This document shows, piece after piece, positions 1 to 64,000 of a DNA stretch of 64,000 nucleotides (position 1 is its first letter; each line of letters begins with the position of its first letter). Source of the DNA: Anaerobutyricum hallii. Lineage in GTDB: Bacteria > Bacillota > Clostridia > Lachnospirales > Lachnospiraceae. The position numbers and the translations under genes were made by a program. Location of the stretch: NCBI RefSeq assembly GCF_900209925.1, contig NZ_LT907978.1, positions 3,133,001-3,197,000 of the forward strand, given 5' to 3'. The notes below the pieces were generated by a model, which worked only from the letters and a program-made list of their open reading frames with translations, made no database searches and was not told the DNA's origin.

Positions 1-7
1 ACTGCCC

Positions 8-105
8 TATCCCAGATGCGGCTTCGGAGCGTGTTTAAGATGCGAATAAGCATTTTAAACACAGCGACTATAGAGCAGATGGGATATGGTATTATTTCTT
101 TTTTC
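8..105. repeat. Palindromic repeat family A, copy 1 (left arm incomplete)
   Basis: The right arm (GGGATATGGTATTATTTC then T6) and the family A core (CGGCTTCGGAGCGTG ... CACAGCGACTA) match the copy at 13.04 kb. The left arm matches only over the inner CCCAGATG part because the sequence to its left differs. It lies 28 bp beyond the trmL stop codon, and its right border CGTCTACACGAAATC is shared with the 13.04 kb copy. It may serve as the trmL terminator. Confidence 0.8.
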
Positions 106-132
106 GTCTACACGAAATCTACAAATTAGTAT

Positions 133-624
133 TTACCATTCATATTTGTGGAGCTGTCCTTCGAGCTCGAGTTCTTTGAATCCCTGCTGTCTTAATGCTT
201 CATACAGAACGATTGCTACAGAGTTTCCAAGATTCAGTGAGCGGATATGATCGAGCATCGGGATACGAACAGCGGTTTCTTTATGTTCGAGTAAGATTTC
301 TTCCGGGATTCCGGCACTTTCTTTTCCGAACATGATGTAGCAGCCGTCTTCGTATTCTACATCTGTGTATGTCTGTTTTGACTTTGTTGTTGCCATGTAA
401 ATTTTTGCTCCGGGATTTTTCGCAAGAAAGTCTTCAAAGTTTACATAGGTGCGGACATCTAATTTATCCCAGTAATCAAGTCCGGCACGTTTGAGCATTT
501 TGTCGTTGATTTTGAAGCCAAGTGGCTCGATCAGGTGAAGAACGCTTCCGGTTGCTACGCAGGTTCTTCCGATATTTCCGGTGTTTGCCGGCATTTCCGG
601 CTCATGTAATACAATGTTTACCAT
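133..624 (-). CDS. trmL: tRNA (cytidine(34)-2'-O)-methyltransferase TrmL
   Basis: SPOUT-class SAM-dependent methyltransferase that 2'-O-methylates the wobble base C34/cmnm5U34 of tRNA-Leu isoacceptors in the cytoplasm. The 163-residue length is typical of the TrmL/YibK group, which lacks an added RNA-binding domain. Seen motifs: the N-terminal EPEMPANTGNIGR block (residues 8-20), FGKESAGIP (99-107) and the C-terminal knot loop SLNLGNSVAI (129-138), which forms the trefoil-knot SAM site. The ATG follows GAGGAATAATT. It is the last gene of a minus-strand run and ends just before a palindromic repeat. Family assignment is secure; tRNA specificity is by homology. Confidence 0.95.
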   Translation of the reverse strand: MVNIVLHEPEMPANTGNIGRTCVATGSVLHLIEPLGFKINDKMLKRAGLDYWDKLDVRTYVNFEDFLAKNPGAKIYMATTKSKQTYTDVEYEDGCYIMFGKESAGIPEEILLEHKETAVRIPMLDHIRSLNLGNSVAIVLYEALRQQGFKELELEGQLHKYEW

Positions 625-657
625 AATTATTCCTCGATATTTCTTTATTTACTACTA

Positions 658-1833
658 TTACAGGTTTTTCTCTTTACGTAGTCTTTCAACAAAGTTTGCT
701 AAACGTCCTAATGCTTCTTTTAATTCTTCGATGGAATACGCATAAGAGATTCTAAGGAACCCTTCTCCGCAGTCACCAAAGGCGGTTCCTGGAATGACTG
801 CTACTTCTTCTTCGTGTAAGAAACGGTTTGCAAATTCATCGGAGCTCATTCCAAATTCTTTGATGCATGGGAACAGATAAAATGCGCCTTCCGGTTCAAA
901 ACATTTTAGCCCCATTTCTGAGAAAAGTTCTAATACAAATCGGCGGCGTTGATTATATGCATTCCGCATAATCTGTACGTCTTCTTCTCCGTTTGTCATT
1001 GCCTCGATTGCGGCATACTGACTTGTTGTCGGTGCTGCCATGATCGCAAACTGATGAATTTTTAATATTTGCTGCATGATCAGTTCCGGACCTGTAGCAA
1101 ATCCCATTCTCCATCCGGTCATAGCAAATGACTTACTGAATCCATTGATGATAATCGTTCTGTCTCTCATTCCCGGAAGTGAAGCGATAGAACAGTGATC
1201 TTGTCCGTAGGTAAGTTCTGCATAAATCTCATCGGAAATGACATACAGATCTTTTTCTTTTATAATTTCGGCGATTGGCTCTAAGTCTTCGCGAGTCATA
1301 ATTGCACCTGTTGGATTATTCGGATAAGATAAAATTAAAATCTTTGTTTTATCTGTAATCGCGGCAAGTAATTCTTCGGGCTGTAATTTAAATTGATTCT
1401 CTTCTTTTAAATTAATCGTGACCGGAACTCCATCTGCCAGCTTAATGCAAGGAAGATAGGATACGAACGCCGGCTCCGGTAAAATAACTTCATCTCCCGG
1501 ATTAATCATTGCGCGGAGTGCAAGGTCAATTCCTTCACTTCCGCCGACTGTTACTACGATTTCATGTACAGGGTCATATTCTAAATCATATTTACGATAC
1601 ATGTAGTGTGCGATTGCTTTTCGAAGTTCTAACAGTCCGGCATTCGATGTATAAAAAGTGCGTCCTTTTTCCAAAGAATAGATGCCTTCCTCACGAATAT
1701 GCCATGGTGTGTCAAAATCCGGCTCACCTACCCCAAGAGAAATCGCATTGGGCATTTCCTGTACCAGATCAAAAAATTTGCGGATTCCCGATGGTTTCAT
1801 TTCCACTACTTTATCAGATAAGGGATTTCTCAT
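658..1833 (-). CDS. PLP-dependent aminotransferase, class I/II
   Basis: Fold-type I aminotransferase, 391 residues, probably acting on an aromatic, alanine or branched amino acid with 2-oxoglutarate or pyruvate. Seen: GEPDF near 36-40, SYPNNPTGA (169-177), the PLP-phenol contact DEIY (201-204), the PLP Schiff-base lysine K234 within GFSKSFAMTGWR, and the substrate-carboxylate arginine in FLRISYA near the C-terminus. The start overlaps the stop of the upstream Lrp-type regulator by 4 bp (ATGA), so the two are translationally coupled. The pairing resembles other Firmicute regulator/aminotransferase couples, but the substrate cannot be read from sequence, so no gene symbol is given. Confidence 0.9.
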   Translation of the reverse strand: MRNPLSDKVVEMKPSGIRKFFDLVQEMPNAISLGVGEPDFDTPWHIREEGIYSLEKGRTFYTSNAGLLELRKAIAHYMYRKYDLEYDPVHEIVVTVGGSEGIDLALRAMINPGDEVILPEPAFVSYLPCIKLADGVPVTINLKEENQFKLQPEELLAAITDKTKILILSYPNNPTGAIMTREDLEPIAEIIKEKDLYVISDEIYAELTYGQDHCSIASLPGMRDRTIIINGFSKSFAMTGWRMGFATGPELIMQQILKIHQFAIMAAPTTSQYAAIEAMTNGEEDVQIMRNAYNQRRRFVLELFSEMGLKCFEPEGAFYLFPCIKEFGMSSDEFANRFLHEEEVAVIPGTAFGDCGEGFLRISYAYSIEELKEALGRLANFVERLRKEKNL

Positions 1834-2312
1834 GGTGTCACCTTCATTCTGTTAGCTGGCTCTTTATCAATAAGAATCATTCCATGATCTTTATACTTTT
1901 TCAGAACAAAATGTGTTGCCGTACCGGCAACTGCCTCTAATGTTGAAAGCTTCGTTGATACAAACATGGATACTTCTTTTAATGTTTTTCCTTCTAAAAA
2001 GATTGCAAAATCAAATGCTCCGGACATAAGATATATTGACTTTACTTCCGGATAGTTCGTAATTCTTTCTGCAAGTTTTTCAAAGCCCTGTCCTCTTTGT
2101 GGGGTAACACGAACTTCGATAAATGCGGTTACTTTTTCTGTATCTGTTTTATCCCAGTTAATCAGTGTAGGATAACCGCAGATAATGCCCTCATTCTCCA
2201 TTTTTTCGATTTCTTCTAACACCATACTCTCATCGGTTCCAAGCATGATTGCCAGATCATGCAAGTCTATTCTGCTGTTATTTTCCAGCATTTTTAAAAT
2301 CTCATTACGCAT
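1830..2312 (-). CDS. Lrp/AsnC-family transcriptional regulator
   Basis: 160-residue regulator with an N-terminal winged helix-turn-helix (about residues 1-50; LHDLAIMLGTDESMVLEEIEKMENEGII) and a C-terminal RAM/ligand-binding domain (about 70-150). These proteins form dimers to octamers that sense amino acids. It is the first gene of a two-gene operon and overlaps the aminotransferase start by 4 bp, so it probably autoregulates and controls that enzyme in response to its amino-acid substrate. An SD-like GGAGAG precedes the ATG. The effector is unknown. Confidence 0.9.
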   Translation of the reverse strand: MRNEILKMLENNSRIDLHDLAIMLGTDESMVLEEIEKMENEGIICGYPTLINWDKTDTEKVTAFIEVRVTPQRGQGFEKLAERITNYPEVKSIYLMSGAFDFAIFLEGKTLKEVSMFVSTKLSTLEAVAGTATHFVLKKYKDHGMILIDKEPANRMKVTP

Positions 2313-2397
2313 CTGCTACTCTCCTTTATATTTTGTCACTATCAATATGATATCGTTACTATTACATCGTTGGCAATGCCTATTTATATTACAATAA

Positions 2398-3372
2398 TTA
2401 TACTTTATAATATTCATCCATTTTCGGGGGCTCTAAAAAACGAGCCTCTTCATCGTAGTGGATCAGGCGGTCATTTCCTGATGTTGTCTGACCGATCACT
2501 GCCGATTCTATGCCAGCTTTCTGAAACTGTTCTACTAATCTAGCTCCATTTGCACAGGCAAGAAGCAAGGTTCCACCGGACCGAAGCATATATGGATTTA
2601 AATTAAAATATTCACATACTTCGATTGTATGTTGTCTGATCGGTATATTTTTTAAATCAACAGAAAGACCAACGTTCTTTGCGGCTGCCGTTTCCCACAG
2701 TGCGGCAAAAATACCACCTTCTCTTACATCATGTATAGAAATAACTTCTCTTTCCTGTAAAATGTCAGATACTGCGGACATCGAACCGTCATCAAATAAA
2801 TGCTTTGCCGTTTCAATATAAGATGGCGCATATCTTTCTTCCAAACGATTCGCATGCTCCGTTGCGATCATTGCTGCTCCCTCTCTTCCGATAGTTCCTG
2901 CAATAACCAGATCTAAATCTGTATATTCTGCCCGAGCTTCCTCTTCTTTCTTTTGAATTCCCATTGCTGTCACAGATAAAATAAGAGTGCTTACAAAAGG
3001 AGACACTGCTGTATGTCCTGAAATTACCAGAATGTCTTCCTGTGTACAAAGTGCATCAATCTCCTTCATTAAAGATTTTAACTGTTTTTCCTCTGTATCT
3101 TGTGGCATAAGAACGCTAAGTGAAATTGCCCTGATTTTTGCTCCGGCTGCCAGCATACTATTTACAGCGCCATAAACAGCTCTCTTTGCCGCAAATGTCC
3201 AGCCTTCTATCGGATTCACCGATAATGCTACACCGGCATCCTCTGAAAATTCCGGCATAAAAAGAACCCCGGCATCCTCACCGGATGCCGGAGAGCCTTC
3301 TTCACTGTGATTATGCAACTGTCTTAGTACCGAGCGTTTTAAAATACTCTCTTTTACTTTTCCTATCCGCAT
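2398..3372 (-). CDS. AIR synthase-related (PurM/HypE-like) protein
   Basis: 324-residue protein with the two-domain PurM-like fold seen in HypE, ThiL, SelD and AIR synthase. The N-terminal ATP-binding half includes GEDAGVLF and a stretch AAGAKIRAISLSVLMP; the C-terminal half carries GREGAAMIATEHA and VREGGIFAALWE. HypE itself ends in PRIC for cyanide ligand synthesis; this protein ends in EYYKV, so a HypE role is unlikely. No hydrogenase maturation genes are adjacent. A clear SD (GGGAG) precedes the ATG. An inverted repeat, GAGCAGG...CCTGCTC (about 3387-3406), lies just upstream of the start and may be regulatory. Function is unknown beyond probable ATP-dependent activation of a carboxyl or amide. 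Confidence 0.75.
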   Translation of the reverse strand: MRIGKVKESILKRSVLRQLHNHSEEGSPASGEDAGVLFMPEFSEDAGVALSVNPIEGWTFAAKRAVYGAVNSMLAAGAKIRAISLSVLMPQDTEEKQLKSLMKEIDALCTQEDILVISGHTAVSPFVSTLILSVTAMGIQKKEEEARAEYTDLDLVIAGTIGREGAAMIATEHANRLEERYAPSYIETAKHLFDDGSMSAVSDILQEREVISIHDVREGGIFAALWETAAAKNVGLSVDLKNIPIRQHTIEVCEYFNLNPYMLRSGGTLLLACANGARLVEQFQKAGIESAVIGQTTSGNDRLIHYDEEARFLEPPKMDEYYKV

Positions 3373-3439
3373 AATATCTCCCGCACAGAGCAGGCATACA
3401 CCTGCTCCGTTTTATCTATTTTTCATTCATTACTCTTCA

Positions 3440-4891
3440 TTAATTACCGTTTGGCTGCTCCACATCGGCTTTGGCTTTATCCTCTGCCTTTGTTGTTTCC
3501 TTTCCAGTTTCTGTCGTTGGCTTTGGAACTTCTTTTTTCTTTGTTCCAACACGAACAACAGATGGCGTTGACATGTAAGAACTGGAATTCACCTGTGTTC
3601 TCTTTGTCTCTTTGCCGTCTATGTATACAACTTTCCACAGTCTTGCTGTATAACCGGTACGTCCATTAGATTCCACAACACGCTTTCCTTCTTCCATCGT
3701 ATTATCTTTAATCACTTTTTCGGAAGGACCTCTTACAGAAAGGGTCTGTGATACGTATTCTACTTTACGGTTTGAAGCACGATATTCCTTACCATAAATA
3801 GTAAATGTAATACTGCTTCCACCTGCGGTTCCCTGAATATAGATCGGATGATCTAAATTATTAGTAAACTTTAAATCCTTATCTGTTCCGGAAATTGCCG
3901 CATCGGCAGATAAAGGAACATAATGAACCGTCATAGAATGATTTAAACGCTCTGTTACATTTAACTCTGCTCTAAGAACTGCATTATAAAGAGTCGTTGA
4001 AACCTGACAGATTCCACCACCATAGGTCTGAACTGTCTGCCCATTTGAATAAGAACCCGCAAGATGATATCCGTTAGCTGCTGTAAATGGTGCAACTTTA
4101 GAGTATACAGAGAAGGATTCTCCCGGATATAATACGGTTCCATTGATGAGGCTTGCTCCATTCTCTACATTCGCACATCTTCCGGAAGCAGATCCGGCAT
4201 AGGATGTTGTATATGTGCCAAGTACATCCTTAATTGCAGAAAGCTCCTTCTTTGTGTGCTTTGCCTTATCTAAAGTATAGTCCATCGGAAATACAACGGA
4301 CTTATGATCCCAGTCCTTGTTATCAAAAACTTCTGCAAGCTTCTCTGCATTCGCATCAAAATCGATAGCAATACCATGTACATGTTTTGTAATAACAAAC
4401 TTACCATCTACACGCTTAATTGTCGCATCCTTCTTCTTTGCAAGAAACTTCTTTGCCTTCTTTGCGACAACCTTCTTTGTTTCTTCTTTATCTACAGAAA
4501 ATGTAAGTGGAAAGTCGGTTCCTTTCTTCTCAAGCTCCCTGACTTCCATCACTCTCTTAAAAACATTACCTGTCTTCCCAAGATTATATGCTTCCTCTAC
4601 CGCATCCATGTTTGTACACTTCAAGCCTATATCTGAAAGAGGAAATGCGGTCTCCTTCTTCCTTACCTGTAATGTCACTGTTTCCTGTGATACTTGATCT
4701 ACGTACTCCTGTACCTTTGCCTTCGCTTCCTCCTGCGTCATTCCGCCAACAGACATCCCCTGAATCGTTACTCCCGGATAAATCGCGTCAATATTAATAT
4801 ACTTAGAATAGTAATAATAAAATCCCGCTCCGGCGCCTGCCAAAAGAAGAAGGAGTAATACAAGCACAATAACCCCTATTCTTTTCTTCAT
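3440..4891 (-). CDS. VanW-family cell-surface protein (YoaR-like)
   Basis: Membrane-anchored extracytoplasmic protein of about 483 residues. Order: an N-terminal transmembrane helix (IGVIVLVLLLLLLAGAG), a putative peptidoglycan-binding domain, the VanW domain (about 220-360, with GGGICQVSTTLYNAVL), a G5-like beta domain (VEYVSQTLSVRGPSEKVIKD onward) and a Thr/Lys/Glu-rich tail. The start chosen is the ATG of MKKRIG, because AAAGG sits 6 nt upstream; a GTG five codons earlier would overlap that SD. VanW proteins are linked to vancomycin clusters, but most, like this one, are chromosomal wall proteins of uncertain role. Confidence 0.88.
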   Translation of the reverse strand: MKKRIGVIVLVLLLLLLAGAGAGFYYYYSKYINIDAIYPGVTIQGMSVGGMTQEEAKAKVQEYVDQVSQETVTLQVRKKETAFPLSDIGLKCTNMDAVEEAYNLGKTGNVFKRVMEVRELEKKGTDFPLTFSVDKEETKKVVAKKAKKFLAKKKDATIKRVDGKFVITKHVHGIAIDFDANAEKLAEVFDNKDWDHKSVVFPMDYTLDKAKHTKKELSAIKDVLGTYTTSYAGSASGRCANVENGASLINGTVLYPGESFSVYSKVAPFTAANGYHLAGSYSNGQTVQTYGGGICQVSTTLYNAVLRAELNVTERLNHSMTVHYVPLSADAAISGTDKDLKFTNNLDHPIYIQGTAGGSSITFTIYGKEYRASNRKVEYVSQTLSVRGPSEKVIKDNTMEEGKRVVESNGRTGYTARLWKVVYIDGKETKRTQVNSSSYMSTPSVVRVGTKKKEVPKPTTETGKETTKAEDKAKADVEQPNGN

Positions 4892-5007
4892 CTCACACCT
4901 TTTCACTTTCTTTCTAAAACTTATCTATTGTATTCTCACAATATAGACAAAACAACTTTACAACTGCATAAAAATTCTGGTCATATCCCTGCCAAAATAC
5001 ACATTGC

Positions 5008-5112
5008 CTACATCATCATCGGCGCTACTGTAGTGATTACCATTGCGATTACTACTATTGCTACTACAATCGTAGCGATTCTCTGCCTTCTCTTTGTACC
5101 ATTTGACTTCAT
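5008..5112 (-). CDS. 34-residue single-span membrane protein (Prli42/DUF4044-like)
   Basis: A short gene in the gap between the VanW and radical SAM genes. Reading minus from 5112 gives MKSNGTKRRQRIATIVVAI (continuing VVIAMVITTVAPMMM) and then TAG. The layout is a basic N-terminus (KRRQR) followed by one hydrophobic helix and no further domain. A strong SD, AGAGAGG, sits 8 nt before the ATG, which is why I accept it despite its size. Size and topology resemble Prli42 (the stressosome-associated miniprotein) and DUF4044 proteins of Firmicutes, but similarity at this length is weak. No stressosome genes are nearby. Confidence 0.6.
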   Translation of the reverse strand: MKSNGTKRRQRIATIVVAIVVIAMVITTVAPMMM

Positions 5113-5229
5113 AATATATTCCTCTCTTCTAAATCATATTTCTGTACTTTCTATACAGTAAAAAACATCTTCAATGTCGAATAGTTACATTCTAAGCCAT
5201 TTCTGTCTTACATTCAAGTATGTATTTTA

Positions 5230-7098
5230 TTAGATTTTACCCTTTTGGGGCGAAACATTCCATTCCACAGTCCTTGCAGCACGATTTAACGGATTTCTTT
5301 TATTATAATCAAACAAACAACATACTTTCTTTTCTACAATCGTTCCATTCTCCTCAAATTGCTTTATATCAATTTCAAATAGTTCAATATGACTCTGATT
5401 CGCTGCTTTTTTTGAATCATATGTGCCTGCCTGTACTTCTTCCGGGAAAAGTTTTTCTCCCTGTTCTCTATACAGCATTTTCCATTCTTTCTTGTACTTT
5501 GCGGTATCTTTCGCCCATGCCGGTCTGCCTTTTACATTTTCTCGAAGATACATATCATACAGCATAATCTCATCTAAAATATTCCATCTGACTTCCTGCA
5601 TATGTTCTCTTAAGAATTCACGAAGAATATTATATTTTTCCAGACGATTATGATTCAATTTATGGTAACCTTTTTTCCGATAAGATGCTGAGAACATTTC
5701 ATAAAAACGGAACGGACTTTCAAAAAATGGTACGGCATACTTCAATGTCAGCGCATACTGCCCGCTATTATAATAAAGCTCTACCAGTTCCTCCACACCT
5801 TTTAATAAAATAATCTCGTCATAAGAAAGCCATTTTGTGCCAAGCACCTCATACGGAGACTGATTTCTATAGATAATATCGTATTTTTTAACTTCCTCTT
5901 CCATCACTGTCCCCTTCAGAACTTTAAGGAATCCTAGCTGAAGCTGATCTGGTTTATGTGCATACAAATCATTAAAAGACTTTCCAAAGCTCTCATAATC
6001 TTCATAGGGAAGCCCCGCGATCAAATCCAAATGCTGGTGAATATTTCCCAGTTTATGTACTCTGTCCACATAATGAAAAAGCTTGTCTAAGTCCATATGC
6101 CGATGGATCGCATCAACCGTCTCCCCATTCGTAGACTGCACTCCGATTTCAAGCTGAATCAGACCCGGCCGCATCTTTGCAAAAAGTTCCAGCTCTTCCT
6201 CTCCAAGCAGATCCGAAGAAATCTCAAAATGAAAATTCGTAATACCATTATCATGTTCCACCAGATAACTCCAAATATCAATCGCTCTTTGCCGATTACA
6301 GTTAAATGTCCTGTCAACAAACTTCACCTGCGGAACCTTTGCCTCAAGAAATGCATCCAGCTCCTTTTTCACAAGCTCCAATGAACGGAACCGCACCGTC
6401 TTATCCACAGAAGAAAGGCAGTAACTGCAACGAAACGGACATCCCCTGCTTGTCTCGTAATATAAAATCTTATGCTCAAACAGATGAAAATCTTCATATA
6501 CAAAAGGAATCGTATCCATATTCATCAAAGCAGCAAAACCTGTATTGATGATTTTCGATTTACTCTCCATACTGCTCTCGCCAATTTCCAAAGCTGATTT
6601 TTCGGAAAAATCCCGAACGGCGATTCCCTGTAACTTCTGAAGTTTTATCATATCTATAAAATTCATTGAGTTGATATTCTCTTCTCCTACGAAATGTTTG
6701 TCTTCTAGCGCGAAACGAATCAGTTCAGAAAAAACTTCTTCTCCCTCTCCCTGCATAATAAGATCAAACGCTGGATTCTGCTCTAAAAATTTATTCGCCG
6801 CATAAGAAACTTCCGGACCCCCAGCCCATATTTTTACAGCAGGGCTTACCTTCTTAAGCTCTGCTGCTAACTCTCTTACAAAAGAAATATTCCAGATATA
6901 ACAGGAGAAAATAATCACATCGGCCTTCGCCTCATATAAATCCTGTAAAATATCCTCTACATAATTATTGATCGTATATTCTTTTAAAAGAATCTCCGCT
7001 CCCGGAATCTTCTTCCTGTCAGCATATGTTTTCAGGCTGAAGATCGCCAGATTGGAGTGGATATACTTTGCATTAATTCCGCATAATAAAAAGCGCAT
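5230..7098 (-). CDS. B12-binding-domain radical SAM protein (DUF4080 type)
   Basis: About 622 residues. The N-terminal cobalamin-binding-like Rossmann domain (about 1-130; GINAKYIHSNLAI, WAGGPEVSY, IMQGEGE) is followed by a radical SAM barrel with the CxxxCxxC cluster motif GCPFRCSYC (Cys220, 224, 227) and a C-terminal DUF4080-like region. Such proteins use a 4Fe-4S cluster and SAM to make a 5'-deoxyadenosyl radical; reported roles of relatives include methylation, but this subfamily is uncharacterised. The start is at MRFLLCGIN because AAGGAG lies 6 nt upstream; a longer reading frame has no SD. It stands alone, with no partner gene overlapping. Confidence 0.88.
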   Translation of the reverse strand: MRFLLCGINAKYIHSNLAIFSLKTYADRKKIPGAEILLKEYTINNYVEDILQDLYEAKADVIIFSCYIWNISFVRELAAELKKVSPAVKIWAGGPEVSYAANKFLEQNPAFDLIMQGEGEEVFSELIRFALEDKHFVGEENINSMNFIDMIKLQKLQGIAVRDFSEKSALEIGESSMESKSKIINTGFAALMNMDTIPFVYEDFHLFEHKILYYETSRGCPFRCSYCLSSVDKTVRFRSLELVKKELDAFLEAKVPQVKFVDRTFNCNRQRAIDIWSYLVEHDNGITNFHFEISSDLLGEEELELFAKMRPGLIQLEIGVQSTNGETVDAIHRHMDLDKLFHYVDRVHKLGNIHQHLDLIAGLPYEDYESFGKSFNDLYAHKPDQLQLGFLKVLKGTVMEEEVKKYDIIYRNQSPYEVLGTKWLSYDEIILLKGVEELVELYYNSGQYALTLKYAVPFFESPFRFYEMFSASYRKKGYHKLNHNRLEKYNILREFLREHMQEVRWNILDEIMLYDMYLRENVKGRPAWAKDTAKYKKEWKMLYREQGEKLFPEEVQAGTYDSKKAANQSHIELFEIDIKQFEENGTIVEKKVCCLFDYNKRNPLNRAARTVEWNVSPQKGKI

Positions 7099-7118
7099 TA
7101 CATACTCCTTCCAACAAA

Positions 7119-7187
7119 ATTCAAGTCGAGCCACCGCGAGACTTGGCGCACCACCTGAAAGAGGTGGAAGTCTTCTCGACTAAGATA
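7119..7187. repeat. Short palindromic repeat, family I, copy 1
   Basis: ATTCAAGTCGAG ... CTCGACTAAGAT encloses a perfect inner hairpin, CCACCTGAAAGAGGTGG. A second copy lies at 8893-8950 with the same borders and inner hairpin but a shorter spacer. It sits directly upstream of the radical SAM start. It could be a tiny non-autonomous element, since the inner hairpin resembles those at IS200/IS605-type ends, but there is no transposase here. Confidence 0.75.
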
Positions 7188-7258
7188 TATCCTGCCAGGC
7201 AGGTTCTTTTATTCAATATGGGATTCAAACAGAACTCCCGGCTCTGTCTGAGTAAAAA

Positions 7259-7285
7259 ACCTACGGAAATGTACTCCGCAGGCTG
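7259..7285 (-). terminator. Candidate intrinsic terminator on the minus strand
   Basis: Reading minus, CCTGCGGA, a 7-nt loop and TCCGTAGG form a stem with one A-C mismatch, followed directly by a run of T residues. No minus-strand gene ends close by, so it may protect the radical SAM gene from read-through or belong to an unrecognised transcript in the 7.2-8.0 kb gap. Confidence 0.45.
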
Positions 7286-7365
7286 ATTTTCATTCGAACG
7301 TTTTCAGTATAACATGAGATGAGCGTTTTTAATAGGGGAATGTTGTTTAAATGGCTAAACTGACG

Positions 7366-7475
7366 CCCTTATCCTCTGTAATATACAAAATGCTTCGTAT
7401 CACTGTGTCCAAACTGCTTAACCGCAGCTTGAACTTGCTCTAAGGCGCATTTTTGTATATTACAGAGGATAAGGG
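7366..7475. repeat. Palindromic repeat family B, copy 1
   Basis: Arms CCCTTATCCTCTGTAATATA and its exact reverse complement enclose a non-symmetric core starting TGCTTCGTATCACTG and ending TTGCTCTAAGGCGC. The same core occurs at 10.6 and 18.8 kb with entirely different but again self-complementary arms. No gene is nearby on either side, apart from tRNA-Gly 190 bp downstream. Confidence 0.9.
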
Positions 7476-7607
7476 GGCTGTCCATTCTTAAACCTCCTAA
7501 CTACAAACTCCCAATCTGGCAAGTCTGTTAAAAACTTAGAAAAGTGAATTAATGAACTTTAGTTTTCTATAAAGCTATAATCTTCTGAACAATTTCAAAA
7601 AAAGCCC

Positions 7608-7636
7608 TTGCATTTTCAAAAAAACTGTGCTAGAAT
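7608..7636 (+). promoter_or_regulatory. Sigma-70-type promoter of tRNA-Gly(TCC)
   Basis: TTGCAT (-35) and TAGAAT (-10) are separated by 17 nt and end 29 nt before the tRNA 5' end. The -10 is preceded by TG-containing sequence (CTGTGC), which often strengthens Firmicute promoters. Confidence 0.65.
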
Positions 7637-7665
7637 AAATTTCGTTGTGAGACAGCACATCACAT

Positions 7666-7736
7666 GCGGGTGTAGTTCAATGGTAGAACACTAGCCTTCC
7701 AAGCTAGATACGTGGGTTCGATTCCCATCACCCGCT
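7666..7736 (+). tRNA. tRNA-Gly (anticodon TCC)
   Basis: 71-nt cloverleaf. The acceptor stem GCGGGTG pairs with CACCCGC, the anticodon arm is CTAGC-CTTCCAA-GCTAG with TCC at the anticodon, and the T arm is GTGGG-TTCGATT-CCCAT. CCA is not encoded. It lies 99 nt before a second tRNA-Gly gene that has its own promoter. Confidence 0.96.
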
Positions 7737-7775
7737 TTTATTTTTTCAAAGTTGTTAAAACATTTCAAATAGTTC

Positions 7776-7803
7776 TTGACAATTAGAAAATATATGATAT
7801 ACT
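7776..7803 (+). promoter_or_regulatory. Sigma-70-type promoter of tRNA-Gly(GCC)
   Basis: A perfect -35 TTGACA and the -10 TATACT are separated by 16 nt and end 32 nt before the tRNA 5' end. This shows the second tRNA gene can be transcribed independently of the first. Confidence 0.75.
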
Positions 7804-7835
7804 AAATATAGTTGAATAATTCATTTAAGTTTTAT

Positions 7836-7907
7836 GCACGAGTGGCTCAGTGGTGGAGTATCGCCTTGCCAAGGCGAGGGTCGCGGGTTCGAATCCCGTC
7901 TCGTGCT
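7836..7907 (+). tRNA. tRNA-Gly (anticodon GCC)
   Basis: 72-nt cloverleaf. The acceptor stem GCACGAG pairs with CTCGTGC, the anticodon arm is TCGCC-TTGCCAA-GGCGA with GCC, and the T arm is GCGGG-TTCGAAT-CCCGT. CCA is not encoded. A strong intrinsic terminator follows at 7955. Confidence 0.96.
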
Positions 7908-7954
7908 TTTTTTGTTGTCTTTTTACTCAACTAATTTATACTAGAATTAAATTT

Positions 7955-7992
7955 GGAGATGTTGCATTATAATAATATACTGCAACATCTCC
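7955..7992 (+). terminator. Intrinsic terminator after the tRNA-Gly genes
   Basis: A perfect 12-bp stem, GGAGATGTTGCA / TGCAACATCTCC, with a 14-nt AT-rich loop is followed by GTTTTTTC on the plus strand. It ends the tRNA-Gly transcripts and could also stop the convergent minus-strand membrane-protein transcript. Confidence 0.85.
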
Positions 7993-8022
7993 GTTTTTTC
8001 TACTTAATAGTAATTAGCCATC

Positions 8023-8466
8023 CTATGAACGAAAGGATAAATTTTTAATCCATATAAAATAAGAACTTGCCAACAGGATACTTGATAAGAACCATGTTAT
8101 ACCAAAGAAACTATATTTAACATTTGACCATAGCATATACGCAACAAACAATACTATCGCAATATAAAACAAAATACTTACAATCTTCCATATCAGCGAA
8201 TCATCGGACGAATAACAAATTTTTCTTATATCAACATATTCATTAGTTTGATATATCAAGGTGATGATAATCACTGCGATAGAACTAATAATTTTTATAA
8301 TAGCTGCTCCATAATTCCACATTATAGGAAAGATCAACAACACTATTGTATTACTAACTTTAGAACCATCCGCCGTATCCATCATAATTTTTACATATTC
8401 ATAAGATAGTAAATAATTAAGCCATGTTAAAAATAAAATAAATACTAAAAATGTCTTCTTTTTCAT
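8023..8466 (-). CDS. Hypothetical four-helix membrane protein
   Basis: 147 residues with about four hydrophobic segments: residues 5-22 (TFLVFILFLTWLNYLLSY), 40-75 (two helices around IVLLIFPIMWNYGAAIIKIISSIAVII), 90-110 (IVSILFYIAIVLFVAYML) and 118-140. No catalytic motif or recognised family is visible. It has a good SD (AAGGAG) and is 27 nt downstream of a small lipoprotein gene, so the two probably form an operon. Base composition is AT-rich relative to the surrounding metabolic genes, which may indicate recent acquisition. Function is unknown. Confidence 0.7.
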   Translation of the reverse strand: MKKKTFLVFILFLTWLNYLLSYEYVKIMMDTADGSKVSNTIVLLIFPIMWNYGAAIIKIISSIAVIIITLIYQTNEYVDIRKICYSSDDSLIWKIVSILFYIAIVLFVAYMLWSNVKYSFFGITWFLSSILLASSYFIWIKNLSFRS

Positions 8467-8493
8467 TACCTTGCTCCTTTATATCTAGATGTA

Positions 8494-8772
8494 TTATTTA
8501 ACATCTTCTATTGATTGCGTTGAAGCTTCTTCGGCAGCTTCCTGTTGATCTTCTTCACCTGCTTTATCATACCATTTTTGTGCTTTTTCTCCTTCTAACG
8601 TAGTGAATGTACCATCTCCGTTAGGGATATCAACTCTTATGACCTGTCCTCCCTGGTCAACAGAAACAGACTCATCAACCATATCACTTGTTTCTGACTG
8701 GTCTGTAAAAGTACAAGCATTTAATGACAACGCTATTGTCACTGCCATAATCATTCCTACTATTTTTTTCAT
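8494..8772 (-). CDS. Small predicted lipoprotein
   Basis: 92-residue protein with a lipoprotein signal peptide, MKKIVGMIMAVTIALSLNAC, where LNAC forms the lipobox and cysteine 20 would be lipidated. The mature part is short, acidic and Gln/Glu-rich (residues 21-92, e.g. EEDQQEAAEEASTQ). SD AGAGG lies 8 nt before the ATG. It is the first gene of a pair with the membrane protein downstream. No function is recognised; it is probably displayed on the outer face of the cytoplasmic membrane. Confidence 0.75.
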   Translation of the reverse strand: MKKIVGMIMAVTIALSLNACTFTDQSETSDMVDESVSVDQGGQVIRVDIPNGDGTFTTLEGEKAQKWYDKAGEEDQQEAAEEASTQSIEDVK

Positions 8773-8892
8773 AATAGACCTCTTTTCGTTTTAATTTTTT
8801 GCTTTCTTTAGGGCATTATTACTTTTTTATAATACATCTATTTATCCAGTTTTTCAAAACAAACCACTTCCGGTTAATGATTATTTTTTTCA

Positions 8893-8950
8893 TTCAAGTC
8901 GAGCAGTCACTCACCACCTGAAAGAGGTGGGAGTCTTCTCGACTGAGATA
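8893..8950. repeat. Short palindromic repeat, family I, copy 2
   Basis: It has the same borders as the copy at 7119 (ATTCAAGTCGAG and CTCGACTGAGAT) and the same inner hairpin CCACCTGAAAGAGGTGG, with a shorter spacer on one side. It lies in the gap between the lipoprotein gene and the kinase-like gene. Confidence 0.75.
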
Positions 8951-8983
8951 AAAAAAGAAGCCAGCTATATAACCGACTTCTTC

Positions 8984-9147
8984 TAGAGCGTATTTGAAAA
9001 ATGCTTTCTGCAAGATGTGCATCGCAATTTGCGGGAGATTTCGCCTGAATGAAGGCGGCGTAGCGGGCTACGGCAACTGAATGAAGGCAAAATATACCGT
9101 AAATTAAGGCGTGCAGGTTGTAGGAATGATTTTTCAAACACGCTCTA
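8984..9147. repeat. MITE-like inverted-repeat element, family H (long copy)
   Basis: Terminal inverted repeats TAGAGCGTATTTGAAAAAT and ATTTTTCAAACACGCTCTA bound a 126-bp interior that is clearly more GC-rich than its surroundings (GCGGGAGATTTCGCC, GGCGGCGTAGCGGGCTACGG). A minimal copy consisting of the two ends only is at 24958. It looks like a miniature inverted-repeat transposable element. Part of it can be read as an open frame, but it has no SD and no protein-like composition. Confidence 0.7.
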
Positions 9148-9192
9148 AACTGTATAAAAAATTCTCTGGTCAAAATTGATTCAACCTATCTC

Positions 9193-10422
9193 TTACAATG
9201 ACTTTCTAAACTCTTCTTCAATTCCTATAATTGTTTCGATCAAATCGTCTGCACTTTGATACTTATATCTTCCAAACATAATTCCCCAGTCTATCATGAG
9301 TGACAGTACCGTTGCATTACGTTTGGCATCTTTGTTCTCAATCACATCAAAATCCGGATATGGTATATCACTTACAGAGCGGAACCAGTTCACCATGCTG
9401 GCATATCCCGGCATGTCCACCATAACTTCCTGTAAAATGCTCTGTAAAAGTCCCTGCTGTCCGCGGTATCTTTCCTTCACACTTCTTTCCCAGCATAAAG
9501 TAAATGTCTTCATATATGTTTCGATTAATGACTGAATCGTTGCTAACAGATATACCTTAAACTGCTTTCTGCTCTGCTCGGACGGGAAGCGTTTAAAGCA
9601 GGCTGCACAGTACTGGGAAATGAGGTTGCCAACCAGATAGCCGAGGTCGTAACCAAATGGTCCCATAAAAGCGAACTCCATATCAATGACCTTCATCTTA
9701 TCTCGTGAAGCTAAAATATTTGATGTATGCAAATCGGCATGAATCAATCCATCTGCATGGCTCATAAACTTACGGCGGAGCTTATAAAGCTCTGTGCGGT
9801 ATCTGGAATCTTTACTGAACTGATTTGCAAAATCTGCAAAGTTATTCCCTAACGAATAATCAACATCACAGCCAAAGCAGTCTAAAAACATCTGGTCTTC
9901 CATAATCTTTCGAAGCTCTGTATTCTCAAAATGCTTCTGCAGTCCACGATACTTCTCACGAGACAGATAATACTCTGATGTACAGAATTCGGTCTTTGCC
10001 ATAAACTCACCGCACTGACGGCCAAGCTCCGGGAACATCTTGTTCTTATTCAACTGAAAACGGACAACTTTTAAATCCGAAACATCTTCCATCACAAAGA
10101 TATTATTCTCTCTATCCTGAAACTTAAGATACGGCACATACTCTGGTGTGATCGCATAAAAAATACGCATACTGTTGTACTCTAACCGATTACGGTACGT
10201 TGCGATCTCCTGCTGGCTTACTCTGCTGATATCCGTTCCCTGCTTCAATACCAGAGATTCCTTCGGTGTCTGCACTCTGTAAATGTAATTCACATAGCCA
10301 TCTCCGTCTTCTTCCTCTGTTCCCTCTCCAACCATACTAATATTCACAGGGAGAGAATCATCAAAATCCGGCAAATGCTCTTTTAAATATGGAATAATAT
10401 TTTCCTTCGTAATCTTAATCAT
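9193..10422 (-). CDS. Methylthioribose-kinase-like sugar kinase (stand-alone copy)
   Basis: 409-residue kinase of the aminoglycoside phosphotransferase/MtnK group. Seen: the N-lobe GDGYVNYIYRV (40-50) in place of a P-loop, the ATP-binding lysine K60 (LVLKQ), the hinge-region MEDVSDLKVVRFQ (111-123), catalytic Asp230 in LIHADLHTSNI and the metal-binding DMEFAFMGPFGYDLG (247-261). MtnK phosphorylates 5-methylthioribose at C1. Here the MtnK signatures HTGS and DPEF are replaced by HTSN and DMEF, so the substrate may differ. It is monocistronic, with SD GGGGG before the ATG. Two paralogues follow eutP at 47.7-50.2 kb. The superfamily is secure; the substrate is not. Confidence 0.8.
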   Translation of the reverse strand: MIKITKENIIPYLKEHLPDFDDSLPVNISMVGEGTEEEDGDGYVNYIYRVQTPKESLVLKQGTDISRVSQQEIATYRNRLEYNSMRIFYAITPEYVPYLKFQDRENNIFVMEDVSDLKVVRFQLNKNKMFPELGRQCGEFMAKTEFCTSEYYLSREKYRGLQKHFENTELRKIMEDQMFLDCFGCDVDYSLGNNFADFANQFSKDSRYRTELYKLRRKFMSHADGLIHADLHTSNILASRDKMKVIDMEFAFMGPFGYDLGYLVGNLISQYCAACFKRFPSEQSRKQFKVYLLATIQSLIETYMKTFTLCWERSVKERYRGQQGLLQSILQEVMVDMPGYASMVNWFRSVSDIPYPDFDVIENKDAKRNATVLSLMIDWGIMFGRYKYQSADDLIETIIGIEEEFRKSL

Positions 10423-10593
10423 ATAATTCCCCCAATAATCTTCTATCCGAATCTATATTTATCTACATTTTTTCTGATTATTATTTAACTCTATAGACAA
10501 ACTTTCTCATAATTATTATAGCCTAATATTATGAATAAAAAAAGCAAAATGTTTGTCTGTGAGGTGGGAAAAAATGTGGCATTGGGAACAGAC

Positions 10594-10711
10594 GAAAACC
10601 TGAAAATCCCCATATATCACAAATGCTTCGTATCACTGCGTCCAAACTGCTCAACCGCAATTTGAACTTGCTCTAAGGCGCATTTGTGATATATGGGGAT
10701 TTTCAGATTTT
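10594..10711. repeat. Palindromic repeat family B, copy 2
   Basis: Arms CTGAAAATCCCCATATATCA and the matching TGATATATGGGGATTTTCAG enclose the family B core (TGCTTCGTATCACTGCGTCC ... CTTGCTCTAAGGCG). Borders are ACAGACGAAAA on the left and TTTTCTGTGTATT on the right, the same border motifs seen around families A and C. Confidence 0.9.
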
Positions 10712-10850
10712 CTGTGTATTGAACATTCCATGTTTGCCACTTTACAAGCTAGATGCTGTGAAGATTAACCCCAATTGCTGTGACTCATATTATGAATAAT
10801 ATTAAATTTGATTCCTTCTGGCATTCTTTATTGCCTGTCTTAGAAAAACA

Positions 10851-10974
10851 GAAGCTCGATAATAGATAATATATATATAAACTGTGACTTTAGAGCAAGC
10901 TCTTAATGCGGCTGAGCGTTAAGAGTGCAGTGATATGGAACAGTTTATATATATATTATCTATTATCGAGCTTC
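10851..10974. repeat. Palindromic repeat family B, copy 4 (reverse orientation, diverged)
   Basis: Arms GAAGCTCGATAATAGATAAT... and the mirror image ending ATTATCGAGCTTC give a 35-bp stem, with a core that reads as a diverged reverse complement of family B (TTAGAGCAAG, ATGCGGCTGAGC, GCAGTGATA). Borders AACAG on the left and GTCTA on the right are also inverted. It lies 31 bp from the 3' end of tRNA-Phe and may terminate it. Confidence 0.85.
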
Positions 10975-11005
10975 GTCTATTTCTCAAAAAAAGGCAATAA
11001 AAAAA

Positions 11006-11078
<73 letters not shown>

Positions 11079-11173
11079 ATTCATTGTATTGCTACAACGT
11101 CTAATATTTTACTTTATAAAGTAAATTTTGTCAATACAAAATGCATAAAAAAGTCTAAAAAAATTCAAAATTC

Positions 11174-11449
11174 TTATTCTCCGTACTCCGCGATCCACTC
11201 CGCAACCGTAGAGAATATTTCTTTATTCAGACTGTAATATGTCCACTTGCCATTCTTTCGAGCCTTTACCGCTCCTGCCTGCAATAAAATTCTCATATGA
11301 TGCGACAAAGTAGACTGTCCAAAGTCCATCTCATCTAAAAGTTCGCTGGCATTATATTCCCTTTCACGAAGTAATTCAAGAATCCGCAGTCGATTTTCAT
11401 CCGACATAGCTTTTAGTACTCTTGCGTGAACAACAAACTTTTTATTCAT
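11174..11449 (-). CDS. ArsR-family winged-helix regulator
   Basis: 91-residue ArsR/SmtB-type repressor: ALKAMSDENRLRILELL, then the recognition region DFGQSTLSHHMRILLQAGAVKARKNGKWTYYSL with the beta-wing. No CxCxC arsenic or metal motif is present, so the ligand may not be a metal. I chose the ATG of MNKKFV because AAAGGAG lies 13 nt upstream; a start ten codons earlier would read through that SD. It stands alone between tRNA-Phe and cysE, with no adjacent transporter or target gene. Confidence 0.85.
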   Translation of the reverse strand: MNKKFVVHARVLKAMSDENRLRILELLREREYNASELLDEMDFGQSTLSHHMRILLQAGAVKARKNGKWTYYSLNKEIFSTVAEWIAEYGE

Positions 11450-11570
11450 ATTATATATGATACTCCTTTCATTCCCCACCGCCTATAGAAGTGAACGTCT
11501 TCTCATCTAAAGTCACTTCTATAAGCGAATACCATAAACATCTGCAAGCTAAAACTTCGGCGAACTTTGC

Positions 11571-12521
11571 TTAAATCTCCCAGATTCCTTCCTTGTTCTC
11601 CGTTGTCTGAAGCTCAATCTTCTTATCAGAATCTTTAATCTTGATTTCCGGATTCTTTACGATTACCTTTGTATGTGCCGGAACAGACTTCGTTACAAAT
11701 GCTCCACCTGCTACGATAACACCCTCACCGATTTCTGTCTCTCCACCAAGAATACTGGCTCCAGAATATACCGTAACGTTATCTTTGATCGTCGGATGTC
11801 TCTTCTTACCCTTTAACTTCTGTCCACTTCTTGTAGAAAGTGCACCTAAAGTTACTCCCTGATATAACTTCACATTATTACCAATCTCTGTTGTCTCACC
11901 AATTACAACACCAGTTCCATGGTCAATAAAGAAATATTCCCCAATCTGTGCGCCAGAGTTAATATCAATTCCTGTACGGCTATGTGCATATTCCGTCATA
12001 ATTCGAGGAAGGAATGGCACATCCTGTGTATACAGCTCATGAGCGATTCTATAAACAAAAATAGCAAACAGCCCCGGATAAGAAATCACAACGTCCTCTC
12101 TGCTCTTTGCAGCAGGGTCACCGTCAAATCCAGCCTGCACATCTTTTAAAAGCATCTGCTGTACATGTGGAAGCCTCTTAAAAAATTCCTCACAGACTTC
12201 TTCTGCCCGCTCACTGATCTCTTCCTCTGTATACTTTTCATAATCTCTATAATACAAAGAAATCTCAATCTGCGGTTTTAACTTACCATAAATATCTGTC
12301 AGACGGTCACCGATAAAATACTGCGGAGAAATCAACGCAATATTCTCCTCTCCAAAATAACCAGGGAACATTATCCTCTTTAAATCCTTTAAAATACGAA
12401 TAATACAAGAACGATCAGGAAGACATCGTTCCCCCCTTGATACGATAAAATCTGTTTTATGGCAACTTTCCGTCATCTGAACGGATGCATTCAAAATAAT
12501 GTCTTTCATTGTCTCTTTCAT
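11571..12521 (-). CDS. cysE: Serine O-acetyltransferase
   Basis: Transfers acetyl from acetyl-CoA to L-serine, giving O-acetylserine, the first step of cysteine synthesis. At 316 residues it belongs to the longer group with an extra N-terminal alpha-helical domain (about 1-180). The C-terminal left-handed beta-helix (about 185-290) has the hexapeptide pattern and the active-site segment IDHGTGVVIGETTEIGNNVKLYQGVTLGALS. SD GGGAG precedes the ATG. It is monocistronic and no T-box or SAM-type leader is visible in the 130 bp upstream. Function is secure. Confidence 0.94.
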   Translation of the reverse strand: MKETMKDIILNASVQMTESCHKTDFIVSRGERCLPDRSCIIRILKDLKRIMFPGYFGEENIALISPQYFIGDRLTDIYGKLKPQIEISLYYRDYEKYTEEEISERAEEVCEEFFKRLPHVQQMLLKDVQAGFDGDPAAKSREDVVISYPGLFAIFVYRIAHELYTQDVPFLPRIMTEYAHSRTGIDINSGAQIGEYFFIDHGTGVVIGETTEIGNNVKLYQGVTLGALSTRSGQKLKGKKRHPTIKDNVTVYSGASILGGETEIGEGVIVAGGAFVTKSVPAHTKVIVKNPEIKIKDSDKKIELQTTENKEGIWEI

Positions 12522-12683
12522 AATTTAAGTCTCCCAACAAATTTTCAGAAGCATATACCCCTCACTTACAATATAAAGAGTACACTTCTGAGGTATATTG
12601 ATATACCTATATTTATGCTAAATTATAACAAACAACTACAGAAAATACAATTCCCAAATACTAATTTGATGGACTAAAGAGAC

Positions 12684-12803
12684 GAAAAGCAGAAATTTGA
12701 TATAGAAGAAAATGTGAAGATAGTCGCGGCGTAGAAAATGCCTGACCGGCATTTTTACTGGCTCCGACATCACATTTTCTTCTATATCAAATTTTTGCTT
12801 TTC
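12684..12803. repeat. Palindromic repeat family C, copy 1
   Basis: Arms GAAAAGCAGAAATTTGATAT... and its mirror image ending TTTGCTTTTC enclose the family C core (AGTCGCGGCGTAGAAAATGC ... GGCATTTTTACTGGCTCC). Border AGA-C before the left arm and TCTGCTATTTGGCTCCAGA after the right arm fit the shared border pattern. A few paired differences from the 34.1 kb copy keep the stem intact. Confidence 0.9.
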
Positions 12804-13037
12804 TGCTATTTGGCTCCAGATGGAAATTAGTATTTAAAGCTTGGATGGGAATAAGGGGATTGCCCAGAAGTCTATGGTTAGAAATTACTAATTTACTATT
12901 TGTTATCAAAACCAGGCAGTCACTGGAATAAAAATTTCCAGAGAAGAATATTTTCTCATGGTGAAACAGTTCTCCGATTAAAAATCATAGCCTTCTGGCA
13001 CATTCCATGTTGTTAAACCATAGATTTAGATAGTCAG
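12804..13037. repeat. Spacer linking two palindromes, related to family J
   Basis: The segment between the family C and family A copies. Its beginning (AAATTAGTATTTAAAGCTTG, then GATTGCCCAGAAGTCTATGG) is repeated at 34231 and, inverted, at 34.45-34.51 kb and in part at 27.62 kb. Its interior contains CCAGAGAAGAATATTTTCTC, which is also shared. The similarity shows that the intervening DNA travels with the palindromes. No gene is seen. Confidence 0.6.
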
Positions 13038-13151
13038 AAAAAAGAAATAATACCATATCCCAGATGCGGCTTCGGAGCGTGTTTAAGATGCGAATGAGCA
13101 TTTTAAACACGCTCCGAAGCCGCATCTGGGATATGGTATTATTTCTTTTTT
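13038..13151. repeat. Palindromic repeat family A, copy 2 (near-perfect)
   Basis: A6-GAAATAATACCATATCCC and its exact reverse complement frame a core that is itself symmetric here (CAGATGCGGCTTCGGAGCG on both sides), giving a stem of about 48 bp with a 17-nt loop. It ends 30 bp from the stop codon of the zinc-binding gene and is a likely terminator. The right border CGTCTACACGAAATC equals that of copy 1. Confidence 0.92.
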
Positions 13152-13180
13152 CGTCTACACGAAATCTACAAATTAGTATT

Positions 13181-13531
13181 TTAGAAGCCGCCTCCAGAAA
13201 CATCGAGCTTTCCATCGTCGTCTGCTGCTGTTCCGTTTGAACCACACCAGTTACACACAACTTTATCGGAGCCGTCATAGCAACTTACTTTTCCGCAGTT
13301 TCCGCAGACAAAACACTTCTTTGCTCCACAGTAAGGGCAGCCTGGGTATTCTTCGTCTGTGTAAAAGCTTCCGGTAAAGTTGATTTTATCGAAGCCTTCT
13401 TTTTCTGCAGTTTCTTCTTTTAATTTAAAGGCCCATGTACGAACCCAGTCATTATCTCTTTTTTCAATTCGAATTCCGTAAAGCTTATCCTGTGCACATT
13501 TTGCCAGAATTACGCTTGCCTCTTTCTTCAT
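13181..13531 (-). CDS. TerY-C-type zinc-binding protein
   Basis: 116 residues. The N-terminal half is unrecognised; the C-terminal half (about 66-105) has four CxxC-type pairs, CPYCGAKKCFVCGNCGKVSC and CNWCG, matching the cysteine-rich TerY-C domain normally fused to the vWA protein TerY. Here it is a separate gene, last in the operon, overlapping the PP2C stop by 4 bp. The end is low-complexity and glycine-rich (DVSGGGF). It probably acts in the same complex as the vWA proteins, kinase and phosphatase upstream. Confidence 0.75.
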   Translation of the reverse strand: MKKEASVILAKCAQDKLYGIRIEKRDNDWVRTWAFKLKEETAEKEGFDKINFTGSFYTDEEYPGCPYCGAKKCFVCGNCGKVSCYDGSDKVVCNWCGSNGTAADDDGKLDVSGGGF

Positions 13532-14340
13532 TGCACTGTCTCTCCTTCCTGATAAACGAAAGCAATGGAAATATCGTCTCCGCTGCCTTCTCTCGTTCTC
13601 TTTTCAAAATTCCGTTTTAAACTCTTTTTCATTTTTTCGGTATCATGAAACATATGGGAAAGTAATCCATGATATTTTAAAAAGTCTTCTTCGCTTGCAA
13701 ATGATTTAAACAGTCCATCTGTGGATACAAATAATGCCTTTACTTTTTCTGTTGTATACCAGTGTTCAAAAAAATGTATTGCATCGGTATTACAGAGGGA
13801 AGATGTATAGTTTGCGTGGGAATTTTTATCCTCGATCGGGATAAATAATTCGTCATTCTCTCCGAGTACGACAAACCCTCCGTCACCGAGAATCATTCCG
13901 TAAGAAAAGTCTTTTGTCAAAACTGTTGCCAGTACGGTACTTCCGTAAATAACGGCTGTTCTTAGTCTGCCTTTTGCCTTTTCGGGAATCTTGCTTTCTT
14001 CTTCCTTTGTGAGTGGGTTTTCTAAATGATATTCCTCTACCGCTTCTCTCCACTTCATTAAAATCTGTTTTTCCATCTGGGCCAGAATAAATTCCGGATG
14101 TTTGAAAAACTGTTCTTTAAAATCAGAACGGTTCATATAATTTTTTAATAACTTTGTCGTAATCTTTACAGCAATCCTCGAACCCACATCACTGCGGAAA
14201 TGCTTGGCACTGCCATGTCCATCTGCTACTACGGCTATGGCAAACTGATCGGTAACTACGGTTCCTGAACTGTCCTGACAGACAATGCCCTTTCTAATAT
14301 GGCTGTCTCCGATTACTGTAGAATGTACTCCCTGAAACAT
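13528..14340 (-). CDS. PP2C-family serine/threonine phosphatase (TerY-P module)
   Basis: About 270 residues with the PP2C metal-dependent phosphatase fold: DSHIRKGIVCQDSS near the start, VVADGHGSAKHFRSDVGSRIAV (metal-binding ADGHG), YGSTVLATVLTKDFSYGMILGDGGFVV, FVSTDGLFKSF and the final GSGDDISIAFVY carrying the last metal aspartates. The start is the ATG 1 nt after the vWA stop, with GAGGGATGG as SD. Known TerY-P triads pair such a phosphatase with a kinase and a vWA protein; it would reverse phosphorylation by the kinase in this operon. Confidence 0.88.
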   Translation of the reverse strand: MFQGVHSTVIGDSHIRKGIVCQDSSGTVVTDQFAIAVVADGHGSAKHFRSDVGSRIAVKITTKLLKNYMNRSDFKEQFFKHPEFILAQMEKQILMKWREAVEEYHLENPLTKEEESKIPEKAKGRLRTAVIYGSTVLATVLTKDFSYGMILGDGGFVVLGENDELFIPIEDKNSHANYTSSLCNTDAIHFFEHWYTTEKVKALFVSTDGLFKSFASEEDFLKYHGLLSHMFHDTEKMKKSLKRNFEKRTREGSGDDISIAFVYQEGETVQ

Positions 14341-14341
14341 T

Positions 14342-15148
14342 CTACCATCCCTCATCAAATTCAATATCCATATCGCCAAGATCGGTAAGATCGTCTACTC
14401 CCATGATATCCTGTTTCATTTCCTGTACAGCTTCTATCATCTGTTCCTTCTTTGCTCCCGCTACTTCTGCAAGAGAACGCTCACCGGTCGCATCGGTAAG
14501 TGTCATACTCGTGCTTCCGATTTTAGAAGAAGTAACCGCGATTTCACGAACAAGCTTTTTCAGCATTTCTGCACCGCATGCCTGAAGTACTAATTCTTCA
14601 TCATCTGTAAATTCTCGGAGTACATCAAGATCGACATTGGAACCAATTGCCAGTGCAATCTTTAAACCATACTGAAACCAGCGGTTTTTCTTTAACATTT
14701 CAAAACCTTTTTTGTAGTTATCTGTCGGATATCCGTCGGTCATCAGGAAGATAACCGGTGCATAGGAAAGGGAAGGTGCTCTTAAGAAACTGTTTCTTGA
14801 AAGCTTCTGACAAAGCTCTTCACAGGCATCTCCCAAATCGGTTACTCCATCTGCAGAAAGATTCTCCCATCTCTGATATTCTTCAATTAATACTGGTTCC
14901 GGTGTAATCCATTCACAACCGGAAGAAAACGACATTACAGCAACTTTTACATCGGTTCCTGCCTCACCGACACCGATCAATTCCGGTAAGATATCTCCCA
15001 TAACACGATTTAAAGATTCCAGCTTTGAACCTTCCATACTTTTTGAAGTATCTACCAGGAAAAAAATGACCATACTTTTCTTGGCAGGTGGCATAGTCTC
15101 TAACGGATCAATTGCCTCTATACTCTGTTCTTCAAACTGTCTGCTCAT
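14342..15148 (-). CDS. vWA-domain protein, TerY-like (copy 1)
   Basis: About 268 residues. The von Willebrand A domain (about 25-215) has an intact MIDAS: DTSKS (D-x-S-x-S) in VIFFLVDTSKSMEG, a conserved threonine in DGVTDLGDACEEL and aspartate in FLMTDGYPTDN. A short C-terminal tail ends in DIEFDEGW, nearly the same as the tail of copy 2 (NYDEGW). I place the start at MSRQFEEQ, matching MSRSLVLD in copy 2; the gene then overlaps the pseudokinase 3' end by 17 bp. It probably binds a metal-dependent ligand or scaffolds the complex. Confidence 0.85.
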   Translation of the reverse strand: MSRQFEEQSIEAIDPLETMPPAKKSMVIFFLVDTSKSMEGSKLESLNRVMGDILPELIGVGEAGTDVKVAVMSFSSGCEWITPEPVLIEEYQRWENLSADGVTDLGDACEELCQKLSRNSFLRAPSLSYAPVIFLMTDGYPTDNYKKGFEMLKKNRWFQYGLKIALAIGSNVDLDVLREFTDDEELVLQACGAEMLKKLVREIAVTSSKIGSTSMTLTDATGERSLAEVAGAKKEQMIEAVQEMKQDIMGVDDLTDLGDMDIEFDEGW

Positions 15149-16313
15149 CCTCATCTTCCTTTCTCTCCTCCGTCTGCTGTACCAGACTAAGATTCCATTC
15201 TTCACCCAATTCAAATCGGACAGACATTCCATTCCAGATAGGAATTCCCTGTCCATTTGGAATATCTTTTAATTTCCCGTCAGGATAAAATCCTCTCCAG
15301 ACACCCTGACTTACATTTTTAATACCATACAGGCCTTTTTTCTGGCGATTCTCCACGATCAGACCTGTGACCGTATCTTTATCCATCGGATTCCGGCCGG
15401 TCTGACACTCATAAAGCTTCTCCCCTTCTGCAAGAAGAATCCGGTCTAACCCGTTCGTTAATGGATAATATATCTTTCCACACTTCGGACAGGCTAATGT
15501 TCCGTTCTCTTTTTGCAGTAATCTATAAGAAAATCCATGAAATCCGCAATGGCAGGACTTATAATCCATCGCCATTCTTACAAGAAGCTGCTTCCAGTCC
15601 ACCTCTGTCGGTCGAAGTTCTCTTAGTCTTCCGCCATCGAGAAATGCTTTCTGGAACATCTTTTGTAAAATCTCTGGATATTCATTCCAGTATTGAATCA
15701 ATTTATCTTGAATTCCCTTAACCGGAATATTCTCCTCCTCACCCGGTTCCATGCAAAAACGTCCTTCTTTTGCCCGGAACAGTTCCTTTTCCTCCGGAGA
15801 AAGGAAACAGCGGTTCACCATCTTTTTCCCTTCAAATGGAGAACCTGTATGGAAGAAATATTCAAATAAATATACCGCCATAAAATAACGGTCTGTCTCA
15901 AAAGAATAACATTCTCTGAATGTTTCAACATCTTCAGGGCTTTCCTGCTCTTCTGGTTCTTCTGCAAGGGATTCCACTAACTCAGGAGCAAGGAACTCCG
16001 TAAAGTCTGTCTTTTCGGCATCAGGAGCCTGCACATAGGCTTCGCCAAGAAGCTCTTCCCCTTCAAAATGAAATGCTCCACTTTTCAGATTAAAATAAAA
16101 TGCTTCCGGAGAAATACTGCAGTAAACCTTACCGTTTTGATGCAGCTCTTCAAAAAAACGGGCAAATTGATATGCTCCTTCTATCATTGCATTCATTGAA
16201 GAAAAATATGCTGCTCTTAAAACCTTTTTTCCGGTTTCTACGTCTGTTACAAGCTGTCTTTCGTCACATATTTCTGCAAGAGAAACCCAGCCATTTTTAT
16301 TAAATGCACTCAT
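15132..16313 (-). CDS. Pseudokinase with zinc ribbon (TerY-P module)
   Basis: 393 residues, paralogous to the intact kinase immediately upstream, but the N-lobe is missing: there is no glycine loop and no ATP-binding lysine, and the catalytic region reads KVYCSISPEAFYFN where the intact copy has SYQDLNDGGFFID. The C-lobe (FLAPELVES, TDRYFMAVYLFEYFF), the zinc-binding segment CHCG...CPKCGKIYYPL and the C-terminal domain with TGLIVENRQKKGLYGIKN are retained. It is probably catalytically dead and acts as a scaffold or regulator of the active kinase. It lies 13 bp downstream of the kinase gene. Confidence 0.82.
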   Translation of the reverse strand: MSAFNKNGWVSLAEICDERQLVTDVETGKKVLRAAYFSSMNAMIEGAYQFARFFEELHQNGKVYCSISPEAFYFNLKSGAFHFEGEELLGEAYVQAPDAEKTDFTEFLAPELVESLAEEPEEQESPEDVETFRECYSFETDRYFMAVYLFEYFFHTGSPFEGKKMVNRCFLSPEEKELFRAKEGRFCMEPGEEENIPVKGIQDKLIQYWNEYPEILQKMFQKAFLDGGRLRELRPTEVDWKQLLVRMAMDYKSCHCGFHGFSYRLLQKENGTLACPKCGKIYYPLTNGLDRILLAEGEKLYECQTGRNPMDKDTVTGLIVENRQKKGLYGIKNVSQGVWRGFYPDGKLKDIPNGQGIPIWNGMSVRFELGEEWNLSLVQQTEERKEDEDEQTV

Positions 16314-16326
16314 CCTATCCTCCTAC

Positions 16327-17682
16327 CTACAGGAGAATCTTTGCGATCAGATTATCTCCAAAATCAATCTCTAAGCCCGTCCAGATCGGTACGCCCTTGC
16401 CCGGTGCAACTTCTCTGATGGAATTATCCGGAAACTTTGCCTTCCAGACATCATCTGACATATTTTTAATACCGAACAGCCCCTTCTTTAAACGATTCTC
16501 AATCACCATTCCTGTTACCGATTCAAAGTCATCACTATTCTTCGTCGTCAGACATTTATAGAGCTTTGCACCAAGATTCAACGGAAGTTCATAATCTTTT
16601 ACTCCCATTGTATAAATGGTACTTCCACAATTACGGCAACGCAGTGTATGCTCCCCTGTCTTTTCAAAAGAAGAAGAAAATGCCGTCTTTCCACAGCTAC
16701 AGTGAATAATATCAAGCTTTAACTGAATGAGCATCTGAATCCAGCTCTTTTCAATAATTCTGGCATTCGGTTCCTGAATTCCATACGTAAAGGATAATGT
16801 AAATGCCTCTCTGATAAAGTCAGGGTAAATCTTCCATAACTTGATCACGTTATCATGGACACCGTTCACCGGACGATTTGATGCATTGCTCGGATCATAA
16901 ATAAATACCGGATCTTTTCCGTAATGGATCAGATCATTCTCCTCTGTCATAACAACACACTGCAATACTTTGCTTCCTTCTAACGGGTCTCCGCGGAAAA
17001 ATAATTTAAATAAAACAACTGCCAATGAGTATCTGTCTGTCAGCACATCTGGCTTTGCAATACCGCGCACAACTTCCGGTGCCATAAAACCAGGCATCCC
17101 TCCGATTCCAAAGTTATCTCCATCTGCTGCTACGTTATCACAGTCACAAACTAAAACATCCCCTGTTTTCGTATCAATAAAAAATCCGCCATCGTTTAAA
17201 TCCTGGTAACTCTTACCCGCAAGGTGCAGTGCCCGGAATGCCTTAACAATGTTGATCGCTGCTGTGAGCATCACATCAAGAGAAGCAAACTTCACCTTGA
17301 TCTTTCTTGCCGGCTGTCCTTTTACACGAGGCTTTTCCCAGCGATATCCATTATAAATATCTGTAAAAGACTCATAGCCTGATGGTGCAAGACGCATCAG
17401 GTAACCAAAAGCTCCGTTCTTCTTCGTTTCTGTCAGAAATAACGGCCAGATAAACTGCTTTCCGCCTTCCGGCGCACCATCTTCAATGTTCTTACGAAGA
17501 TTATTACGAAATGCTTCCGGGTTCTTTATCCGACTGATAAAATACCATTTAAGCGCATATTCTCTGCCATTATAACGCACAAGATAAACAATACCCTGCC
17601 CGCCTCGTCCAAGTTCTCTTGAGACAACGGCCTCGCCGCCTGCCTCTATTGGAATTCTCTCTCCAATCTTTAACTCTCTCAT
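16327..17682 (-). CDS. TerY-P-type protein kinase with zinc ribbon
   Basis: 451 residues. Protein kinase domain (about 15-300): glycine loop GRGGQGIVY (25-33), ATP lysine K45 (ALKWY), atypical catalytic loop SYQDLNDGGFFID with Asp161, metal site VCDCDNVA in place of DFG, and GFMAPEVVRG (198-207). This is the divergent catalytic pattern of TerY-P kinases. A zinc ribbon follows (CSCG...CRNCG, about 330-358), then a C-terminal domain (TGMVIENRLKKGLFGIKN). It is encoded between a vWA gene and a pseudokinase and should phosphorylate module partners. Cytosolic; no membrane helix. Confidence 0.87.
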   Translation of the reverse strand: MRELKIGERIPIEAGGEAVVSRELGRGGQGIVYLVRYNGREYALKWYFISRIKNPEAFRNNLRKNIEDGAPEGGKQFIWPLFLTETKKNGAFGYLMRLAPSGYESFTDIYNGYRWEKPRVKGQPARKIKVKFASLDVMLTAAINIVKAFRALHLAGKSYQDLNDGGFFIDTKTGDVLVCDCDNVAADGDNFGIGGMPGFMAPEVVRGIAKPDVLTDRYSLAVVLFKLFFRGDPLEGSKVLQCVVMTEENDLIHYGKDPVFIYDPSNASNRPVNGVHDNVIKLWKIYPDFIREAFTLSFTYGIQEPNARIIEKSWIQMLIQLKLDIIHCSCGKTAFSSSFEKTGEHTLRCRNCGSTIYTMGVKDYELPLNLGAKLYKCLTTKNSDDFESVTGMVIENRLKKGLFGIKNMSDDVWKAKFPDNSIREVAPGKGVPIWTGLEIDFGDNLIAKILL

Positions 17683-17689
17683 CTATGTT

Positions 17690-18574
17690 CTACCATCCTT
17701 CATCGTAATTCACAGCACCAAGATCCACTGCTTCACCAAGAATATCCTTTGCTCCTGTACGAATCTCTTCCACAAGAACCTGCTGCTTCGCCTGTGCCAC
17801 AGCCTCTTCTGCTGGCTGTCTTCCATTCGAATCAACTAAAGCAAGACTGCGGCTTCCAATCTGAGAAGAAGTGACTGCTAAAAGCTTAATCAATTCCCTA
17901 AGCTGATCTGCATTCTTTGCCTGAACAGCAAGCTCATCGTTCCCGGTAAATGCACGAAGTACATCCATATTTACCTTAGAACCGATACCAAGCGCAATCT
18001 TTAACCCATGCTGAAACCATTTATTCTGTTTTAATGTATCAAGCCCTTTCTTCCAGTCATCATTCGGAGAACCGTCGGATAACAAGAATATAACCGGCGC
18101 AAAAGAAAGGGAAGGAGAACTTAAAAATGTACTGCGTGAAAGCTTCTTAGAAAGCTCCAAAAATGCATCTCCCATAAATGTAAGACCGTCTGCTTCCAGA
18201 CGATTCCAGTACTGATATTCCTCAATCTTCACCGGTTCTGATGTCACCCACTCTACATCTGTAGAAAACTTCATGATCGCGATCTTCACATCTGTAGAAG
18301 CCTCACCAACACCAATCAATGAAGGCAATAATTCCTCCATCGTACTGTTCAAAGAACCAATCTTCGTTCCTTTCATACTGCCGGACACGTCAATCATAAA
18401 AAAGATCGTCATACTCTTCTTCGCCGGTTCCATCGTATCAAGGAAATCCTCCTCAGCCGCATCTGCCACTTCTGATACTTCCGGTGTGTCAAGAACAAGA
18501 CTTCTGCTCATTCGATTCTTTTTCAAAAGAATCTCATCATCATCCACTTCATTTAAATCAAGCCACTTTGGCAT
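17690..18574 (-). CDS. vWA-domain protein, TerY-like (copy 2)
   Basis: 294 residues and first gene of the operon, with SD AAAGGGGG 7 nt before the ATG. The vWA domain (about 50-240) has the MIDAS DVSGS in IFFMIDVSGSMKG, plus DGLTFMGDAFLEL and LLSDGSPNDD. It is a close paralogue of copy 1 downstream (shared EPAKKSM, APVIFLL/M-DG, NKWFQHGLKIALGIGS). The N-terminus adds about 20 residues absent from copy 1. Two vWA genes bracketing two kinase genes suggest tandem duplication of a vWA-kinase pair with later divergence. Confidence 0.87.
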   Translation of the reverse strand: MPKWLDLNEVDDDEILLKKNRMSRSLVLDTPEVSEVADAAEEDFLDTMEPAKKSMTIFFMIDVSGSMKGTKIGSLNSTMEELLPSLIGVGEASTDVKIAIMKFSTDVEWVTSEPVKIEEYQYWNRLEADGLTFMGDAFLELSKKLSRSTFLSSPSLSFAPVIFLLSDGSPNDDWKKGLDTLKQNKWFQHGLKIALGIGSKVNMDVLRAFTGNDELAVQAKNADQLRELIKLLAVTSSQIGSRSLALVDSNGRQPAEEAVAQAKQQVLVEEIRTGAKDILGEAVDLGAVNYDEGW

Positions 18575-18757
18575 AAAAGTACCCCCTTTGGAATTATCTT
18601 TTCACGTGCTATGACAAGACCAGCATTTCTCTTCCGGTCTTTAACGCCATCCTGTCACCATTATATAACAATTTACCTATTTTACAAACTGCTTTATCTA
18701 GTTCTTTGAGATAAATTCTTGCACGAAAATTTGTAAGGTTGAAGAAATAAACAGACG

Positions 18758-18872
18758 AACCCACATCTCCTGTAATCTATAAAAATGCTTCATTTCACTG
18801 CGTCCAAGCTGCTCATCCGCAACTTGAACTTGCTCTAAGGCGCATTTTTATAGATTACAGGAGATGTGGGTT
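18758..18872. repeat. Palindromic repeat family B, copy 3
   Basis: Arms AACCCACATCTCCTGTAATC... and the mirror image ending GAGATGTGGGTT surround the family B core (ATGCTTCATTTCACTGCGTC ... TTGCTCTAAGGCGC). Borders are CAGACG on the left and CTGTGTATTTC on the right. It lies between the divergent ends of the TerY-P operon (its 5' side) and asnS (its 3' side). The rest of the 507-bp gap shows no gene. Confidence 0.9.
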
Positions 18873-19081
18873 CTGTGTATTTCAATCCTACAAATCAATT
18901 CAATATAATAACAGTTTGCGTGTCAATCCTTAATATTTCATTTCATGGAAAGCTATACTCTTATGAATGATATCCAAATCCTACAACATGAATTCTGATT
19001 TTGCTTCTCCAGCCAAAGCACAGCCATCTGGAAATAAAAGAATCTATATTTCCAGATGGCGTCTACTTTACCTGCGGCAAA

Positions 19082-20464
19082 TTACAATTCGCAATTATTC
19101 ACTGTTCTTGGGAATGGTATCGCATCTCTGATATTAGAAATTCCGGTCAGATACATAACACATCTTTCAAATCCAAGTCCGAATCCAGAATGATGTGTGG
19201 AGCCATACTTACGAAGATCTAAGTAGAACTGATAGTTCTCTTCATCTAATCCAACTTCTTCCATACGTTTTCTAAGCAGATCATAATCATCTTCTCTCTG
19301 GCTTCCTCCAATGATTTCTCCAATACCCGGTACAAGACAATCCATTGCCGCTACCGTCTTGCCATCCTGATTCAGCTTCATATAAAATGCCTTGATCTCC
19401 TTTGGATAATCAGTCACAAATACAGGACGTTTAAACACCTCTTCTGTAAGGTATCTCTCATGTTCTGTCTGAAGATCGGTTCCCCATGATACTTTATATT
19501 CAAATTCATCGTTATGTTTCTCAAGAATCTCTACAGCCTCTGTATAGGTTACATGTCCAAATTCTGCGTTCAGCACATGATTCAGTCTGTCTTTTAATCC
19601 TTTATCAACAAACTGGTTCAGGAAATCCATCTCTTCCGGAGCATTCTCCATAACATAGGAAATAACATATTTAAGCATGGATTCCGCTACTTCCATATCA
19701 TCTTTTAAATCTGCAAATGCCATTTCCGGCTCAATCATCCAGAATTCTGCCGCATGACGGGCAGTATTAGAATTCTCTGCACGAAATGTAGGTCCAAAAG
19801 TATACGTATTGCGGAATGCCTGTGCAAATGTTTCTGCATTAAGCTGTCCACTTACTGTCAGATTCGTTGGCTTGCCAAAAAAGTCCTGTGTAAAATCAAC
19901 CTTGTCTTCTTTATCCTTTGGAATATTATTCAGGTCAAGTGTTGTCACCTGGAACATCTCTCCTGCACCCTCACAGTCACTTGCTGTTATAAGTGGTGTA
20001 TGCACATAAACAAAGCCTCTCTCCTGGAAAAACTGGTGAATCGCATAAGCCGCCATAGAACGGATGCGAAATACTGCCTGAAACGTATTCGTTCTTGGAC
20101 GAAGATGAGAAATTGTTCTTAAATATTCTAAGCTGTGACGCTTTTTCTGAAGTGGATAATCTGGTGCAGAAGCGCCTTCTAAAGTAACAGATGTTGCCTG
20201 AATCTCAAACGGCTGCTTTGCCTGTGGCGTAGGAACAAGAATTCCTTCTACGATCACTGCAGCTCCCACATTCATTTTAGAAATTTCCTGGAAGTTGGCA
20301 AGTTTTTCTTCATATACAACCTGAATCGGCTTGAAAAACGTTCCATCATGAAGTACTAAAAATCCAAAATGTTTTGAACCACGAATGCTTCGAATCCATC
20401 CGCCAAGCTTCACCTCTTTATTTAAAAATTGTTCACTGTTCTTATAAATCTCTCGAATTGTCAT
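19082..20464 (-). CDS. asnS: Asparaginyl-tRNA synthetase
   Basis: Class IIb aminoacyl-tRNA synthetase, 460 residues, charging tRNA-Asn with asparagine in the cytoplasm. The N-terminal OB-fold anticodon-binding domain (about 1-110; [25 protein letters not shown]) is followed by the catalytic domain with motif 2 [25 protein letters not shown] and motif 3 [45 protein letters not shown] is typical of AsnS rather than AspS. SD AAAGGA precedes the ATG. No T-box leader is visible upstream. Confidence 0.97.
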
Positions 20465-20605
20465 AATGTAGCAATCCTTTCTTATAATTATTTTTAATTA
20501 TTTTTAGATATGTATTCTAATTACTTTTAATTAGAAAATCCCGTTTCTATTTTATCGCAAACCTCGCTGAATTGCTACTGTTTTTTGACTCTGTTTTCAT
20601 CATTT

Positions 20606-21589
20606 TTATATCCATCTTTTTACTTTGTATATGTTACAGGACTGATTGGTTAATGTATTAGATATATACATGATATAAATGCTTCTGCCATAGACAACTT
20701 TTATCCCTTCCGGTTCTCTGTAGGAAAGCCTTTTTGCCCCGCGAATCACTACTCTTCTGCTGGATCCTGAATCAAAATCATATCTTCGAATTCTTGTCGG
20801 ATGATATACTGCGGAACAGTTATATTCCCGATTATATGCTTTCAAAAAAGACCTTCTTGGACTTCCGTCTATTGTATAAACAGAACTTCCATACAGATCA
20901 AATCCCTGAAAATCCCCATAAGTAGCATCAAGACTAAATCTCTTTACAGGACCTCTCGGATTAATAAACTTCCCGTCAATCAGATTGTAAATCTGAAAAT
21001 ACTGTCTGTTATTATATGTATAACGTACCGCCATCTGCGTATTATCTTCATTAATTGCCGGATAAACATTTGTCATATACTTGCCAATTCTTATATCTGG
21101 AATCTTATATCGGATTGCTCCATGTTTTCGAAGTGTTGTGTTTTTCCGATACGGAAATCCTGAGATTGCTCTAGATACATCACTTCCCTTTTTACAATCA
21201 CTGCCTGTCCATAACCAGGTTCTTCCATTCACCGTAGAACAATCCAGATTCGTTGCATGTCCAAATCTTTTTAAATCCATATGATCTCTCGTATAGCGTC
21301 CCAGTCCTCTGTATTTCACTCTGGTGATCCGCAGATTTCCACTGTAAGGCTTTGTCATCTGTATATAATAATAATATTTCGAATCCATCGTAAACGACTG
21401 GACCCACCTTTTTGATGCAAGCTTTGTAACCTTTCGCACTACCTGAAGATCACTAGATGACGGTTCTCTTGGTGTCACATCCCGCTTTACTACCTTTGCC
21501 TCTGCTTTTACACAATGACTCTGAAATGCAGCACAAAAAGCAAATGCAAAAAACATCATCCACAGTATCTTTCTTTTTTTTGTTCTCAT
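20606..21589 (-). CDS. Secreted helveticin J-like beta-propeller protein
   Basis: 327 residues with a cleavable signal peptide (MRTKKRKILWMMFFAFAFCA, cleavage likely after VKAEA). The mature part has repeated beta-strand units with aromatic-rich motifs (YYYYIQMTKPYSGNLRITRVKY, ATNLDCSTVNGRTWLW, QGFDLYGSSVYTIDGSPRRS, YREPEGIKVVYGRSIYIMYI). This layout resembles helveticin J-family proteins, class III bacteriocin-like propellers. It is very basic and rich in Arg/Tyr. It has a good SD and is monocistronic. No immunity or transport gene is adjacent, so a bacteriocin role is not established; carbohydrate or wall binding is also possible. Confidence 0.65.
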   Translation of the reverse strand: MRTKKRKILWMMFFAFAFCAAFQSHCVKAEAKVVKRDVTPREPSSSDLQVVRKVTKLASKRWVQSFTMDSKYYYYIQMTKPYSGNLRITRVKYRGLGRYTRDHMDLKRFGHATNLDCSTVNGRTWLWTGSDCKKGSDVSRAISGFPYRKNTTLRKHGAIRYKIPDIRIGKYMTNVYPAINEDNTQMAVRYTYNNRQYFQIYNLIDGKFINPRGPVKRFSLDATYGDFQGFDLYGSSVYTIDGSPRRSFLKAYNREYNCSAVYHPTRIRRYDFDSGSSRRVVIRGAKRLSYREPEGIKVVYGRSIYIMYISNTLTNQSCNIYKVKRWI

Positions 21590-21773
21590 AAGTCTTTCCT
21601 TTCTTTTAATTTATTATTCAAAAATACCTCGTCATTCCTACTGCAAGATGCGCGTCATGCAACGCAGTAGCATACTGGTCATTTTTAACTTTTTACATAG
21701 TTAAACTGTAATTTTTTTATAAAATGTAGTATAGTATAATTACTATATATATGTAGCAAAGAGGAGGTATACT

Positions 21774-22739
21774 ATGAAAAAAACGGACGAACAGGAAAGG
21801 AATATAGCCTCCCGGCTGTATAACCTCGATAAAAAAGTTTATGAAACGACCGGCAGTACTTTAGGTCGTGTTTTTCCTTCCAGTCCATCGTTCGCTTTAG
21901 AGAAAATCATTGATTCCCTTAAGATTAACCGGGAATATTTTCTTAAAAACGAAATGACCCTGATCGCCAATATGATCGGTACAATCAAAGATGAAGAGAA
22001 ATCTGCCCCACTCAAACAGGAATATGACGAATTAGAGAAGGATATTCTCGCCTATAACCCTGCTATTATTTTACCACACAGTATCGATAATAACGATGCT
22101 GTTGCCTCCCGTCGTTTTTCTTCTGATAATAATCTTATCATATGTATCAGCAGACAGTTCGGTACTGGAGGCCACACCATCGGGTTTGAACTTGCTCAAC
22201 GTCTTGGCATCGCTTACTACGATAAAGAGATTATACACTTAGCTTGTGACCGAATGGGGTTAAATTCAAAAGAAATTGTAGATTATGGCATTGATAGTTC
22301 TGGAAGCAGCCGCGGAATACTGAGTAATCTTGGAAAAGCTTCTAAAAAGTTCTTCTCCATACAGTCTGATATGCTCTTTTTCACCCAAAGTAATCTTATC
22401 TGCGAAATGGCCGCACAGGAAAGCTGTATTATCATGGGACGATGTGCTGATGTCGTTCTCACCAATAATAACATCCCTCATCTTTCCATTTTCTTATCTG
22501 CCCCATTTAAAGAAAGAGTAAAATACGAAATGGGTATTGCTGCCTGCGACTATAAAACTGCTTCTGCTAAAGTAAAAACAATGGATCAGGAACGAAAGAA
22601 TTATTATCAGTATTACACAGGCCGTCAGTGGGGATACGCCGGCAATTATGATCTATGTGTAAATACATTCTTTTACGGACACGATGAGACAATTCAGGTG
22701 CTTTACGATATGGCCGAACTATCCTGCAAGAAAAATTAA
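21774..22739 (+). CDS. Cytidylate-kinase-like protein
   Basis: 321 residues. The C-terminal two-thirds (about 115-320) is a nucleoside-monophosphate-kinase-like P-loop domain of the cytidylate kinase-like family: ICISRQFGTGGHTIGFELAQRLGI replaces a canonical GxxGxGKS loop, followed by YYDKEIIHLA, the GRCADVVL segment and the lid-like region KVKTMDQERKNYYQYYTGRQWG. The N-terminal 115 residues are an alpha-helical extension without a match I recognise. SD AGAGGAGG lies 6 nt before the ATG and a TATAAT -10 is near 21734. It is probably co-transcribed with the small gene 12 bp downstream. True substrate unknown. Confidence 0.8.
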   Translation: MKKTDEQERNIASRLYNLDKKVYETTGSTLGRVFPSSPSFALEKIIDSLKINREYFLKNEMTLIANMIGTIKDEEKSAPLKQEYDELEKDILAYNPAIILPHSIDNNDAVASRRFSSDNNLIICISRQFGTGGHTIGFELAQRLGIAYYDKEIIHLACDRMGLNSKEIVDYGIDSSGSSRGILSNLGKASKKFFSIQSDMLFFTQSNLICEMAAQESCIIMGRCADVVLTNNNIPHLSIFLSAPFKERVKYEMGIAACDYKTASAKVKTMDQERKNYYQYYTGRQWGYAGNYDLCVNTFFYGHDETIQVLYDMAELSCKKN

Positions 22740-22751
22740 TTGGAGGACACT

Positions 22752-23108
22752 ATGAAATTTCACAGAGTTTTACTATTTACTTCTATCCAGATGGATATCA
22801 CACCGATAGGCGATGATCTCCACGTACTTCTTACCTGTGGTGGTGAAAACCGCCTTGGATGTACCGCATTTTCCACACCGCTTCCAGACACCGACCCTGT
22901 CGAATGCGAAACATCTGTCATTACAGATGTAGAGAATCCAGAAGATCTCTTCTGCCCATACATTGCAGAAAACCTCTGCAAAAAGACCGGTCAACGCGTG
23001 CTATGTACCGGCGGCATCTTTGTCGAGGAACCAGATGCGCATCAGATCGATAAACTTTATGAAAATATCGATGAAATGATAATGGACTGGGTACATTTTT
23101 TAGATTAA
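22752..23108 (+). CDS. Small conserved protein, possibly LpdD-like
   Basis: 118 residues, with the ATG 5 nt after GGAGG; an in-frame TTG just upstream is less likely. The pattern of a short beta-rich protein with LTCGGENRLGCTAFS (about 29-43) and VLCTGGIFVEEPDAHQIDKLYENIDEMI (about 79-106) recalls the LpdD-like prenylated-flavin chaperone domain (glycine pairs, then a helix), but this is a weak, memory-based match. It follows the cytidylate-kinase-like gene by 12 bp, so the two are probably an operon. A family A palindrome starts 16 bp after the stop and probably terminates the transcript. Confidence 0.6.
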   Translation: MKFHRVLLFTSIQMDITPIGDDLHVLLTCGGENRLGCTAFSTPLPDTDPVECETSVITDVENPEDLFCPYIAENLCKKTGQRVLCTGGIFVEEPDAHQIDKLYENIDEMIMDWVHFLD

Positions 23109-23123
23109 TTTAAAGGAATAGAC

Positions 23124-23240
23124 GAAAAAAGAAATACTACCATATCCCATCTGCTCTGTAGTCGCTGTGTTTAAGATGCTCATCCGCATCTTAAGCCCGC
23201 TCCGAAGCCGCATCTGGGATATGGTAGTATTTCTTTTTTC
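23124..23240. repeat. Palindromic repeat family A, copy 3
   Basis: Arms GAAAAAAGAAATACTACCAT and ATGGTAGTATTTCTTTTTTC are exact complements. The core is the asymmetric version (CTGTAGTCGCTGTGTTTAAG on one side, CGCTCCGAAGCCGC on the other). It is bordered by ATAGAC and TGTGTTTTGGCTCCAGAAGG. It begins 16 bp after the upstream stop codon on the plus strand. Confidence 0.92.
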
Positions 23241-23264
23241 TGTGTTTTGGCTCCAGAAGGAGTG

Positions 23265-23340
23265 AATGCCGGACAGGCATTTTCTACGCAGTGATATCTT
23301 TACAGTTGCTATGGTCTATTCTTTTTATTTTCGTCTGTCC
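23265..23340. repeat. Half copy of palindromic family C
   Basis: This contains only the core's second half and right arm (AATGCCGGACAGGCATTTTC ... GCTATGGTCTATTC ... TTTTCGTCTGTCC), essentially identical to the right half of the copy at 23529-23645. It is fused directly to the right border of the preceding family A copy, which suggests recombination between palindromes. The following 120 bp (23345-23464) shows no gene or repeat. Confidence 0.8.
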
Positions 23341-23464
23341 TCTCCTAAATAAATAATAATATATTCATCATGTACAGCAATAGCTTGCAGTATCTCTTAT
23401 CAGCAGTGAAACTTGAAAAAAGATTCAGCATAATGAAAATGGCATCAGAATAAACCACAATCTT

Positions 23465-23520
23465 CTGACCTCTCCCCCTTATCCTCCCTAAATACTATTG
23501 CATTCATTCCTTCTGGAGCC
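23465..23520. repeat. Half copy of palindromic spacer family J
   Basis: CTGACCTCTCCCCCTTATCC ... CTATTGCATTCATTCCTTCTGGAGCC matches one arm of the complete family J palindrome at 50323-50490 and, inverted, the sequences after the family A copies at 43.35 and 50.32 kb. It forms the left border of the next family C palindrome. Confidence 0.7.
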
Positions 23521-23528
23521 AACAAACA

Positions 23529-23645
23529 GAAAATAAAAAGAATAGACCATAGCAACTGTAATGTGAGAGCAAGTAAAAATGCCGGACAGGCATTTTCTAC
23601 GCAGCGATATCTTTACAGTTGCTATGGTCTATTCTTTTTATTTTC
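23529..23645. repeat. Palindromic repeat family C, copy 4 (reverse), overlapping a gene end
   Basis: Arms GAAAATAAAAAGAATAGACC... and GGTCTATTCTTTTTATTTTC frame the family C core in reverse orientation (AAAAATGCCGGACAGGCATTTT, GCAGCGATATC). The right arm overlaps the stop codon of the phosphoesterase gene, and its border CGTCTGTCCCCTCCTAATGA encodes that protein's last residues. Confidence 0.92.
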
Positions 23646-24261
23646 GTCTGTCCCCTCCTAATGAATAGTAATCAATCCATTCATCTAAGGTTCGTGGTAT
23701 ATAGTCTGAATACATGCAAAAACAGTTGAACATATTACAGGGAATCGGCATAGGTTCTTCATCGTATTTCCCCTGTTTTTTTGTCTGTCTTGTAATCTGG
23801 CAGAACTGCCGCACAAGCTGTTCATCGAGTGTATCATGTACGTGACCGTAGAGCATGTAGGTGAGTGGTTCGCCTTTTTTATTTCTGCGATACTGTCCGT
23901 TGTAACAGAAAATTGGGTAATGGGATAAGACTACTTTTCGGCGGTTATCATGCATCTCCGCATAAGGTTTTATCCAGACAAAGCGTTCTTTATTGAACTC
24001 GCTTTCTTTTAAATATCTGTCATGATTTCCTTTTATCATATAAAGTCTGCCGTTAAGCTGATTTAAAATCTCATTTGTCTGCTCTGCTTTTCCTACGGAA
24101 AAATCGCCAAGAATCACCACCTCATCTCTGGTTCGCACTCTACTGTTCCACTGTTTTATCATATAAGCATTCATTTGTGCTGCATCCTTAAATCCACGAC
24201 AGTCCATTTGTGTATTTAGACTTTCGTGAAAAAAATGCAGATCTGAAATATAATATCGCAT
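23638..24261 (-). CDS. Calcineurin-like metallophosphoesterase
   Basis: 207 residues with the dinuclear-metal phosphoesterase motifs in order: SDLHFFHES (7-15; D-x-H), VILGDFSVGK (GD), IKGNHDRYL (GNHD), VVLSHYPIF (H) and LYGHVHD (GHxH). Substrate unknown; relatives hydrolyse nucleotides or phosphodiesters. SD GAGGAG precedes the ATG. The last residues (SLGGDRRK) and the stop lie within the border and arm of a family C palindrome: the same border occurs non-coding at 23.33 and 50.63 kb, so the repeat seems to have replaced the original 3' end. Otherwise intact. Confidence 0.88.
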   Translation of the reverse strand: MRYYISDLHFFHESLNTQMDCRGFKDAAQMNAYMIKQWNSRVRTRDEVVILGDFSVGKAEQTNEILNQLNGRLYMIKGNHDRYLKESEFNKERFVWIKPYAEMHDNRRKVVLSHYPIFCYNGQYRRNKKGEPLTYMLYGHVHDTLDEQLVRQFCQITRQTKKQGKYDEEPMPIPCNMFNCFCMYSDYIPRTLDEWIDYYSLGGDRRK

Positions 24262-24334
24262 ACTCTTCTTACTCCTCTCTAAAAAGTTCTGTCTAATTTA
24301 ATTCATAAATAAAATCCTTTCGTTTGCCATAGGC

Positions 24335-24735
24335 GGAAACCCACTACCTTTAGGTGGTGGGAGGAGCCTTGTTAACTGTTACCTAATATGCTACAATAGC
24401 CGTAGCAGTTCTTAAAGAGAAAACCGTTAGATGTGCTGCTCATTAAAGACACTCTTTTGTACATTGACAAGATATGAGGTTGCAATACGAAATTCGTGTA
24501 TTGCGTAAAATCTTAACCGTAAAAGATTTTTTTACTGTATAGCATGGGAAGTTTAGTACCTGATACAGTTACAGATGAGCATGTCTTGTCTGTAAAGGGT
24601 GCTGTCAGCCACCCTATGATGTAACGCCACTTTAGATAGCAATATCTATCGGGGATTAAAGGTCGGAGGTGTAAGCCGTTAGTACGACTGGGCAGTTACA
24701 AGCCCATGACCTTTAGGTCGTGGGTAGTTGACTAG
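24335..24735 (+). ncRNA. Solitary IS200/IS605-type end with possible omega-RNA-like region, no transposase gene
   Basis: A 400-bp non-coding unit bounded by two hairpins of the kind found at IS200/IS605-family ends: CCCACTACCTTTAGGTGGTGGG at 24340-24361 and GCCCATGACCTTTAGGTCGTGGG at 24702-24724, followed by TAGTTGAC. The sequence before the right hairpin (GTAAGCCGTTAGTACGACTG, GGGCAGTTACAAGCCC) can form nested stems, as in guide-RNA regions linked to TnpB/IscB. No TnpA, TnpB or IscB frame is present. It is a relic, a non-autonomous element or a stand-alone RNA. Confidence 0.5.
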
Positions 24736-24838
24736 GTGAATGGGCATGCCGACAAGCTCTGGTTTTAAATGAATAAAATCTGACTCGTTTACAAATATGA
24801 TTTATAATTTTAACCCCGCTAAAGCAAGCTCCCGAAGC

Positions 24839-24944
24839 AAGAAGATACCCTATATCTGTGGCTTTAGAATGAGGATTGAATGTAAAGCTTTTAAGAAAAC
24901 ATTCACCTCGCAGTGATAGAATCACAGATATAGGGTATCTTCTT
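24839..24944. repeat. Palindromic repeat family F, copy 1
   Basis: Arms AAGAAGATACCCTATATCTG and CAGATATAGGGTATCTTCTT are exact complements around a core containing TTTAGAATGAGGATTGAATG and CTCGCAGTGATAGAAT. The same core, inverted, and the same arm sequence on one side are found at 33193. It lies between the IS605-like relic and the DUF4867 gene. Confidence 0.88.
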
Positions 24945-24957
24945 TTTTAAGAATTGT

Positions 24958-24998
24958 CTAGAGCGTGTTTGAAAAAGGCTTTTTCAAACACGCTCTAG
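24958..24998. terminator. Hairpin terminator / minimal family H inverted repeat
   Basis: CTAGAGCGTGTTTGAAAAA and TTTTTCAAACACGCTCTAG pair perfectly with a loop of only GGC. It lies 5 bp past the DUF4867 stop codon, so it probably terminates that gene. The sequence equals the two ends of the longer family H element at 8984-9147, suggesting a deletion derivative captured as a terminator. Confidence 0.75.
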
Positions 24999-25003
24999 TG
25001 TAA

Positions 25004-25657
25004 TTAAATTACCAGATCATCCACAGAAATATTCTTTCCGGTAAGTCCGATAAAAGCTCCTTCTTCCCCACTTTCTTCGTGAGCGATGAGCCATTTATTC
25101 TTGGCAAAAAGTAACTTTTCTTCTGGCAGTTTTTCTTTCTCTGCTTCTGCTCCAAGTGTTACACCAAGTGGGAAGTTGGTTCCGAATGGTAAAACAACTC
25201 CCATCTTAAATGCGTAGTCGTTCTCTTTTGTTCCGATCGGTACGTAATGGAGTGTTGTTGCATACAGCTCTACTGCGGTTCCTGCCGGAACGAAAAATGC
25301 TTCTAACTGTGCTGTATCATATGTAAAGTCTTCTGTAATATCTGACTGCTGGCCTAGTAATAAAATAATATCTGTTACTGCAACATTTGCCTCAGAAGAA
25401 CGATGATATTCTAATGCATTCAGTATCTTATTATGTCCACTGCAATATCCGATTTCTACAGAAAGTTCACCGTAAAGTGTATTAGATAATTTCTGGCGGA
25501 ATTCTGGTTCTTCTAACGGTCCGAAAGATGCTGCATATTCTACATCTTCTGGATAATCCATTCCTTCCAATACATTATAAATCTCTGAGAAATCAATGCC
25601 TGTTAAAATCTTTCCATACTTTCTAAAAGAAGTGTCTGTTACCTGTTTCACCTTCAT
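25004..25657 (-). CDS. DUF4867-family protein
   Basis: 217 residues, matching the DUF4867 family of Firmicute proteins of unknown biochemical role. The predicted core is a cupin-like beta-barrel (VEIGYCSGHNKILNALEYHRSSEANVAVTDIILLLG about 66-103, and AFFVPAGTAVELYATTLHYVPIG about 120-142), which resembles sugar isomerase or ureidoglycolate-lyase-type folds. SD GGGGG precedes the ATG. It lies 28 bp downstream of the CoA-transferase stop, so read-through or co-transcription is possible, but no functional link is known. Confidence 0.75.
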   Translation of the reverse strand: MKVKQVTDTSFRKYGKILTGIDFSEIYNVLEGMDYPEDVEYAASFGPLEEPEFRQKLSNTLYGELSVEIGYCSGHNKILNALEYHRSSEANVAVTDIILLLGQQSDITEDFTYDTAQLEAFFVPAGTAVELYATTLHYVPIGTKENDYAFKMGVVLPFGTNFPLGVTLGAEAEKEKLPEEKLLFAKNKWLIAHEESGEEGAFIGLTGKNISVDDLVI

Positions 25658-25685
25658 TATAAAGTCCCCCTGTCTTTATATGCGG

Positions 25686-27026
25686 CTATCTCTTGTTGGA
25701 ACGCCGCCATATCTTTCTTTTTTCGGCTTCCTTAATCAGTTCATCTCTGAAATCCGGATGGGCAATGGAAATAAGCCCCTCTGCTCTCTCCCATGTTGAA
25801 CGCCCTTCCATGTTGATCACTCCATATTCTGTTGCAAGAAAATATACCTGACTCCGCGGAGATGTAATAATATCTCCATTAAACTGTGGCAATACTCTTG
25901 AAAAAAGCTGTCCGCTTTTATCTTTATACGTAGAGCCCATACAGATAAATGCCTTACCCCCTCTGGCTGAAGATGCTCCGATTAAAAAGTCAAGCTGTCC
26001 TCCGGTACCACTGATCTGCCTTGCACCAAAGCTCTCGGATGATACCTGTCCATACAGATCTACAGAAACACAGCTATTGATGGACACCATATTGTCAATC
26101 TGGGCAATTACATCCGGTCTGTTCACATATTCCAATGGATATGCTGCTACACCATGATTATCATCTAACCATTCATACAGTTCTGCCGAACCAATAGCCA
26201 CACCAAATACACCCTTACCCTTGTCGATTGTCTTCTTTTTATTGGTAAGCTTCCCTGCTTTATATAAATGCAGGTACGCATCTGAGCAAAGCTCAGTATG
26301 CATTCCAAGATCCTTAAGATCTGACTCCGCAAACAGTTCACCAACTGCATTCGGCATACTTCCAATTCCAAGCTGCAAGGTTGATCCATCACAAATATAC
26401 GGTAGAATATTCTGTACAATCTTTCGATCAGTCTCAGTCGGTGCATAGCGCCTGACTGTCGTAATAGGTTCATGTCTTCCTTCTACGATATAATCCACTT
26501 CTGACACATGAATACATTCCCCATATCCACCATGAATCTTCGGCATATGCTCGTTAACCTCTACAATAACAATATCTGCATTCTGCACGATAGGTCCGGC
26601 TACTCCGGTATTTACCGAATAATTGAAATATCCATGCTTGTCCATCGGTGAAACGCTGACCATTACTACATTGACATTCAAAAAATACTTATAATAGGCT
26701 GCATTATTGTGAAACACCATCGGAATATAGTAACATAGTCCTCTATCACAAAGCTTTCTCTCATAAGCAGAACAATGCCATGTATGATAGACAAAATGTT
26801 CCTGACTTTCATCACATTCTGCCACTTCAATCGGTCCCTCCATAAGATTCCCTCGAATCTTTACATCAAAAAGTTCATCTCTTCTTTTAGCAAGAGCCCG
26901 ATCTAAAAGAACCGGCTTTCCAAGTGAGCTGGTATAATCAACCCAGTCTCCACTCTTTACTACTTCTACCGCCTCCTCCGGTGTACAAAGCTTTTGTCTG
27001 TACTCAGTTGTAAAATCCTTTAACAC
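25686..27026 (-). CDS. Butyryl-CoA:acetate CoA-transferase-type enzyme
   Basis: 446-residue class I CoA-transferase of the acetyl-CoA hydrolase/transferase (4-hydroxybutyrate CoA-transferase) group. It exchanges CoA between butyryl-CoA and acetate, the last step of butyrate formation in many Lachnospiraceae. Seen: LGIGSMPNAVGELF (219-232), the catalytic glutamate E245 in GMHTELCSDAY, and GTGGQLDFLIGASSARGGKAF. The start is a GTG after GAGAGGAG. A propionyl- or 4-hydroxybutyrate-preferring enzyme cannot be excluded. Together with pta it suggests flexible acetate/butyrate handling. Confidence 0.85.
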   Translation of the reverse strand: MLKDFTTEYRQKLCTPEEAVEVVKSGDWVDYTSSLGKPVLLDRALAKRRDELFDVKIRGNLMEGPIEVAECDESQEHFVYHTWHCSAYERKLCDRGLCYYIPMVFHNNAAYYKYFLNVNVVMVSVSPMDKHGYFNYSVNTGVAGPIVQNADIVIVEVNEHMPKIHGGYGECIHVSEVDYIVEGRHEPITTVRRYAPTETDRKIVQNILPYICDGSTLQLGIGSMPNAVGELFAESDLKDLGMHTELCSDAYLHLYKAGKLTNKKKTIDKGKGVFGVAIGSAELYEWLDDNHGVAAYPLEYVNRPDVIAQIDNMVSINSCVSVDLYGQVSSESFGARQISGTGGQLDFLIGASSARGGKAFICMGSTYKDKSGQLFSRVLPQFNGDIITSPRSQVYFLATEYGVINMEGRSTWERAEGLISIAHPDFRDELIKEAEKRKIWRRSNKR

Positions 27027-27146
27027 CGTTGTCTCCTCTCTGTATTTCTCTCTTCTTCGCCAGTTGTACTGGCATTTCTTCCAATTCTTTCACTGTTATT
27101 TTACCAAAATTTGTGCTAAATAACAAGAGGTAGATTGAGAATAGAC

Positions 27147-27266
27147 GAAAAACAGAAATGTTAGATTATCTCCACTGTGAAGATAGTCGCGGCATAGAAA
27201 ATGCCTGACCGGCATTTTTATTTGCTCCGACATCACATTGGAGATAATCTAACATTTCTGTTTTTC
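27147..27266. repeat. Palindromic repeat family C, copy 2
   Basis: Arms GAAAAACAGAAATGTTAGAT... and the mirror image ending CATTTCTGTTTTTC enclose the family C core (AGTCGCGGCATAGAAAATGC ... TTTGCTCCGACATCAC). Arms differ completely from copies 1 and 3 beyond the first few bases, yet pair perfectly. Left border ATAGAC. Confidence 0.92.
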
Positions 27267-27351
27267 TGTCTACTCTAAAGTGGAATGGTTTGATAGGGAG
27301 ACAGATATTGCTGAAACGAGATTATAGGTCTGAATTATATATAAGATTCTA

Positions 27352-27515
27352 AAGAAAAGAGAATTTTTATAAGTTTGATTTTGTTCCGTTGCGCTAAACG
27401 CTTCATTTTGCCTCAAAAAACGAAAACTTCGGAAAAATAAGTCCGAAGTTTTCAGAGTCAAAATTCCACAGCACAAAGTCACAAAATGCAATACTTATAA
27501 AAATTCTCTTTTCTT
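27352..27515. repeat. Palindromic repeat family G, copy 1 (double hairpin)
   Basis: Outer arms AAGAAAAGAGAATTTTTATA and its complement enclose a long core with a second, inner hairpin, GAAAACTTCGGA ... TCCGAAGTTTTC. Core boxes TTCCGTTGCGCTAAACGCTT and CAAAGTCACAAAATGCAAT also occur, inverted, in the 34.6 kb copy, where both the outer and the inner stems carry paired changes. Confidence 0.9.
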
Positions 27516-27929
27516 CACTATCGTTTTCTTACAATTCAGCGTAAAGTTTTACTTATAGAACCCTTTCTTCATAAGATAAAAATAATTAGACAGATTTATT
27601 TCTGGAGATTTTTATTTGAATGAAAATTGTAGACCTTTGGACAATCCCCCTCTTTCCCTCAAAATAAAATTCCTGTCACTATATAGGAAAAGTAAAAAAT
27701 GAAGTATGTATTATTTTGAAACGAATGATAAAAGAATGATTCGCAACATATTAAATTTAATTTTTTCTTTGGGATTAACAGTGCGATTACAAAAATAATT
27801 TCAAGAATATCAGAAGATTTTAAACCTTCATTTTTTGTGTAGAAAATATTATAAAATATCCTGCGCTACATATAGCGAAAGAAGAAAGTATTAGAATATT
27901 GAATCCATTCCTTCTGGAGCCAAAACACA
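27516..27929. other. Gene-free stretch with one spacer-repeat fragment
   Basis: AT-rich sequence without a supported gene. Around 27600-27665 a fragment (GGAGATTTTTATTTGAATGA, GTAGACCTTTGGACAATCCC, CCTCTTTCCCTC) matches one arm of the family J-like spacer near 34.45-34.5 kb. The end (CATTCCTTCTGGAGCC, 27906-27921) is the usual border of family A copies. Otherwise I see nothing. Confidence 0.5.
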
Positions 27930-28046
27930 GAAAAAAGAAAAAATGACATATCCCAGATGCGGCTTCGGAGCGTGTTTAAGATGCGGACAAGCATCTTAAG
28001 CACAGCGACTACAGAGCATCTGGGATATGTCATTTTTTCTTTTTTC
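27930..28046. repeat. Palindromic repeat family A, copy 4 (reverse)
   Basis: Arms GAAAAAAGAAAAAATGACAT and ATGTCATTTTTTCTTTTTTC are exact complements. They differ from copy 3 (ATACTACCAT) on both sides at once, a compensatory change. The asymmetric core is in reverse orientation and so are the borders. It ends 26 bp from the pta stop codon and probably terminates pta. Confidence 0.92.
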
Positions 28047-28071
28047 GTCTATTCAGCTTTACAAATAAGAA

Positions 28072-29124
28072 TTATTTATTCAGCTTTTTAGCTGCGATCA
28101 TTGTTTCTACTACAGCTCTTACTACAGCTTCTAATCCTTCTTCGTCTACAGTTTCTTCTTCTGGAACGCTTAATGCAGCTGTTACGATAGACATGCTGTA
28201 AACTTCTTCTGCGTTACATCCGCGGCTTAAGTCGTTGATTGGAGCGTTAAGTCCCTGTAATACAGGTCCTACTGCTGTGTATCCGCCTAAACGGGAAGCA
28301 ATCTTATATCCAATGTTGGCTGCGTTGATGTCTGGGAAGATAAAGGTATTAGCCTGTCCAGCTACTGGTGAACCAGGACATTTTACTTCTGCTACTTCTG
28401 GTGATACAGAAGCATCGAACTGAATCTCACCTTCTACTGCTAATTCAGGAGCAGCTTCTTTGATCTTCTTTGTTGCGTTAGCAACCTTTGTTACAGAAGG
28501 TCCTTTACCTGATCCAAGTGTTGAGTAGGATAACATAGCTACCTTAGGATCAATACCGAAAATCTTAGCTGTCTTAGCGGATTCGATAGCGATCTCTACT
28601 AAGTCGTCTTCGGATGGATCAATGTTGATCGCACAGTCACCCATAGCAATCTTCTCGTCTCCTCTTACAAGGATGAAGCAGGAGCTTACGATGTTATTGC
28701 CCGGTTTTGTTTTGATGAGCTGAAGAGCCGGACGAACTGTATCTGCTGTTGAATAAGTAGCTCCGCCTAACAGACAGTCAGCGCCACCCATTTTAACGAG
28801 CATGGTTCCAAAATAGTTGCTCTTAGAAAGAGCTGCTCTTACCTGTTCATCTGTCATCTTACCTTTACGAAGCTTAACCATCTCTGCTACCATAGCATCG
28901 ATTCCTTCGTAGTTTTCAGGGTCAATGATCTGGCAGGCATCGATATTAAAGTTGCCTGCTTTTGCTGCAGCCTTAACTTCTTCTGGCTTACCAAGAAGGA
29001 CAACGCCGAGAATTCCTTCCTGTGTCAGACGATGGGCTGACTCAAGAATCCTTTTATCTGTACCCTCTGTGTATACGATAGTACGAGGATTCTTCTTTAA
29101 TGTTTCAATCATTTTTGTTAACAT
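28072..29124 (-). CDS. pta: Phosphate acetyltransferase
   Basis: 350-residue PTA_PTB-family enzyme that converts acetyl-CoA and phosphate to acetyl phosphate. Typical regions seen: TIVYTEGTDKRILESA (15-30), LLGGATYSTADTVRPALQLIKTKPG, the SYSTLGSGKGPSVTKV motif, GEIQFDASVSPEVAEVKCPGSPVAGQANTFIFPD and NIGYKIASRLGGYTAVGPVLQGL. Phosphotransbutyrylases are usually shorter (about 300) and lack TYSTADTVRPALQ, so Pta is favoured. SD GGGAGG precedes the ATG. No ackA lies downstream within the window; the palindrome follows instead. It could also recycle acyl phosphate from the pdu pathway, but that is inference. Confidence 0.94.
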   Translation of the reverse strand: MLTKMIETLKKNPRTIVYTEGTDKRILESAHRLTQEGILGVVLLGKPEEVKAAAKAGNFNIDACQIIDPENYEGIDAMVAEMVKLRKGKMTDEQVRAALSKSNYFGTMLVKMGGADCLLGGATYSTADTVRPALQLIKTKPGNNIVSSCFILVRGDEKIAMGDCAINIDPSEDDLVEIAIESAKTAKIFGIDPKVAMLSYSTLGSGKGPSVTKVANATKKIKEAAPELAVEGEIQFDASVSPEVAEVKCPGSPVAGQANTFIFPDINAANIGYKIASRLGGYTAVGPVLQGLNAPINDLSRGCNAEEVYSMSIVTAALSVPEEETVDEEGLEAVVRAVVETMIAAKKLNK

Positions 29125-29376
29125 AAGATACCTCCCAAATATATCTTTGTCTGAAAAGTAGTATCAATAATAGTACAAAATACGCTACTTATATAGTAAG
29201 CCCTGCGCACATTTTTTTCAACAACGCATTGATATAATTTTTTGACTACATCATATAAAAGAAAGCACAAAAATGCATCGGAATTTGTGTAAAAATTCCG
29301 ATGCACCTTTCATTTTTTGATATTGTGATTATACTTTCTTGTAAATTTGAGAAAGTCATCTCACATCTGATATATT

Positions 29377-31047
29377 TTATTCCAATGCTGCTTTTTGCTG
29401 CTCTTCTGCATCTTCCGGATTCTCATGGAAAATAGAATAGGCAATGTTAGTGGAATGGTCGGCGATTCTCTCAAGACCGATTACCATATCCGTAAAGATA
29501 AGGCCGATTTCAACGCCGCAGATACCTTTAGAAAGACGTTTTACCTGCTGGTTCTGATAATCAATCTGCATCTGATCTACGTCATTTTCCATATCAATAA
29601 TCTGGTCAATGTTATCTTTTTTATTTGTAACGAACATTTCCATACTCTTATCAAAAAGCTCAAGCACTTCTTTGTACATGGTTGTAAGTTCTTCTTTACC
29701 TGCTCCGGTAAACTTCTCGTTAAGCTTGCTTCTCTTCTCTGCATTCTCAAGAATATTGATTGCATGGTCACCGATACGTTCAAGGTCGATAACAACATGG
29801 AACAATGCACCAATTCTTCTGGAATCGGCAAGTGGAAGCTCATAGCGGTTTACTTCTACAAGGTAGTCCGTAATCTCGCTGCTTAAGTAATCAATAATCT
29901 TTTCTCTGGCATTAATTTCCTTTACCTTATCAAGATTCTTATCTGCTAATGCCTCCATAGAAGCAACAAGGTTTTCTCTGGCAAGACCAGCCATTCTCTC
30001 GATTTCCTGAATAATTTCTACTACGGCTGTAGATGGCACAAACTTGCTTGATGCCTTTCTGATATATTCAAGATGTAATCCGTTATCCTCTTCCTCACCT
30101 TCTTTATTTCCAGGAATAAGAAGCTTCGTAAGTTTTACAAACTGTGATGCAAATGGAAGGAAAATGATTGTCTGGAATACTTTAAATGCTGTATCTGCAT
30201 TCGCAACAAAACGTTTCGCATTATCTGCTCCACCGAGAACAGAAATCGCATCCACAATCTGGTTTCTTGCAAAGAACAGAATTGTTCCGATAATAATCAT
30301 ACCTAATGCATTAAATAAGAAATGTACCAACGCTGTACGCTTTGCATTCTTATTGGCATTCATTGCTGCCATAACTGCTGGTGTACAGGAACCGATATTC
30401 GCACCAAGAATAAAATACAGACAACTTCCAAGTCCTACAAGATGGGAATCTGCTAATAAAACTAATACACTGACCGTTACAGAGGAACTCTGTACTGCTA
30501 CTGTAAAAATCAATCCGACAAGTAATGCGATAAATGGATTCTTCAGATAAGAGAACCAATGCATGATCACCGGATATTCCGGAATTCTGCTCAATGCACC
30601 TGTCATACTGTTAATTCCTAAGAATAATGCACCAAATCCAAAGATTACCTCTGAAATCTTTCTTGTTATCGGCTTATTGCCAAACATCATCAGGCAGGCA
30701 CCTACAAAGATGATATATGGTGCAATGGCAGTCAGTTTCAAAGAAACAAGCTGTGCAGTAATTGTCGTACCAATATTGGCACCAAATGTAATACCAACGG
30801 ACTGTTCCAATGTAAGAAGTCCTGCATTAACAAAGCTGACTTCCATGACCGTAGTTGCCCCGGACGACTGAATAATCGCAGTAAATATCGCACCAAAGAA
30901 AACTGCAACGAATCGATTCTTGGTCACGCGATCCAGAATGACACGCATCTTGTCACCCGCAGCCTTCTGCAGCCCCTCGCTCATGAACTTCATACCAAAT
31001 AAAAACAAGGCAAGTCCACTCAGCAGTTCTGTAAGCATAACTAACAT
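29377..31047 (-). CDS. Na+/phosphate cotransporter family protein with PhoU-like domain
   Basis: 556 residues. Two NptA/Na-Pi-cotransporter repeats in the membrane (about 1-310; each with the QSS signature, FTAIIQSSGATTVMEVSF near 57-74 and FTVAVQSSSVTVSVLVLL near 180-197), then a soluble C-terminal PhoU-like helical domain (about 340-545; DLERIGDHAINILENAE and LERIADHSTNIAYSIF are the two DHxxNI PhoU signatures). It imports phosphate with sodium; the PhoU part probably adjusts activity to phosphate supply. SD GAGAGG 8 nt before the ATG. Monocistronic. Confidence 0.92.
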   Translation of the reverse strand: MLVMLTELLSGLALFLFGMKFMSEGLQKAAGDKMRVILDRVTKNRFVAVFFGAIFTAIIQSSGATTVMEVSFVNAGLLTLEQSVGITFGANIGTTITAQLVSLKLTAIAPYIIFVGACLMMFGNKPITRKISEVIFGFGALFLGINSMTGALSRIPEYPVIMHWFSYLKNPFIALLVGLIFTVAVQSSSVTVSVLVLLADSHLVGLGSCLYFILGANIGSCTPAVMAAMNANKNAKRTALVHFLFNALGMIIIGTILFFARNQIVDAISVLGGADNAKRFVANADTAFKVFQTIIFLPFASQFVKLTKLLIPGNKEGEEEDNGLHLEYIRKASSKFVPSTAVVEIIQEIERMAGLARENLVASMEALADKNLDKVKEINAREKIIDYLSSEITDYLVEVNRYELPLADSRRIGALFHVVIDLERIGDHAINILENAEKRSKLNEKFTGAGKEELTTMYKEVLELFDKSMEMFVTNKKDNIDQIIDMENDVDQMQIDYQNQQVKRLSKGICGVEIGLIFTDMVIGLERIADHSTNIAYSIFHENPEDAEEQQKAALE

Positions 31048-31176
31048 GATATTATCCTCTCTTTTGTTTTCTACATAATTTTGTAATGATTTCTTCAGGT
31101 TTCTACTTAAATCTTACCCAAATTTTTACTTAACCATTACATTTTTTTTACATGCCATTATGTATTCTAATATATT

Positions 31177-32097
31177 TTATCCTAAAAGAAAAGTCAAATC
31201 TTTTGGCATTTCCGACTCGATTCTCATTACTTTTTGACAAAACGGATGTATGTATGTCAGTCTATGCGCATGCAATGCTGTTCGGGAAATCCCCATTTCC
31301 GGACCATCCCCGTAAAAAGAATCCCCTAAAAGCGGACAGCCAATCGAAGACATATGAAAACGAATCTGATGTGTTCTTCCGGTTTCAATCACAAGAGATA
31401 CAAGACTGAACTTTTCAAAACGCTTCACAACCCGAAAAAATGTCTTTGCTGTTTTTGCATTTTCACCCAGTCCCGCTTTCATTTTTAACTTATCTCCATC
31501 CTTAGAATCCCGCATCTCTTCCATTGGAATTTCAAGAACTCCGTTCTCAGGAAGATTTCCTTTTACCAGCGCAAGATACTCTTTTACTAAAACACCATTC
31601 TTCCTTTGTCTGATAAGCCTCTCTGCTGTCACGCTGTTCTTTGCAATCCCTAAAATACCCGAAGTTTCTTTATCTAAACGCCCAATCAAATGTATATTAC
31701 TTCTCTTATTATTGAAGCTTCCCTTCTCCTCAAAATATGCCTGCACCCCATTAATCAGGCTATCACATGTATGCCCTTTCGATGGATGTGACACAATTCC
31801 AGTCGGCTTATCCACAAAAAGCAAATCTTCATCCTCATACAAAATATGGAGATTCATCTTTACCGGTGCAATTTTATTCTGCTTTTCCTGCGAATCTTCC
31901 AACATCACTTTTAAGAGCTGCCCTTCTTTTCCCCTTGCTCTTACTGTCACTCTTTCCTCATCCAGCAAAATTCCCCGCTCTTCATGCTTCACAGAGCGGA
32001 CCTTTTTTGTTGTAAGTCCCAGTACCTTTTGCATCAAAAAAAGAACCTCTTTCCCATCGTCAGCAGGACCCAGCCGATATTGTAAAAAATGTGCCAT
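31177..32097 (-). CDS. RluA-family pseudouridine synthase
   Basis: 306 residues. The catalytic domain (about 85-290) has the RluA active-site motif HLIGRLDKETSGILGIAKN with the catalytic aspartate in RLDKETSG, preceded by DEDLLFVDKPTGIVSHPSKG and followed by VETGRTHQIRFHMSSIGCPLLGDSFYG. The N-terminal about 75 residues may be a divergent S4-like RNA-binding region (VLGLTTKKVRSVKHEERGILLDEERVTVRARGKEGQ). It isomerises uridines in rRNA or tRNA; the target site (RluC/RluD/RluA/YhcT type) is not determined. SD GGAGG precedes the ATG. Confidence 0.92.
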   Translation of the reverse strand: MAHFLQYRLGPADDGKEVLFLMQKVLGLTTKKVRSVKHEERGILLDEERVTVRARGKEGQLLKVMLEDSQEKQNKIAPVKMNLHILYEDEDLLFVDKPTGIVSHPSKGHTCDSLINGVQAYFEEKGSFNNKRSNIHLIGRLDKETSGILGIAKNSVTAERLIRQRKNGVLVKEYLALVKGNLPENGVLEIPMEEMRDSKDGDKLKMKAGLGENAKTAKTFFRVVKRFEKFSLVSLVIETGRTHQIRFHMSSIGCPLLGDSFYGDGPEMGISRTALHAHRLTYIHPFCQKVMRIESEMPKDLTFLLG

Positions 32098-32240
32098 CCT
32101 TACCTCCAGAAAAAATATATGAAACTTTTTTGTCAGTTTTGCACAAACTTTTAGTCCCTAAAAAAAATACATTACTAAACTTCAGACACTGTCATTAAAA
32201 ATTATCTGAAAAAAATAACTGAAAATACATTGAAAGTACA

Positions 32241-32771
32241 TCAATTTATCCCAGAATGTCTCGACATTCTTAATGTAACCTTATACCCTATATAACCCGA
32301 AATTACTCCCACGACAGCTCCACCTAAAACATCTGTTGGATAATGAACATATAAATACATTCTGGAAAATGCAATAAAACAGGTTAAGATAAGCGCAATC
32401 TTCCACAGTCTCTTCTCCCCCGCTAAATAAAGCGCCACTACCGATGCAACAGACGCTGCAGTATGCCCTGATGGAAAAGAATAATCCTGTGGCTTTGCAA
32501 TAATCAACTGAATCGCTGTATTCACATCAAATGGTCGTATTCTTGCGACAAGCGGCTTCAAGATTACATTACATAATATCAGATCCACAATTAATGCTGC
32601 CGCCAGAATCACTCCGCTTTTTCTCGTTTTTGGAATAACTAACAAGATTATTGTCAAAAGAATCCATATAAAACCTACATTCCCAAGCTTTGTAACATTA
32701 CTCATGAAAACATCCAGAAACGTAGTTCGTATTTCCTGTATCAAATTCAAAAATTGTAATTCAATCCCCAT
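32241..32771 (-). CDS. PAP2-family membrane phosphatase
   Basis: 176 residues with about five membrane helices and the three PAP2 motifs: KPLVARIRPF (KxxxxxxRP; about 72-81), SFPSGHTAAS (PSGH; about 98-107) and SRMYLYVHYPTDVLGG (SRxxxxxHxxxD; about 137-152). It dephosphorylates a lipid such as undecaprenyl pyrophosphate or phosphatidylglycerol phosphate at the outer face of the membrane. SD AGGAGG precedes the ATG. It lies downstream of the tRNA-Tyr/tRNA-Leu genes but is separated from them by a terminator. Confidence 0.92.
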   Translation of the reverse strand: MGIELQFLNLIQEIRTTFLDVFMSNVTKLGNVGFIWILLTIILLVIPKTRKSGVILAAALIVDLILCNVILKPLVARIRPFDVNTAIQLIIAKPQDYSFPSGHTAASVASVVALYLAGEKRLWKIALILTCFIAFSRMYLYVHYPTDVLGGAVVGVISGYIGYKVTLRMSRHSGIN

Positions 32772-32812
32772 AAAACCATTTCCTCCTATTCAAGAATTCC
32801 CATAAAGTAAAA

Positions 32813-32843
32813 AAGGCATAAACTTTAAAAAAGTTTATGCCTT
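32813..32843 (-). terminator. Intrinsic terminator of the tRNA-Tyr/tRNA-Leu transcript
   Basis: AAGGCATAAACTT and AAGTTTATGCCTT pair over 13 bp with a 5-nt loop. On the minus strand the stem is followed by TTTTTTAC. It sits 16 bp beyond the 3' end of tRNA-Leu. Confidence 0.85.
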
Positions 32844-32859
32844 ATCTGCTTTCTTATAA

Positions 32860-32946
32860 TGCCGGCGATCGGAATCGAACCGATACGGGAGTATAAGTCC
32901 CGCAGGATTTTAAGTCCTGTGCGTCTGCCAGTTCCGCCACGCCGGC
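32860..32946 (-). tRNA. tRNA-Leu (anticodon TAA)
   Basis: 87-nt class II tRNA. The acceptor stem GCCGGCG pairs with CGCCGGC, discriminator A; the anticodon arm CAGGA-CTTAAAA-TCCTG has TAA; the long variable arm is CGGGACTTATACTCCCG; the T arm is CGG-TTCGATT-CCG. CCA is not encoded. It lies 54 nt downstream of tRNA-Tyr and is probably co-transcribed. Confidence 0.96.
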
Positions 32947-33000
32947 AAAGAAAAAACCGGACAATCCGGTACTTCTTATGCCTGATATTACTCAGACGAA

Positions 33001-33082
33001 TGGGCGGAGGTGGATTCGAACCACCGAAGCAATTTGCAGCAGATTTACAGTCTGTCCCCTTTGGCCACTCGGGAATCCACCC
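33001..33082 (-). tRNA. tRNA-Tyr (anticodon GTA)
   Basis: 82-nt class II tRNA. The acceptor stem GGGTGGA pairs with TCCGCCC through one G-U pair, discriminator A; the anticodon arm CAGA-CTGTAAA-TCTG has GTA; a long variable arm, TGCAAATTGCTTC, is present; the T arm is GGTGG-TTCGAAT-CCACC. CCA is not encoded. Confidence 0.96.
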
Positions 33083-33192
33083 ATTCAAGTCGCATTACTG
33101 CGCCTGACAATATCGTATTATATACTATCTTGTTTCAAAAATCAAGAGATTTTTTATTAAATTTTGATTCACCTACCAAAACAGACGCGCCC

Positions 33193-33294
33193 AAAGAAAG
33201 ACAATATCCTATATCTGTGACTCTATCACTTGTGGGTTGAGTGTTCGCTTAATGGCTCACATTCAATCCTCGTTCTAAGATATTGTCTTTCTTT
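33193..33294. repeat. Palindromic repeat family F, copy 2 (asymmetric arms)
   Basis: Outer arms AAAGAAAGACAATATC and GATATTGTCTTTCTTT pair. The core is the inverse of the 24.84 kb copy (TGGCTCACATTCAATCCTCG). The left arm also carries CTATATCTGTGA, the arm sequence of copy 1, without a partner on the right, so one arm has been partly deleted. Border CAGACG upstream. Confidence 0.8.
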
Positions 33295-33458
33295 AGCAGC
33301 TGTCTATGGCTACAGAAACGAAATTAAAATTTAATATTGAAGTAACTTAAGAAATTGCCGGAAGGTTATGGCTACTTAAAGGACTGGATAATCAACGAGT
33401 GACAAAGTAAAGATTTAATAGTATTGACATTTTCTTACTTTATAATTATAATATAATT

Positions 33459-33659
33459 ATGAATGATATCAAATTTCAATAGGACGACCCAGAACATTCA
33501 TTAGAGGAGGAGCGTTTCATAATTTTAGGTCTTAGTAAAAAGGCTAATCTTCTGGTTGTCTGTCATTGCTATAGAAAATCCGATACAATTATACGCATTA
33601 TATCTGCAAGAAAAGCTACTGTAAGAGAAACTATATCTTATAATAAGAATCTATTTTAA
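33459..33659 (+). pseudogene. BrnT-like toxin remnant with in-frame stop
   Basis: Reading from the ATG at 33459 gives MNDIKFQ, an in-frame TAG, then DDPEHSLEEERFIILGLSKK, ANLLVVCHCYRKSDTIIRII, SARKATVRETISYNKNLF and a stop. ERFxxLGxS, LLVVCHCYR and IRIISARKATxxE are hallmark BrnT motifs. Besides the stop codon, the region between the start and DDPEH is too short: the usual block with WDxxKAxxNxxKHGVSFEEA is missing. It is therefore a doubly damaged toxin gene. It overlaps by one base the frame leading into the intact BrnA-like antitoxin gene, the normal order for BrnTA. Confidence 0.82.
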
Positions 33660-33673
33660 TGGAGGAATGTATT

Positions 33674-33883
33674 ATGAAAGATGAATATGATTTTACAAAA
33701 GCCAGGAAGAATCCATATGCTAAGCAGTTAAAACAACAGATTACTATTAACATTGATGTAGATACCATAGATTATTTTAAGGAACAATCGAAGCAATCAG
33801 GGATTCCCTATCAGACTCTAATTAATTTATATCTTGCTGATTGCGTAGCACAAAAAAAGCAATTACAAATGACATGGAAATAG
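33674..33883 (+). CDS. BrnA-like antitoxin (CopG/ribbon-helix-helix)
   Basis: 69 residues. ITINIDVDTIDYFKEQSKQSGIPYQTLINLYLADCV (about 24-59) is a ribbon-helix-helix DNA-binding unit as in BrnA/CopG antitoxins, preceded by a basic N-terminus (KARKNPYAKQLKQQ). The start is the ATG 8 nt after GGAGG; a frame opening five codons earlier overlaps the toxin stop. The adjacent BrnT toxin is a pseudogene, so this antitoxin is orphaned; it may persist as an autoregulated DNA-binding protein or by chance. A family A palindrome starts 23 bp after the stop. Confidence 0.82.
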   Translation: MKDEYDFTKARKNPYAKQLKQQITINIDVDTIDYFKEQSKQSGIPYQTLINLYLADCVAQKKQLQMTWK

Positions 33884-33906
33884 TAATTTGTAGATTTCGT
33901 GTAGAC

Positions 33907-34025
33907 GAAAAAAGAAAAAACTAATACATCCCATCTGCTCTGTAGTCGCTGTATTTAAGATGCTCGTTCGCATCTTAAACACGCTCCGAAGCCGCATCTG
34001 GGATGTATTAGTTTTTTCTTTTTTC
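33907..34025. repeat. Palindromic repeat family A, copy 5
   Basis: Arms GAAAAAAGAAAAAACTAATA and TATTAGTTTTTTCTTTTTTC are exact complements and differ from other family A arms on both strands together. The asymmetric core follows (CTGTAGTCGCTGTATTTAAG; CACGCTCCGAAGCCGC). Left border AATTTGTAGATTTCGTGTAGAC is the reverse complement of the right border of copies 1 and 2. Confidence 0.92.
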
Positions 34026-34092
34026 TGACTATCCAAATCTACAGTTGGTGAGAATGGGGGATTAAATAACTAATTTGAGGGACTAAAGAAAC

Positions 34093-34212
34093 GAAAACCA
34101 GAAATTTAAGATAGCAGAAAATGTGAAGATAGTCGCGGCGTAGAAAATGCCTGTTCGGCATTTTTACTGGCTCCGACATCACATTTTCTTCTATCTTAAA
34201 TTTCTGGTTTTC
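34093..34212. repeat. Palindromic repeat family C, copy 3
   Basis: Arms GAAAACCAGAAATTTAAGAT... and ATCTTAAATTTCTGGTTTTC surround the family C core (AGTCGCGGCGTAGAAAATGC ... GGCATTTTTACTGGCTCCGA). It lies 67 bp after family A copy 5. The left border GGGACTAAAGAAAC and right border CTACTTTGGTTCCAGATG match those of copy 1 at 12.68 kb. Confidence 0.92.
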
Positions 34213-34233
34213 TCTACTTTGGTTCCAGATGAA

Positions 34234-34511
34234 AATTAGTATTTAAATCTTGGATAGGAATAAAGGTATTGTCCAGAAGGCTATGATTTTTAATCAAAGA
34301 ACTATTCCGCATAAGAAAATAGCAGTGGAGGTCAAAATCTTCCAATTAATCCGATTTCTTTCCCTATAATAATGTCCTTACAATTCCTTTTGATTTAGAA
34401 GATCGACTACAAATCCAGTGGAAAAATATTCTCCTCTGGAGATTTTTATTCTAGTGAAACCATAGACTTCTGGACAATCCCCTCTTTTTCCCTCAGACTA
34501 AAATACTAATT
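34234..34511. repeat. Long imperfect palindrome, family J-like spacer
   Basis: The first 60 bp (AATTAGTATTTAAATC ... ATTGTCCAGAAGGCTATGA) reappear inverted at the end (CATAGACTTCTGGACAATCC ... TAAAATACTAATT), giving an imperfect stem of about 60 bp with a 150-bp interior. The same sequence flanks the palindromes at 12.8 kb. It probably is part of a larger nested repeat unit rather than a separate element. No gene. Confidence 0.75.
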
Positions 34512-34574
34512 CCTTATTAAGAACAGCCAGCCGCTGAAACAAAATTTTATGCTGAATTGTAAGGAAACTATGGT

Positions 34575-34740
34575 AAAGAAAAAAGAATGGTTATAAGTAT
34601 TGCATTTTATGACTTTGCGCTATGGAATTCTGACCATAGGAACTTGGGACTCGTTTTTCCCAAGTTCCTGTTTTTCTGGGCAGAATGGAGTGCTTAGCGC
34701 AACGGAACAAAACCAAACTTATAACCATTCTTTTTTCTTT
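34575..34740. repeat. Palindromic repeat family G, copy 2 (double hairpin)
   Basis: Outer arms AAAGAAAAAAGAATGGTTAT and its complement; inner hairpin AGGAACTTGGGA ... TCCCAAGTTCCT. Compared with the inverted copy at 27.35 kb, the outer stem differs (TGG versus TTTT) and the inner stem differs (AACTTGGG versus AACTTCGG), always with matching change on the partner strand. Core boxes GACTTTGCGCTATGGAATTC and GCTTAGCGCAACGGAACAAA are conserved. Confidence 0.9.
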
Positions 34741-34803
34741 AGAAGGCTAACTACAATTTAGCTCAATATCTTCTATTAAAGCGGCGTCTGTCTCCCCGGC
34801 AAA

Positions 34804-36924
34804 TTAGGATTTTTTTATGCTTTTTAATAGGATGGAGGATACTCTTGGAAGGGTGATATCCAGCACTCCTGATGTTACCGGATGCACCTTCTTCTCCATC
34901 GTATAGCCTTCCTCATTACTCATGATAACTTCCACCATATCCTCGTTATCTGTAACGCCGACTTCCCATACAGAAATTTTAACTCTTGCTTCATCAAAGC
35001 CAGCATTAATCAATACGATCATTTTTTCGGTATCGGTAAAACGCCCATAGCAGATTACCTTGAAGCCGCCATGGAGGTATTTGAGTGAGCCTCGCATCAG
35101 TGCAGTTTCTGCTTTATGAATTGCAATGATATCTCTGTGATACTGGATGAGTTCCTGATCTTCTCTGCCCCATGGATAGGTTCTCCTGTTATCCGGGTCA
35201 GTCCAGCCGCATAGTCCGGCTTCATCTCCGTAATAGAGGGTTGGTGCGCCTGGCCAGGTCATCTGTATCATTACTGCCGCCCGCATGATTCCTTTATTAA
35301 TGTTTTGGTTGGCAGCTTCTGGTCCAAGGCTTGCGGTACGTCCTACTGTCTGATTCGTTCTTGTCAGGAAACGGGAATGGTCATGATTGGACAGCTCATT
35401 CATGGATACCATAAGTGACGGATACTGAAATCTTGACATATGATATACCATTGCATCAACAAATGCCTGTGTGTTGCCAAGAAGATCTCCTCTTCTCTCA
35501 TCGCTGTGCTTTTCCATTCCGGTTAAGAACCAGGTAACCGGCTCCATGAATGCACTGTAATTCATGATAGTGTCCCACTGATCTCCCATCAGCCAGGAGC
35601 CTGCATCATCATAATGTTCTGCCAGAATGATGGCTTCCGGATTGGCTTCTTTTACTGCTGTTCGGAAGTCTCTCCAGAACTGATGATTGAATTCTTCACT
35701 CTGCCCTAAATCGGCTGCCACATCAAGGCGCCATCCATCTGCATTATATGGAGGGGAAACCCATTTTCTTCCGATATGCAAAATGTAATCATAAAGCTGT
35801 CTTGATTCTTCATAATTTAATTTTGGCAAAGTTTTGTGTCCCCACCAGCCGTCATAATCATCGTTATACGGCCATGCATTCTGGTTATAAAATTTAAAGA
35901 AATGGCGATATGGACTGTTGGCATCAACAAATGCACCTTTTTCATAGCCATACTGATTCTCGTAGATCCGCTCTGCATCCATCCATTTGTTGAAGGAACC
36001 GCAATGATTAAATACACCATCGAGGATAACGCGCATTCCTTTTTTATGCACTTCTTCTACAAAATGTACAAAGAATTCGTTGCTTGCCTCAAGATTGCGC
36101 TTATCTGTAACACGAGAAATATATTTGCTCGCATTCATGTTATTATTTTCCCATTCAGGTAATGTATTTCCCTCATCTACGACAATCTTTCCATAGTGTG
36201 GATCAATGTAATCATAATCTTGAATATCATATTTATGATTAGAAGGAGAGACGAAAATCGGGTTGAGATAAATGACATCCACGCCCAGTTCTTTTAAATA
36301 GTCAAGATGATCAAGCACGCCCTGCAGATCTCCGCCATAGAAGTTCCGCACGTCCATCTGTTCCGGATAACAATACCAGTCATCGATTTTCTTCGATGGC
36401 TCCTTTATATAAATATATTCTCTGTTTAAGACATCATTTGACGTGTCGCCATTTGCAAATCGATCTACATAGATCTGATAGAAAACTGCTCCTTTTGCCC
36501 AGTCCGGTGTCGAAAAGCCTGGTGTTACTTTATAATTAAAGAACGGCTCTAAGTCTCTTGCCGGACCCTTCTTATTGAAATAGCAGCAGATACCTCCGGA
36601 ATGAATCTCAAAATAGTAATCCGCTATTTCTGTTCCCATAAGGAAGCTGCTCTCGTAAAAGTCAAACCTCTCTGTTTTGGATGCGATGCGCATTTCCTTT
36701 TTCTCACCATTGACCCATAAATATACATGTTCTGCATTCTCTCTTGCAGTTCGGAAGCGAACCGTTACTTCATCCCCTGTCTTTGGTTCGAGTGGATTCA
36801 TATAGTTGCTGCTTCCATCTGTAAATAACGCCTGAAAATTCAATACCGGTTTTGTATGATAGCTGTGAAATTGCAGTTTTTCTGCTACGGAAAGATTCCG
36901 TATTAGATTTTGAACCATCTCCAT
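34804..36924 (-). CDS. GH13 alpha-glycosidase (neopullulanase/cyclomaltodextrinase type)
   Basis: 706 residues, cytoplasmic (no signal peptide). The N-terminal beta-sandwich domain (about 1-130) is followed by a GH13 barrel from AVFYQIYVDRFANGD: LGVDVIYLNPIFVSPSNHKYDIQDYD, DGVFNHCG (region I), the nucleophile Asp in GWRLDVAADLG (region II), the acid/base Glu in IILAEHYDD (region III) and SNHDHSRFL (region IV). A small C-terminal beta domain follows. It hydrolyses alpha-1,4 (and perhaps alpha-1,6) glucans or maltodextrins from imported starch fragments. SD AGGGG before the ATG; no sugar transporter is adjacent. Confidence 0.92.
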   Translation of the reverse strand: MEMVQNLIRNLSVAEKLQFHSYHTKPVLNFQALFTDGSSNYMNPLEPKTGDEVTVRFRTARENAEHVYLWVNGEKKEMRIASKTERFDFYESSFLMGTEIADYYFEIHSGGICCYFNKKGPARDLEPFFNYKVTPGFSTPDWAKGAVFYQIYVDRFANGDTSNDVLNREYIYIKEPSKKIDDWYCYPEQMDVRNFYGGDLQGVLDHLDYLKELGVDVIYLNPIFVSPSNHKYDIQDYDYIDPHYGKIVVDEGNTLPEWENNNMNASKYISRVTDKRNLEASNEFFVHFVEEVHKKGMRVILDGVFNHCGSFNKWMDAERIYENQYGYEKGAFVDANSPYRHFFKFYNQNAWPYNDDYDGWWGHKTLPKLNYEESRQLYDYILHIGRKWVSPPYNADGWRLDVAADLGQSEEFNHQFWRDFRTAVKEANPEAIILAEHYDDAGSWLMGDQWDTIMNYSAFMEPVTWFLTGMEKHSDERRGDLLGNTQAFVDAMVYHMSRFQYPSLMVSMNELSNHDHSRFLTRTNQTVGRTASLGPEAANQNINKGIMRAAVMIQMTWPGAPTLYYGDEAGLCGWTDPDNRRTYPWGREDQELIQYHRDIIAIHKAETALMRGSLKYLHGGFKVICYGRFTDTEKMIVLINAGFDEARVKISVWEVGVTDNEDMVEVIMSNEEGYTMEKKVHPVTSGVLDITLPRVSSILLKSIKKS

Positions 36925-37023
36925 AATAAACTACCCCTCTGCTGTTTGTTTTCTGTCTACTTATAATCTATTCGTAATTACTTTACACCTTGCAAATAAA
37001 GCTTTTCTTTCTTGCTTACTTTC

Positions 37024-38610
37024 TTACTTTCTGTTTGCTGGTTCTACGTTAACGGATTTACCTTTAATCTTTACATTTTTCATTGCTTCTAATACATCAG
37101 AAGCAACTTCTCTAGGTACTTCTACGAAAGTATACTTGTCATACATATCAATCGTTCCTACAAGATTACCTGAAATTCCGGATTCTCCTGCAATCGCACC
37201 TAAAATATTTCCTGGACGGATTCCCTGTTTCTTTCCGATATTGATAAAGAGACGAACCATTCCTTCTTCTGCACCAGTATCACCGAAGTCTTCTTTATTG
37301 CCGGCATCCCTTCCATCTGCAGTTCCAAGAATCTCTGCAAGGAAAGCTGCTGCTACATCCATTGCTGTATAGTCTTTTTCATTTACGAAATCTTCTACCA
37401 TGGAAATGTATTTATTTAAGTTCTGATCTTCGATATAGTTGTCGATACGATCAAAAATCTTCTCTACTCTTGTTTCTGTTACATCATTGATTGATGGAAT
37501 TGGCTGTGCCTTGATCTTTGCCTTGCAGTAACGGCGGATATCTTTTAACTTATAAACTTCTCTTCCTACAACGAAGCTGAATGCCATACCGGTTCTTCCC
37601 GCACGACCGGTTCTTCCGATACGATGTACATAATATTCCTCATCCTGTGGAAGGTCGTAGTTAAATACCGCATCTACATCATCCACGTCAATACCTCTGG
37701 CAGCTACATCTGTCGCTACAAGAATATCTGTCTTACCGCTTCTGAAACGGTGCATAACACGATCACGCATCGTCTGCTTCATATCTCCATGAAGTCCCTC
37801 TGCAAAGTAACCTCTTCCTTTAAGGTCAGCTACTAATTCATCTACGCCCTTCTTTGTATTACAGAATACAACAGACAGCTTTGGATCATAAATATCAAGA
37901 AGTCTTGATAATACCTCGCTCTTATTCTTAGGACGTACTTCATAATAATACTGTGTGATATTCGGAACTGTCAGTTCCTTTCTGATCACTTTAATTGTCT
38001 CCGGCTCTGTCTGGTAAGCTTTGGCAAGCTCCATGATCGGCTTTGGCATTGTCGCAGAGAAAAGCATCGTCTGTCTTTCCTCAGGCACTCCGTTTAAGAT
38101 TGTCTCGATATCTTCACGAAATCCCATATCAAGCATCTCATCTGCCTCATCTAAAACAACCGTATGGATATTGTCAAACTTCACTGTTTTTCTTCTCATG
38201 TGATCCATCATACGTCCCGGTGTTCCGATGATGATCTGTACACCTGACTTTAACGAACGAATCTGTTTGGAAATCTCCTGTCCTCCGTAAATTGGAAGAA
38301 TCTTTACAGATGCCATATATTTTGCAAGTTTACGAATCTCATCCGCAACCTGAATTGCAAGCTCTCTTGTCGGACAAAGAACGATTGCCTGTGGTTTTTT
38401 AAGCTTCGGATCGATCTTCTGTAAAATAGGAATACCAAACGCTGCCGTCTTACCTGTTCCTGTCTGCGCCTGTCCGATCACGTCTCTTCCGGAAAGCTCT
38501 ACCGGAATCGCCTTTGCCTGAATTGGGGACATCGCCTCAAATCCCATATTGGCAACCGCTTTTAAAATCTCCGGTCTTATATCAAGTTCTGTAAATTTTA
38601 CTGTCTCCAT
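37024..38610 (-). CDS. DEAD-box ATP-dependent RNA helicase (DeaD/CshA type)
   Basis: 528 residues. RecA-like domain 1 has the Q motif (GFEAMSPIQAKAIP), AQTGTGKTAAFG, PTRELAIQ, TPGRMMDH, DEAD (in VVLDEADEML) and SAT; domain 2 has VFCNTKKGVDEL, ATDVAARGIDVDDVDAVFNYD and HRIGRTGRAGRTG. A C-terminal DbpA-type RNA-binding domain (about 450-525; VRLFINIGKKQGIRPGNILGAIAGESGISG) follows. It unwinds RNA in ribosome assembly or mRNA decay, often cold induced. SD GAGAG; monocistronic. The exact orthologue (DeaD, CshA or DbpA) is not settled, so no symbol is given. Confidence 0.93.
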   Translation of the reverse strand: METVKFTELDIRPEILKAVANMGFEAMSPIQAKAIPVELSGRDVIGQAQTGTGKTAAFGIPILQKIDPKLKKPQAIVLCPTRELAIQVADEIRKLAKYMASVKILPIYGGQEISKQIRSLKSGVQIIIGTPGRMMDHMRRKTVKFDNIHTVVLDEADEMLDMGFREDIETILNGVPEERQTMLFSATMPKPIMELAKAYQTEPETIKVIRKELTVPNITQYYYEVRPKNKSEVLSRLLDIYDPKLSVVFCNTKKGVDELVADLKGRGYFAEGLHGDMKQTMRDRVMHRFRSGKTDILVATDVAARGIDVDDVDAVFNYDLPQDEEYYVHRIGRTGRAGRTGMAFSFVVGREVYKLKDIRRYCKAKIKAQPIPSINDVTETRVEKIFDRIDNYIEDQNLNKYISMVEDFVNEKDYTAMDVAAAFLAEILGTADGRDAGNKEDFGDTGAEEGMVRLFINIGKKQGIRPGNILGAIAGESGISGNLVGTIDMYDKYTFVEVPREVASDVLEAMKNVKIKGKSVNVEPANRK

Positions 38611-38668
38611 GTAATGTCTCTCTTTCTATAATTAAGGATGCAATAGCTATTCTCTATCGCAAAAAAAA

Positions 38669-38697
38669 AGCTCTATCATCCAACAGGAAATAGAGCT
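38669..38697 (-). terminator. Intrinsic terminator of the nitrilase-family gene
   Basis: AGCTCTAT and ATAGAGCT pair around a 13-nt loop. On the minus strand the stem is followed by T9. It lies 136 bp beyond the stop of the minus-strand amidase gene and 59 bp before the helicase start, so it separates the two transcripts. Confidence 0.85.
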
Positions 38698-38832
38698 AAG
38701 TTAACGGCACTCTTGTCTTTAACTGTTATCTACATTTTCTTCTTAAATATCATAGCACAGGTAAAAATAGCCGTCAAATAGAAAATTTCTTCCTTTTTCC
38801 CGTTAAAATACAGCACTTTTCCACATTTTTTT

Positions 38833-39651
38833 CTAAAGCATTGAGTTTTTCCACATTTTAATGTAAAGTTCTTCTCTTCTGTCATTCTTCATAGGAAATG
38901 TTTTACGCATTTCTTTGATGACTCCCGGATCGATATCTCCAATAAGAAGACATTCCTCTTCTCGAATTGTTGTTATCACATCTCCCTCCGGCGAATATAT
39001 CGCAGAATGTCCGTTATAATGCAGACCATCTCCGTCTCCTGTCCGGTTCACCCCAACCATATATACCTGATTTTCAATCGCTCTTGCTTTAAGAAGTGTA
39101 TCCCACTGATCAATCCTTGACCTTGGCCAGTTCGCTATCACAAATATAATCTCACTTTTTTCTGAACTGATCTGAAAAATCTCCGGAAAACGTAAATCGT
39201 AGCATATAAATGCCCCCAGCGTTGTATCTTTCCATTCTACTGACTTTAACTTTCTGCCTCCCTGATAATAATCCCCTTCAAATCCGTAAGAAAATGGGTG
39301 GATCTTTGCATAATTTAACTTCAACTCCCCGTTCTCTGCAATCCCAAGACGGTTATAATAATGATTCCAATCCGGATGCTCTTTCAAGCGCTCCTCTGGT
39401 ACTGGTTCTGTATATCCAAAAACAGTCAGCATCTTGTACTTTCTACTCATCTCCTCAAAAAAATGAACCTGTTTCTCTGCTTTTTCTCCTGTTTCTTCCA
39501 CATTCATTGAAAACCCGGTCAGTGTCATTTCCGGAAATACGATACAATCCACCTGATTCTCCACTGCCTTCTGAAAAAACTCTTCTACTTTCTTTTTATT
39601 ATCTTCAATATTCTCCCAGCTTATATCCATCTGGGCCATTCCAATTCGCAT
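38833..39651 (-). CDS. Carbon-nitrogen hydrolase (omega-amidase/Nit2-like)
   Basis: About 272 residues of the nitrilase superfamily with the full catalytic triad: Glu in IVFPEMTLTG, Lys in NYAKIHPFSYG and Cys in GAFICYDLRFPE. The second conserved set IFVIANWPRSRIDQWDTLLKARAIENQVYMVGVNRTGDG resembles Nit2/omega-amidase and YafV proteins, which deaminate alpha-ketoglutaramate or similar repair products. The start is set at MRIGMAQMDIS, the normal family N-terminus, with AAGGAG about 13 nt upstream. A longer frame would add 39 Lys/Asn-rich residues without an SD. Monocistronic, cytosolic. Confidence 0.88.
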   Translation of the reverse strand: MRIGMAQMDISWENIEDNKKKVEEFFQKAVENQVDCIVFPEMTLTGFSMNVEETGEKAEKQVHFFEEMSRKYKMLTVFGYTEPVPEERLKEHPDWNHYYNRLGIAENGELKLNYAKIHPFSYGFEGDYYQGGRKLKSVEWKDTTLGAFICYDLRFPEIFQISSEKSEIIFVIANWPRSRIDQWDTLLKARAIENQVYMVGVNRTGDGDGLHYNGHSAIYSPEGDVITTIREEECLLIGDIDPGVIKEMRKTFPMKNDRREELYIKMWKNSML

Positions 39652-39851
39652 ATACGTCTTTTTCTCCTTTTTTCTGTTAAAAACTAAGTTATTCTCTTTA
39701 TTTCTCTTATTTATATTTTTTCTGAAAAACCGCTCTTGAATTCCCAAACTTTCTGTGCTAATATTCATGATAACGATACATGGTTTTTAAAACTACATCA
39801 TATAATATTTATATGAATCTTATATTCATTTTACGACAGGAGGTTATCATT

Positions 39852-40511
39852 ATGAACAAAACAAGCAAAAAGTTTAAAGATCCCGGCAGTGCCATTACTC
39901 ATTTAATCGCTATGATCGGTGCAGTTATCTGTGCCTTCCCACTAATCGGCAAGGCGGTACACACGAATAATTCTATTGTCGTTTTTGCCATGAGCGTATT
40001 TATCAGTAGCATGATCCTTCTCTATGGAGCAAGCACCCTTTATCATTCTTTGGATATTTCCAAGAAGGTAAATCTCTTCTTTAGAAGAATTGATCACTCT
40101 ATGATCTTCGTACTGATTGCCGGTTCCTATACACCTGTCTGCTTACTGGCACTTGATAAAAAGCAGGGAATTCCACTGCTCATTCTCGTATGGTCTACTG
40201 CGATCATCGGCATTATTATAAAGATCTTCTTTATTAACTGCCCACACTGGGTGAGTTCCATCATCTATATCGGAATGGGCTGGACATGTGTACTTGTCTT
40301 CAAGCCACTCCTTGCCAGCCTGCCAGCCAGTGCATTTGCATGGCTCCTTGCCGGAGGCATCATCTACACTGTCGGCGGTATTATCTACGGATTAAAACTT
40401 CCGATTTTTGATAAGCTTCCAAAAGACTTCGGCAGCCACGAAATCTTCCACCTCTTTGTTATGGGCGGAAGTATCTGCCATTTCATCTTTATGTATGCCT
40501 ATCTAATGTAA
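39852..40511 (+). CDS. Hemolysin III / YqfA-family membrane protein
   Basis: 219 residues with seven membrane helices, PAQR/hemolysin III family. Motifs: SAITHLIAMIGAVICAFPLI near the N-terminus, TLYHSLDISKKVNLFFRRIDHSMIFVLIAGSYTPVCLLAL and the final FGSHEIFHLFVMGGSICHFIFMYAYL. The conserved S, H, D and HxxxH residues form the metal site of the family. Despite the name, a hemolytic role is not established in most bacteria; a link to membrane-lipid homeostasis has been proposed. The start is the ATG 8 nt after AGGAGG; an upstream frame is rejected. Confidence 0.92.
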   Translation: MNKTSKKFKDPGSAITHLIAMIGAVICAFPLIGKAVHTNNSIVVFAMSVFISSMILLYGASTLYHSLDISKKVNLFFRRIDHSMIFVLIAGSYTPVCLLALDKKQGIPLLILVWSTAIIGIIIKIFFINCPHWVSSIIYIGMGWTCVLVFKPLLASLPASAFAWLLAGGIIYTVGGIIYGLKLPIFDKLPKDFGSHEIFHLFVMGGSICHFIFMYAYLM

Positions 40512-40630
40512 GGCTTATACTGCCTGGGCATTCTTGAATTATCCGGCATAACCAGCAATTCTGTATCTGCCTTACTTAATATTCTATAGATAACTTATAA
40601 CACACTTTATATCCTTAAATCAACAAAGAT

Positions 40631-40714
40631 AAAAAAAAGCCCTCTCTTATCCTTTATTATCAGAGTATATTTAAAAAATACTCTGACAACATCGAATAAG
40701 AGCGAGCTTTTTTT
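40631..40714. terminator. Bidirectional terminator overlapping the GIY-YIG gene end
   Basis: The outer stem AAAAAAAGCCCTCTCTTAT pairs with ATAAGAGCGAGCTTTTTTT (two mismatches) and an inner perfect stem CAGAGTAT / ATACTCTG lies between. It has U-runs in both directions, so it can end hemolysin III (plus) and the GIY-YIG gene (minus). It encodes the last residues of the GIY-YIG protein. Confidence 0.75.
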
Positions 40715-40979
40715 CTCTGGGAAGCTGCTTAATCGCATACTCCCTTTTCATCGCTTCCTGTTTCGTATCATACTCCTCAAAATATACCAGCTCCACCGGG
40801 CGGCGGTTCTTCGTATACTTAGCACCTTTTCCACTGTTATGTGCCCTCAACCTCTTCTCAAGATTATTCGTCCAGCCTGTATAAAGAGTCTCATCGCTAC
40901 ATTTTACAATGTATGTATAATTCACCTGAGATGTATTGGGTATTCTATCATCTGCTCTTTCTATTCTGCTCTCTTCCAT
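40671..40979 (-). CDS. GIY-YIG nuclease-superfamily protein (YhbQ/UPF0213 type)
   Basis: 102 residues; a single GIY-YIG domain (about 20-95): YTYIVKCSDETLYTGWTNNLEKRLRAHNSGKGAKYTKNRRPVELVYFEEYDTKQEAMKREYAIKQLPREKKLALI. The catalytic Tyr pairs (YTYIV...YTGWT), the Arg in KRLRAHN and the Glu in MKREYAIK are present, which supports nuclease capacity. This family is linked to DNA repair, but precise substrates are unknown. SD AGAAGG precedes the ATG. The final residues fall inside a bidirectional terminator hairpin. Confidence 0.9.
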   Translation of the reverse strand: MEESRIERADDRIPNTSQVNYTYIVKCSDETLYTGWTNNLEKRLRAHNSGKGAKYTKNRRPVELVYFEEYDTKQEAMKREYAIKQLPREKKLALIRCCQSIF

Positions 40980-41281
40980 CTGTTACCTTCTAAATTATTA
41001 CCTTCTAATTGCTATCTTCCAATGGTTTCTTTCCAACATACTTATACTTTAGTATAACATATTTTCTCTTATCTGTATTTTCTTTTTGGGAAGCCCACAT
41101 CAATGGACTCCCCTATTTTCATCAGCCGGAACGATCGGTAAATCAGACGATATGGCAAATGACTGGCTGTCACCTGTAAAATATAGAAAATAAATAAGAA
41201 TGATACACATGTTGGCAGATTCCGGCTGTATTTTTATTCCTGTATGCAACTACTATATGCAAAATAAATTCGGACGTTCCT

Positions 41282-42097
41282 CTAGGAACGCAAATACTTC
41301 ACCGGATTCACCGCTTTTCCTTTATATGTCATCTTAAAAAATACATTTGGTCCCTCTAAAACAAATGATCTGGTAGGCTCTGCCACTGTTCCGATCACAT
41401 CGCCTTCCTGAATGTCATCCCCAATCTCATAGTCAACATTCTCAAGTTGTCCACAATATGCCTTATAGTAATTCCCAAGTAAGATCGTCACCATTTTCCC
41501 ATAACGATCTGTATCTTCTATATTAACAATCCGTCCATTTCCCGGAGAAACAACTTCCTCTCCTACTTTCGCCCCGACAATAATTCCGTCATTGCAGGCA
41601 TACTGGTCAAGTGTTGTGTAATACACCGTCGCATCCATACTATAAGGAAGGATAATATTTCCCATCACCGGCCATGTCAACTTTTTTCTTCCATTATAGT
41701 TGTACACAGCATCACTGCTTTCTATTCCACTTCCACTTCGTTCACGATCTGTCGTTTGTTCATCTTTTTGTTCATCAGAATCTTCTTTCTCTGTAACTGC
41801 TCTGTCATTTGTCTCCGTCTTATCATTCGTTTCTTCGCCCCATTCTGCATCCATATCATTATTCTCTGTAGAATCTGATGCGGAACCTGCTGCTGAATCC
41901 GTATCACTTCCAGACACCGGGCCTATCACATCATTACTTTTTTCTGTATTCTCTGTTTTTGTTTTGTTATCAGACTTTCTCCCATCGGCATTCCCGATCT
42001 TAATATTGTAAGCAGTAAGCACTGATAAAATTAAAAAAGCTGCAATCACCAAACTTGAAATATATTTTTTTTGGAATGAGTTATTTGGTCTTTTCAT
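41282..42097 (-). CDS. SpoIIQ-like degenerate LytM/M23-domain protein
   Basis: 271 residues. An N-terminal membrane helix (YISSLVIAAFLILSVLTAYNI, about 12-32) is followed by a Ser/Asp/Glu-rich linker (35-135) and an M23 (LytM) domain (about 140-270). The zinc-ligand positions are changed: the first His region reads DQYACNDGIIVG, the YAHL position reads YCGQL and the HLHFE position reads NVFFKM. It cannot be an active zinc peptidase. This is expected of SpoIIQ, which links mother cell and forespore membranes with SpoIIIAH. It lies 55 bp downstream of spoIID, the usual pairing in clostridia. Confidence 0.85.
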   Translation of the reverse strand: MKRPNNSFQKKYISSLVIAAFLILSVLTAYNIKIGNADGRKSDNKTKTENTEKSNDVIGPVSGSDTDSAAGSASDSTENNDMDAEWGEETNDKTETNDRAVTEKEDSDEQKDEQTTDRERSGSGIESSDAVYNYNGRKKLTWPVMGNIILPYSMDATVYYTTLDQYACNDGIIVGAKVGEEVVSPGNGRIVNIEDTDRYGKMVTILLGNYYKAYCGQLENVDYEIGDDIQEGDVIGTVAEPTRSFVLEGPNVFFKMTYKGKAVNPVKYLRS

Positions 42098-42152
42098 ATC
42101 ATCACCTCTGGCTATAGTCTTTACCAGAAAAATGAAATTTATACACCAAAAA

Positions 42153-43160
42153 TTAATCTAAAATTTTCGTTCCGGGATAATAATAGGATAATATCGTTGC
42201 CGCAGAAAGCTGCTTCTTTGCCAATGCATTTGCCCCGTAAAGGCTCATTCCCATATCGTGTCCTTTTCCGACAGTAACCATGCGGAGTTTTCCATTATAA
42301 TTTTCCAAGTAAAAATTGGTGGAGTTTAGGTCAAAGATTTTCTTCCATTCTTCTCCTGTCCATTTATTGTCTTGTGCCATAATTTCCTGCACAAATCCAT
42401 TGTCCGTATGTTTTGTGATTTTCAAGCTGCTTTTTAATATTTTTATATTCTGTTTTTTATCGATTTTTTCCAGCCTGCCATTCTTATCCGCTTTGATAAG
42501 CTTCTGTAGTACTTCATCATAAGGAAGAATCTTCACATCCATGTAATCGGACGATTCCACATCCTGACTACTATCCACGCTGATTAAATACGGTACAGCT
42601 ACGGAATAGATTTCTTCCGAGGAAACCGTTTTCCCGATACTGACTTCATGATAAAGTGCATCCGCATATTTATTCTCGTAAGTAAGCACCTGTCCAAAAG
42701 TTGCATCGGAAGCATCCTCGAGTTTTTTCTTTATTTCTAAATACGCTTTTCTCCCATTATTTTCCTCTAATTCTTTCATGGAAACATAATCAAGATTCAG
42801 ATTTTTTTGCTTTATATTTTTTATTATTCCTATGTTTGCTACATCTGCTACCTTACCTTCATTCTGTGTAGCTGATGCATTTTTGCTGCTATTTTCACCG
42901 GAAGCTACCTTCACAAAATTTGTTCTGCAAACAATCATCCACGCTTTCAATGCTTCCTCCTCTTTTATGTAGGATAACTCGGAAGCAGCCATGCCGATGA
43001 CAAATTGTTCTCCGTCCATCTTTTCTCCATTTTTCATCTCAACAGTAATTCCCATCTTCCTGTCCGCAACGCCCATATTCCCGGAGATGAGAAGGGTGCT
43101 AATAACGGGGATAAAGAGGGCACCGAAAATGAAAAGGAGATATAACGCTAATTTCTTCAT
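42153..43160 (-). CDS. spoIID: Stage II sporulation protein D (peptidoglycan lytic transglycosylase)
   Basis: About 335 residues. An N-terminal membrane helix (LALYLLFIFGALFIPVISTLLI) is followed by the SpoIID/LytB domain. The probable catalytic glutamate is in EQFVIGMAASELSY, followed by ALKAWMIVCRTNFVK; the C-terminus VGKGHDMGMSLYGANALAKKQLSAATILSYYYPGTKI is the family hallmark. SpoIID cleaves glycan strands during engulfment. No start has a good SD: I chose the ATG of MKKLALYLL, while a TTG or ATG up to 16 codons earlier is possible. A family A palindrome begins only 3 bp before the longest frame, so the normal upstream region seems to have been displaced. Confidence 0.88.
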   Translation of the reverse strand: MKKLALYLLFIFGALFIPVISTLLISGNMGVADRKMGITVEMKNGEKMDGEQFVIGMAASELSYIKEEEALKAWMIVCRTNFVKVASGENSSKNASATQNEGKVADVANIGIIKNIKQKNLNLDYVSMKELEENNGRKAYLEIKKKLEDASDATFGQVLTYENKYADALYHEVSIGKTVSSEEIYSVAVPYLISVDSSQDVESSDYMDVKILPYDEVLQKLIKADKNGRLEKIDKKQNIKILKSSLKITKHTDNGFVQEIMAQDNKWTGEEWKKIFDLNSTNFYLENYNGKLRMVTVGKGHDMGMSLYGANALAKKQLSAATILSYYYPGTKILD

Positions 43161-43210
43161 TGTATAATATATGCGGGAAATAACTATTTGATTCATTAGA
43201 GAAAACAAAC

Positions 43211-43327
43211 GAAAAAAGAAATACTACCATATCCCATCTGCTCTGTAGTCGCTGTATTTAAGATGCTCGTCCGCATCTTAAACACGCTCCGAAGCCGCAT
43301 CCGGGATATGGTAGTATTTCTTTTTTC
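43211..43327. repeat. Palindromic repeat family A, copy 6
   Basis: Arms GAAAAAAGAAATACTACCAT and ATGGTAGTATTTCTTTTTTC as in copy 3, with an asymmetric core. Left border ACTATTTGATTCATTAGAGA is also found at 46.23 kb; right border TGTGTTTTGGCTCCAGAAGG. Unusually, it lies upstream of a start codon (spoIID), not after a stop. Confidence 0.92.
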
Positions 43328-43410
43328 TGTGTTTTGGCTCCAGAAGGAATGGATGCAATAGTCTTTGGAAAGAGAAGGGGGCGAAATCAGAAGACTACTG
43401 CTTGCTCAGA

Positions 43411-43479
43411 AGATGATCTCATCCGCATCCTAAACACACTCCGAAGCCGCATCTGGGATATGGTAGTATTTCTTTTTTC
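43411..43479. repeat. Half copy of palindromic family A
   Basis: Only the right half is present: ATCCGCATCCTAAACACACT, CCGAAGCCGCATCTGGGATA and TGGTAGTATTTCTTTTTTC, followed by the usual border CTGTGTTTTGGCTCCAGAAG. It follows the complete copy 6 with 84 bp between, so the right half and border are tandemly duplicated. Confidence 0.85.
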
Positions 43480-43534
43480 TGTGTTTTGGCTCCAGAAGGA
43501 ATGAATGTAATAGTTTTTGAGAGGGAAGGGGAGA

Positions 43535-45508
43535 CTGTCCGAAAACTCGGATAATCTAATCTGATGAGAAAAAGATTGATATGCTCTTGTGAGCGTTCAA
43601 TATAAATTAAAATTGCACATTGAAAACTGAATAAAGTACACAGAAATCGTGCATCTATGTTTCAGATATAGTATAATGAAACCAGAGAAAAATTGTTCTG
43701 AGGTGAATTGAGATGCCATATGTTTCAGGTTTTGACCGTGACCAGCTGATGTGCTGTTCATGGGACGCATTTGTAGATAAAGAAAGTATTGCAAGGATAA
43801 TTGATGCGTTTGTGAACCATCTTGATATAGGGAAATACGGTGTAAAACCTGTGGCAGCAGAAGGCCGTCCATCTTACGATCCTAAGAGCCTTTATAAGAT
43901 ATATATTTACGGAAGCAGGAAAGGTATCCGTTCTTCACGGAAACTGGCTGAAAGCTGTAAAGTAAATCTTGAAGTAAAATGGATGATCGGAGGTGTAGAA
44001 CCGGATTTTCGCACCATTGCAGATTTCAGGAAAAACAACATAGAGAGCCTGAAAGAGATTTTTTATGAATTCAACCGCCGGATCTCCGGTGCAGTGGAAT
44101 GGGGATTTTCTTCCGTGGATGGAACAAAGATCCAGGCGGATAACGCAAAAGATAACAACTTCACCAAAAACAAACTGGATGACAGGATCAAATGGCTGAA
44201 TGGCCATACAGATGAGTATCTAAGGATCCTGAATGAAATGGACAAGCAGGAAGAAACAGACGTGATTTCAGGAGAACTGACAAGAGAAAGTCTTGAAGCC
44301 AAGTTAAAAGAAGCACAGGAGAGACTTGCCAGATACGAAGGTTATCAGAAGCTGATGGAAGAAACCGGGGTATCCCAGCTTTCGATCACAGATGCGGATG
44401 CAAAACTCATGAAAATAAAAATGGGTTTACAGTAGCATATAACCCACAGACGGCGGTAGATTCTGAAACACATCTGATCCGAGATTTTCAGATGACCAAT
44501 CAGGTAACCGACCATGGATTGCTGGAAAGTACGATGCAGGGGATAAAGAGCTCTGAACCGGAAAAGATCATAGAAGTAGTAGCAGATAAAGGTTATGAAG
44601 CTGTGGAAGATATGGTGGAGTGTCTGGAGAACGGTATTATCCCACATGTCATAACAGATGATGGAAAAGACGGTTATGACATAGAAATCCCTTATGAAGA
44701 GGCAGAAACGGATACTGCCAGCACAGAGCCAGAAGAACTGAAGAAAGCACTGCATGCAGGTAAGATACCGGAAGTTTATGCAGAAGTGATACAGGATATG
44801 AAGGTAGAAACAGTCCGTCGTAAAGTGGTGGATGAAAAACGGGAAAACAGCAGTGTTTATGGAAGTCCTGAGGAAATGCAGGAAAAAGCAAAAGAAGGTT
44901 ATTTTGTCAGAGATCCTGAGAGAAACCTAGTATACTGTCCGGCTGGGGAAATCCTGAGACAGAAGAGCATAAAGAAAAACGGGAATATCCGCTATGCCAA
45001 TAAAAATGCGTGTAAACATTGCCCGAACCGCAATAAGTGTTACAAGGGAAAAGGCGAATGGAAAGAGATCGACTTTACCAAAGATCAGCTGGTAAAACCA
45101 TGTAAGGGCTGGCTGGAAGCCGAAGGAAAGAAGCCGGAGGAAACGAAAACGGGTGAAAAATGGCATTATGAAAAAAGAAAGGTTGTGAAGTTTTTCCTGA
45201 AACCGGATAAAGAAAAGATGAGCCGGAGGATGTGCCTGTCGGAGCATCCGTTTGGAACAATAAAACGAGCAATGGGAGCCACTTATTTTCTTTTAAGGGG
45301 AATACGGAAAGTGGCTGGAGAGTTTGCGCTCTTTTGTCTGGGTTATAACCTGGAACGGGCGAAGAATCTCCTTGGATTTCAAAAAATGATGGAATTGATG
45401 GAACAGGCATAAGCCTCTTTCTTCATCCTGTGTATTTTATTCAGTTTTCAATGTCACAGATGAAGGAAAGGGGCTAAATTTATGCCTAAAAATAAGGTTT
45501 TCGGACAG
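43535..45508 (+). mobile_element. IS1182-family insertion sequence
   Basis: A 1974-bp element with terminal inverted repeats CTGTCCGAAAAC at the left and GTTTTCGGACAG at the right. It carries one transposase gene interrupted by a frameshift. Left flank GGGGAGA and right flank GCTGAGGGGG show no clear target duplication. The flanks correspond to the G-rich part of a family J spacer, so the element landed inside a palindromic repeat. Confidence 0.88.
43713..45412 (+). pseudogene. IS1182-family transposase, split by a frameshift
   Basis: N-terminal part 43713-44435 (240 residues) has the IS1182 start MPYVSGFDRDQLMCC, GRPSYDPKSLYKIYIYGSRKGIRSSRKLAESCK and SSVDGTKIQADNAKDNNFTKNK. The rest continues in another frame: from about 44417 it reads NGFTVAYNPQTAVDSETHLI, then RDFQMTNQVTDHGLL and on to the DDE-type C-terminus CKHCPNRNKCYKG and FGTIKRAMG...YFLLRGIRKVAGEFALFCLGYNLERA, ending at 45412. 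The break is at ATAAAAATGGG, where one A appears missing. It is either inactive or expressed by -1 slippage on AAAAA. SD GAGGTGAATTG precedes the start. Confidence 0.88.
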
Positions 45509-45638
45509 GCTGAGGGGGGAGGACAGAACAGATTGGCTATTTCAATGACTTGGCTGTTATGTAATTTAAGAATTCCTCTGGATTTTATGAATTTTTTAAT
45601 AATCCATTGATTCTTCGAGCATAATATAATAAAATAAA

Positions 45639-45667
45639 GGTACTAAAAACCGTACTTTTTTTGGTAC
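45639..45667 (+). promoter_or_regulatory. Candidate operator of the YefM/YoeB operon
   Basis: GTAC occurs three times at 12-nt steps, each time in a partly palindromic context (GGTACTAAAAACCGTAC and GTACTTTTTTTGGTAC). It lies between a TATAAT-type -10 (45625-45630) and the SD AAGGAG of the antitoxin gene, as expected for an autorepressor site bound by the toxin-antitoxin complex. Confidence 0.55.
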
Positions 45668-45682
45668 AGAAAGGAGATATAT

Positions 45683-45943
45683 ATGATAGCAACAAAGCAA
45701 ATGGATCTTAGGGCAAATATAAAAAAATATTTTGATTTAGCATTTAACGGTGAAACCATTGTCGTATCAAGGAAAGAAAATAAAAATGTAGTTGTTATTT
45801 CGGAACAGGAATATAATGAACTTCAAAGAGCAAAGCGTAATGCAGAATATTTAGCAAAACTAGATAGGAGTTTCGCACAATTAAAACAAGGGGAAGTTGT
45901 CATAAAGTCTATGGAAGAACTGGAGCGCATGGCAGATGAATGA
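45683..45943 (+). CDS. YefM/Phd-family antitoxin
   Basis: 86 residues. The N-terminal Phd/YefM DNA-binding domain (MIATKQMDLRANIKKYFDLAFNGETIVVSRKENKNVVVISEQEYNELQR, 1-49) is followed by a toxin-binding C-terminal helix. It neutralises the YoeB toxin encoded next and represses the operon. SD AAGGAG lies 7 nt before the ATG. The 3' end overlaps the toxin gene by 8 bp. The three GTAC repeats upstream are a probable binding site. The pair stands between the IS element and the eut-like cluster. Confidence 0.92.
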   Translation: MIATKQMDLRANIKKYFDLAFNGETIVVSRKENKNVVVISEQEYNELQRAKRNAEYLAKLDRSFAQLKQGEVVIKSMEELERMADE

Positions 45944-46199
45944 TTTCACTTTTACAAAGGAAGCATTTGAGGATTATCTTTATTGGCAGATTCAGGACAA
46001 GAAAACAATGAAAAGAATTAACTCTCTTTTAAAAGATATACGAGCAAATGGAGCCATGAAGGGAACTGGAAAGCCAGAAAAATTAAAATATCGTCCTGGA
46101 TATTCAAGAAGAATTGATGAAGCAAATCGCTTAGTTTATGAAATTGACGAACTTCAAAATATTAAAATTTTATCCTGTCGGGGACATTATGAATACTAG
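45936..46199 (+). CDS. YoeB-family mRNA interferase toxin
   Basis: 87 residues of the RelE/YoeB fold, a ribosome-dependent endoribonuclease that cuts mRNA at the A site. Key residues are in place: FTKEAFEDYLYWQIQDKKTMKRINSLLKDI at the N-terminus, GTGKPEKLKYRPGYSRRIDEANRLVYEI with the catalytic Glu/Arg cluster, and the C-terminal ILSCRGHYEY with the conserved His-Tyr that completes the active site. It appears intact and overlaps the antitoxin gene by 8 bp, so translation is coupled. A palindrome follows 170 bp later. Confidence 0.93.
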   Translation: MNDFTFTKEAFEDYLYWQIQDKKTMKRINSLLKDIRANGAMKGTGKPEKLKYRPGYSRRIDEANRLVYEIDELQNIKILSCRGHYEY

Positions 46200-46372
46200 A
46201 ATGTGTTTAAAAAACACTCCGGATAATAACTATTTGATTCATTAGGAGAAAACAGACGAAAATAAAAAACAATATAGAAAATATGAGAGAAAGCAAAAAT
46301 CTTCCGACCGAATCCCCCTGTTTTTCCCAATGGAATAACAATTTAAGTAATATCTTCTACAGCCAAAAAACA

Positions 46373-46489
46373 GAACCGTGAAAAAGTCCAATATAGAAAA
46401 TATAATATGGGAGCAACAAAAATGCGACTGAGCATTTTCTGCGTCCGCGACGACTTTTATATTTTCTATATTGGACTTTTTCACGGTTC
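46373..46489. repeat. Palindromic repeat family C, copy 6 (reverse, diverged)
   Basis: Arms GAACCGTGAAAAAGTCCAAT... and ATTGGACTTTTTCACGGTTC. The core read in reverse (GTCGTCGCGGACGCAGAAAATGC, with GCATTTTTGTTGCTCC) matches family C with differences. A related flank GATTCATTAGGAGAAAACAGACGAAAATAA precedes it at 46230, and borders ATGAATTAAAT follow. The remaining 46490-46778 region has only a TATAAT at 46603 as a possible -10 for eutS. Confidence 0.85.
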
Positions 46490-46778
46490 GTTTGTTTGTT
46501 AATGAATTAAATTGTTATTCCCCTTCCTCTCTTCTTGTAAAATCACAAAAGAATACTTGTAATTTATGACGGAGTTGCATTTACTTTACGGACACATTTT
46601 TATATAATATACACATATAGCATAAATCATGATGGATTAGTGTGTGCATTGGTCTGCTTTTTACATTTATTTGCATTGATATGACAAATCTTGTTCTCTG
46701 TGGCTACTTTTTAGCTGTAGAACGGTTTACTGATATGAACGATAAAAACAGATTGATGGATAACGAAAGGAGGAATCC

Positions 46779-47156
46779 ATGACGAAGGATATGATCAATA
46801 ACGGGGTTAATTCAGATGATAAGTCCCGTATTATTCAGGAGTATGTTCCGGGTAAGCAGATTACGCTTGCTCATATGGTAACCCGTCCAAAGGCTTCTGT
46901 TTATAAGAAGCTTGGTCTGCCGGATGATTATCATGATGCGATCGGTATTTTGACAATCACTCCTTCTGAGGCAACAATTATTGCGGCAGATATTTGTACG
47001 AAGGCGGCTTCTATTAAGTTAGGTTTTGTAGACCGTTTTTCTGGTTCTGTTATTATTGTAGGTTCTACTTCTAATGTGGAATCTGCACTAAACAGTGTTA
47101 TTACCACCTTCTATAATAAGCTCGGTTTTGATACCGTTTCTATTACAAAGACTTGA
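46779..47156 (+). CDS. eutS: EutS-type bacterial microcompartment shell protein
   Basis: 125 residues; single circularly permuted BMC domain. The N-terminal strand [20 protein letters not shown] (about 19-38), [43 protein letters not shown] (about 55-97) and [21 protein letters not shown] match EutS/PduU, which form hexamers with a beta-barrel over the pore. EVVPGKQVTLAH-like wording favours EutS. SD GAAAGGAGG precedes the ATG. It is first of a four-gene cluster with eutP and two kinase-like genes, and no ethanolamine ammonia-lyase genes are present. Confidence 0.9.
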
Positions 47157-47190
47157 TTTAGATACACTTTAGTTTGGAGATTATTTTTTT

Positions 47191-47670
47191 ATGAAAATTA
47201 TGTTGATTGGTCCGTCGGCAGCGGGCAAGACTACGCTGATTCAGCGTCTTATTGATGAAGAGATTAAGTATGATAAGACGCAGGCAGTGGAGTATATTGG
47301 CAATTTTATTGATACGCCGGGTGAATATATGCAGCAGAGGGGATACTGGGGTTCTTTGACCATCACTTCCCACGATGCGGATATTATCGGACTGGTACAG
47401 GATTCTAGCAGTGAGGACTGCTGGTTTTCCGGTGGGCTTACAAGTAAGTTTGAAAAACCGGTTGTCGGTGTTATCACGAAGATTGATAAGGATGATTCGA
47501 ATCCAAAGCAGGCTCGTTCCTATCTGGAGCTTGCCGGATGTACGACTATTTTTGAGGTGAGTTCCTATACCGGAGAAGGTGTGGAGGCTTTGTCTCAGGG
47601 ATTCCACGATATGGTGAATAAGTACAGGGAAGAGAATAAAAGCCGTTATGCCGATGATTATTTTGATTAG
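47191..47670 (+). CDS. eutP: EutP/PduV-type small GTPase
   Basis: 159 residues. P-loop GTPase: Walker A GPSAAGKTT (7-15), DTPGEYMQQRGYW (switch II-like DxxG), TKIDKDD (G4) and EVSSYTGEGVEAL (G5). EutP and PduV are linked to microcompartments; PduV binds the shell through PduU, the EutS homologue, and some EutP proteins show acetate-kinase activity. SD TTGGAG before the ATG. It follows eutS by 34 bp, matching the PduU-PduV pairing, and the next kinase-like gene starts 17 bp later. Confidence 0.88.
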   Translation: MKIMLIGPSAAGKTTLIQRLIDEEIKYDKTQAVEYIGNFIDTPGEYMQQRGYWGSLTITSHDADIIGLVQDSSSEDCWFSGGLTSKFEKPVVGVITKIDKDDSNPKQARSYLELAGCTTIFEVSSYTGEGVEALSQGFHDMVNKYREENKSRYADDYFD

Positions 47671-47687
47671 AACAGGGGGTGGTAGGC

Positions 47688-48941
47688 TTGATTACACTAT
47701 CAAAGGAGAATGTCGTTGATTATGTGAAGTCAAGGCTCGATTTTTTTAATCCAGATGGAGACATTAAAGTTTCTGCAATTGGAGAAGGTAGTGTAGAAGA
47801 AGACGGAGATGGTTTTATTAACTTTGTCTATCGTGTTTCTGACGGAGAGCATCATTTAATTGTAAAGCAGTCTACTTTGGAAGCTCGTTCTAAGGGTAGC
47901 TTCACTTTGGATTTAAACCGCTATAAGCTGGAATACGATGCCATGAAGATCTGTGCTGCGATCGTACCAGATCTGATTCCGAAGTTATATGACTGTGATG
48001 AGGAGAATCGTGTATTTATTACAGAAGATGTTTCCTATCTTCGAATCTCCCGCTTCCAGCTTTTAAAGGGTGTTACTTATCCAAAGCTTGCAGACCAGAT
48101 TGCAAGATATATGGCAGCAACACAGTTTTACACATCTGAATATTATTTAGATACAAAGTGTTTTCGTGATCTGAGTGTTCATTTCATGAATACAACTATG
48201 CGAAAGATTATGGAAGTCGGCATGTTCCTTACAAGTGTAACACCGGAGGATACCGTCGGACGACCTCTTGATCCTGAATTCATTACATTTTCCAAGAGAA
48301 TCTGTGCAGACCCTGCTGTTCTCTTAGCAAGACAAAAACTGAGACATCTTTTTATGTCTAAGGGAGAATGCCTGATTCACTGCGACCTGCATACCTCCAA
48401 TATTTTTGCCAGCCAGACTGAAGCAAAGGTAATCGACATGGAGTATTCCTTCTTCGGACCTTTTGCTTATGATATGGGATATTTTACCGCGAACTTTATC
48501 GCACAGTATGCTGCCGCTGCTTTCCGTCCATTTGAGACAGAAGAGGCTCGTAAGGAATTTAAAGCATACTGCCTGTTTATGATTCGTGAAACCTATGTGA
48601 AATATTGTGAATATTTCACACAGTACTGCAAAGAAGATTGCAAGCCTGAGTACCAGAATATTCCGGGGCTTGCCGAAGACTTCTGCCTGACAGCTCTTCG
48701 CGAGTTTATCGGCTTTGCTGCAAGTGCAATGCTTGGTCGTATCTGCGATCTTATTCCATATCCGGATTACGATGATATTGACGATTATGTACAGCGTCAC
48801 AACGCTAAATGTTTCTCTATCATTTTAAACAGGGAAATGCTTGTAAAATGGGAATCTTATAATTCTATTGATGAATTTATTCAGGACATCCTTACTATAG
48901 AAGAAATCTACTGTAGAAATATTAAAGATTTGAAATTATAA
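47688..48941 (+). CDS. Methylthioribose-kinase-like sugar kinase (BMC cluster copy 1)
   Basis: About 417 residues, aminoglycoside phosphotransferase fold, MtnK group. Seen: EDGDGFINFVYRV (about 38-50), K60 (IVKQS), EDVSYLRISRFQ, catalytic Asp233 in LIHCDLHTSNIF and the metal motif VIDMEYSFFGPFAYDMGY. I place the start at the TTG giving MITLSKEN, since AGGGGG lies 8 nt upstream and both paralogues start MI-x-x-KEN; a GTG three codons earlier lies inside the SD. It is closely spaced with eutP upstream and a paralogue downstream. The substrate is probably a pentose or 5-substituted pentose, not ethanolamine. Confidence 0.78.
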   Translation: MITLSKENVVDYVKSRLDFFNPDGDIKVSAIGEGSVEEDGDGFINFVYRVSDGEHHLIVKQSTLEARSKGSFTLDLNRYKLEYDAMKICAAIVPDLIPKLYDCDEENRVFITEDVSYLRISRFQLLKGVTYPKLADQIARYMAATQFYTSEYYLDTKCFRDLSVHFMNTTMRKIMEVGMFLTSVTPEDTVGRPLDPEFITFSKRICADPAVLLARQKLRHLFMSKGECLIHCDLHTSNIFASQTEAKVIDMEYSFFGPFAYDMGYFTANFIAQYAAAAFRPFETEEARKEFKAYCLFMIRETYVKYCEYFTQYCKEDCKPEYQNIPGLAEDFCLTALREFIGFAASAMLGRICDLIPYPDYDDIDDYVQRHNAKCFSIILNREMLVKWESYNSIDEFIQDILTIEEIYCRNIKDLKL

Positions 48942-48955
48942 AAGGGAGGCACATT

Positions 48956-50179
48956 ATGATTATTCTTACAAAGGAAAATATTCTTTCTTATATAAAAGAG
49001 CATGTGCCTTCCCTGCAGTTAAAAGAGCCGGTTAAAGTTTCTATGATTGGAGAAGGCGACCTCGGTGAAGACGTGGAAGGAGACGGTTACTGTAACTACG
49101 TTTTTCGCGTCAGTGATGCCGATGGACATTCTTACATTATAAAGCAGTCCACAGAACAATTAAAACGGCGTGGGCGTGCCCTCACTCCGACTCGTAACCG
49201 TTTCGAGTACGAGATTATGGAACTTAGGGCAAAGATTGTTCCGCAGTATGTTCCCGCTCTGTATCTTGGCGACCCGGAAAACAATGTATTTATTATGGAA
49301 GATGTTTCAAATCTAAAGCTCATTCGTTTCCAAATGAATAAAAATCATCTTTTCCCGGAACTGGCAAAGCAGGGCGCACAGTATCTTGCTGCCACACATT
49401 TTTATACTTCAGAATTCTATCTTCCAACAGAAGAATACCGCAAGCTTCTCGCACATTTTATGAACGCAGAACTGCGTGTTGTTATGGAGAACGGCATCTT
49501 CCTCAATATTTTCGGAGCAGATCAGTACGACCCTGCCTGCGGTCCGGAATTTGAAGAATATTGCAAGTCAATTCGCTTTGACCCAAATCTTGAATTCCAG
49601 AGATATAAACTGCGCCATCTCTTTATGAGCAAGTCAGAAACACTGATTCATGGCGACTTCCATACTTCCAATATCTTTGCAGATGATACACATTTGAAAG
49701 TTATCGATATGGAATATACCTTTGGTGCACCGTTTTCATACGATCTCGGATTCATCATTGCAAATATTATTTCTCAGGCCTGCTCCGCAGCTGTCCGCCC
49801 ATTTGATACGGAAACGCATCGAAAGAACTATGTCGCTTATCTCATCTCCCTTATCGAGATGCTCTATACTTACTATATTCAGTTCTTCTTTGAATACTGG
49901 GAAAAAGATGCGAAGCTTGAATATAAGATTACAAACGGCTACAAAGAAAGCCTTGCACTTGATATCTTACGAGAATGCTTTGGCTTTGCCGCCTGCGTAA
50001 ACTTCAGCCGCGTATGTGGTGATATGGATACAGCCGACTTTGACTGCATCAAAGATAATACACTCCGCACAAAGGCGAAATTTGCTTCTGTTACGATCGA
50101 TAAGATTCTGTTTGAAAAATGGGATTCTTATAATGATGTTAAAGAAGTCATTGAAGATATTGTAAATGTATTATTCTAG
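48956..50179 (+). CDS. Methylthioribose-kinase-like sugar kinase (BMC cluster copy 2)
   Basis: 407 residues, last of the eutS-eutP-kinase-kinase cluster. Seen: EGDGYCNYVFRV (41-52; MtnK has GDGNLNYVFHI), K63 (IIKQS), MEDVSNLKLIRFQMNKN, catalytic Asp234 in LIHGDFHTSNIF and VIDMEYTFGAPFSYDLGF. It shares more motifs with the stand-alone copy at 9.2 kb (IRFQMNKNHLFPELAKQG versus VRFQLNKNKMFPELGRQC) than with its immediate neighbour, so the pair is not a recent tandem duplication. SD GGGAGG before the ATG. A family A palindrome starts 11 bp after the stop and may terminate the operon. Confidence 0.78.
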   Translation: MIILTKENILSYIKEHVPSLQLKEPVKVSMIGEGDLGEDVEGDGYCNYVFRVSDADGHSYIIKQSTEQLKRRGRALTPTRNRFEYEIMELRAKIVPQYVPALYLGDPENNVFIMEDVSNLKLIRFQMNKNHLFPELAKQGAQYLAATHFYTSEFYLPTEEYRKLLAHFMNAELRVVMENGIFLNIFGADQYDPACGPEFEEYCKSIRFDPNLEFQRYKLRHLFMSKSETLIHGDFHTSNIFADDTHLKVIDMEYTFGAPFSYDLGFIIANIISQACSAAVRPFDTETHRKNYVAYLISLIEMLYTYYIQFFFEYWEKDAKLEYKITNGYKESLALDILRECFGFAACVNFSRVCGDMDTADFDCIKDNTLRTKAKFASVTIDKILFEKWDSYNDVKEVIEDIVNVLF

Positions 50180-50189
50180 AGAAATAGAC

Positions 50190-50304
50190 GAAAAAGAAAC
50201 AATACCATATCCCATCTGCTCTGTAGTCGCTGTGCTTAAGATGCTCATCCGCATCTTAAACACGCTCCGAAGCCGCATCTGAGATATGGCATTGTTTCTT
50301 TTTC
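50190..50304. repeat. Palindromic repeat family A, copy 8
   Basis: Arms GAAAAAGAAACAATACCATA and TATGGCATTGTTTCTTTTTC (one mismatch) with the asymmetric core (CTGTAGTCGCTGTGCTTAAG; CACGCTCCGAAGCCGC). Border ATAGAC on the left and TGTGTTTTGGCTCCGGAAGG on the right. It begins 11 bp after the kinase stop codon. Confidence 0.92.
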
Positions 50305-50322
50305 TGTGTTTTGGCTCCGGAA

Positions 50323-50490
50323 GGAATGAATGCAATAGTATTTGGGAAAGAGATGGGGAAGAGGACAGAAGGTTGTGGCTTATTCTGATGCCATTTTCTC
50401 AATAAAAATCCCTGATAGAGATATCTTCCGAGCAAGAATAGTCTCCTGACCTCTCCCCCTTCTCTCACCAAAGACTATTTCATTCATTCC
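50323..50490. repeat. Complete spacer palindrome, family J
   Basis: GGAATGAATGCAATAGTATT... GAGATGGGGAAGAGGACAG on the left pairs with CTGACCTCTCCCCCTTCTCT ... ACTATTTCATTCATTCC on the right (several mismatches), leaving a roughly 75-bp interior with GGCTTATTCTGATGCC. It joins a family A copy and a family C copy. Half copies are found at 23.47, 43.34 and 43.50 kb. Confidence 0.8.
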
Positions 50491-50508
50491 ATGTGATACC
50501 AACACACA

Positions 50509-50625
50509 GAAAATAAAAAGAATAGACCATTGCAAATATAAAGATATCACTGCGTAGAAAATGCCTGTTCGGCATTTTTACTTGCTCTCACATTATATTT
50601 GCAATGGTCTATTATTTTTATTTTC
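50509..50625. repeat. Palindromic repeat family C, copy 5 (core inverted relative to borders)
   Basis: Arms GAAAATAAAAAGAATAGACC... and the mirror image with borders ACACACA on the left and GTCTGTTCCCTCCTAATGAA on the right, the same reverse borders as copy 4 at 23529. But here the core reads forward (AAGATATCACTGCGTAGAAA, GGCATTTTTACTTGCTCTCA). The segment between the arms has thus flipped relative to copy 4. Confidence 0.88.
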
Positions 50626-50658
50626 GTCTGTTCCCTCCTAATGAATTAAATAATAATC

Positions 50659-51006
50659 TTAGAAAGAAAATACGTTAAATTTTGATGTTTTTGTCTTGAA
50701 TTCAAGACTGTCTTTTTCGATTCTGTAAGAATCTAAATAGCAGTATGTTTCTCCTGCTTTCGATGCTGCGCTGTCATGGAAACGTACATCGCTGTCTACT
50801 TTAACTGTCATATTCCAGGATGGTTCTGTGATTCCTCTGCAGCTATAGAATACATCAAAGATTACTGTTCCGATTTCTTCTCTGTTATCTTTAAATGAAA
50901 ATGATGGCTCTGCCATTCCTTCTAAACCATTCATGCGGCACATTCCGATGAAATTTAAGATGTTCTTTTTGTTAGCTTCTGTGATTGGAATATATGTTTT
51001 TCCCAT
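50659..51006 (-). CDS. Hypothetical protein, 115 residues
   Basis: No family recognised. MGKTYIPITEANKKNILNFIGMCRMNGLEGMAEPSFSFKDNREE (1-44) looks helical then turns into a beta-rich part (IGTVIFDVFYSCRGITEPSWNMTVKVDSDVRFHDS, YCYLDSYRIEKDSLEFKTKTSKFNVFSF). No signal peptide or membrane helix, so cytosolic. SD AGGAG lies 10 nt before the ATG, and codon use is like its neighbours, so I consider it real. It stands alone on the minus strand between the eutS cluster and the 3' end of the pdu operon; a family C palindrome lies 34 bp after its stop. Confidence 0.7.
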   Translation of the reverse strand: MGKTYIPITEANKKNILNFIGMCRMNGLEGMAEPSFSFKDNREEIGTVIFDVFYSCRGITEPSWNMTVKVDSDVRFHDSAASKAGETYCYLDSYRIEKDSLEFKTKTSKFNVFSF

Positions 51007-51093
51007 TTTGCTTTTACTCCTGTCCTTTTATATTTTTGTTATATATCTGTTTATATTTTTTCACATTATTTTTGTTTTGTCTATATTAAATTT

Positions 51094-51114
51094 CAAGAAT
51101 GCCCGGCATTCTTG
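51094..51114. promoter_or_regulatory. Perfect 21-bp inverted repeat, possible operator
   Basis: CAAGAATGCC and GGCATTCTTG are exact complements around a single C. It lies 88 bp upstream of the start of the minus-strand hypothetical gene. There is no U-run on either side, so an operator is more plausible than a terminator. A nearby motif TTTTGTCTATATT occurs twice (about 51074 and 51215). Confidence 0.4.
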
Positions 51115-51276
51115 CTGCGACCAACTCTGTATTTATTCAGAACTAATTCTATAGATATTTAAATTAATTCACAAGATACCTTTATGATACTTACTTTATA
51201 ATCCTCTTTTTTATTTTGTCTATATTGAAATTAGGACTTTTTTTCTTGACACTAATTCCTTTTTATAGCCGAAAAA

Positions 51277-51351
51277 GGCTGCCCGCCTACGGGAATCTTT
51301 CCCTCCTGGCCCTGTATGGCTGAGGCGAAAGCCCGATTTATGCGGACAACC
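51277..51351 (+). ncRNA. Candidate structured RNA (multi-stem junction), unidentified
   Basis: A closing stem GGCTGCCCGC with GCGGACAACC pairs over 10 bp when G-U pairs are allowed. Inside are GGGAA-TCT-TTCCC, GGCC-CTGTAT-GGCT and GGC-GAAA-GCC, the last a GNRA tetraloop on the plus strand, forming a four-way junction of about 75 nt. It lies in a gap 60 bp past the pduT stop (convergent on plus). It does not match riboswitch classes I can recall. Minus-strand folding ends in TTTTTC and could instead act as the pdu operon terminator. Confidence 0.5.
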
Positions 51352-51413
51352 TTTCTTATATACTTAAGTTGATTATAACTACTATAATTAACTATCCATG
51401 ATGTGAGGGCTTA

Positions 51414-51965
51414 TTACTTCAATAAACTTTCAACAATCTGTGGATGTGGACGTGGAATAATTGAAGTAGATGTTACTTCTCCACTGATTCCTAATTTTGC
51501 AAGACATGCATTAACTGCTGATCTTACAGAGGATACTTCTCCTGTGATTACTAAGTATCCTTTACCGCCTAAACCTCTGGCAATTCTTAAGTCAACGATG
51601 CTGACTTTGGAAGCCTTTACTGCTGTATCGGCTGCAATAATTGCTGTTAAAGCGGAAATTGTCTCAATTGCGCCAACTGCCTGGATCTGCTGAGTTGGAG
51701 TTACTCCAGCAATAGCTGGGAGAACTTCTTCACGAATATTGTCAAGGATATGTGTGTCGATTAAGTAAATTCCGCTTACGAGTTCAGCTTTGCTCATAGC
51801 AGCTTTTACAGGACCTACATGTCCGCCAACAATAATTACATATTTACCAGGACAAATTGGTGTAGACAGTAATAATTCTACATTACCTGCTTTAACCATT
51901 TCATCTGCTGTCTGGATACCAACAGGAATGCTTTTAATTTCTACGAATCCAACTGCTTTTCTCAC
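51414..51965 (-). CDS. pduT: PduT-type tandem BMC-domain shell protein with Fe-S site
   Basis: 183 residues with two BMC domains (about 4-85 and 95-180). The shell trimer of PduT binds a 4Fe-4S cluster at its central pore through Cys38; here STPICPGKY places a cysteine exactly at position 38 when the GTG start (MRKAVGFVEI) is used. AAAGGATGG lies 10 nt upstream of that GTG, and a frame extending 13 codons further would overlap pduS. It probably passes electrons across the shell with PduS. Last gene of the pdu operon, 17 bp after pduS. Confidence 0.9.
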   Translation of the reverse strand: MRKAVGFVEIKSIPVGIQTADEMVKAGNVELLLSTPICPGKYVIIVGGHVGPVKAAMSKAELVSGIYLIDTHILDNIREEVLPAIAGVTPTQQIQAVGAIETISALTAIIAADTAVKASKVSIVDLRIARGLGGKGYLVITGEVSSVRSAVNACLAKLGISGEVTSTSIIPRPHPQIVESLLK

Positions 51966-51982
51966 TGTGTAAACACCATCCT

Positions 51983-53311
51983 TTATTTTTCGATTGAGAT
52001 ACAACCGTCAGCGATTGCTTTGACTGTACCGCTGATACTAGCATGAATACAAGCACCTAATTTACCTTCTGCAGGCTGAGCGATCACATCGCCTTTTGCA
52101 ACGGTATCACCAACACTTACACATGGAACTGCAGGTGCGCCGATGTGCTGTCCTACAGGAATAGATACGTGATCTATCTCTGTTGTTAATTCTGTCAGAG
52201 GAGCTGGCACATTATACTGAGTCAGTCCAAGACGAGCAATTAACTTCTTAATAGGGAATCGTTTGTACTCTCTCATTGGATGTACTGATTCTGGCTGGTT
52301 ATGCAATGTACTCTTAATACCCTGTTTTGCCATGATACCTTTCAGTTCATGATTTACCTTCCAAGGCTGGAGGTTCATGATACATGCATACTGGCAAAGA
52401 CGACATTCTGAACATAAGAATGCGATCATTGGTGTATCAGAACCATCGCATAAGCTTCCGTAGCTTGCAAATCTGATAGTCTTGTTTGGTTCAATTCTAT
52501 GTCCGATCAGATGACGAGGACATACTTCTGAACACATACTACAGTGACAACATGCAGCTTTTGCCATATGAAGCATCTTAGGTATTGGAAGTTTTACATC
52601 CTGAATTAATGGATGATCTTCCGGTAATACGATTAAGCCTTTTGTTGTTTTTGTAATCTTAGAATCTAACGCAACATGTTTACCCATCATAGGACCGCCG
52701 TTAATTACGACATATGGTCCATTTACGGTAACTCCTCCAGCGAGGTCTAATGCTTCTTTTACTGTCATACCAAGTGGCAGTTTCAATGTAATGTGATTCT
52801 TTACTTCACCGGCAAATGTCACATAAGAATCTGTAACTGGTTTGTCTTCAAAGTAAGCATTGTAAATATTAAGCATGGTCTCTACATTGGAAACGATAAC
52901 TCCACACTGTAGAGGAATTCCACCTTCTGGTACAATTCTTCCCGTAACTTCGTATACTGTAATCTGTTCATCACCAGCTGGATAGAAGTTTGGAAGGAGA
53001 TGAAGGCTGATGCCTTCATACTCTCCCAAGAGCTGGTTAAAGCTGTTAATTGCTGCTTCATAGTGACCTTTTAAGGCAATTACACCCTTGTCTGCACCTA
53101 CTGCTTCCATGCAGAGCTTTAATGCATCAAGAATTTTCTTTGTCTCAACGGCCATAAGCTGCTGATCGACTCTTAATAACGGTTCACATTCAGCACCATT
53201 AATGATGACATATTCAGCCTTAGCATTCATTTTTACATGAGTAGGAAAACCTGCACCACCGGCACCAACGATACCGGATTTTGCAATGATATCAATAAGG
53301 TTTTTTTCCAT
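51983..53311 (-). CDS. pduS: PduS cobalamin reductase (RnfC-like flavoprotein)
   Basis: 442 residues. The NQO1/RnfC-like flavin- and NADH-binding part comes first (GIVGAGGAGFPTHVKMNAKAEYVIINGAECEPLL, 13-46), then a SLBB domain, two 4Fe-4S motifs (CCHCSMCSEVCPRH and CSECRLCQYACIMNL, about 260-320) and a C-terminal barrel-sandwich segment (GDTVAKGDVIAQPAEGKLG). It reduces cob(III)alamin to cob(I)alamin for PduO. The ATG follows AAGAGGTG. It precedes pduT by 17 bp, whose Fe-S cluster is thought to exchange electrons with it. Confidence 0.93.
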   Translation of the reverse strand: MEKNLIDIIAKSGIVGAGGAGFPTHVKMNAKAEYVIINGAECEPLLRVDQQLMAVETKKILDALKLCMEAVGADKGVIALKGHYEAAINSFNQLLGEYEGISLHLLPNFYPAGDEQITVYEVTGRIVPEGGIPLQCGVIVSNVETMLNIYNAYFEDKPVTDSYVTFAGEVKNHITLKLPLGMTVKEALDLAGGVTVNGPYVVINGGPMMGKHVALDSKITKTTKGLIVLPEDHPLIQDVKLPIPKMLHMAKAACCHCSMCSEVCPRHLIGHRIEPNKTIRFASYGSLCDGSDTPMIAFLCSECRLCQYACIMNLQPWKVNHELKGIMAKQGIKSTLHNQPESVHPMREYKRFPIKKLIARLGLTQYNVPAPLTELTTEIDHVSIPVGQHIGAPAVPCVSVGDTVAKGDVIAQPAEGKLGACIHASISGTVKAIADGCISIEK

Positions 53312-53327
53312 TTAACTCACCTCTTAA

Positions 53328-54734
53328 TTATTTCATTCTGATATGGAGACCGTCCTGTAATACACATCTTCTCTTACGGCAGAATGATTTAGCAGATGTT
53401 AAACCTTCACCTGTAGGTCCGGCAATTGTGAATGTTGTATATCCCATTCCGCCAACACCGATACCTGCATAAGATGGGCCATTCTTTACGAAAATAGTTG
53501 TTTCGATTTCTTTTGCCATCTTTGTAAGTTTATCTACATTCTTAGAATGCATCATAGCTGTATGTCTGTTACCATGTTCTACTTCTACAGCGAAGTCAAT
53601 AGCTTCGTCTACGTTAGGAACACGAACGATAGGAAGGATAGGCATCATTAACTCGATCTGTACGAATGGATGATCCTTAGGAGCTTCCATGATGATACAT
53701 TTAACTTCTGGTCCAACCTTGATTCCAACTTTGTCAAGGATGTACTGTGCGCTCTTACCTACGAAGTTAACAGCTGGTTTCTTTCTGTCTTTTGTTACAA
53801 GATCAACCATCTTTTCGATGATTTCAGGATCTTTTACTTCGTATGCGCCATTGTTCTTCATGTTGAAGATTAAGTAGTCAGCGATCTGATCTACAGCGAT
53901 AACTTCTTTCTCTGCGATACATGGAAGGTTGTTATCGAAAGAACATCCGTTAACGATGTCTTTTGCTGCTTTTTCGATATCAGCTGTCTCATCTACTACT
54001 ACTGGAGGGTTACCAGCACCAGCTCCGATAGCTTTCTTACCTGTGGACATAACTGCTTTAACGATTCCAGGACCACCTGTAGCAACAAGCATACGAACCT
54101 TTGGATGGTTCATCATGATGTTTGTATTTTCGATAGATGGCTCTTTTACAGTTACGATTAAGTTTCTAGGAGCGCCCAGTTCTTCTAATTTAGCGTTCAG
54201 TTTTTTAATTAACCAGATGGAAACGCCTTTTGAACGTGGATGTGGGCTGAATACTACAGTGTTTCCACCAGCGAGCATTGCGATGGAGTTACAGATAACT
54301 GTTTCTGTAGGGTTTGTTGTAGGAGCGATAGCACCAATTACACCGAATGGACAGTACTCAACTAATGTAAGTCCGTCATCACCTGATAAAGCTTCTGTTG
54401 TTAAATCTTCAACACCTGGGGATTTAACTGCTGCTAAACGGTTTTTGATTACTTTATATTCATAAGCACCCATTCCACTTTCTTCTACTGCGAGCTTACT
54501 CATGTACTCAAGGTTTTCTTTTGTACAAACAACCTCTCTGATACCTTCAACGTATCTCTGTCTGTCAGCCATGGAATGGTTCATATATTCTTTCTGTGCT
54601 TTTGCGGAAGCTTCGATTGCTTCATCCATAGTATCAAAGATACCATATCCATATTCACTTTCGCAGGAGCCAGTCTCAACATCGTTTAAAACTTTTTTAA
54701 CGACTTTTTCAATTAATTCAACATCGATATTCAT
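53328..54734 (-). CDS. pduP: CoA-acylating propionaldehyde dehydrogenase PduP
   Basis: 468 residues. The N-terminal amphipathic helix (MNIDVELIEKVVKKVLNDVE, 1-20) is a typical encapsulation peptide that targets the enzyme to the microcompartment. The aldehyde dehydrogenase body has the NAD region IGAIAPTTNPTETVICNSIAML and the catalytic cysteine in GCSFDNNLPCIAEKEVIAVDQ, as in EutE/PduP. It converts propionaldehyde (or 3-hydroxypropionaldehyde) plus CoA and NAD+ to acyl-CoA. SD AAGGAGG precedes the ATG; its start overlaps the pduO stop by one base. Ends 17 bp before pduS. Confidence 0.94.
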   Translation of the reverse strand: MNIDVELIEKVVKKVLNDVETGSCESEYGYGIFDTMDEAIEASAKAQKEYMNHSMADRQRYVEGIREVVCTKENLEYMSKLAVEESGMGAYEYKVIKNRLAAVKSPGVEDLTTEALSGDDGLTLVEYCPFGVIGAIAPTTNPTETVICNSIAMLAGGNTVVFSPHPRSKGVSIWLIKKLNAKLEELGAPRNLIVTVKEPSIENTNIMMNHPKVRMLVATGGPGIVKAVMSTGKKAIGAGAGNPPVVVDETADIEKAAKDIVNGCSFDNNLPCIAEKEVIAVDQIADYLIFNMKNNGAYEVKDPEIIEKMVDLVTKDRKKPAVNFVGKSAQYILDKVGIKVGPEVKCIIMEAPKDHPFVQIELMMPILPIVRVPNVDEAIDFAVEVEHGNRHTAMMHSKNVDKLTKMAKEIETTIFVKNGPSYAGIGVGGMGYTTFTIAGPTGEGLTSAKSFCRKRRCVLQDGLHIRMK

Positions 54735-55747
54735 TATGCTTTTCCTCCTTGCATTTTTTCTAATGCGTATGTCGCTACTGCCATATCCTCTTCAGCGGTA
54801 CCACCACTTACTCCGATAGCTCCGATTACTTTGCCATCTTTCTTGATCGGGTATCCGCCTCCAAAACAAATAATTCTGCCATCACCAGAATTATGAAGAC
54901 TCCACAGGCTCTCACCTGGTTTCGTCACATCAGCAAGATCACATGTCGGACACTTTAAAGCACAGGCAGTGTATGCTTTATCCTGAGACACCTTTGTACT
55001 GATCAAAAGGGTTCCTTCCATGCGCTGGAAGTATAATAAGTTTCCACCTTCATCTACTGCGGAAAATGCAACTGGAACACCAATTTCTTTTGCCTTTTCT
55101 TCTATGAATCCAGCCATCTTTTTCAAGCTTTCCATTGACATATCCATGCTGTTTTCTTCCTTTCTCATAGATCCTAAGGTTTCAACTACCTGTCTCACTG
55201 TGTCTTTTAATTCTTCGATCTCCTGATCTTTTGCTCTTGCCTCTTCGAGACGAGCCATTGCAAAGCATGCATCGGATAAACGATTGATATACTTGCGTAA
55301 CTCCTCACGAACAGGAACCTGTTTTGCCAGTGCTGTCATTATTCTCTCTGCGCGTCTTACAATTGTTCTTGAAACGTGTAAGGCTGCGGAGGAAGGATTA
55401 ACTCCAGGTACTACGAATTCTCGCATCAGCCCGTTCACTTCGGTGGATTTATCAATGATATTTTCGAGGTACTTGATATCAGCTTCCCCGATCTTATCTT
55501 TGAGCATTTCCATTCCTCTTGCATCACTGGCTAATTCAGCACCTGCCTGGAACATCCTCTTCTGAATATGATTAATATATTCTTTTATTTCCGGTGAATC
55601 AGTCAGGGTATAGGCAACTCCCAAAGAAGAGATTGCTTCATCGACAGTTCCGTAAGCATCAACGTTTAAACTATCTTTGTCAACTCTGGAACCACCATAC
55701 AGACCCGTTGTTCCTTTATCACCTGTTTTTGTATAAATATTTGACAT
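54734..55747 (-). CDS. pduO: PduO: ATP:cob(I)alamin adenosyltransferase fused to a GlcG/HbpS domain
   Basis: 337 residues. The N-terminal PduO-type adenosyltransferase (about 1-190) has TKTGDKGTTGLYGGSRVDKDSLNVDAYGTVDEAISSLG and the ATP/corrinoid motif SSAALHVSRTIVRRAERI plus the helix INRLSDACFAMARLEE. The C-terminal HbpS/GlcG-like domain (about 200-335; PVAFSAVDEGGNLLYFQRMEGTLLIS ... GGGYPIKKDGKVIGAIGVSGGTAEEDMAVA) binds heme in PduO of Salmonella. It regenerates adenosylcobalamin for the diol dehydratase. SD AAGGGTG before the ATG. Confidence 0.93.
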   Translation of the reverse strand: MSNIYTKTGDKGTTGLYGGSRVDKDSLNVDAYGTVDEAISSLGVAYTLTDSPEIKEYINHIQKRMFQAGAELASDARGMEMLKDKIGEADIKYLENIIDKSTEVNGLMREFVVPGVNPSSAALHVSRTIVRRAERIMTALAKQVPVREELRKYINRLSDACFAMARLEEARAKDQEIEELKDTVRQVVETLGSMRKEENSMDMSMESLKKMAGFIEEKAKEIGVPVAFSAVDEGGNLLYFQRMEGTLLISTKVSQDKAYTACALKCPTCDLADVTKPGESLWSLHNSGDGRIICFGGGYPIKKDGKVIGAIGVSGGTAEEDMAVATYALEKMQGGKA

Positions 55748-55758
55748 TATTCACACCC

Positions 55759-56034
55759 TTAACACTGTGATATTTCTACGGTATCGACAATGCCGACAAT
55801 CGCAGCATCTACTGGCAGGTCAGTCTTTTTACCATCTGACATACGTGCGGAGCTTCCGCCTACGACAATTACGGTTTCACCATCGCCGGCTCCAACAGTA
55901 TCAACAGCAATTTCTGTCTGTTTCTTTGCTGTAAGATCCTGATTGATCTTTTCAACGATAAGAAACTTACTGCCGGTCAGGCTTGGAGCCTTAACAGTAG
56001 AAACTACTGTACCAATCACTTTACCTAAATACAT
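55759..56034 (-). CDS. pduN: BMC vertex protein (PduN/EutN/CcmL)
   Basis: 91 residues; OB-fold pentamer that caps the vertices of the microcompartment shell. Family features seen: MYLGKVIGTVVSTVKAPSLTGSKFLIVEKI at the start, AVDTVGAGDGETVIVVGGSSAR in the middle and DAAIVGIVDTVEI at the end. SD AGGTG before the ATG. It lies between the flavoprotein gene (12 bp upstream) and pduO (11 bp downstream), where Pdu loci usually place it. Confidence 0.94.
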   Translation of the reverse strand: MYLGKVIGTVVSTVKAPSLTGSKFLIVEKINQDLTAKKQTEIAVDTVGAGDGETVIVVGGSSARMSDGKKTDLPVDAAIVGIVDTVEISQC

Positions 56035-56046
56035 GTCTTCACCTAC

Positions 56047-56925
56047 TTACTCTTTTACAATCGTAATTCCGCGATTTAAAGCTTCGTCTTTTGCAAGACC
56101 GGTAACTAATGCATCCTGTCTTACAACGATTGTTTTAAATCTCGCATTCTTTGCTATATCGACTCTGCCGATTACTTTTTTATCAAGTTTTACACTACCG
56201 GTTGCTCCCGCTTTTTTAACAGGCTGGCTTACTGACTGTACTGCCGGCTCCATCTTTGCGGAAACAATTCTCTCTTTTTTTGGTGCTGGCTTACTGTTAT
56301 CCAGTGCCGGAAGAGAAATCTTTGCAGAGAAAACTTCATTTACTTTACTGCACAGACTATAGTCTGTAGTCAATGTGATTCCGTATGCGAGCATATCTTC
56401 AAGATTATGCCGCATTTTCGCTTTATAAGCTTCTGTTACTTTAAAGCCTAACTGCTCTCTTACCTTGTTATCCGGACAGCAGCCATCAATTGCTGCCACG
56501 ATTGGCTTTCCTGTAGCCATCGCTCTGGAAATCATATTGGTAAGAAGATTATCACTGATACAATTTGCAACCTTTGCGGCTGTATTAATTGTCAGGGACG
56601 GAATAATTACAAACTGACTGTCGTCTACAATCTGTCTGCCGTTAACCGGAGCGCCCTCAACATAAATGGCATCCGGATCAATGTCATTTTTGATACGTTC
56701 TTCTGTAATTACTTCTCCTGCTGCCTTTGACAGTACTGCTGTCAATGTCCAGCCGTCTTTTTTCAGTTCATTTAAGGATGTTACTGCATCCTTATATCCG
56801 ATCAAAGCTCCAGAGAAAAGAACAGTTGCCTTCTTACAGGCCTGTGCGTATCGTAAGATGACCTGATCTGAAATGTATTCCACAATGGTTGACATAAGCG
56901 CTTCTTCAAATTCTTTTCTATTCAT
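56047..56925 (-). CDS. BMC-associated flavoprotein
   Basis: 292 residues. The N-terminal helix MNRKEFEEALMSTIVEYISDQ resembles a microcompartment encapsulation peptide. A flavoprotein domain of the PF02441 type (FMN-binding Rossmann) follows (about 35-190; TVLFSGALIGYKDAVTSLNELKKDGWTLTAVLSKAAGE, FVIIPSLTINTAAKVANCISDNLLTNMISRA, KPIVAAIDGCCPDN). A lysine/proline-rich linker (about 200-250) joins a small C-terminal domain (KKVIGRVDIAKNARFKTIVVRQDALVTGLAKDEALNRGITI). Similar proteins occur in Firmicute Pdu/Eut-like loci; their reaction is unknown, but cofactor reduction is possible. SD TAGGTG; 8 bp after eutJ. Confidence 0.8.
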   Translation of the reverse strand: MNRKEFEEALMSTIVEYISDQVILRYAQACKKATVLFSGALIGYKDAVTSLNELKKDGWTLTAVLSKAAGEVITEERIKNDIDPDAIYVEGAPVNGRQIVDDSQFVIIPSLTINTAAKVANCISDNLLTNMISRAMATGKPIVAAIDGCCPDNKVREQLGFKVTEAYKAKMRHNLEDMLAYGITLTTDYSLCSKVNEVFSAKISLPALDNSKPAPKKERIVSAKMEPAVQSVSQPVKKAGATGSVKLDKKVIGRVDIAKNARFKTIVVRQDALVTGLAKDEALNRGITIVKE

Positions 56926-56933
56926 TATGCCAC

Positions 56934-57752
56934 CTATTGCTTATTGCAGTTCATGGCAATTCCTAATGGAGTAACCAGTAAAGGTTCTTTCGGCTTAATC
57001 GTCTTAACCCCAGTTTCCTTCTCAAAAACACTCTCGAACTTTTTAAAGCTGCAGGCACCGCCTACTACATAAATAACGTCCACATCGTATCCCTGGATAA
57101 AACGGGCAACGATTGCTGCCATCTTTTCAATTACCGGTTTAACCACAGGAAATACCAGCATTTCCTGTTTCGGATCTTTTTTGATTCTCTCGGCCTCTTC
57201 AAAGGAGCATCCAAGACTTCCAGCAAGAACCAGAGTCATGTGTGTTCCACCTGTAGGCTCATCTGCAGTAAAGATAACCTCTCCATCTTTGAGAATACTG
57301 ATACCGGTTGTTCCACCACCGACATCCACTACTGCTCCATTTGTAATACCAAGAACAGAAGCGGCGGCAGTTGGTTCATCAACAACATTGATTACATCCA
57401 GTCCAACAGATTCAACTACGTTAGAAATTACCTTTACGTTTCCAGAAATAATTCCCGGCGGAACAGCTGTGGCAGCTTCGTAAAACTCCACTCCCATCAG
57501 GTCTTCCAGCTTGGCTTTCATATTTCTGACCGCTCTGGATGCACCCATGAAATCCACAACGATTCCATCCCGTACAACCGTGGACGGATAGGAGGCCCCG
57601 GCAATTGGTGTGTTATTGGAATCTACAACAGATACTACAATGTTGGCGGTTCCAAGATCGACACCCAATCTCAAATCCCCTTCATAGGGACGAAATTCTT
57701 CATTTTTGATAAGCTCCGAAAATCCAACTAAAACGTTATTGTAATCGTTCAT
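56934..57752 (-). CDS. eutJ: EutJ-like Hsp70/actin-fold protein
   Basis: 272 residues with the ASKHA ATPase fold: DLRLGVDLGTANIVVSVVD (phosphate 1), VVDEPTAAASVLGITNGAVVDVGGGTTGISILKDG (connect 1 and phosphate 2) and IYVVGGACSFKKFESVFEKETG (adenosine motif). EutJ is found in ethanolamine and choline/propanediol microcompartment loci, and may be a chaperone or assembly factor, but its role is unproven. SD AGGGGATC; the gene starts about 200 bp after the extended BMC shell gene and is followed 8 bp later by the flavoprotein gene. Confidence 0.88.
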   Translation of the reverse strand: MNDYNNVLVGFSELIKNEEFRPYEGDLRLGVDLGTANIVVSVVDSNNTPIAGASYPSTVVRDGIVVDFMGASRAVRNMKAKLEDLMGVEFYEAATAVPPGIISGNVKVISNVVESVGLDVINVVDEPTAAASVLGITNGAVVDVGGGTTGISILKDGEVIFTADEPTGGTHMTLVLAGSLGCSFEEAERIKKDPKQEMLVFPVVKPVIEKMAAIVARFIQGYDVDVIYVVGGACSFKKFESVFEKETGVKTIKPKEPLLVTPLGIAMNCNKQ

Positions 57753-57954
57753 GTGATCCCCTTATTCATTCTAATGTTCGAATACCGAATCATTATTGTC
57801 AGGATTGCATGTGTCTGTCTCGGTATCCACATGCATCCATTGCGCATATTTGTATGTACAAAAAAGTACGTTATTATTGATACTATGGCAGGAAAGGCGG
57901 GAAGCCTTCCCTGCCGGATTTCTAAATTGATAATCCAGAGCCGATTATTCCGAT

Positions 57955-58752
57955 TTATTTGTTATCGTTATTATCGGTGTTCTTTTTTCTTCTGGATCTG
58001 CTTCTTCTATTTCCTGTTGAAGTCTTTCCTTTAGAAGGTTCTGCTTTTTTATCAGAATCTTTCTTCGTTTCAGTCTCTTCAGGTGCTGCTTCCTCTGTTT
58101 CCGGTTTCTCTACTGGAGTCTCTTCTGCCGGAGCTTCCGGTGCAGGTTCTTCTGCCTTCGGCTCTTCTACAGGAGCTTCTTCCACTGGAGCTTCTTCTAC
58201 AGGAGGTTCCTCTGCAGGTTCTTCTGCTTTTGGTTCCTCTACAGGAGCTTCCTCTTTGACCTCTTCCGTTTCAGGTTCTTCTGATGTCGGCTCTTCTTCT
58301 TCGGATTCTTCCACTACAGGCGGTTCAGGTGCTTCCTCAGTTACTACCTCAACCTCTGGTTCTGTTTTTGGTTTCCAGTTCTTTACAAGTACCGGTTTCT
58401 TAGTATCTCCCTTTGGACGATAACCTTCTGCAAGAGCGATATCTCCACCAACAGTTTCTCTGTTGTCTACGAGTAATTCTCTCATGCCGTCTGCCGGTCT
58501 TGCCTTTAACAGTGTACTCTTTGTTCCACTTAATGAACCGTTAACTGCTTCTGCTGCTTTCTTACCTGCTGCGATTGCTGCTCTACATGCTCCGACGTTA
58601 CCTTCTACTTTTACAGTACACATTCCGCCGCCTTTTGCATATTCATAACCAAGCAGTCTTACATTAGCAGACTTAACAGCCGCATCTGCTGCTGCCACAC
58701 AGGCAGCTAAACCAAAGGTTTCGATGAAACCAAGACATTTATTGTTAGACAC
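57955..58752 (-). CDS. BMC-domain shell protein with long acidic Glu/Pro tail and basic end
   Basis: About 265 residues. An N-terminal single BMC domain (about 1-85; GFIETFGLAACVAAADAAVKSANVRLLGYEYAKGGGMCTVKVEGNVGACRAAIAAGKKAAE) is followed by a short linker and a degenerate repeat tract of about 95 residues built from units such as EEAPVEEPKAEEPAEEPP, then a very basic end (KGKTSTGNRRSRSRRKKN). PduK also has a C-terminal extension, but that one is an Fe-S domain. The start is taken at the GTG 7 nt after AGGAGG. It lies between pduH and eutJ. The tail might bind cargo or neighbouring shells; this is inference. Confidence 0.85.
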   Translation of the reverse strand: MSNNKCLGFIETFGLAACVAAADAAVKSANVRLLGYEYAKGGGMCTVKVEGNVGACRAAIAAGKKAAEAVNGSLSGTKSTLLKARPADGMRELLVDNRETVGGDIALAEGYRPKGDTKKPVLVKNWKPKTEPEVEVVTEEAPEPPVVEESEEEEPTSEEPETEEVKEEAPVEEPKAEEPAEEPPVEEAPVEEAPVEEPKAEEPAPEAPAEETPVEKPETEEAAPEETETKKDSDKKAEPSKGKTSTGNRRSRSRRKKNTDNNDNK

Positions 58753-58795
58753 CTTCACACCTCCTCACATTTCAGAATTAATTGATTGTAAAGCC

Positions 58796-59158
58796 TTAAT
58801 CCAGAACTTTGAATGGCATTTTCTTTACCAGTCTTGCGGCATTAGCGCCGATTTTCCGGAACAGCTCTGTCTGATATAACTTAATCTTAAAAAGAGGGGC
58901 CGCCTTATCCAGCTTCTCATGCTGAAGAACAACGCCTTCTTTGCTGATACCAACGCCCACCCCTAATCTTGAATTCAAGCTGGCATTATGTGCAAGTTCT
59001 AATACGGAACTGCAATGCTCTGCCTGAACATCATAGGGGATGCCTTCCTCTTCGATTCCAAGAAGGACACTGACAAAATCAGCTTCAGAAAGGTGATCAC
59101 AGTCATAAAAAACTTTCACTGAAGGTCTGTTATCAATTACTGTATTGCTTCCTTCCAT
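58796..59158 (-). CDS. pduH: Diol dehydratase reactivase small subunit PduH
   Basis: 120 residues. PduH has a fold like the dehydratase beta subunit and swaps with it when the PduG-PduH complex releases damaged cobalamin from the enzyme. Seen: PSVKVFYDCDHLSEADFVSVLLGIEEEGIPYDVQ (13-46), LNSRLGVGVGISKEGVVLQHEKL (75-97) and the C-terminal LFRKIGANAARLVKKMPFK. Similar GVGI wording is seen in PduD. SD AGGAG before the ATG; it starts 9 bp after pduG ends. Confidence 0.93.
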   Translation of the reverse strand: MEGSNTVIDNRPSVKVFYDCDHLSEADFVSVLLGIEEEGIPYDVQAEHCSSVLELAHNASLNSRLGVGVGISKEGVVLQHEKLDKAAPLFKIKLYQTELFRKIGANAARLVKKMPFKVLD

Positions 59159-59167
59159 AATTGTCTC

Positions 59168-60982
59168 CTATACATCAGCACAAGACATCGCAAGTCCTGT
59201 TGCTACCGCATTACGAGGGCCTTCGCATCCGCGAATGTTTCCCCGACCAGCTACTATATTATATTGTGATAATGCATCAGTTACGAGAGTCGGCACCTCG
59301 AAGTCGAGTGCAGAACCACCTACTAATACTACAAATTCGATATCACGAACATTACCGGTAGGACTTACCTTCGCTAATGAACGAATCGCATTTGTTACAA
59401 ATACTTTCTTCTTTGCATTGGTTCTTACCATCTTAATCTTTTCCATGGAATCCTGTCCCTCAATTGGAACAAGCTCTCCCTCTTCTTTGACTAAGACAAC
59501 CTTTGCAAATACATTTGGATCTAACGGTTTTTCGAAGAACTGAACCGTTCCATCTTCGTGACGGATATGGAAAAGGCTCTCAACTTTTGCAAGAGAATAC
59601 TTTTTAATATCTTCTGCTGTATTGAAATCCTCCAGCCCTAGTTCTGACTGAATAAGTAAAGTTACCATATTTCCGGCTCCTGCCAGATGGACAAGCTTTA
59701 CATTTCCTTCTCTGTCTTTAATTGAAGCATCCGTTGATCCTGCTCCCATATCTACTATGGCAAGTGGTACATTTGTACCCGGTGTAGTTAAAGCCCCTTT
59801 AATAGCCATATCTGCCTCAACACCGCCAACATATACAGGGATTTTTAATCGGTCTGTCAATTCTTCCGCAATCATCTTCATCTGAAGACGGTCTGCCTTA
59901 ACCATGGCAGCAATTCCTACTGCACTTTCTAAAGAAAATTCATTTGCGAGACCACCTTTAATCTTCTGAGGATTATAAGTATCTACAGCAAGTAAATCCT
60001 GAATTTTGATATCTTTTGGATGCTGGTTTGTAAGATTTGACATAACCTGACGAACTTTTTCAAGCATACCGCCGGCATTGGTTCCAGGTTCACCTTTAAT
60101 ATCTTCGATGACTGGGACGCTGTTTACAGCTTCCATCATCTTCTCGGCTCCCTCTTCTACGCCAACGATTACTTTTTTCTTTGCGCCTATAATCTCAATA
60201 GAACCGGCAGGTATACGTCTTTCTTTTACGTCTCCTTCCGGTGTTTTAATGACAACGGCAGAACGATTTCCGATTAACGCGCGGGCAATCGGTACAACCT
60301 GTTTTGTATCTTCCGGTGACAGTTTGAATAATGTTGCGATACCATATGGGTTAGAGAGTACTTCGACAACTCCGCCAACAGGGGCAACTTCTACTGCACA
60401 TAACATTCCGAGAGGTACTTTATCAATCATACCCACCTCATCAACGATAGGAATCTTCTTTTCAAGCCTGTTGTTAATCAAAACGCCATCATCGCGCTGG
60501 ACAATGGCACCTGTAATGTTAAATATTTTGTTATATCGGTTAATGAGTGCAGCGGCAGCTTCAAAGGAAACTTCTGCCGGAATAACCACAATTACATCTC
60601 CTCCATCTTTGACAGTATCTAATCTGTCGATGCGCTGAGATATTCCAACACCAATCCCAATACCACCAGGAGTATTGGGATTGTGTCCAATCATAGTAGA
60701 TTCCGTGATAATAGTTTCGGTAATGGTCTCCATAGCGACATCACCGATAACGGGAGCGGCTTCATTGATACGAACTTCATCAAGATCACTGATTTCAAAG
60801 CCAACTTTATCAAGTGCCTTCTTCAGTGACTGAAAAACTCCGTGTATGTTCTGTTTCGTTCCTTTGATTCCAGTGGTACTTGTAATACCACTGGAAAGAA
60901 ACGTCACATTTTTACCATCAATTCTGGCAATCGCAGTTTCCGTTGTTGCATTGCCAATATCAACGCCCGCAACTAATTTCAC
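59168..60982 (-). CDS. pduG: Diol dehydratase reactivase large subunit PduG
   Basis: 604 residues; ASKHA-type molecular chaperone that uses ATP to remove cyanocobalamin or damaged cofactor from diol dehydratase. MKLVAGVDIGNATTETAIARI at the N-terminus is the phosphate-1 motif; LAIVDMGAGSTDASIKDREGN (about 415-435) is phosphate-2, followed by FVVLVGGSALDFEVP (adenosine) and ending GPRNAVATGLAMSCADV. The start is a GTG after GGAGG. It lies 32 bp after pduE and 9 bp before pduH. Function is secure by family and context. Confidence 0.95.
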   Translation of the reverse strand: MKLVAGVDIGNATTETAIARIDGKNVTFLSSGITSTTGIKGTKQNIHGVFQSLKKALDKVGFEISDLDEVRINEAAPVIGDVAMETITETIITESTMIGHNPNTPGGIGIGVGISQRIDRLDTVKDGGDVIVVIPAEVSFEAAAALINRYNKIFNITGAIVQRDDGVLINNRLEKKIPIVDEVGMIDKVPLGMLCAVEVAPVGGVVEVLSNPYGIATLFKLSPEDTKQVVPIARALIGNRSAVVIKTPEGDVKERRIPAGSIEIIGAKKKVIVGVEEGAEKMMEAVNSVPVIEDIKGEPGTNAGGMLEKVRQVMSNLTNQHPKDIKIQDLLAVDTYNPQKIKGGLANEFSLESAVGIAAMVKADRLQMKMIAEELTDRLKIPVYVGGVEADMAIKGALTTPGTNVPLAIVDMGAGSTDASIKDREGNVKLVHLAGAGNMVTLLIQSELGLEDFNTAEDIKKYSLAKVESLFHIRHEDGTVQFFEKPLDPNVFAKVVLVKEEGELVPIEGQDSMEKIKMVRTNAKKKVFVTNAIRSLAKVSPTGNVRDIEFVVLVGGSALDFEVPTLVTDALSQYNIVAGRGNIRGCEGPRNAVATGLAMSCADV

Positions 60983-61014
60983 TTCTCATACCTCCGTTGA
61001 AATCAATCAACTAA

Positions 61015-61509
61015 TTATTTTTTTAAACGGTTACGTTTTTCGTAAATGTCTGCAGCTTCTTTAACGAAGTTACCACTTACTGTAGCACCGTATTCATTGA
61101 TTAACTCATCACCGATTGCATATAATTCAGCTTTTGTTGAACGATATGGTCTAAGAGCGTTATAAATCTCAAGAAGTCTTGCATCAGGTACTGGGATTAA
61201 CTCACCAGCTCTTCTTAAGTTTGTTGCGAAGAATCCACGTCCTGCAGATTCAGCAACCTGAGCCTGTAATTCCAGAGTTTCTTTTGTGATACGGAAATCT
61301 TTAGCGTCTAACTTACCGTCGATAACACCCTGTAATGTTAACTCGTCTAAAGTTTTTCCAGAAGCACTCTTGATTAATTCTGGTTTTTTCTCTCCCAGTG
61401 GGTAATCTTCAACCGTAACCTTGCCTTCACATTCGCAGGCTGCGGCAGAACCCTGCATGTTTTTCATAACTTCCTGCATAATCTGTCTTACTAATAATTC
61501 CTGATCCAC
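61015..61509 (-). CDS. pduE: Diol/glycerol dehydratase small subunit PduE
   Basis: About 164 residues. The N-terminal VDQELLVRQIMQEVMKNMQ forms an amphipathic helix like those that drive packing or subunit assembly, followed by the small-subunit domain (DYPLGEKKPELIKSASGKTLDELTLQGVIDGKLDAKDFRITKETLELQAQVAESAGR and the C-terminal LRPYRSTKAELYAIGDELINEYGATVSGNFVKEAADIYEKRN). I place the start at the GTG 8 nt after GGAGG; a GTG three codons earlier overlaps the SD. It assembles with PduC and PduD. Confidence 0.93.
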   Translation of the reverse strand: MDQELLVRQIMQEVMKNMQGSAAACECEGKVTVEDYPLGEKKPELIKSASGKTLDELTLQGVIDGKLDAKDFRITKETLELQAQVAESAGRGFFATNLRRAGELIPVPDARLLEIYNALRPYRSTKAELYAIGDELINEYGATVSGNFVKEAADIYEKRNRLKK

Positions 61510-61524
61510 GATTGACACCTCCGT

Positions 61525-62172
61525 TTATTTAAATACAACTTTAAGAGCTTTAGGAGCTTTATCTCTGTCTGCATGCTCTGTTTCTTTGATGTGCAGTACA
61601 GCGGATAAAGCCTGGAATTTAGGTCTTGCCATCTGGTCATTCTTTACAGGTACCGGATTTGGTGATTCACCTTTAGCGTACTGAGCAGCGTTCTTTCCGA
61701 TTGCTCTGTATGTTTCAAGGTCAATAAGTGGGCACTGTGGGAATAACTCTAAGTTAGACAGCGGTGGAAGGTCTTTCTGATGGATTACAGTTGTACCTTT
61801 GGACTGAATTCCAATACCGATTCCTGATCCTGATAATTCAGCAGCATCATGAGCGATGAAAGATACATCGGATGTTCTGTAAACTTTAACGATTCTACAG
61901 GAAACTCCTTCTTCCTCTAAACCAGCCATGATTTCTTTAACGATAGCTGCATGAGGAACACCAACGATGTTAGTTGTCTGGGATTCTCCGAATGCAGGAG
62001 CTAAACCTAAAACAACTTCGTTAGGATTTGTACCTTTTTCAGCGTCACCGATTTCAGTGATCTGCATACCAGGGCATTCATAAGCTTCTTCAGCTGCTGC
62101 TGAGGAAGTTGTGTTCATTTCTTTAAGAACTTCAGCGATAACACTTTTTAATAATTTTTCATCAATTGCCAT
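61525..62172 (-). CDS. pduD: Diol/glycerol dehydratase medium subunit PduD
   Basis: 215 residues. [19 protein letters not shown] (1-19) is an encapsulation-type amphipathic helix, as known for PduD of Salmonella, followed by a Thr/Ser/Ala linker and the cobalamin-facing body ([80 protein letters not shown]). It forms an alpha-beta-gamma complex with PduC and PduE. SD AAGGTG precedes the ATG. It lies 23 bp after pduC. Confidence 0.95.
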
Positions 62173-62195
62173 TATGGTTCACCTTCCTTACTCGA

Positions 62196-63857
62196 TTAAA
62201 GTTTAGCCGGATCTACTGCAGTACGGATATCAGACAGTTTCTCCCAAAGTTCTGGGCTGATCTGGTAACCTGTCATAGGTCCTTCATAGCAGTTAGGGCT
62301 GTTAACAGCAGAAATTACATGGAATTTATCATCAAGCATGGAAGCTGTATGTAAGTAGTCACCAACAACTTTAGCTTTCTGAATGTTGAAGATAGACTCT
62401 GCAACGTCTTCGAAACCACCCTTGTAAAGAGCTTTAACGAAATCAATACCTGTAACACCACGGTTAAGCATATCTGTAGCAGCTTTAAGGTCAGCTACAA
62501 CGTCACGGTCTGGCATATCCTGTGATCCACGAGCATATGTACCAGCTTCAACTTCTTCATCTGTAATTTCAGGTAAACCTAATTCACGGAACAGTGCCTG
62601 AATAGCTCTTGCAGCTTTGTTACGTGCTGCAACAACTTCTTCTTCTCTTGCAGGAAGAAGACCAGCATCTACTCTTAAGTCACGCTGGATTACTACCCAG
62701 TCATCATAATCGTCTGCATCCCAGTTAGATCCTGCGAACATGTTGTCGTAGTTAGGTGTTGCAGAATATCCGGAACAGATGTAGTCAGTTCCAGGAATGA
62801 ACTGAGGGATAGAACGAGCAACTCTACGAAGATCAGAATGTGTAAATGTCTGGTCATTAGAGGAAGCGTTCTCAAGGTCAAGCATAGCAGCGATTAAGTT
62901 CTCACATGCAACGGCGCGGATACCACCAGGTACAGCGGCTGGAACACCGATACAAGATACGGAACCATTCTGTGTTCCCTGAACACCAGCACCACGAGTA
63001 ACACCAAGACATCTAGCCTCAAGGTAAAGCATGGATTTTCCTTCTGCCATACCCATCTGAACTTCTGAACCAGTACCAGATGTAAATCTCATCTTAACAC
63101 CACGAGATGCGTAGCAGGATGCTAAGAAAGCTTTTGACCAAGGAGTATCATCACCATCCATGAATACGTCTTCAGTTCCGTATACGGATACTGTCTCAGC
63201 GTAAGCGGTGTAACCTCTCATACCTAAGTCAAGCTCTGTAGCTTCTTCTACAGCACACTGTGTAAGGATACCAGGACGTCCAACGTTAGCACCTAACATA
63301 ATAGCGATAGCGTTAAATGGAGCGTAACGTACGATACCTACTGTTGTCTCCATCTCAGCGAATCCACGAACTGCTGCTTCTGCTGCATCTGCTGCAATCT
63401 GAATCATGTTATCTTTTACGTTTGTAACGTGACACTGGTTAGCTGGTTTTAAACGACATCTCATCTTGGTAATACCCATCATAACTTCAAGTACGTTCAG
63501 GTTACCAACGATTTCAACTAACTTAGCAGGTGTAACTGCTGTAGTATATTTTAAGCACTCTGCTCTTGGTACGTTAATGTCTACTAACATACGTGCAATC
63601 TGCAGAGAATCTGTAGCCATAGCCTCTTCTGCAAAGTCAAGGTTAATAGCGTATTTAGCAATGAATGCATCAAGCATATCAAAGTCTTCTTTGGTTTTTC
63701 CATCCATCTCAACGACTTCGCCGTTTACGATCTTGATAGATGGAGTAGGATCGAATGGGCTGTTCATGGCAATGAAGCCTACTTCTGGCCATTCTTTTGC
63801 ATAACCATCCTGGTTAACAGGTCTTTGATCTAAATATTCAAAACGTTTACTTCTCAC
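62196..63857 (-). CDS. pduC: Adenosylcobalamin-dependent diol/glycerol dehydratase large subunit PduC
   Basis: About 553 residues, the same length as PduC of Salmonella (554). The TIM barrel binds substrate and adenosylcobalamin. It starts at the GTG giving MRSKRFEYLDQRPVNQDGY, which matches the family N-terminus; the frame would allow six more codons from a TTG, but with no SD. Seen: FIAMNSPFDPTPSIKIVNGEVVEMDG, MTKMRCRLKPANQCHVTNVKDN, GTGSEVQMG and FIPGTDYICSGYSATPNYDNMFAGSNWD. It dehydrates 1,2-propanediol to propionaldehyde or glycerol to 3-hydroxypropionaldehyde; which one is not decidable here. The operon promoter and pduA/pduB lie outside the window. Confidence 0.96.
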   Translation of the reverse strand: MRSKRFEYLDQRPVNQDGYAKEWPEVGFIAMNSPFDPTPSIKIVNGEVVEMDGKTKEDFDMLDAFIAKYAINLDFAEEAMATDSLQIARMLVDINVPRAECLKYTTAVTPAKLVEIVGNLNVLEVMMGITKMRCRLKPANQCHVTNVKDNMIQIAADAAEAAVRGFAEMETTVGIVRYAPFNAIAIMLGANVGRPGILTQCAVEEATELDLGMRGYTAYAETVSVYGTEDVFMDGDDTPWSKAFLASCYASRGVKMRFTSGTGSEVQMGMAEGKSMLYLEARCLGVTRGAGVQGTQNGSVSCIGVPAAVPGGIRAVACENLIAAMLDLENASSNDQTFTHSDLRRVARSIPQFIPGTDYICSGYSATPNYDNMFAGSNWDADDYDDWVVIQRDLRVDAGLLPAREEEVVAARNKAARAIQALFRELGLPEITDEEVEAGTYARGSQDMPDRDVVADLKAATDMLNRGVTGIDFVKALYKGGFEDVAESIFNIQKAKVVGDYLHTASMLDDKFHVISAVNSPNCYEGPMTGYQISPELWEKLSDIRTAVDPAKL

Positions 63858-64000
63858 GGTCTCAACACCTCTCAAATTCTCAATTAAACTATCTTTTACT
63901 TTAAATCATCTGTTCAAAATCTATTTAAAATAAAAGGATTACAATATCCATCTGCAGGCTCTCACCCCCGCTTTGTGGATATCTCATGCATTATTCCTTA

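What the first reader, a model, noticed from the sequence alone, without database searches (positions are those of the whole stretch)
7366..50625. Families of long palindromes with conserved asymmetric cores and freely changing, always self-complementary arms
Family B shows it most clearly: the copies at 7366, 10594 and 18758 share a core of about 55 bp (TATCACTG, TTGCTCTAAGGCGC) while their 20-25-bp arms are unrelated between copies, yet each arm is the exact complement of its partner. The same holds for family C (12684, 27147, 34093, 23529, 46373, 50509) and, with paired point changes, for family A (13038, 23124, 27930, 33907, 43211, 50190). Families A, B and C also share outer border motifs (AGACGA on one side, TCTGTGT or TCTGACT on the other), so they probably spread or function by one mechanism. 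Constant loop with copy-specific arms is not typical of REP/BOX elements, where the whole unit is conserved. Possible explanations: structured RNA or terminator function selecting pairing, hairpin-templated repair of arms, or a mobile unit that copies flanking DNA into an inverted duplicate. This is the strongest candidate in the window for something undescribed.
Basis: seen in the sequence. Interest (0 to 1): 0.78.

Follow-up and report, generated by a model that had tools for sequence, protein, structure and literature searches.

The report
Repeated hairpins with self-copying arms
Two sister gut bacteria carry more than two hundred scattered DNA hairpins with a constant loop, while the two sides of each stem drift in sequence but are apparently recopied from one another so that they nearly always match, a natural record of how DNA copying can mend a palindrome.

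Summary
The palindromes are real and share one architecture: a foot (ACAGACG ... CTGT) encloses a ~30-bp stem of nearly fixed length but variable sequence, an asymmetric core with conserved motifs, and an apical hairpin. I collected 216 distinct copies (166 here, 50 in the sister species Anaerobutyricum hallii). A model search found none in 59 other relatives, 22 of them congeners. Close neighbours are head-out pairs in 27 of 31 cases; 26 of 51 classified hairpins start within 31 nt of a stop codon.

Stem changes are mostly paired, including A-T/C-G swaps without intermediates. Family C: 70 both-sided cells against 14 one-sided or unpaired inside the feet, 0 against 22 outside. Remaining mismatches are 36 G-T and 37 A-C, so RNA-level selection is not the likely driver. 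Three copies have one half of the core copied over the other, one has its core inverted, and three orthologous copies show paired changes in place. This fits DNA template switching between the arms (quasipalindrome correction).

The elements resemble REPINs or MITEs but fail REP membership; no partner transposase was found. The open puzzle is turnover: only 6 orthologous hairpins were found, and several sites hold different hairpins in the two species. Verdict: a new variant of a known kind.

The parts
7361..7480 (+). hairpin, family B (foot degenerate: TGACG ... CTG)
10590..10714 (+). hairpin, family B; orthologous copy in A. hallii with one paired arm change
10849..10978 (-). hairpin, family B2, inverted partner of 10590; orthologous copy in A. 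hallii
12680..12805 (+). hairpin, family C
13035..13156 (-). hairpin, family A, with the core symmetrised: the 3' half of the core copied over the 5' half (55 positions, 1 mismatch)
18753..18875 (+). hairpin, family B; a foot and part of one arm are left at the orthologous A. hallii site
23120..23242 (+). hairpin, family A; A. hallii has a family D hairpin at this site
23285..23340 (-). half of a family C4 hairpin (one arm plus foot)
23527..23649 (-). hairpin, family C4, inverted partner of 23120; A. hallii has a family D hairpin next to the same right-hand flank
27143..27268 (+). hairpin, family C; A. hallii has a family B hairpin in this interval
27928..28050 (-). hairpin, family A; A. hallii has a family D hairpin in this interval
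33903..34027 (+). hairpin, family A; A. hallii has a family D2 hairpin in this interval
34088..34214 (+). hairpin, family C (foot degenerate: AAACG ... CTCTAC)
43207..43329 (+). hairpin, family A
43430..43481 (+). 3' half of a family A hairpin (partial duplicate)
46371..46493 (-). hairpin, divergent C-like core
50186..50306 (+). hairpin, family A
50507..50629 (-). hairpin, family C4, inverted partner of 50186, with its core INVERTED relative to its feet

Best explanation
These are units of a lineage-specific family of non-coding, REPIN/MITE-like dispersed elements. Each unit is a ~120-136-nt DNA hairpin with a constant foot, a stem of nearly fixed length and a constant asymmetric core, about half of them in head-out pairs with an inverted partner. 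The stem sequence itself is not what is selected. When a base in one arm changes, a replication template switch (the nascent strand folds on the hairpin or crosses to the sister strand and copies the opposite arm) either erases the change or copies it to the other arm. The arms therefore stay complementary while wandering in sequence. Occasionally the switch runs into the core and makes it symmetrical, or inverts it. The core, the foot and the stem LENGTH are kept because something recognises the hairpin, most likely the enzyme that moves it. Shown: architecture, paired changes, their confinement to the stem between the feet (family C), absence of G-U bias, symmetrised and inverted cores, paired changes at orthologous copies, few shared copies between sister species. 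Inferred: template switching as the physical process, mobility by an unidentified enzyme, recognition of core and foot.
For: Paired changes: family C stem 70 both-sided cells against 8 one-sided and 6 unpaired; outer stem beyond the feet 0 against 12 and 10 (Fisher p 1e-13). Families A and B likewise exceed all 500 shuffles and the slid controls on cells changed on both sides. Double transversions (A-T/C-G in 10 of 27 copies, G-C/C-G in 14 of 30) with no intermediate at those two pairs. Leftover mismatches in 215 of 216 hairpins: 36 G-T, 37 A-C, 23 transversions, of 5,160 pairs. Symmetrised cores 3 of 216, inverted core 1 of 216. These match what template switching between inverted repeats is reported to do: arm homogenisation and spacer inversion (PMC8604942, passages), and one-step compensatory changes (PMC8794818, abstract and passages). 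In place: 5 orthologous hairpins, 140 pairs, 4 paired changes in 3 hairpins, 8 one-sided. Mismatch number does not rise with core divergence in A (rho -0.01, n=66) or C (rho -0.05, n=31); other groups are small and mixed (C4 -0.49, n=24; D +0.38, n=10; B +0.12, n=9 and +0.26, n=8). Near-fixed arm length: foot to core anchor 42-44 nt in 190 of 207 measured (sought only between 34 and 52).
Against: In place, one-sided changes (8) outnumber paired ones (4), so correction may be too slow by itself to explain how clean most copies are; recent copying of perfect copies, or re-templating at each transposition, may add. The 216 hairpins were collected with a detector that requires >=18 of 22 paired, which hides decayed copies; the core-only control found 13 of 114 with fewer than 22 of 24 paired. 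Cells are not independent events: four-gamete conflicts are 1 of 15 in A and 10 of 36 in C. By species the mismatch ratio leans opposite ways, neither significant: own 16 G-T to 25 A-C, A. hallii 20 to 12. Template switching was not observed directly.
Confidence: 0.6

Rival explanations
1. Arms are re-made at birth: when the element moves, it passes through a single-stranded hairpin and one arm is the template for the other, so every new copy starts perfect and then decays.
For: Fast turnover: only 6 orthologous hairpins were found among 62 own and 40 A. hallii hairpins in stretches that partly overlap. Resident orthologous copies gather one-sided changes (8 in 140 pairs).
Against: Two hairpins whose arms resemble no other copy listed show paired changes in place (W 10590, W 10849). 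In the two largest groups the number of unpaired bases does not rise with core divergence, as decay after birth would predict.
Confidence: 0.25
2. A structured RNA or terminator whose pairing is kept by natural selection.
For: In 33 of 51 classified hairpins the foot faces the 3' end of a gene, and 26 of these 33 lie within 31 nt of the stop codon. Strong folding.
Against: No G-U over A-C excess (36 to 37), whereas two-step compensatory changes in rRNA involve G-U pairs in 78.5% of cases (PMC8794818, passage). In family C paired changes stop at the feet although the outer sequence also pairs. No Rfam match at gathering score.
Confidence: 0.12
3. Concerted evolution by ectopic gene conversion between dispersed hairpins, with the core as the region of homology, explains the different hairpins at shared sites.
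For: 6 of 96 collinear gaps carry hairpins of different type in the two species where 2.1 are expected (p 0.005). In two gaps that I inspected (near 23.1 and 33.9 kb) an outer flank is shared up to the foot.
Against: Conversion between copies with unrelated arms would leave mismatched arms unless the tract covers both arms; it does not explain arms that match no other copy. Gaps differ in length, so the expectation is rough; separate insertions at favoured sites are not excluded.
Confidence: 0.2
4. A mobile unit that copies flanking DNA into an inverted duplicate.
Against: The conserved foot lies outside the arms. Of 160 distinct arms (110 + 50), 84 have a match of >=20 of 24 outside detected hairpins, by eye nearly all in undetected hairpin copies (only the sampled stretches were searched).
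Confidence: 0.02

Closest known systems
REP / BIME / REPIN elements with RAYT transposases (PMC3116915, passages; PMC3733652, first of eight parts and passages)
   Same: High copy number, extragenic, often downstream of genes, inverted doublets (27 of 31 close neighbours), short tag at the stem foot
   Different: 118-136 nt instead of 20-40; tag is AGACG, not GTAG; the stem sequence is free in families B and D; none of 7 Y1 (PF01797) genes lies between hairpins
CGTC-tagged REPs (PMC3733652, same parts)
   Same: A CGTC/GACG tag next to a palindrome, and no dedicated transposase known
   Different: Described as 20-40 bp with 4-5-nt loops; here GACG precedes the stem and a large structured core is present; the five phyla listed there do not include Firmicutes
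Quasipalindrome template-switch mutation / inverted-repeat arm homogenisation (PMC8604942, passages; PMC8794818, abstract and passages; PMC7202029, search listing only)
   Same: Arms made identical, multi-base paired changes, spacer inversion
   Different: In what I saw, known from yeast genes, rRNA stems and reporters; here a dispersed element family shows it, with stems that wander towards random similarity in B and D while length stays nearly fixed
Stem-loop sequence families in bacteria (PMC2267715, PMC1590033; search listing only) and bacterial MITEs (PMC3733652, introduction)
   Same: Dispersed, foldable, non-coding repeats
   Different: Not read in full; a constant core with free arms may or may not be described there

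Membership tests
REP/REPIN | 20-40-bp palindrome conserved as a unit | tested here: not met
   length 118-136, mode 123 (own) and 132 (A. hallii); B and D arms not conserved
REP/REPIN | GTAG-type tag at the foot | tested here: not met
   foot consensus ACAGACG ... CTGT (AGACG and CTG are partly required by the detector)
REP/REPIN | RAYT (Y1) gene flanked by the repeats | tested here: not met
   7 PF01797 matches; hairpins detected in 2 of their 7 ~3-kb loci, never on both sides of the gene
REP/REPIN | inverted doublets | tested here: met
   27 of 31 neighbours <900 bp apart are head-out pairs, gaps 81-659
CGTC REP | CGTC tag at one end of a short palindrome with 4-5-nt loop | tested here: not met
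   GACG is 5' of the stem (CGTC on the complementary strand), length 118-136 with a large core
MITE | terminal inverted repeats | tested here: inconclusive
   some composites share AAATACTAATTTG-like ends but several flank types exist
MITE | target-site duplication | tested here: inconclusive
   no clean empty site found among those inspected
MITE | mobilising transposase | tested here: inconclusive
   Y1 and PDDEXK_2 genes examined, no consistent flanking; other families not tested
Known Rfam RNA | match above gathering score | tested here: not met
   only tRNAs above gathering in the whole window; relaxed search of 10500-13300 gave miRNA/plastid matches below gathering
Intrinsic terminator | G+C-rich stem followed at once by a T-run | tested here: inconclusive
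   stem followed by CTGTNTTTTGG in the own consensus; termination not assayed, no terminator scan run
Template-switch-maintained quasipalindrome | arm homogenisation in paired, multi-base steps | tested here: met
Template-switch-maintained quasipalindrome | spacer inversion or symmetrisation | tested here: met
   1 inverted, 3 symmetrised of 216
Template-switch-maintained quasipalindrome | new mutations seen being templated in real time | not testable with these tools
   needs population sequencing

The most novel reading that the evidence does not exclude
The hairpin between the two feet is an exchangeable cassette handled by a dedicated, still unknown enzyme that recognises core plus foot, measures a fixed ~30-bp stem, and rebuilds one arm on the other each time it acts. 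It swaps whole hairpins at fixed chromosomal feet, a rolling-hairpin-like or homing mode of movement.
Probability: 0.1. Interest if true: 0.85.

Novelty: new variant of a known kind. Interest (0 to 1): 0.6.

Why it matters
Compensatory changes in stems are often read as proof of RNA function. Here is a large natural series, in two gut species, where covariation is strong, the G-U signature of RNA selection is absent, and symmetrised and inverted cores point to DNA-level templating. It warns against reading covariation alone as RNA structure, offers a data set for estimating template-switch rates in nature, and describes an element family that my searches did not find described, with few shared copies between sister species and no known mover.

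Tried and rejected
Rfam at gathering score for the window and relaxed for 10500-13300: no family. Y1 transposases: 7 genes, hairpins detected in 2 of 7 loci and never on both sides of the gene. PDDEXK_2 'Rpn' nucleases: one A. hallii composite holds such a gene between inverted hairpins. Of 16 PF12784 loci, 6 have hairpins (9 in about 51 kb, slightly denser than the 1 per 8-10 kb of the sample); that one is flanked head-out, two more (L183, L187) have same-direction hairpins on both sides. Too weak for a link. Arms taken from chromosomal DNA: not supported. Viral contigs: four exact patterns, one hit without a hairpin. The first covariance model, R1, got a poor structure and was not used.

Hypervariable arms at one site (own 1,081,6xx, 'OB 78575'): I first took the 59 of 60 identical upstream bases as a yardstick. 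On checking, that flank holds a promoter-like TTGACA-17-TATACT, while the downstream flank is only 39 of 54 identical and the hairpin 85 of 123; the other five orthologous hairpins are 91-99% identical. So faster-than-neutral arms are NOT shown.

Literature: searches listed no paper that names such elements in Anaerobutyricum; the library holds open-licence papers only. I saw listings, one outline with abstract, one of eight parts of another paper, and passages of four papers; none was read whole.

Rows dropped before counts: of 88 search loci given to the core regex, 10 B and 3 A loci missed and 1 B duplicate was removed. The set of 36 hairpins behind R1 left out three (two found no border, one had an inverted core) and R2 used 18 hairpins. 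One hairpin skipped; 1 inside an ORF and 2 without neighbours; copies not of modal length. Foot consensus and arm quality lean towards the detector's own requirements; one search is the control that does not. The generic-hairpin control counted masked N runs in G008 and G020 and is not used; only its bordered-hairpin count is.
Full report
WHERE IT IS. The window is bases 3,133,001-3,197,000 of a single 3.516-Mb contig.

WHAT IS THERE. All 15 inverted repeats named in the finding exist. Genome searches gave 43 matches to a family B query, 91 to A and 78 to C, both strands counted and only 40 candidates scored each. Alignments hold 17 B, 27 A and 30 C copies. Each family has the same plan: AGACG, a stem arm, a 5' loop motif (such as TATCACTGCG or TAGTCGCTG), an apical hairpin, a 3' loop motif (GCTC ...), the other arm, CTG. 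The two loop anchors are 37 nt apart in 35 of 36 tabulated copies, 36 in the other. The distance from foot to loop anchor is 42-44 nt in 190 of 207 hairpins where it was found, although the stem sequence differs. The foot is ACAGACG ... CTGT; AGACG and CTG are required by the detector, the neighbouring letters are not.

HOW MANY AND WHERE. A detector using only foot and arms finds 62 hairpins in 483 kb of this genome and 40 in 402 kb of A. hallii. That extrapolates to some 450 and 330 copies, a rough figure because the stretches were partly chosen near known copies. A covariance model finds them in 2 of 61 genomes tested, this one and A. hallii, and in 0 of 22 other same-genus genomes (strict filters, 58 candidates scored per genome, 39 of the 61 at least 90% complete). 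A detector scan of ~252 kb from five of those congeners, part of it masked, also gave 0. Close neighbours are head-out inverted pairs in 27 of 31 cases, i.e. 54 of the 102 hairpins. Of 54 hairpins in the window and the A. hallii stretches, 51 could be classified: 33 point their AGACG foot at the 3' end of a gene, 26 of these within 31 nt of the stop codon, and 3 lie between divergent genes (genes are mechanical ORFs of >=100 aa).

THE ARMS. Found by core alone, 101 of 114 copies have >=22 of 24 complementary arm bases. Between copies, B, B2 and D arms share on average 10-14 of 22 bases (random 7.2), D2 15.8, and A, C and C4 arms 17-19. In family C the stem between the feet shows 70 both-sided changes against 8 one-sided and 6 unpaired cells; the outer stem beyond the feet shows 0 against 12 and 10 (test). 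In family A the stem gives 26 both-sided against 1 one-sided and 8 unpaired cells. Family B varies at every one of 31 stem pairs, with both-sided changes at 26. Two pairs show double transversions with no intermediate: A-T/C-G in 10 of 27 A copies, G-C/C-G in 14 of 30 C copies. Cells are not events: four-gamete conflicts occur in 1 of 15 (A) and 10 of 36 (C) comparisons.

RNA OR DNA? If pairing were kept by selection on a transcript, surviving mismatches should be G-U rather than A-C. Over 215 of 216 hairpins, 5,064 of 5,160 pairs are Watson-Crick, 36 are G-T, 37 A-C and 23 transversions; by species 16 to 25 here and 20 to 12 in A. hallii, neither significant. In rRNA, 78.5% of two-step compensatory changes involve G-U (PMC8794818, passage). 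So RNA pairing is not the likely keeper of the arms; a DNA-level copying process is the better reading. Template switching between inverted repeats is reported to homogenise arms and to invert spacers (PMC8604942, passages). Both traces are here: one copy (50507-50629) has its core inverted relative to its feet, and three copies (13035-13156 and two elsewhere) have one half of the core copied over the other, in all three the 3' half (three cases do not prove a direction).

SISTER SPECIES. A. hallii contigs align collinearly with the window and other regions. Six hairpins are orthologous and alike. In five of these, 140 arm pairs show 4 paired changes (in 3 hairpins, one of them two adjacent pairs) and 8 one-sided changes. 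Independent mutation would give about 0.1 paired change by my rough estimate. Two of the three hairpins have arms unlike any other in the lists, so conversion from another copy is unlikely there. The number of mismatches does not rise with core divergence in the two largest groups, A and C; smaller groups are mixed. Steady correction predicts this, decay after a perfect birth does not. Against it, in place one-sided changes outnumber paired ones, so copying events may add to the cleaning. The sixth hairpin (OB 78575) differs at 12 of 28 arm pairs, but so does its downstream flank (39 of 54 identical), while the near-identical upstream flank holds a promoter-like sequence. It does not show that arms outrun neutral sequence.

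THE PUZZLE. Few copies are shared, and sites are reused. In 6 of 96 collinear gaps both species have hairpins but of different arm and core types (18 and 11 gaps occupied, 2.1 expected, p 0.005), in two of those inspected with an outer flank shared up to the foot. Exchange between dispersed copies, a mover that replaces hairpins at fixed feet, or repeated insertion at favoured sites would do this. I could not decide, because one genome per species is held and no clean empty site was found among those inspected.

WHAT MOVES IT. Not found. Seven Y1 transposase genes and 16 PDDEXK_2 matches in the two species do not consistently lie between hairpins. Four exact patterns found no copy in viral contigs.

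COMPARISON. It works like a REPIN/BIME (inverted doublets, 3' of genes, tagged hairpin foot; PMC3116915 and PMC3733652, passages) but fails the size, tag and RAYT tests. CGTC-tagged REPs share the letters of the tag but not its side, size or loop. The mechanism proposed for the arms is known.

Noticed in passing
window 8984-9147: A different imperfect palindromic repeat (AGAGCGTRTTTGAAAAATGC ... CTCTAA); similar sequence appears at two or three A. hallii sites printed, two of them where this genome has a hairpin.
   Followed up: partly
window 7121-7184 and 8892-8945: A repeated hairpin (TCAAGTCGAG ... CACCACCTGAAAGAGGTGG ... CTCGACT) of another family, near tRNA genes.
   Followed up: no
window 27345-27522 and 34574-34741: A third repeat family with ACTTATAA / TTATAAGT arms around a GTTCCGTTGCGCTAA-type centre, lying downstream of hairpins.
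   Followed up: no
L157 6700-7780 (A. hallii C91): A PDDEXK_2 (Rpn-type) gene between two inverted hairpins; a decayed relative seems to lie in another A. hallii hairpin-bearing insertion (C4 ~37.3-37.9 kb, by eye).
   Followed up: yes
L140 about 8.8-9.1 kb (A. hallii C4): Foreign DNA with its own inverted repeat inserted into the core of a family D-like hairpin.
   Followed up: no
own genome about 3,373,220-3,373,520 (OA 67220-67520) against A. hallii C69: At an orthologous site A. hallii keeps the feet CAGACGAA ... TTCTG but holds a coreless, terminator-like hairpin between them.
   Followed up: no
L043 against A. hallii C95: A. hallii carries a chimeric hairpin that looks like a deletion between short repeats of an ancestral A + C4 pair, so both families probably predate the species split.
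   Followed up: partly
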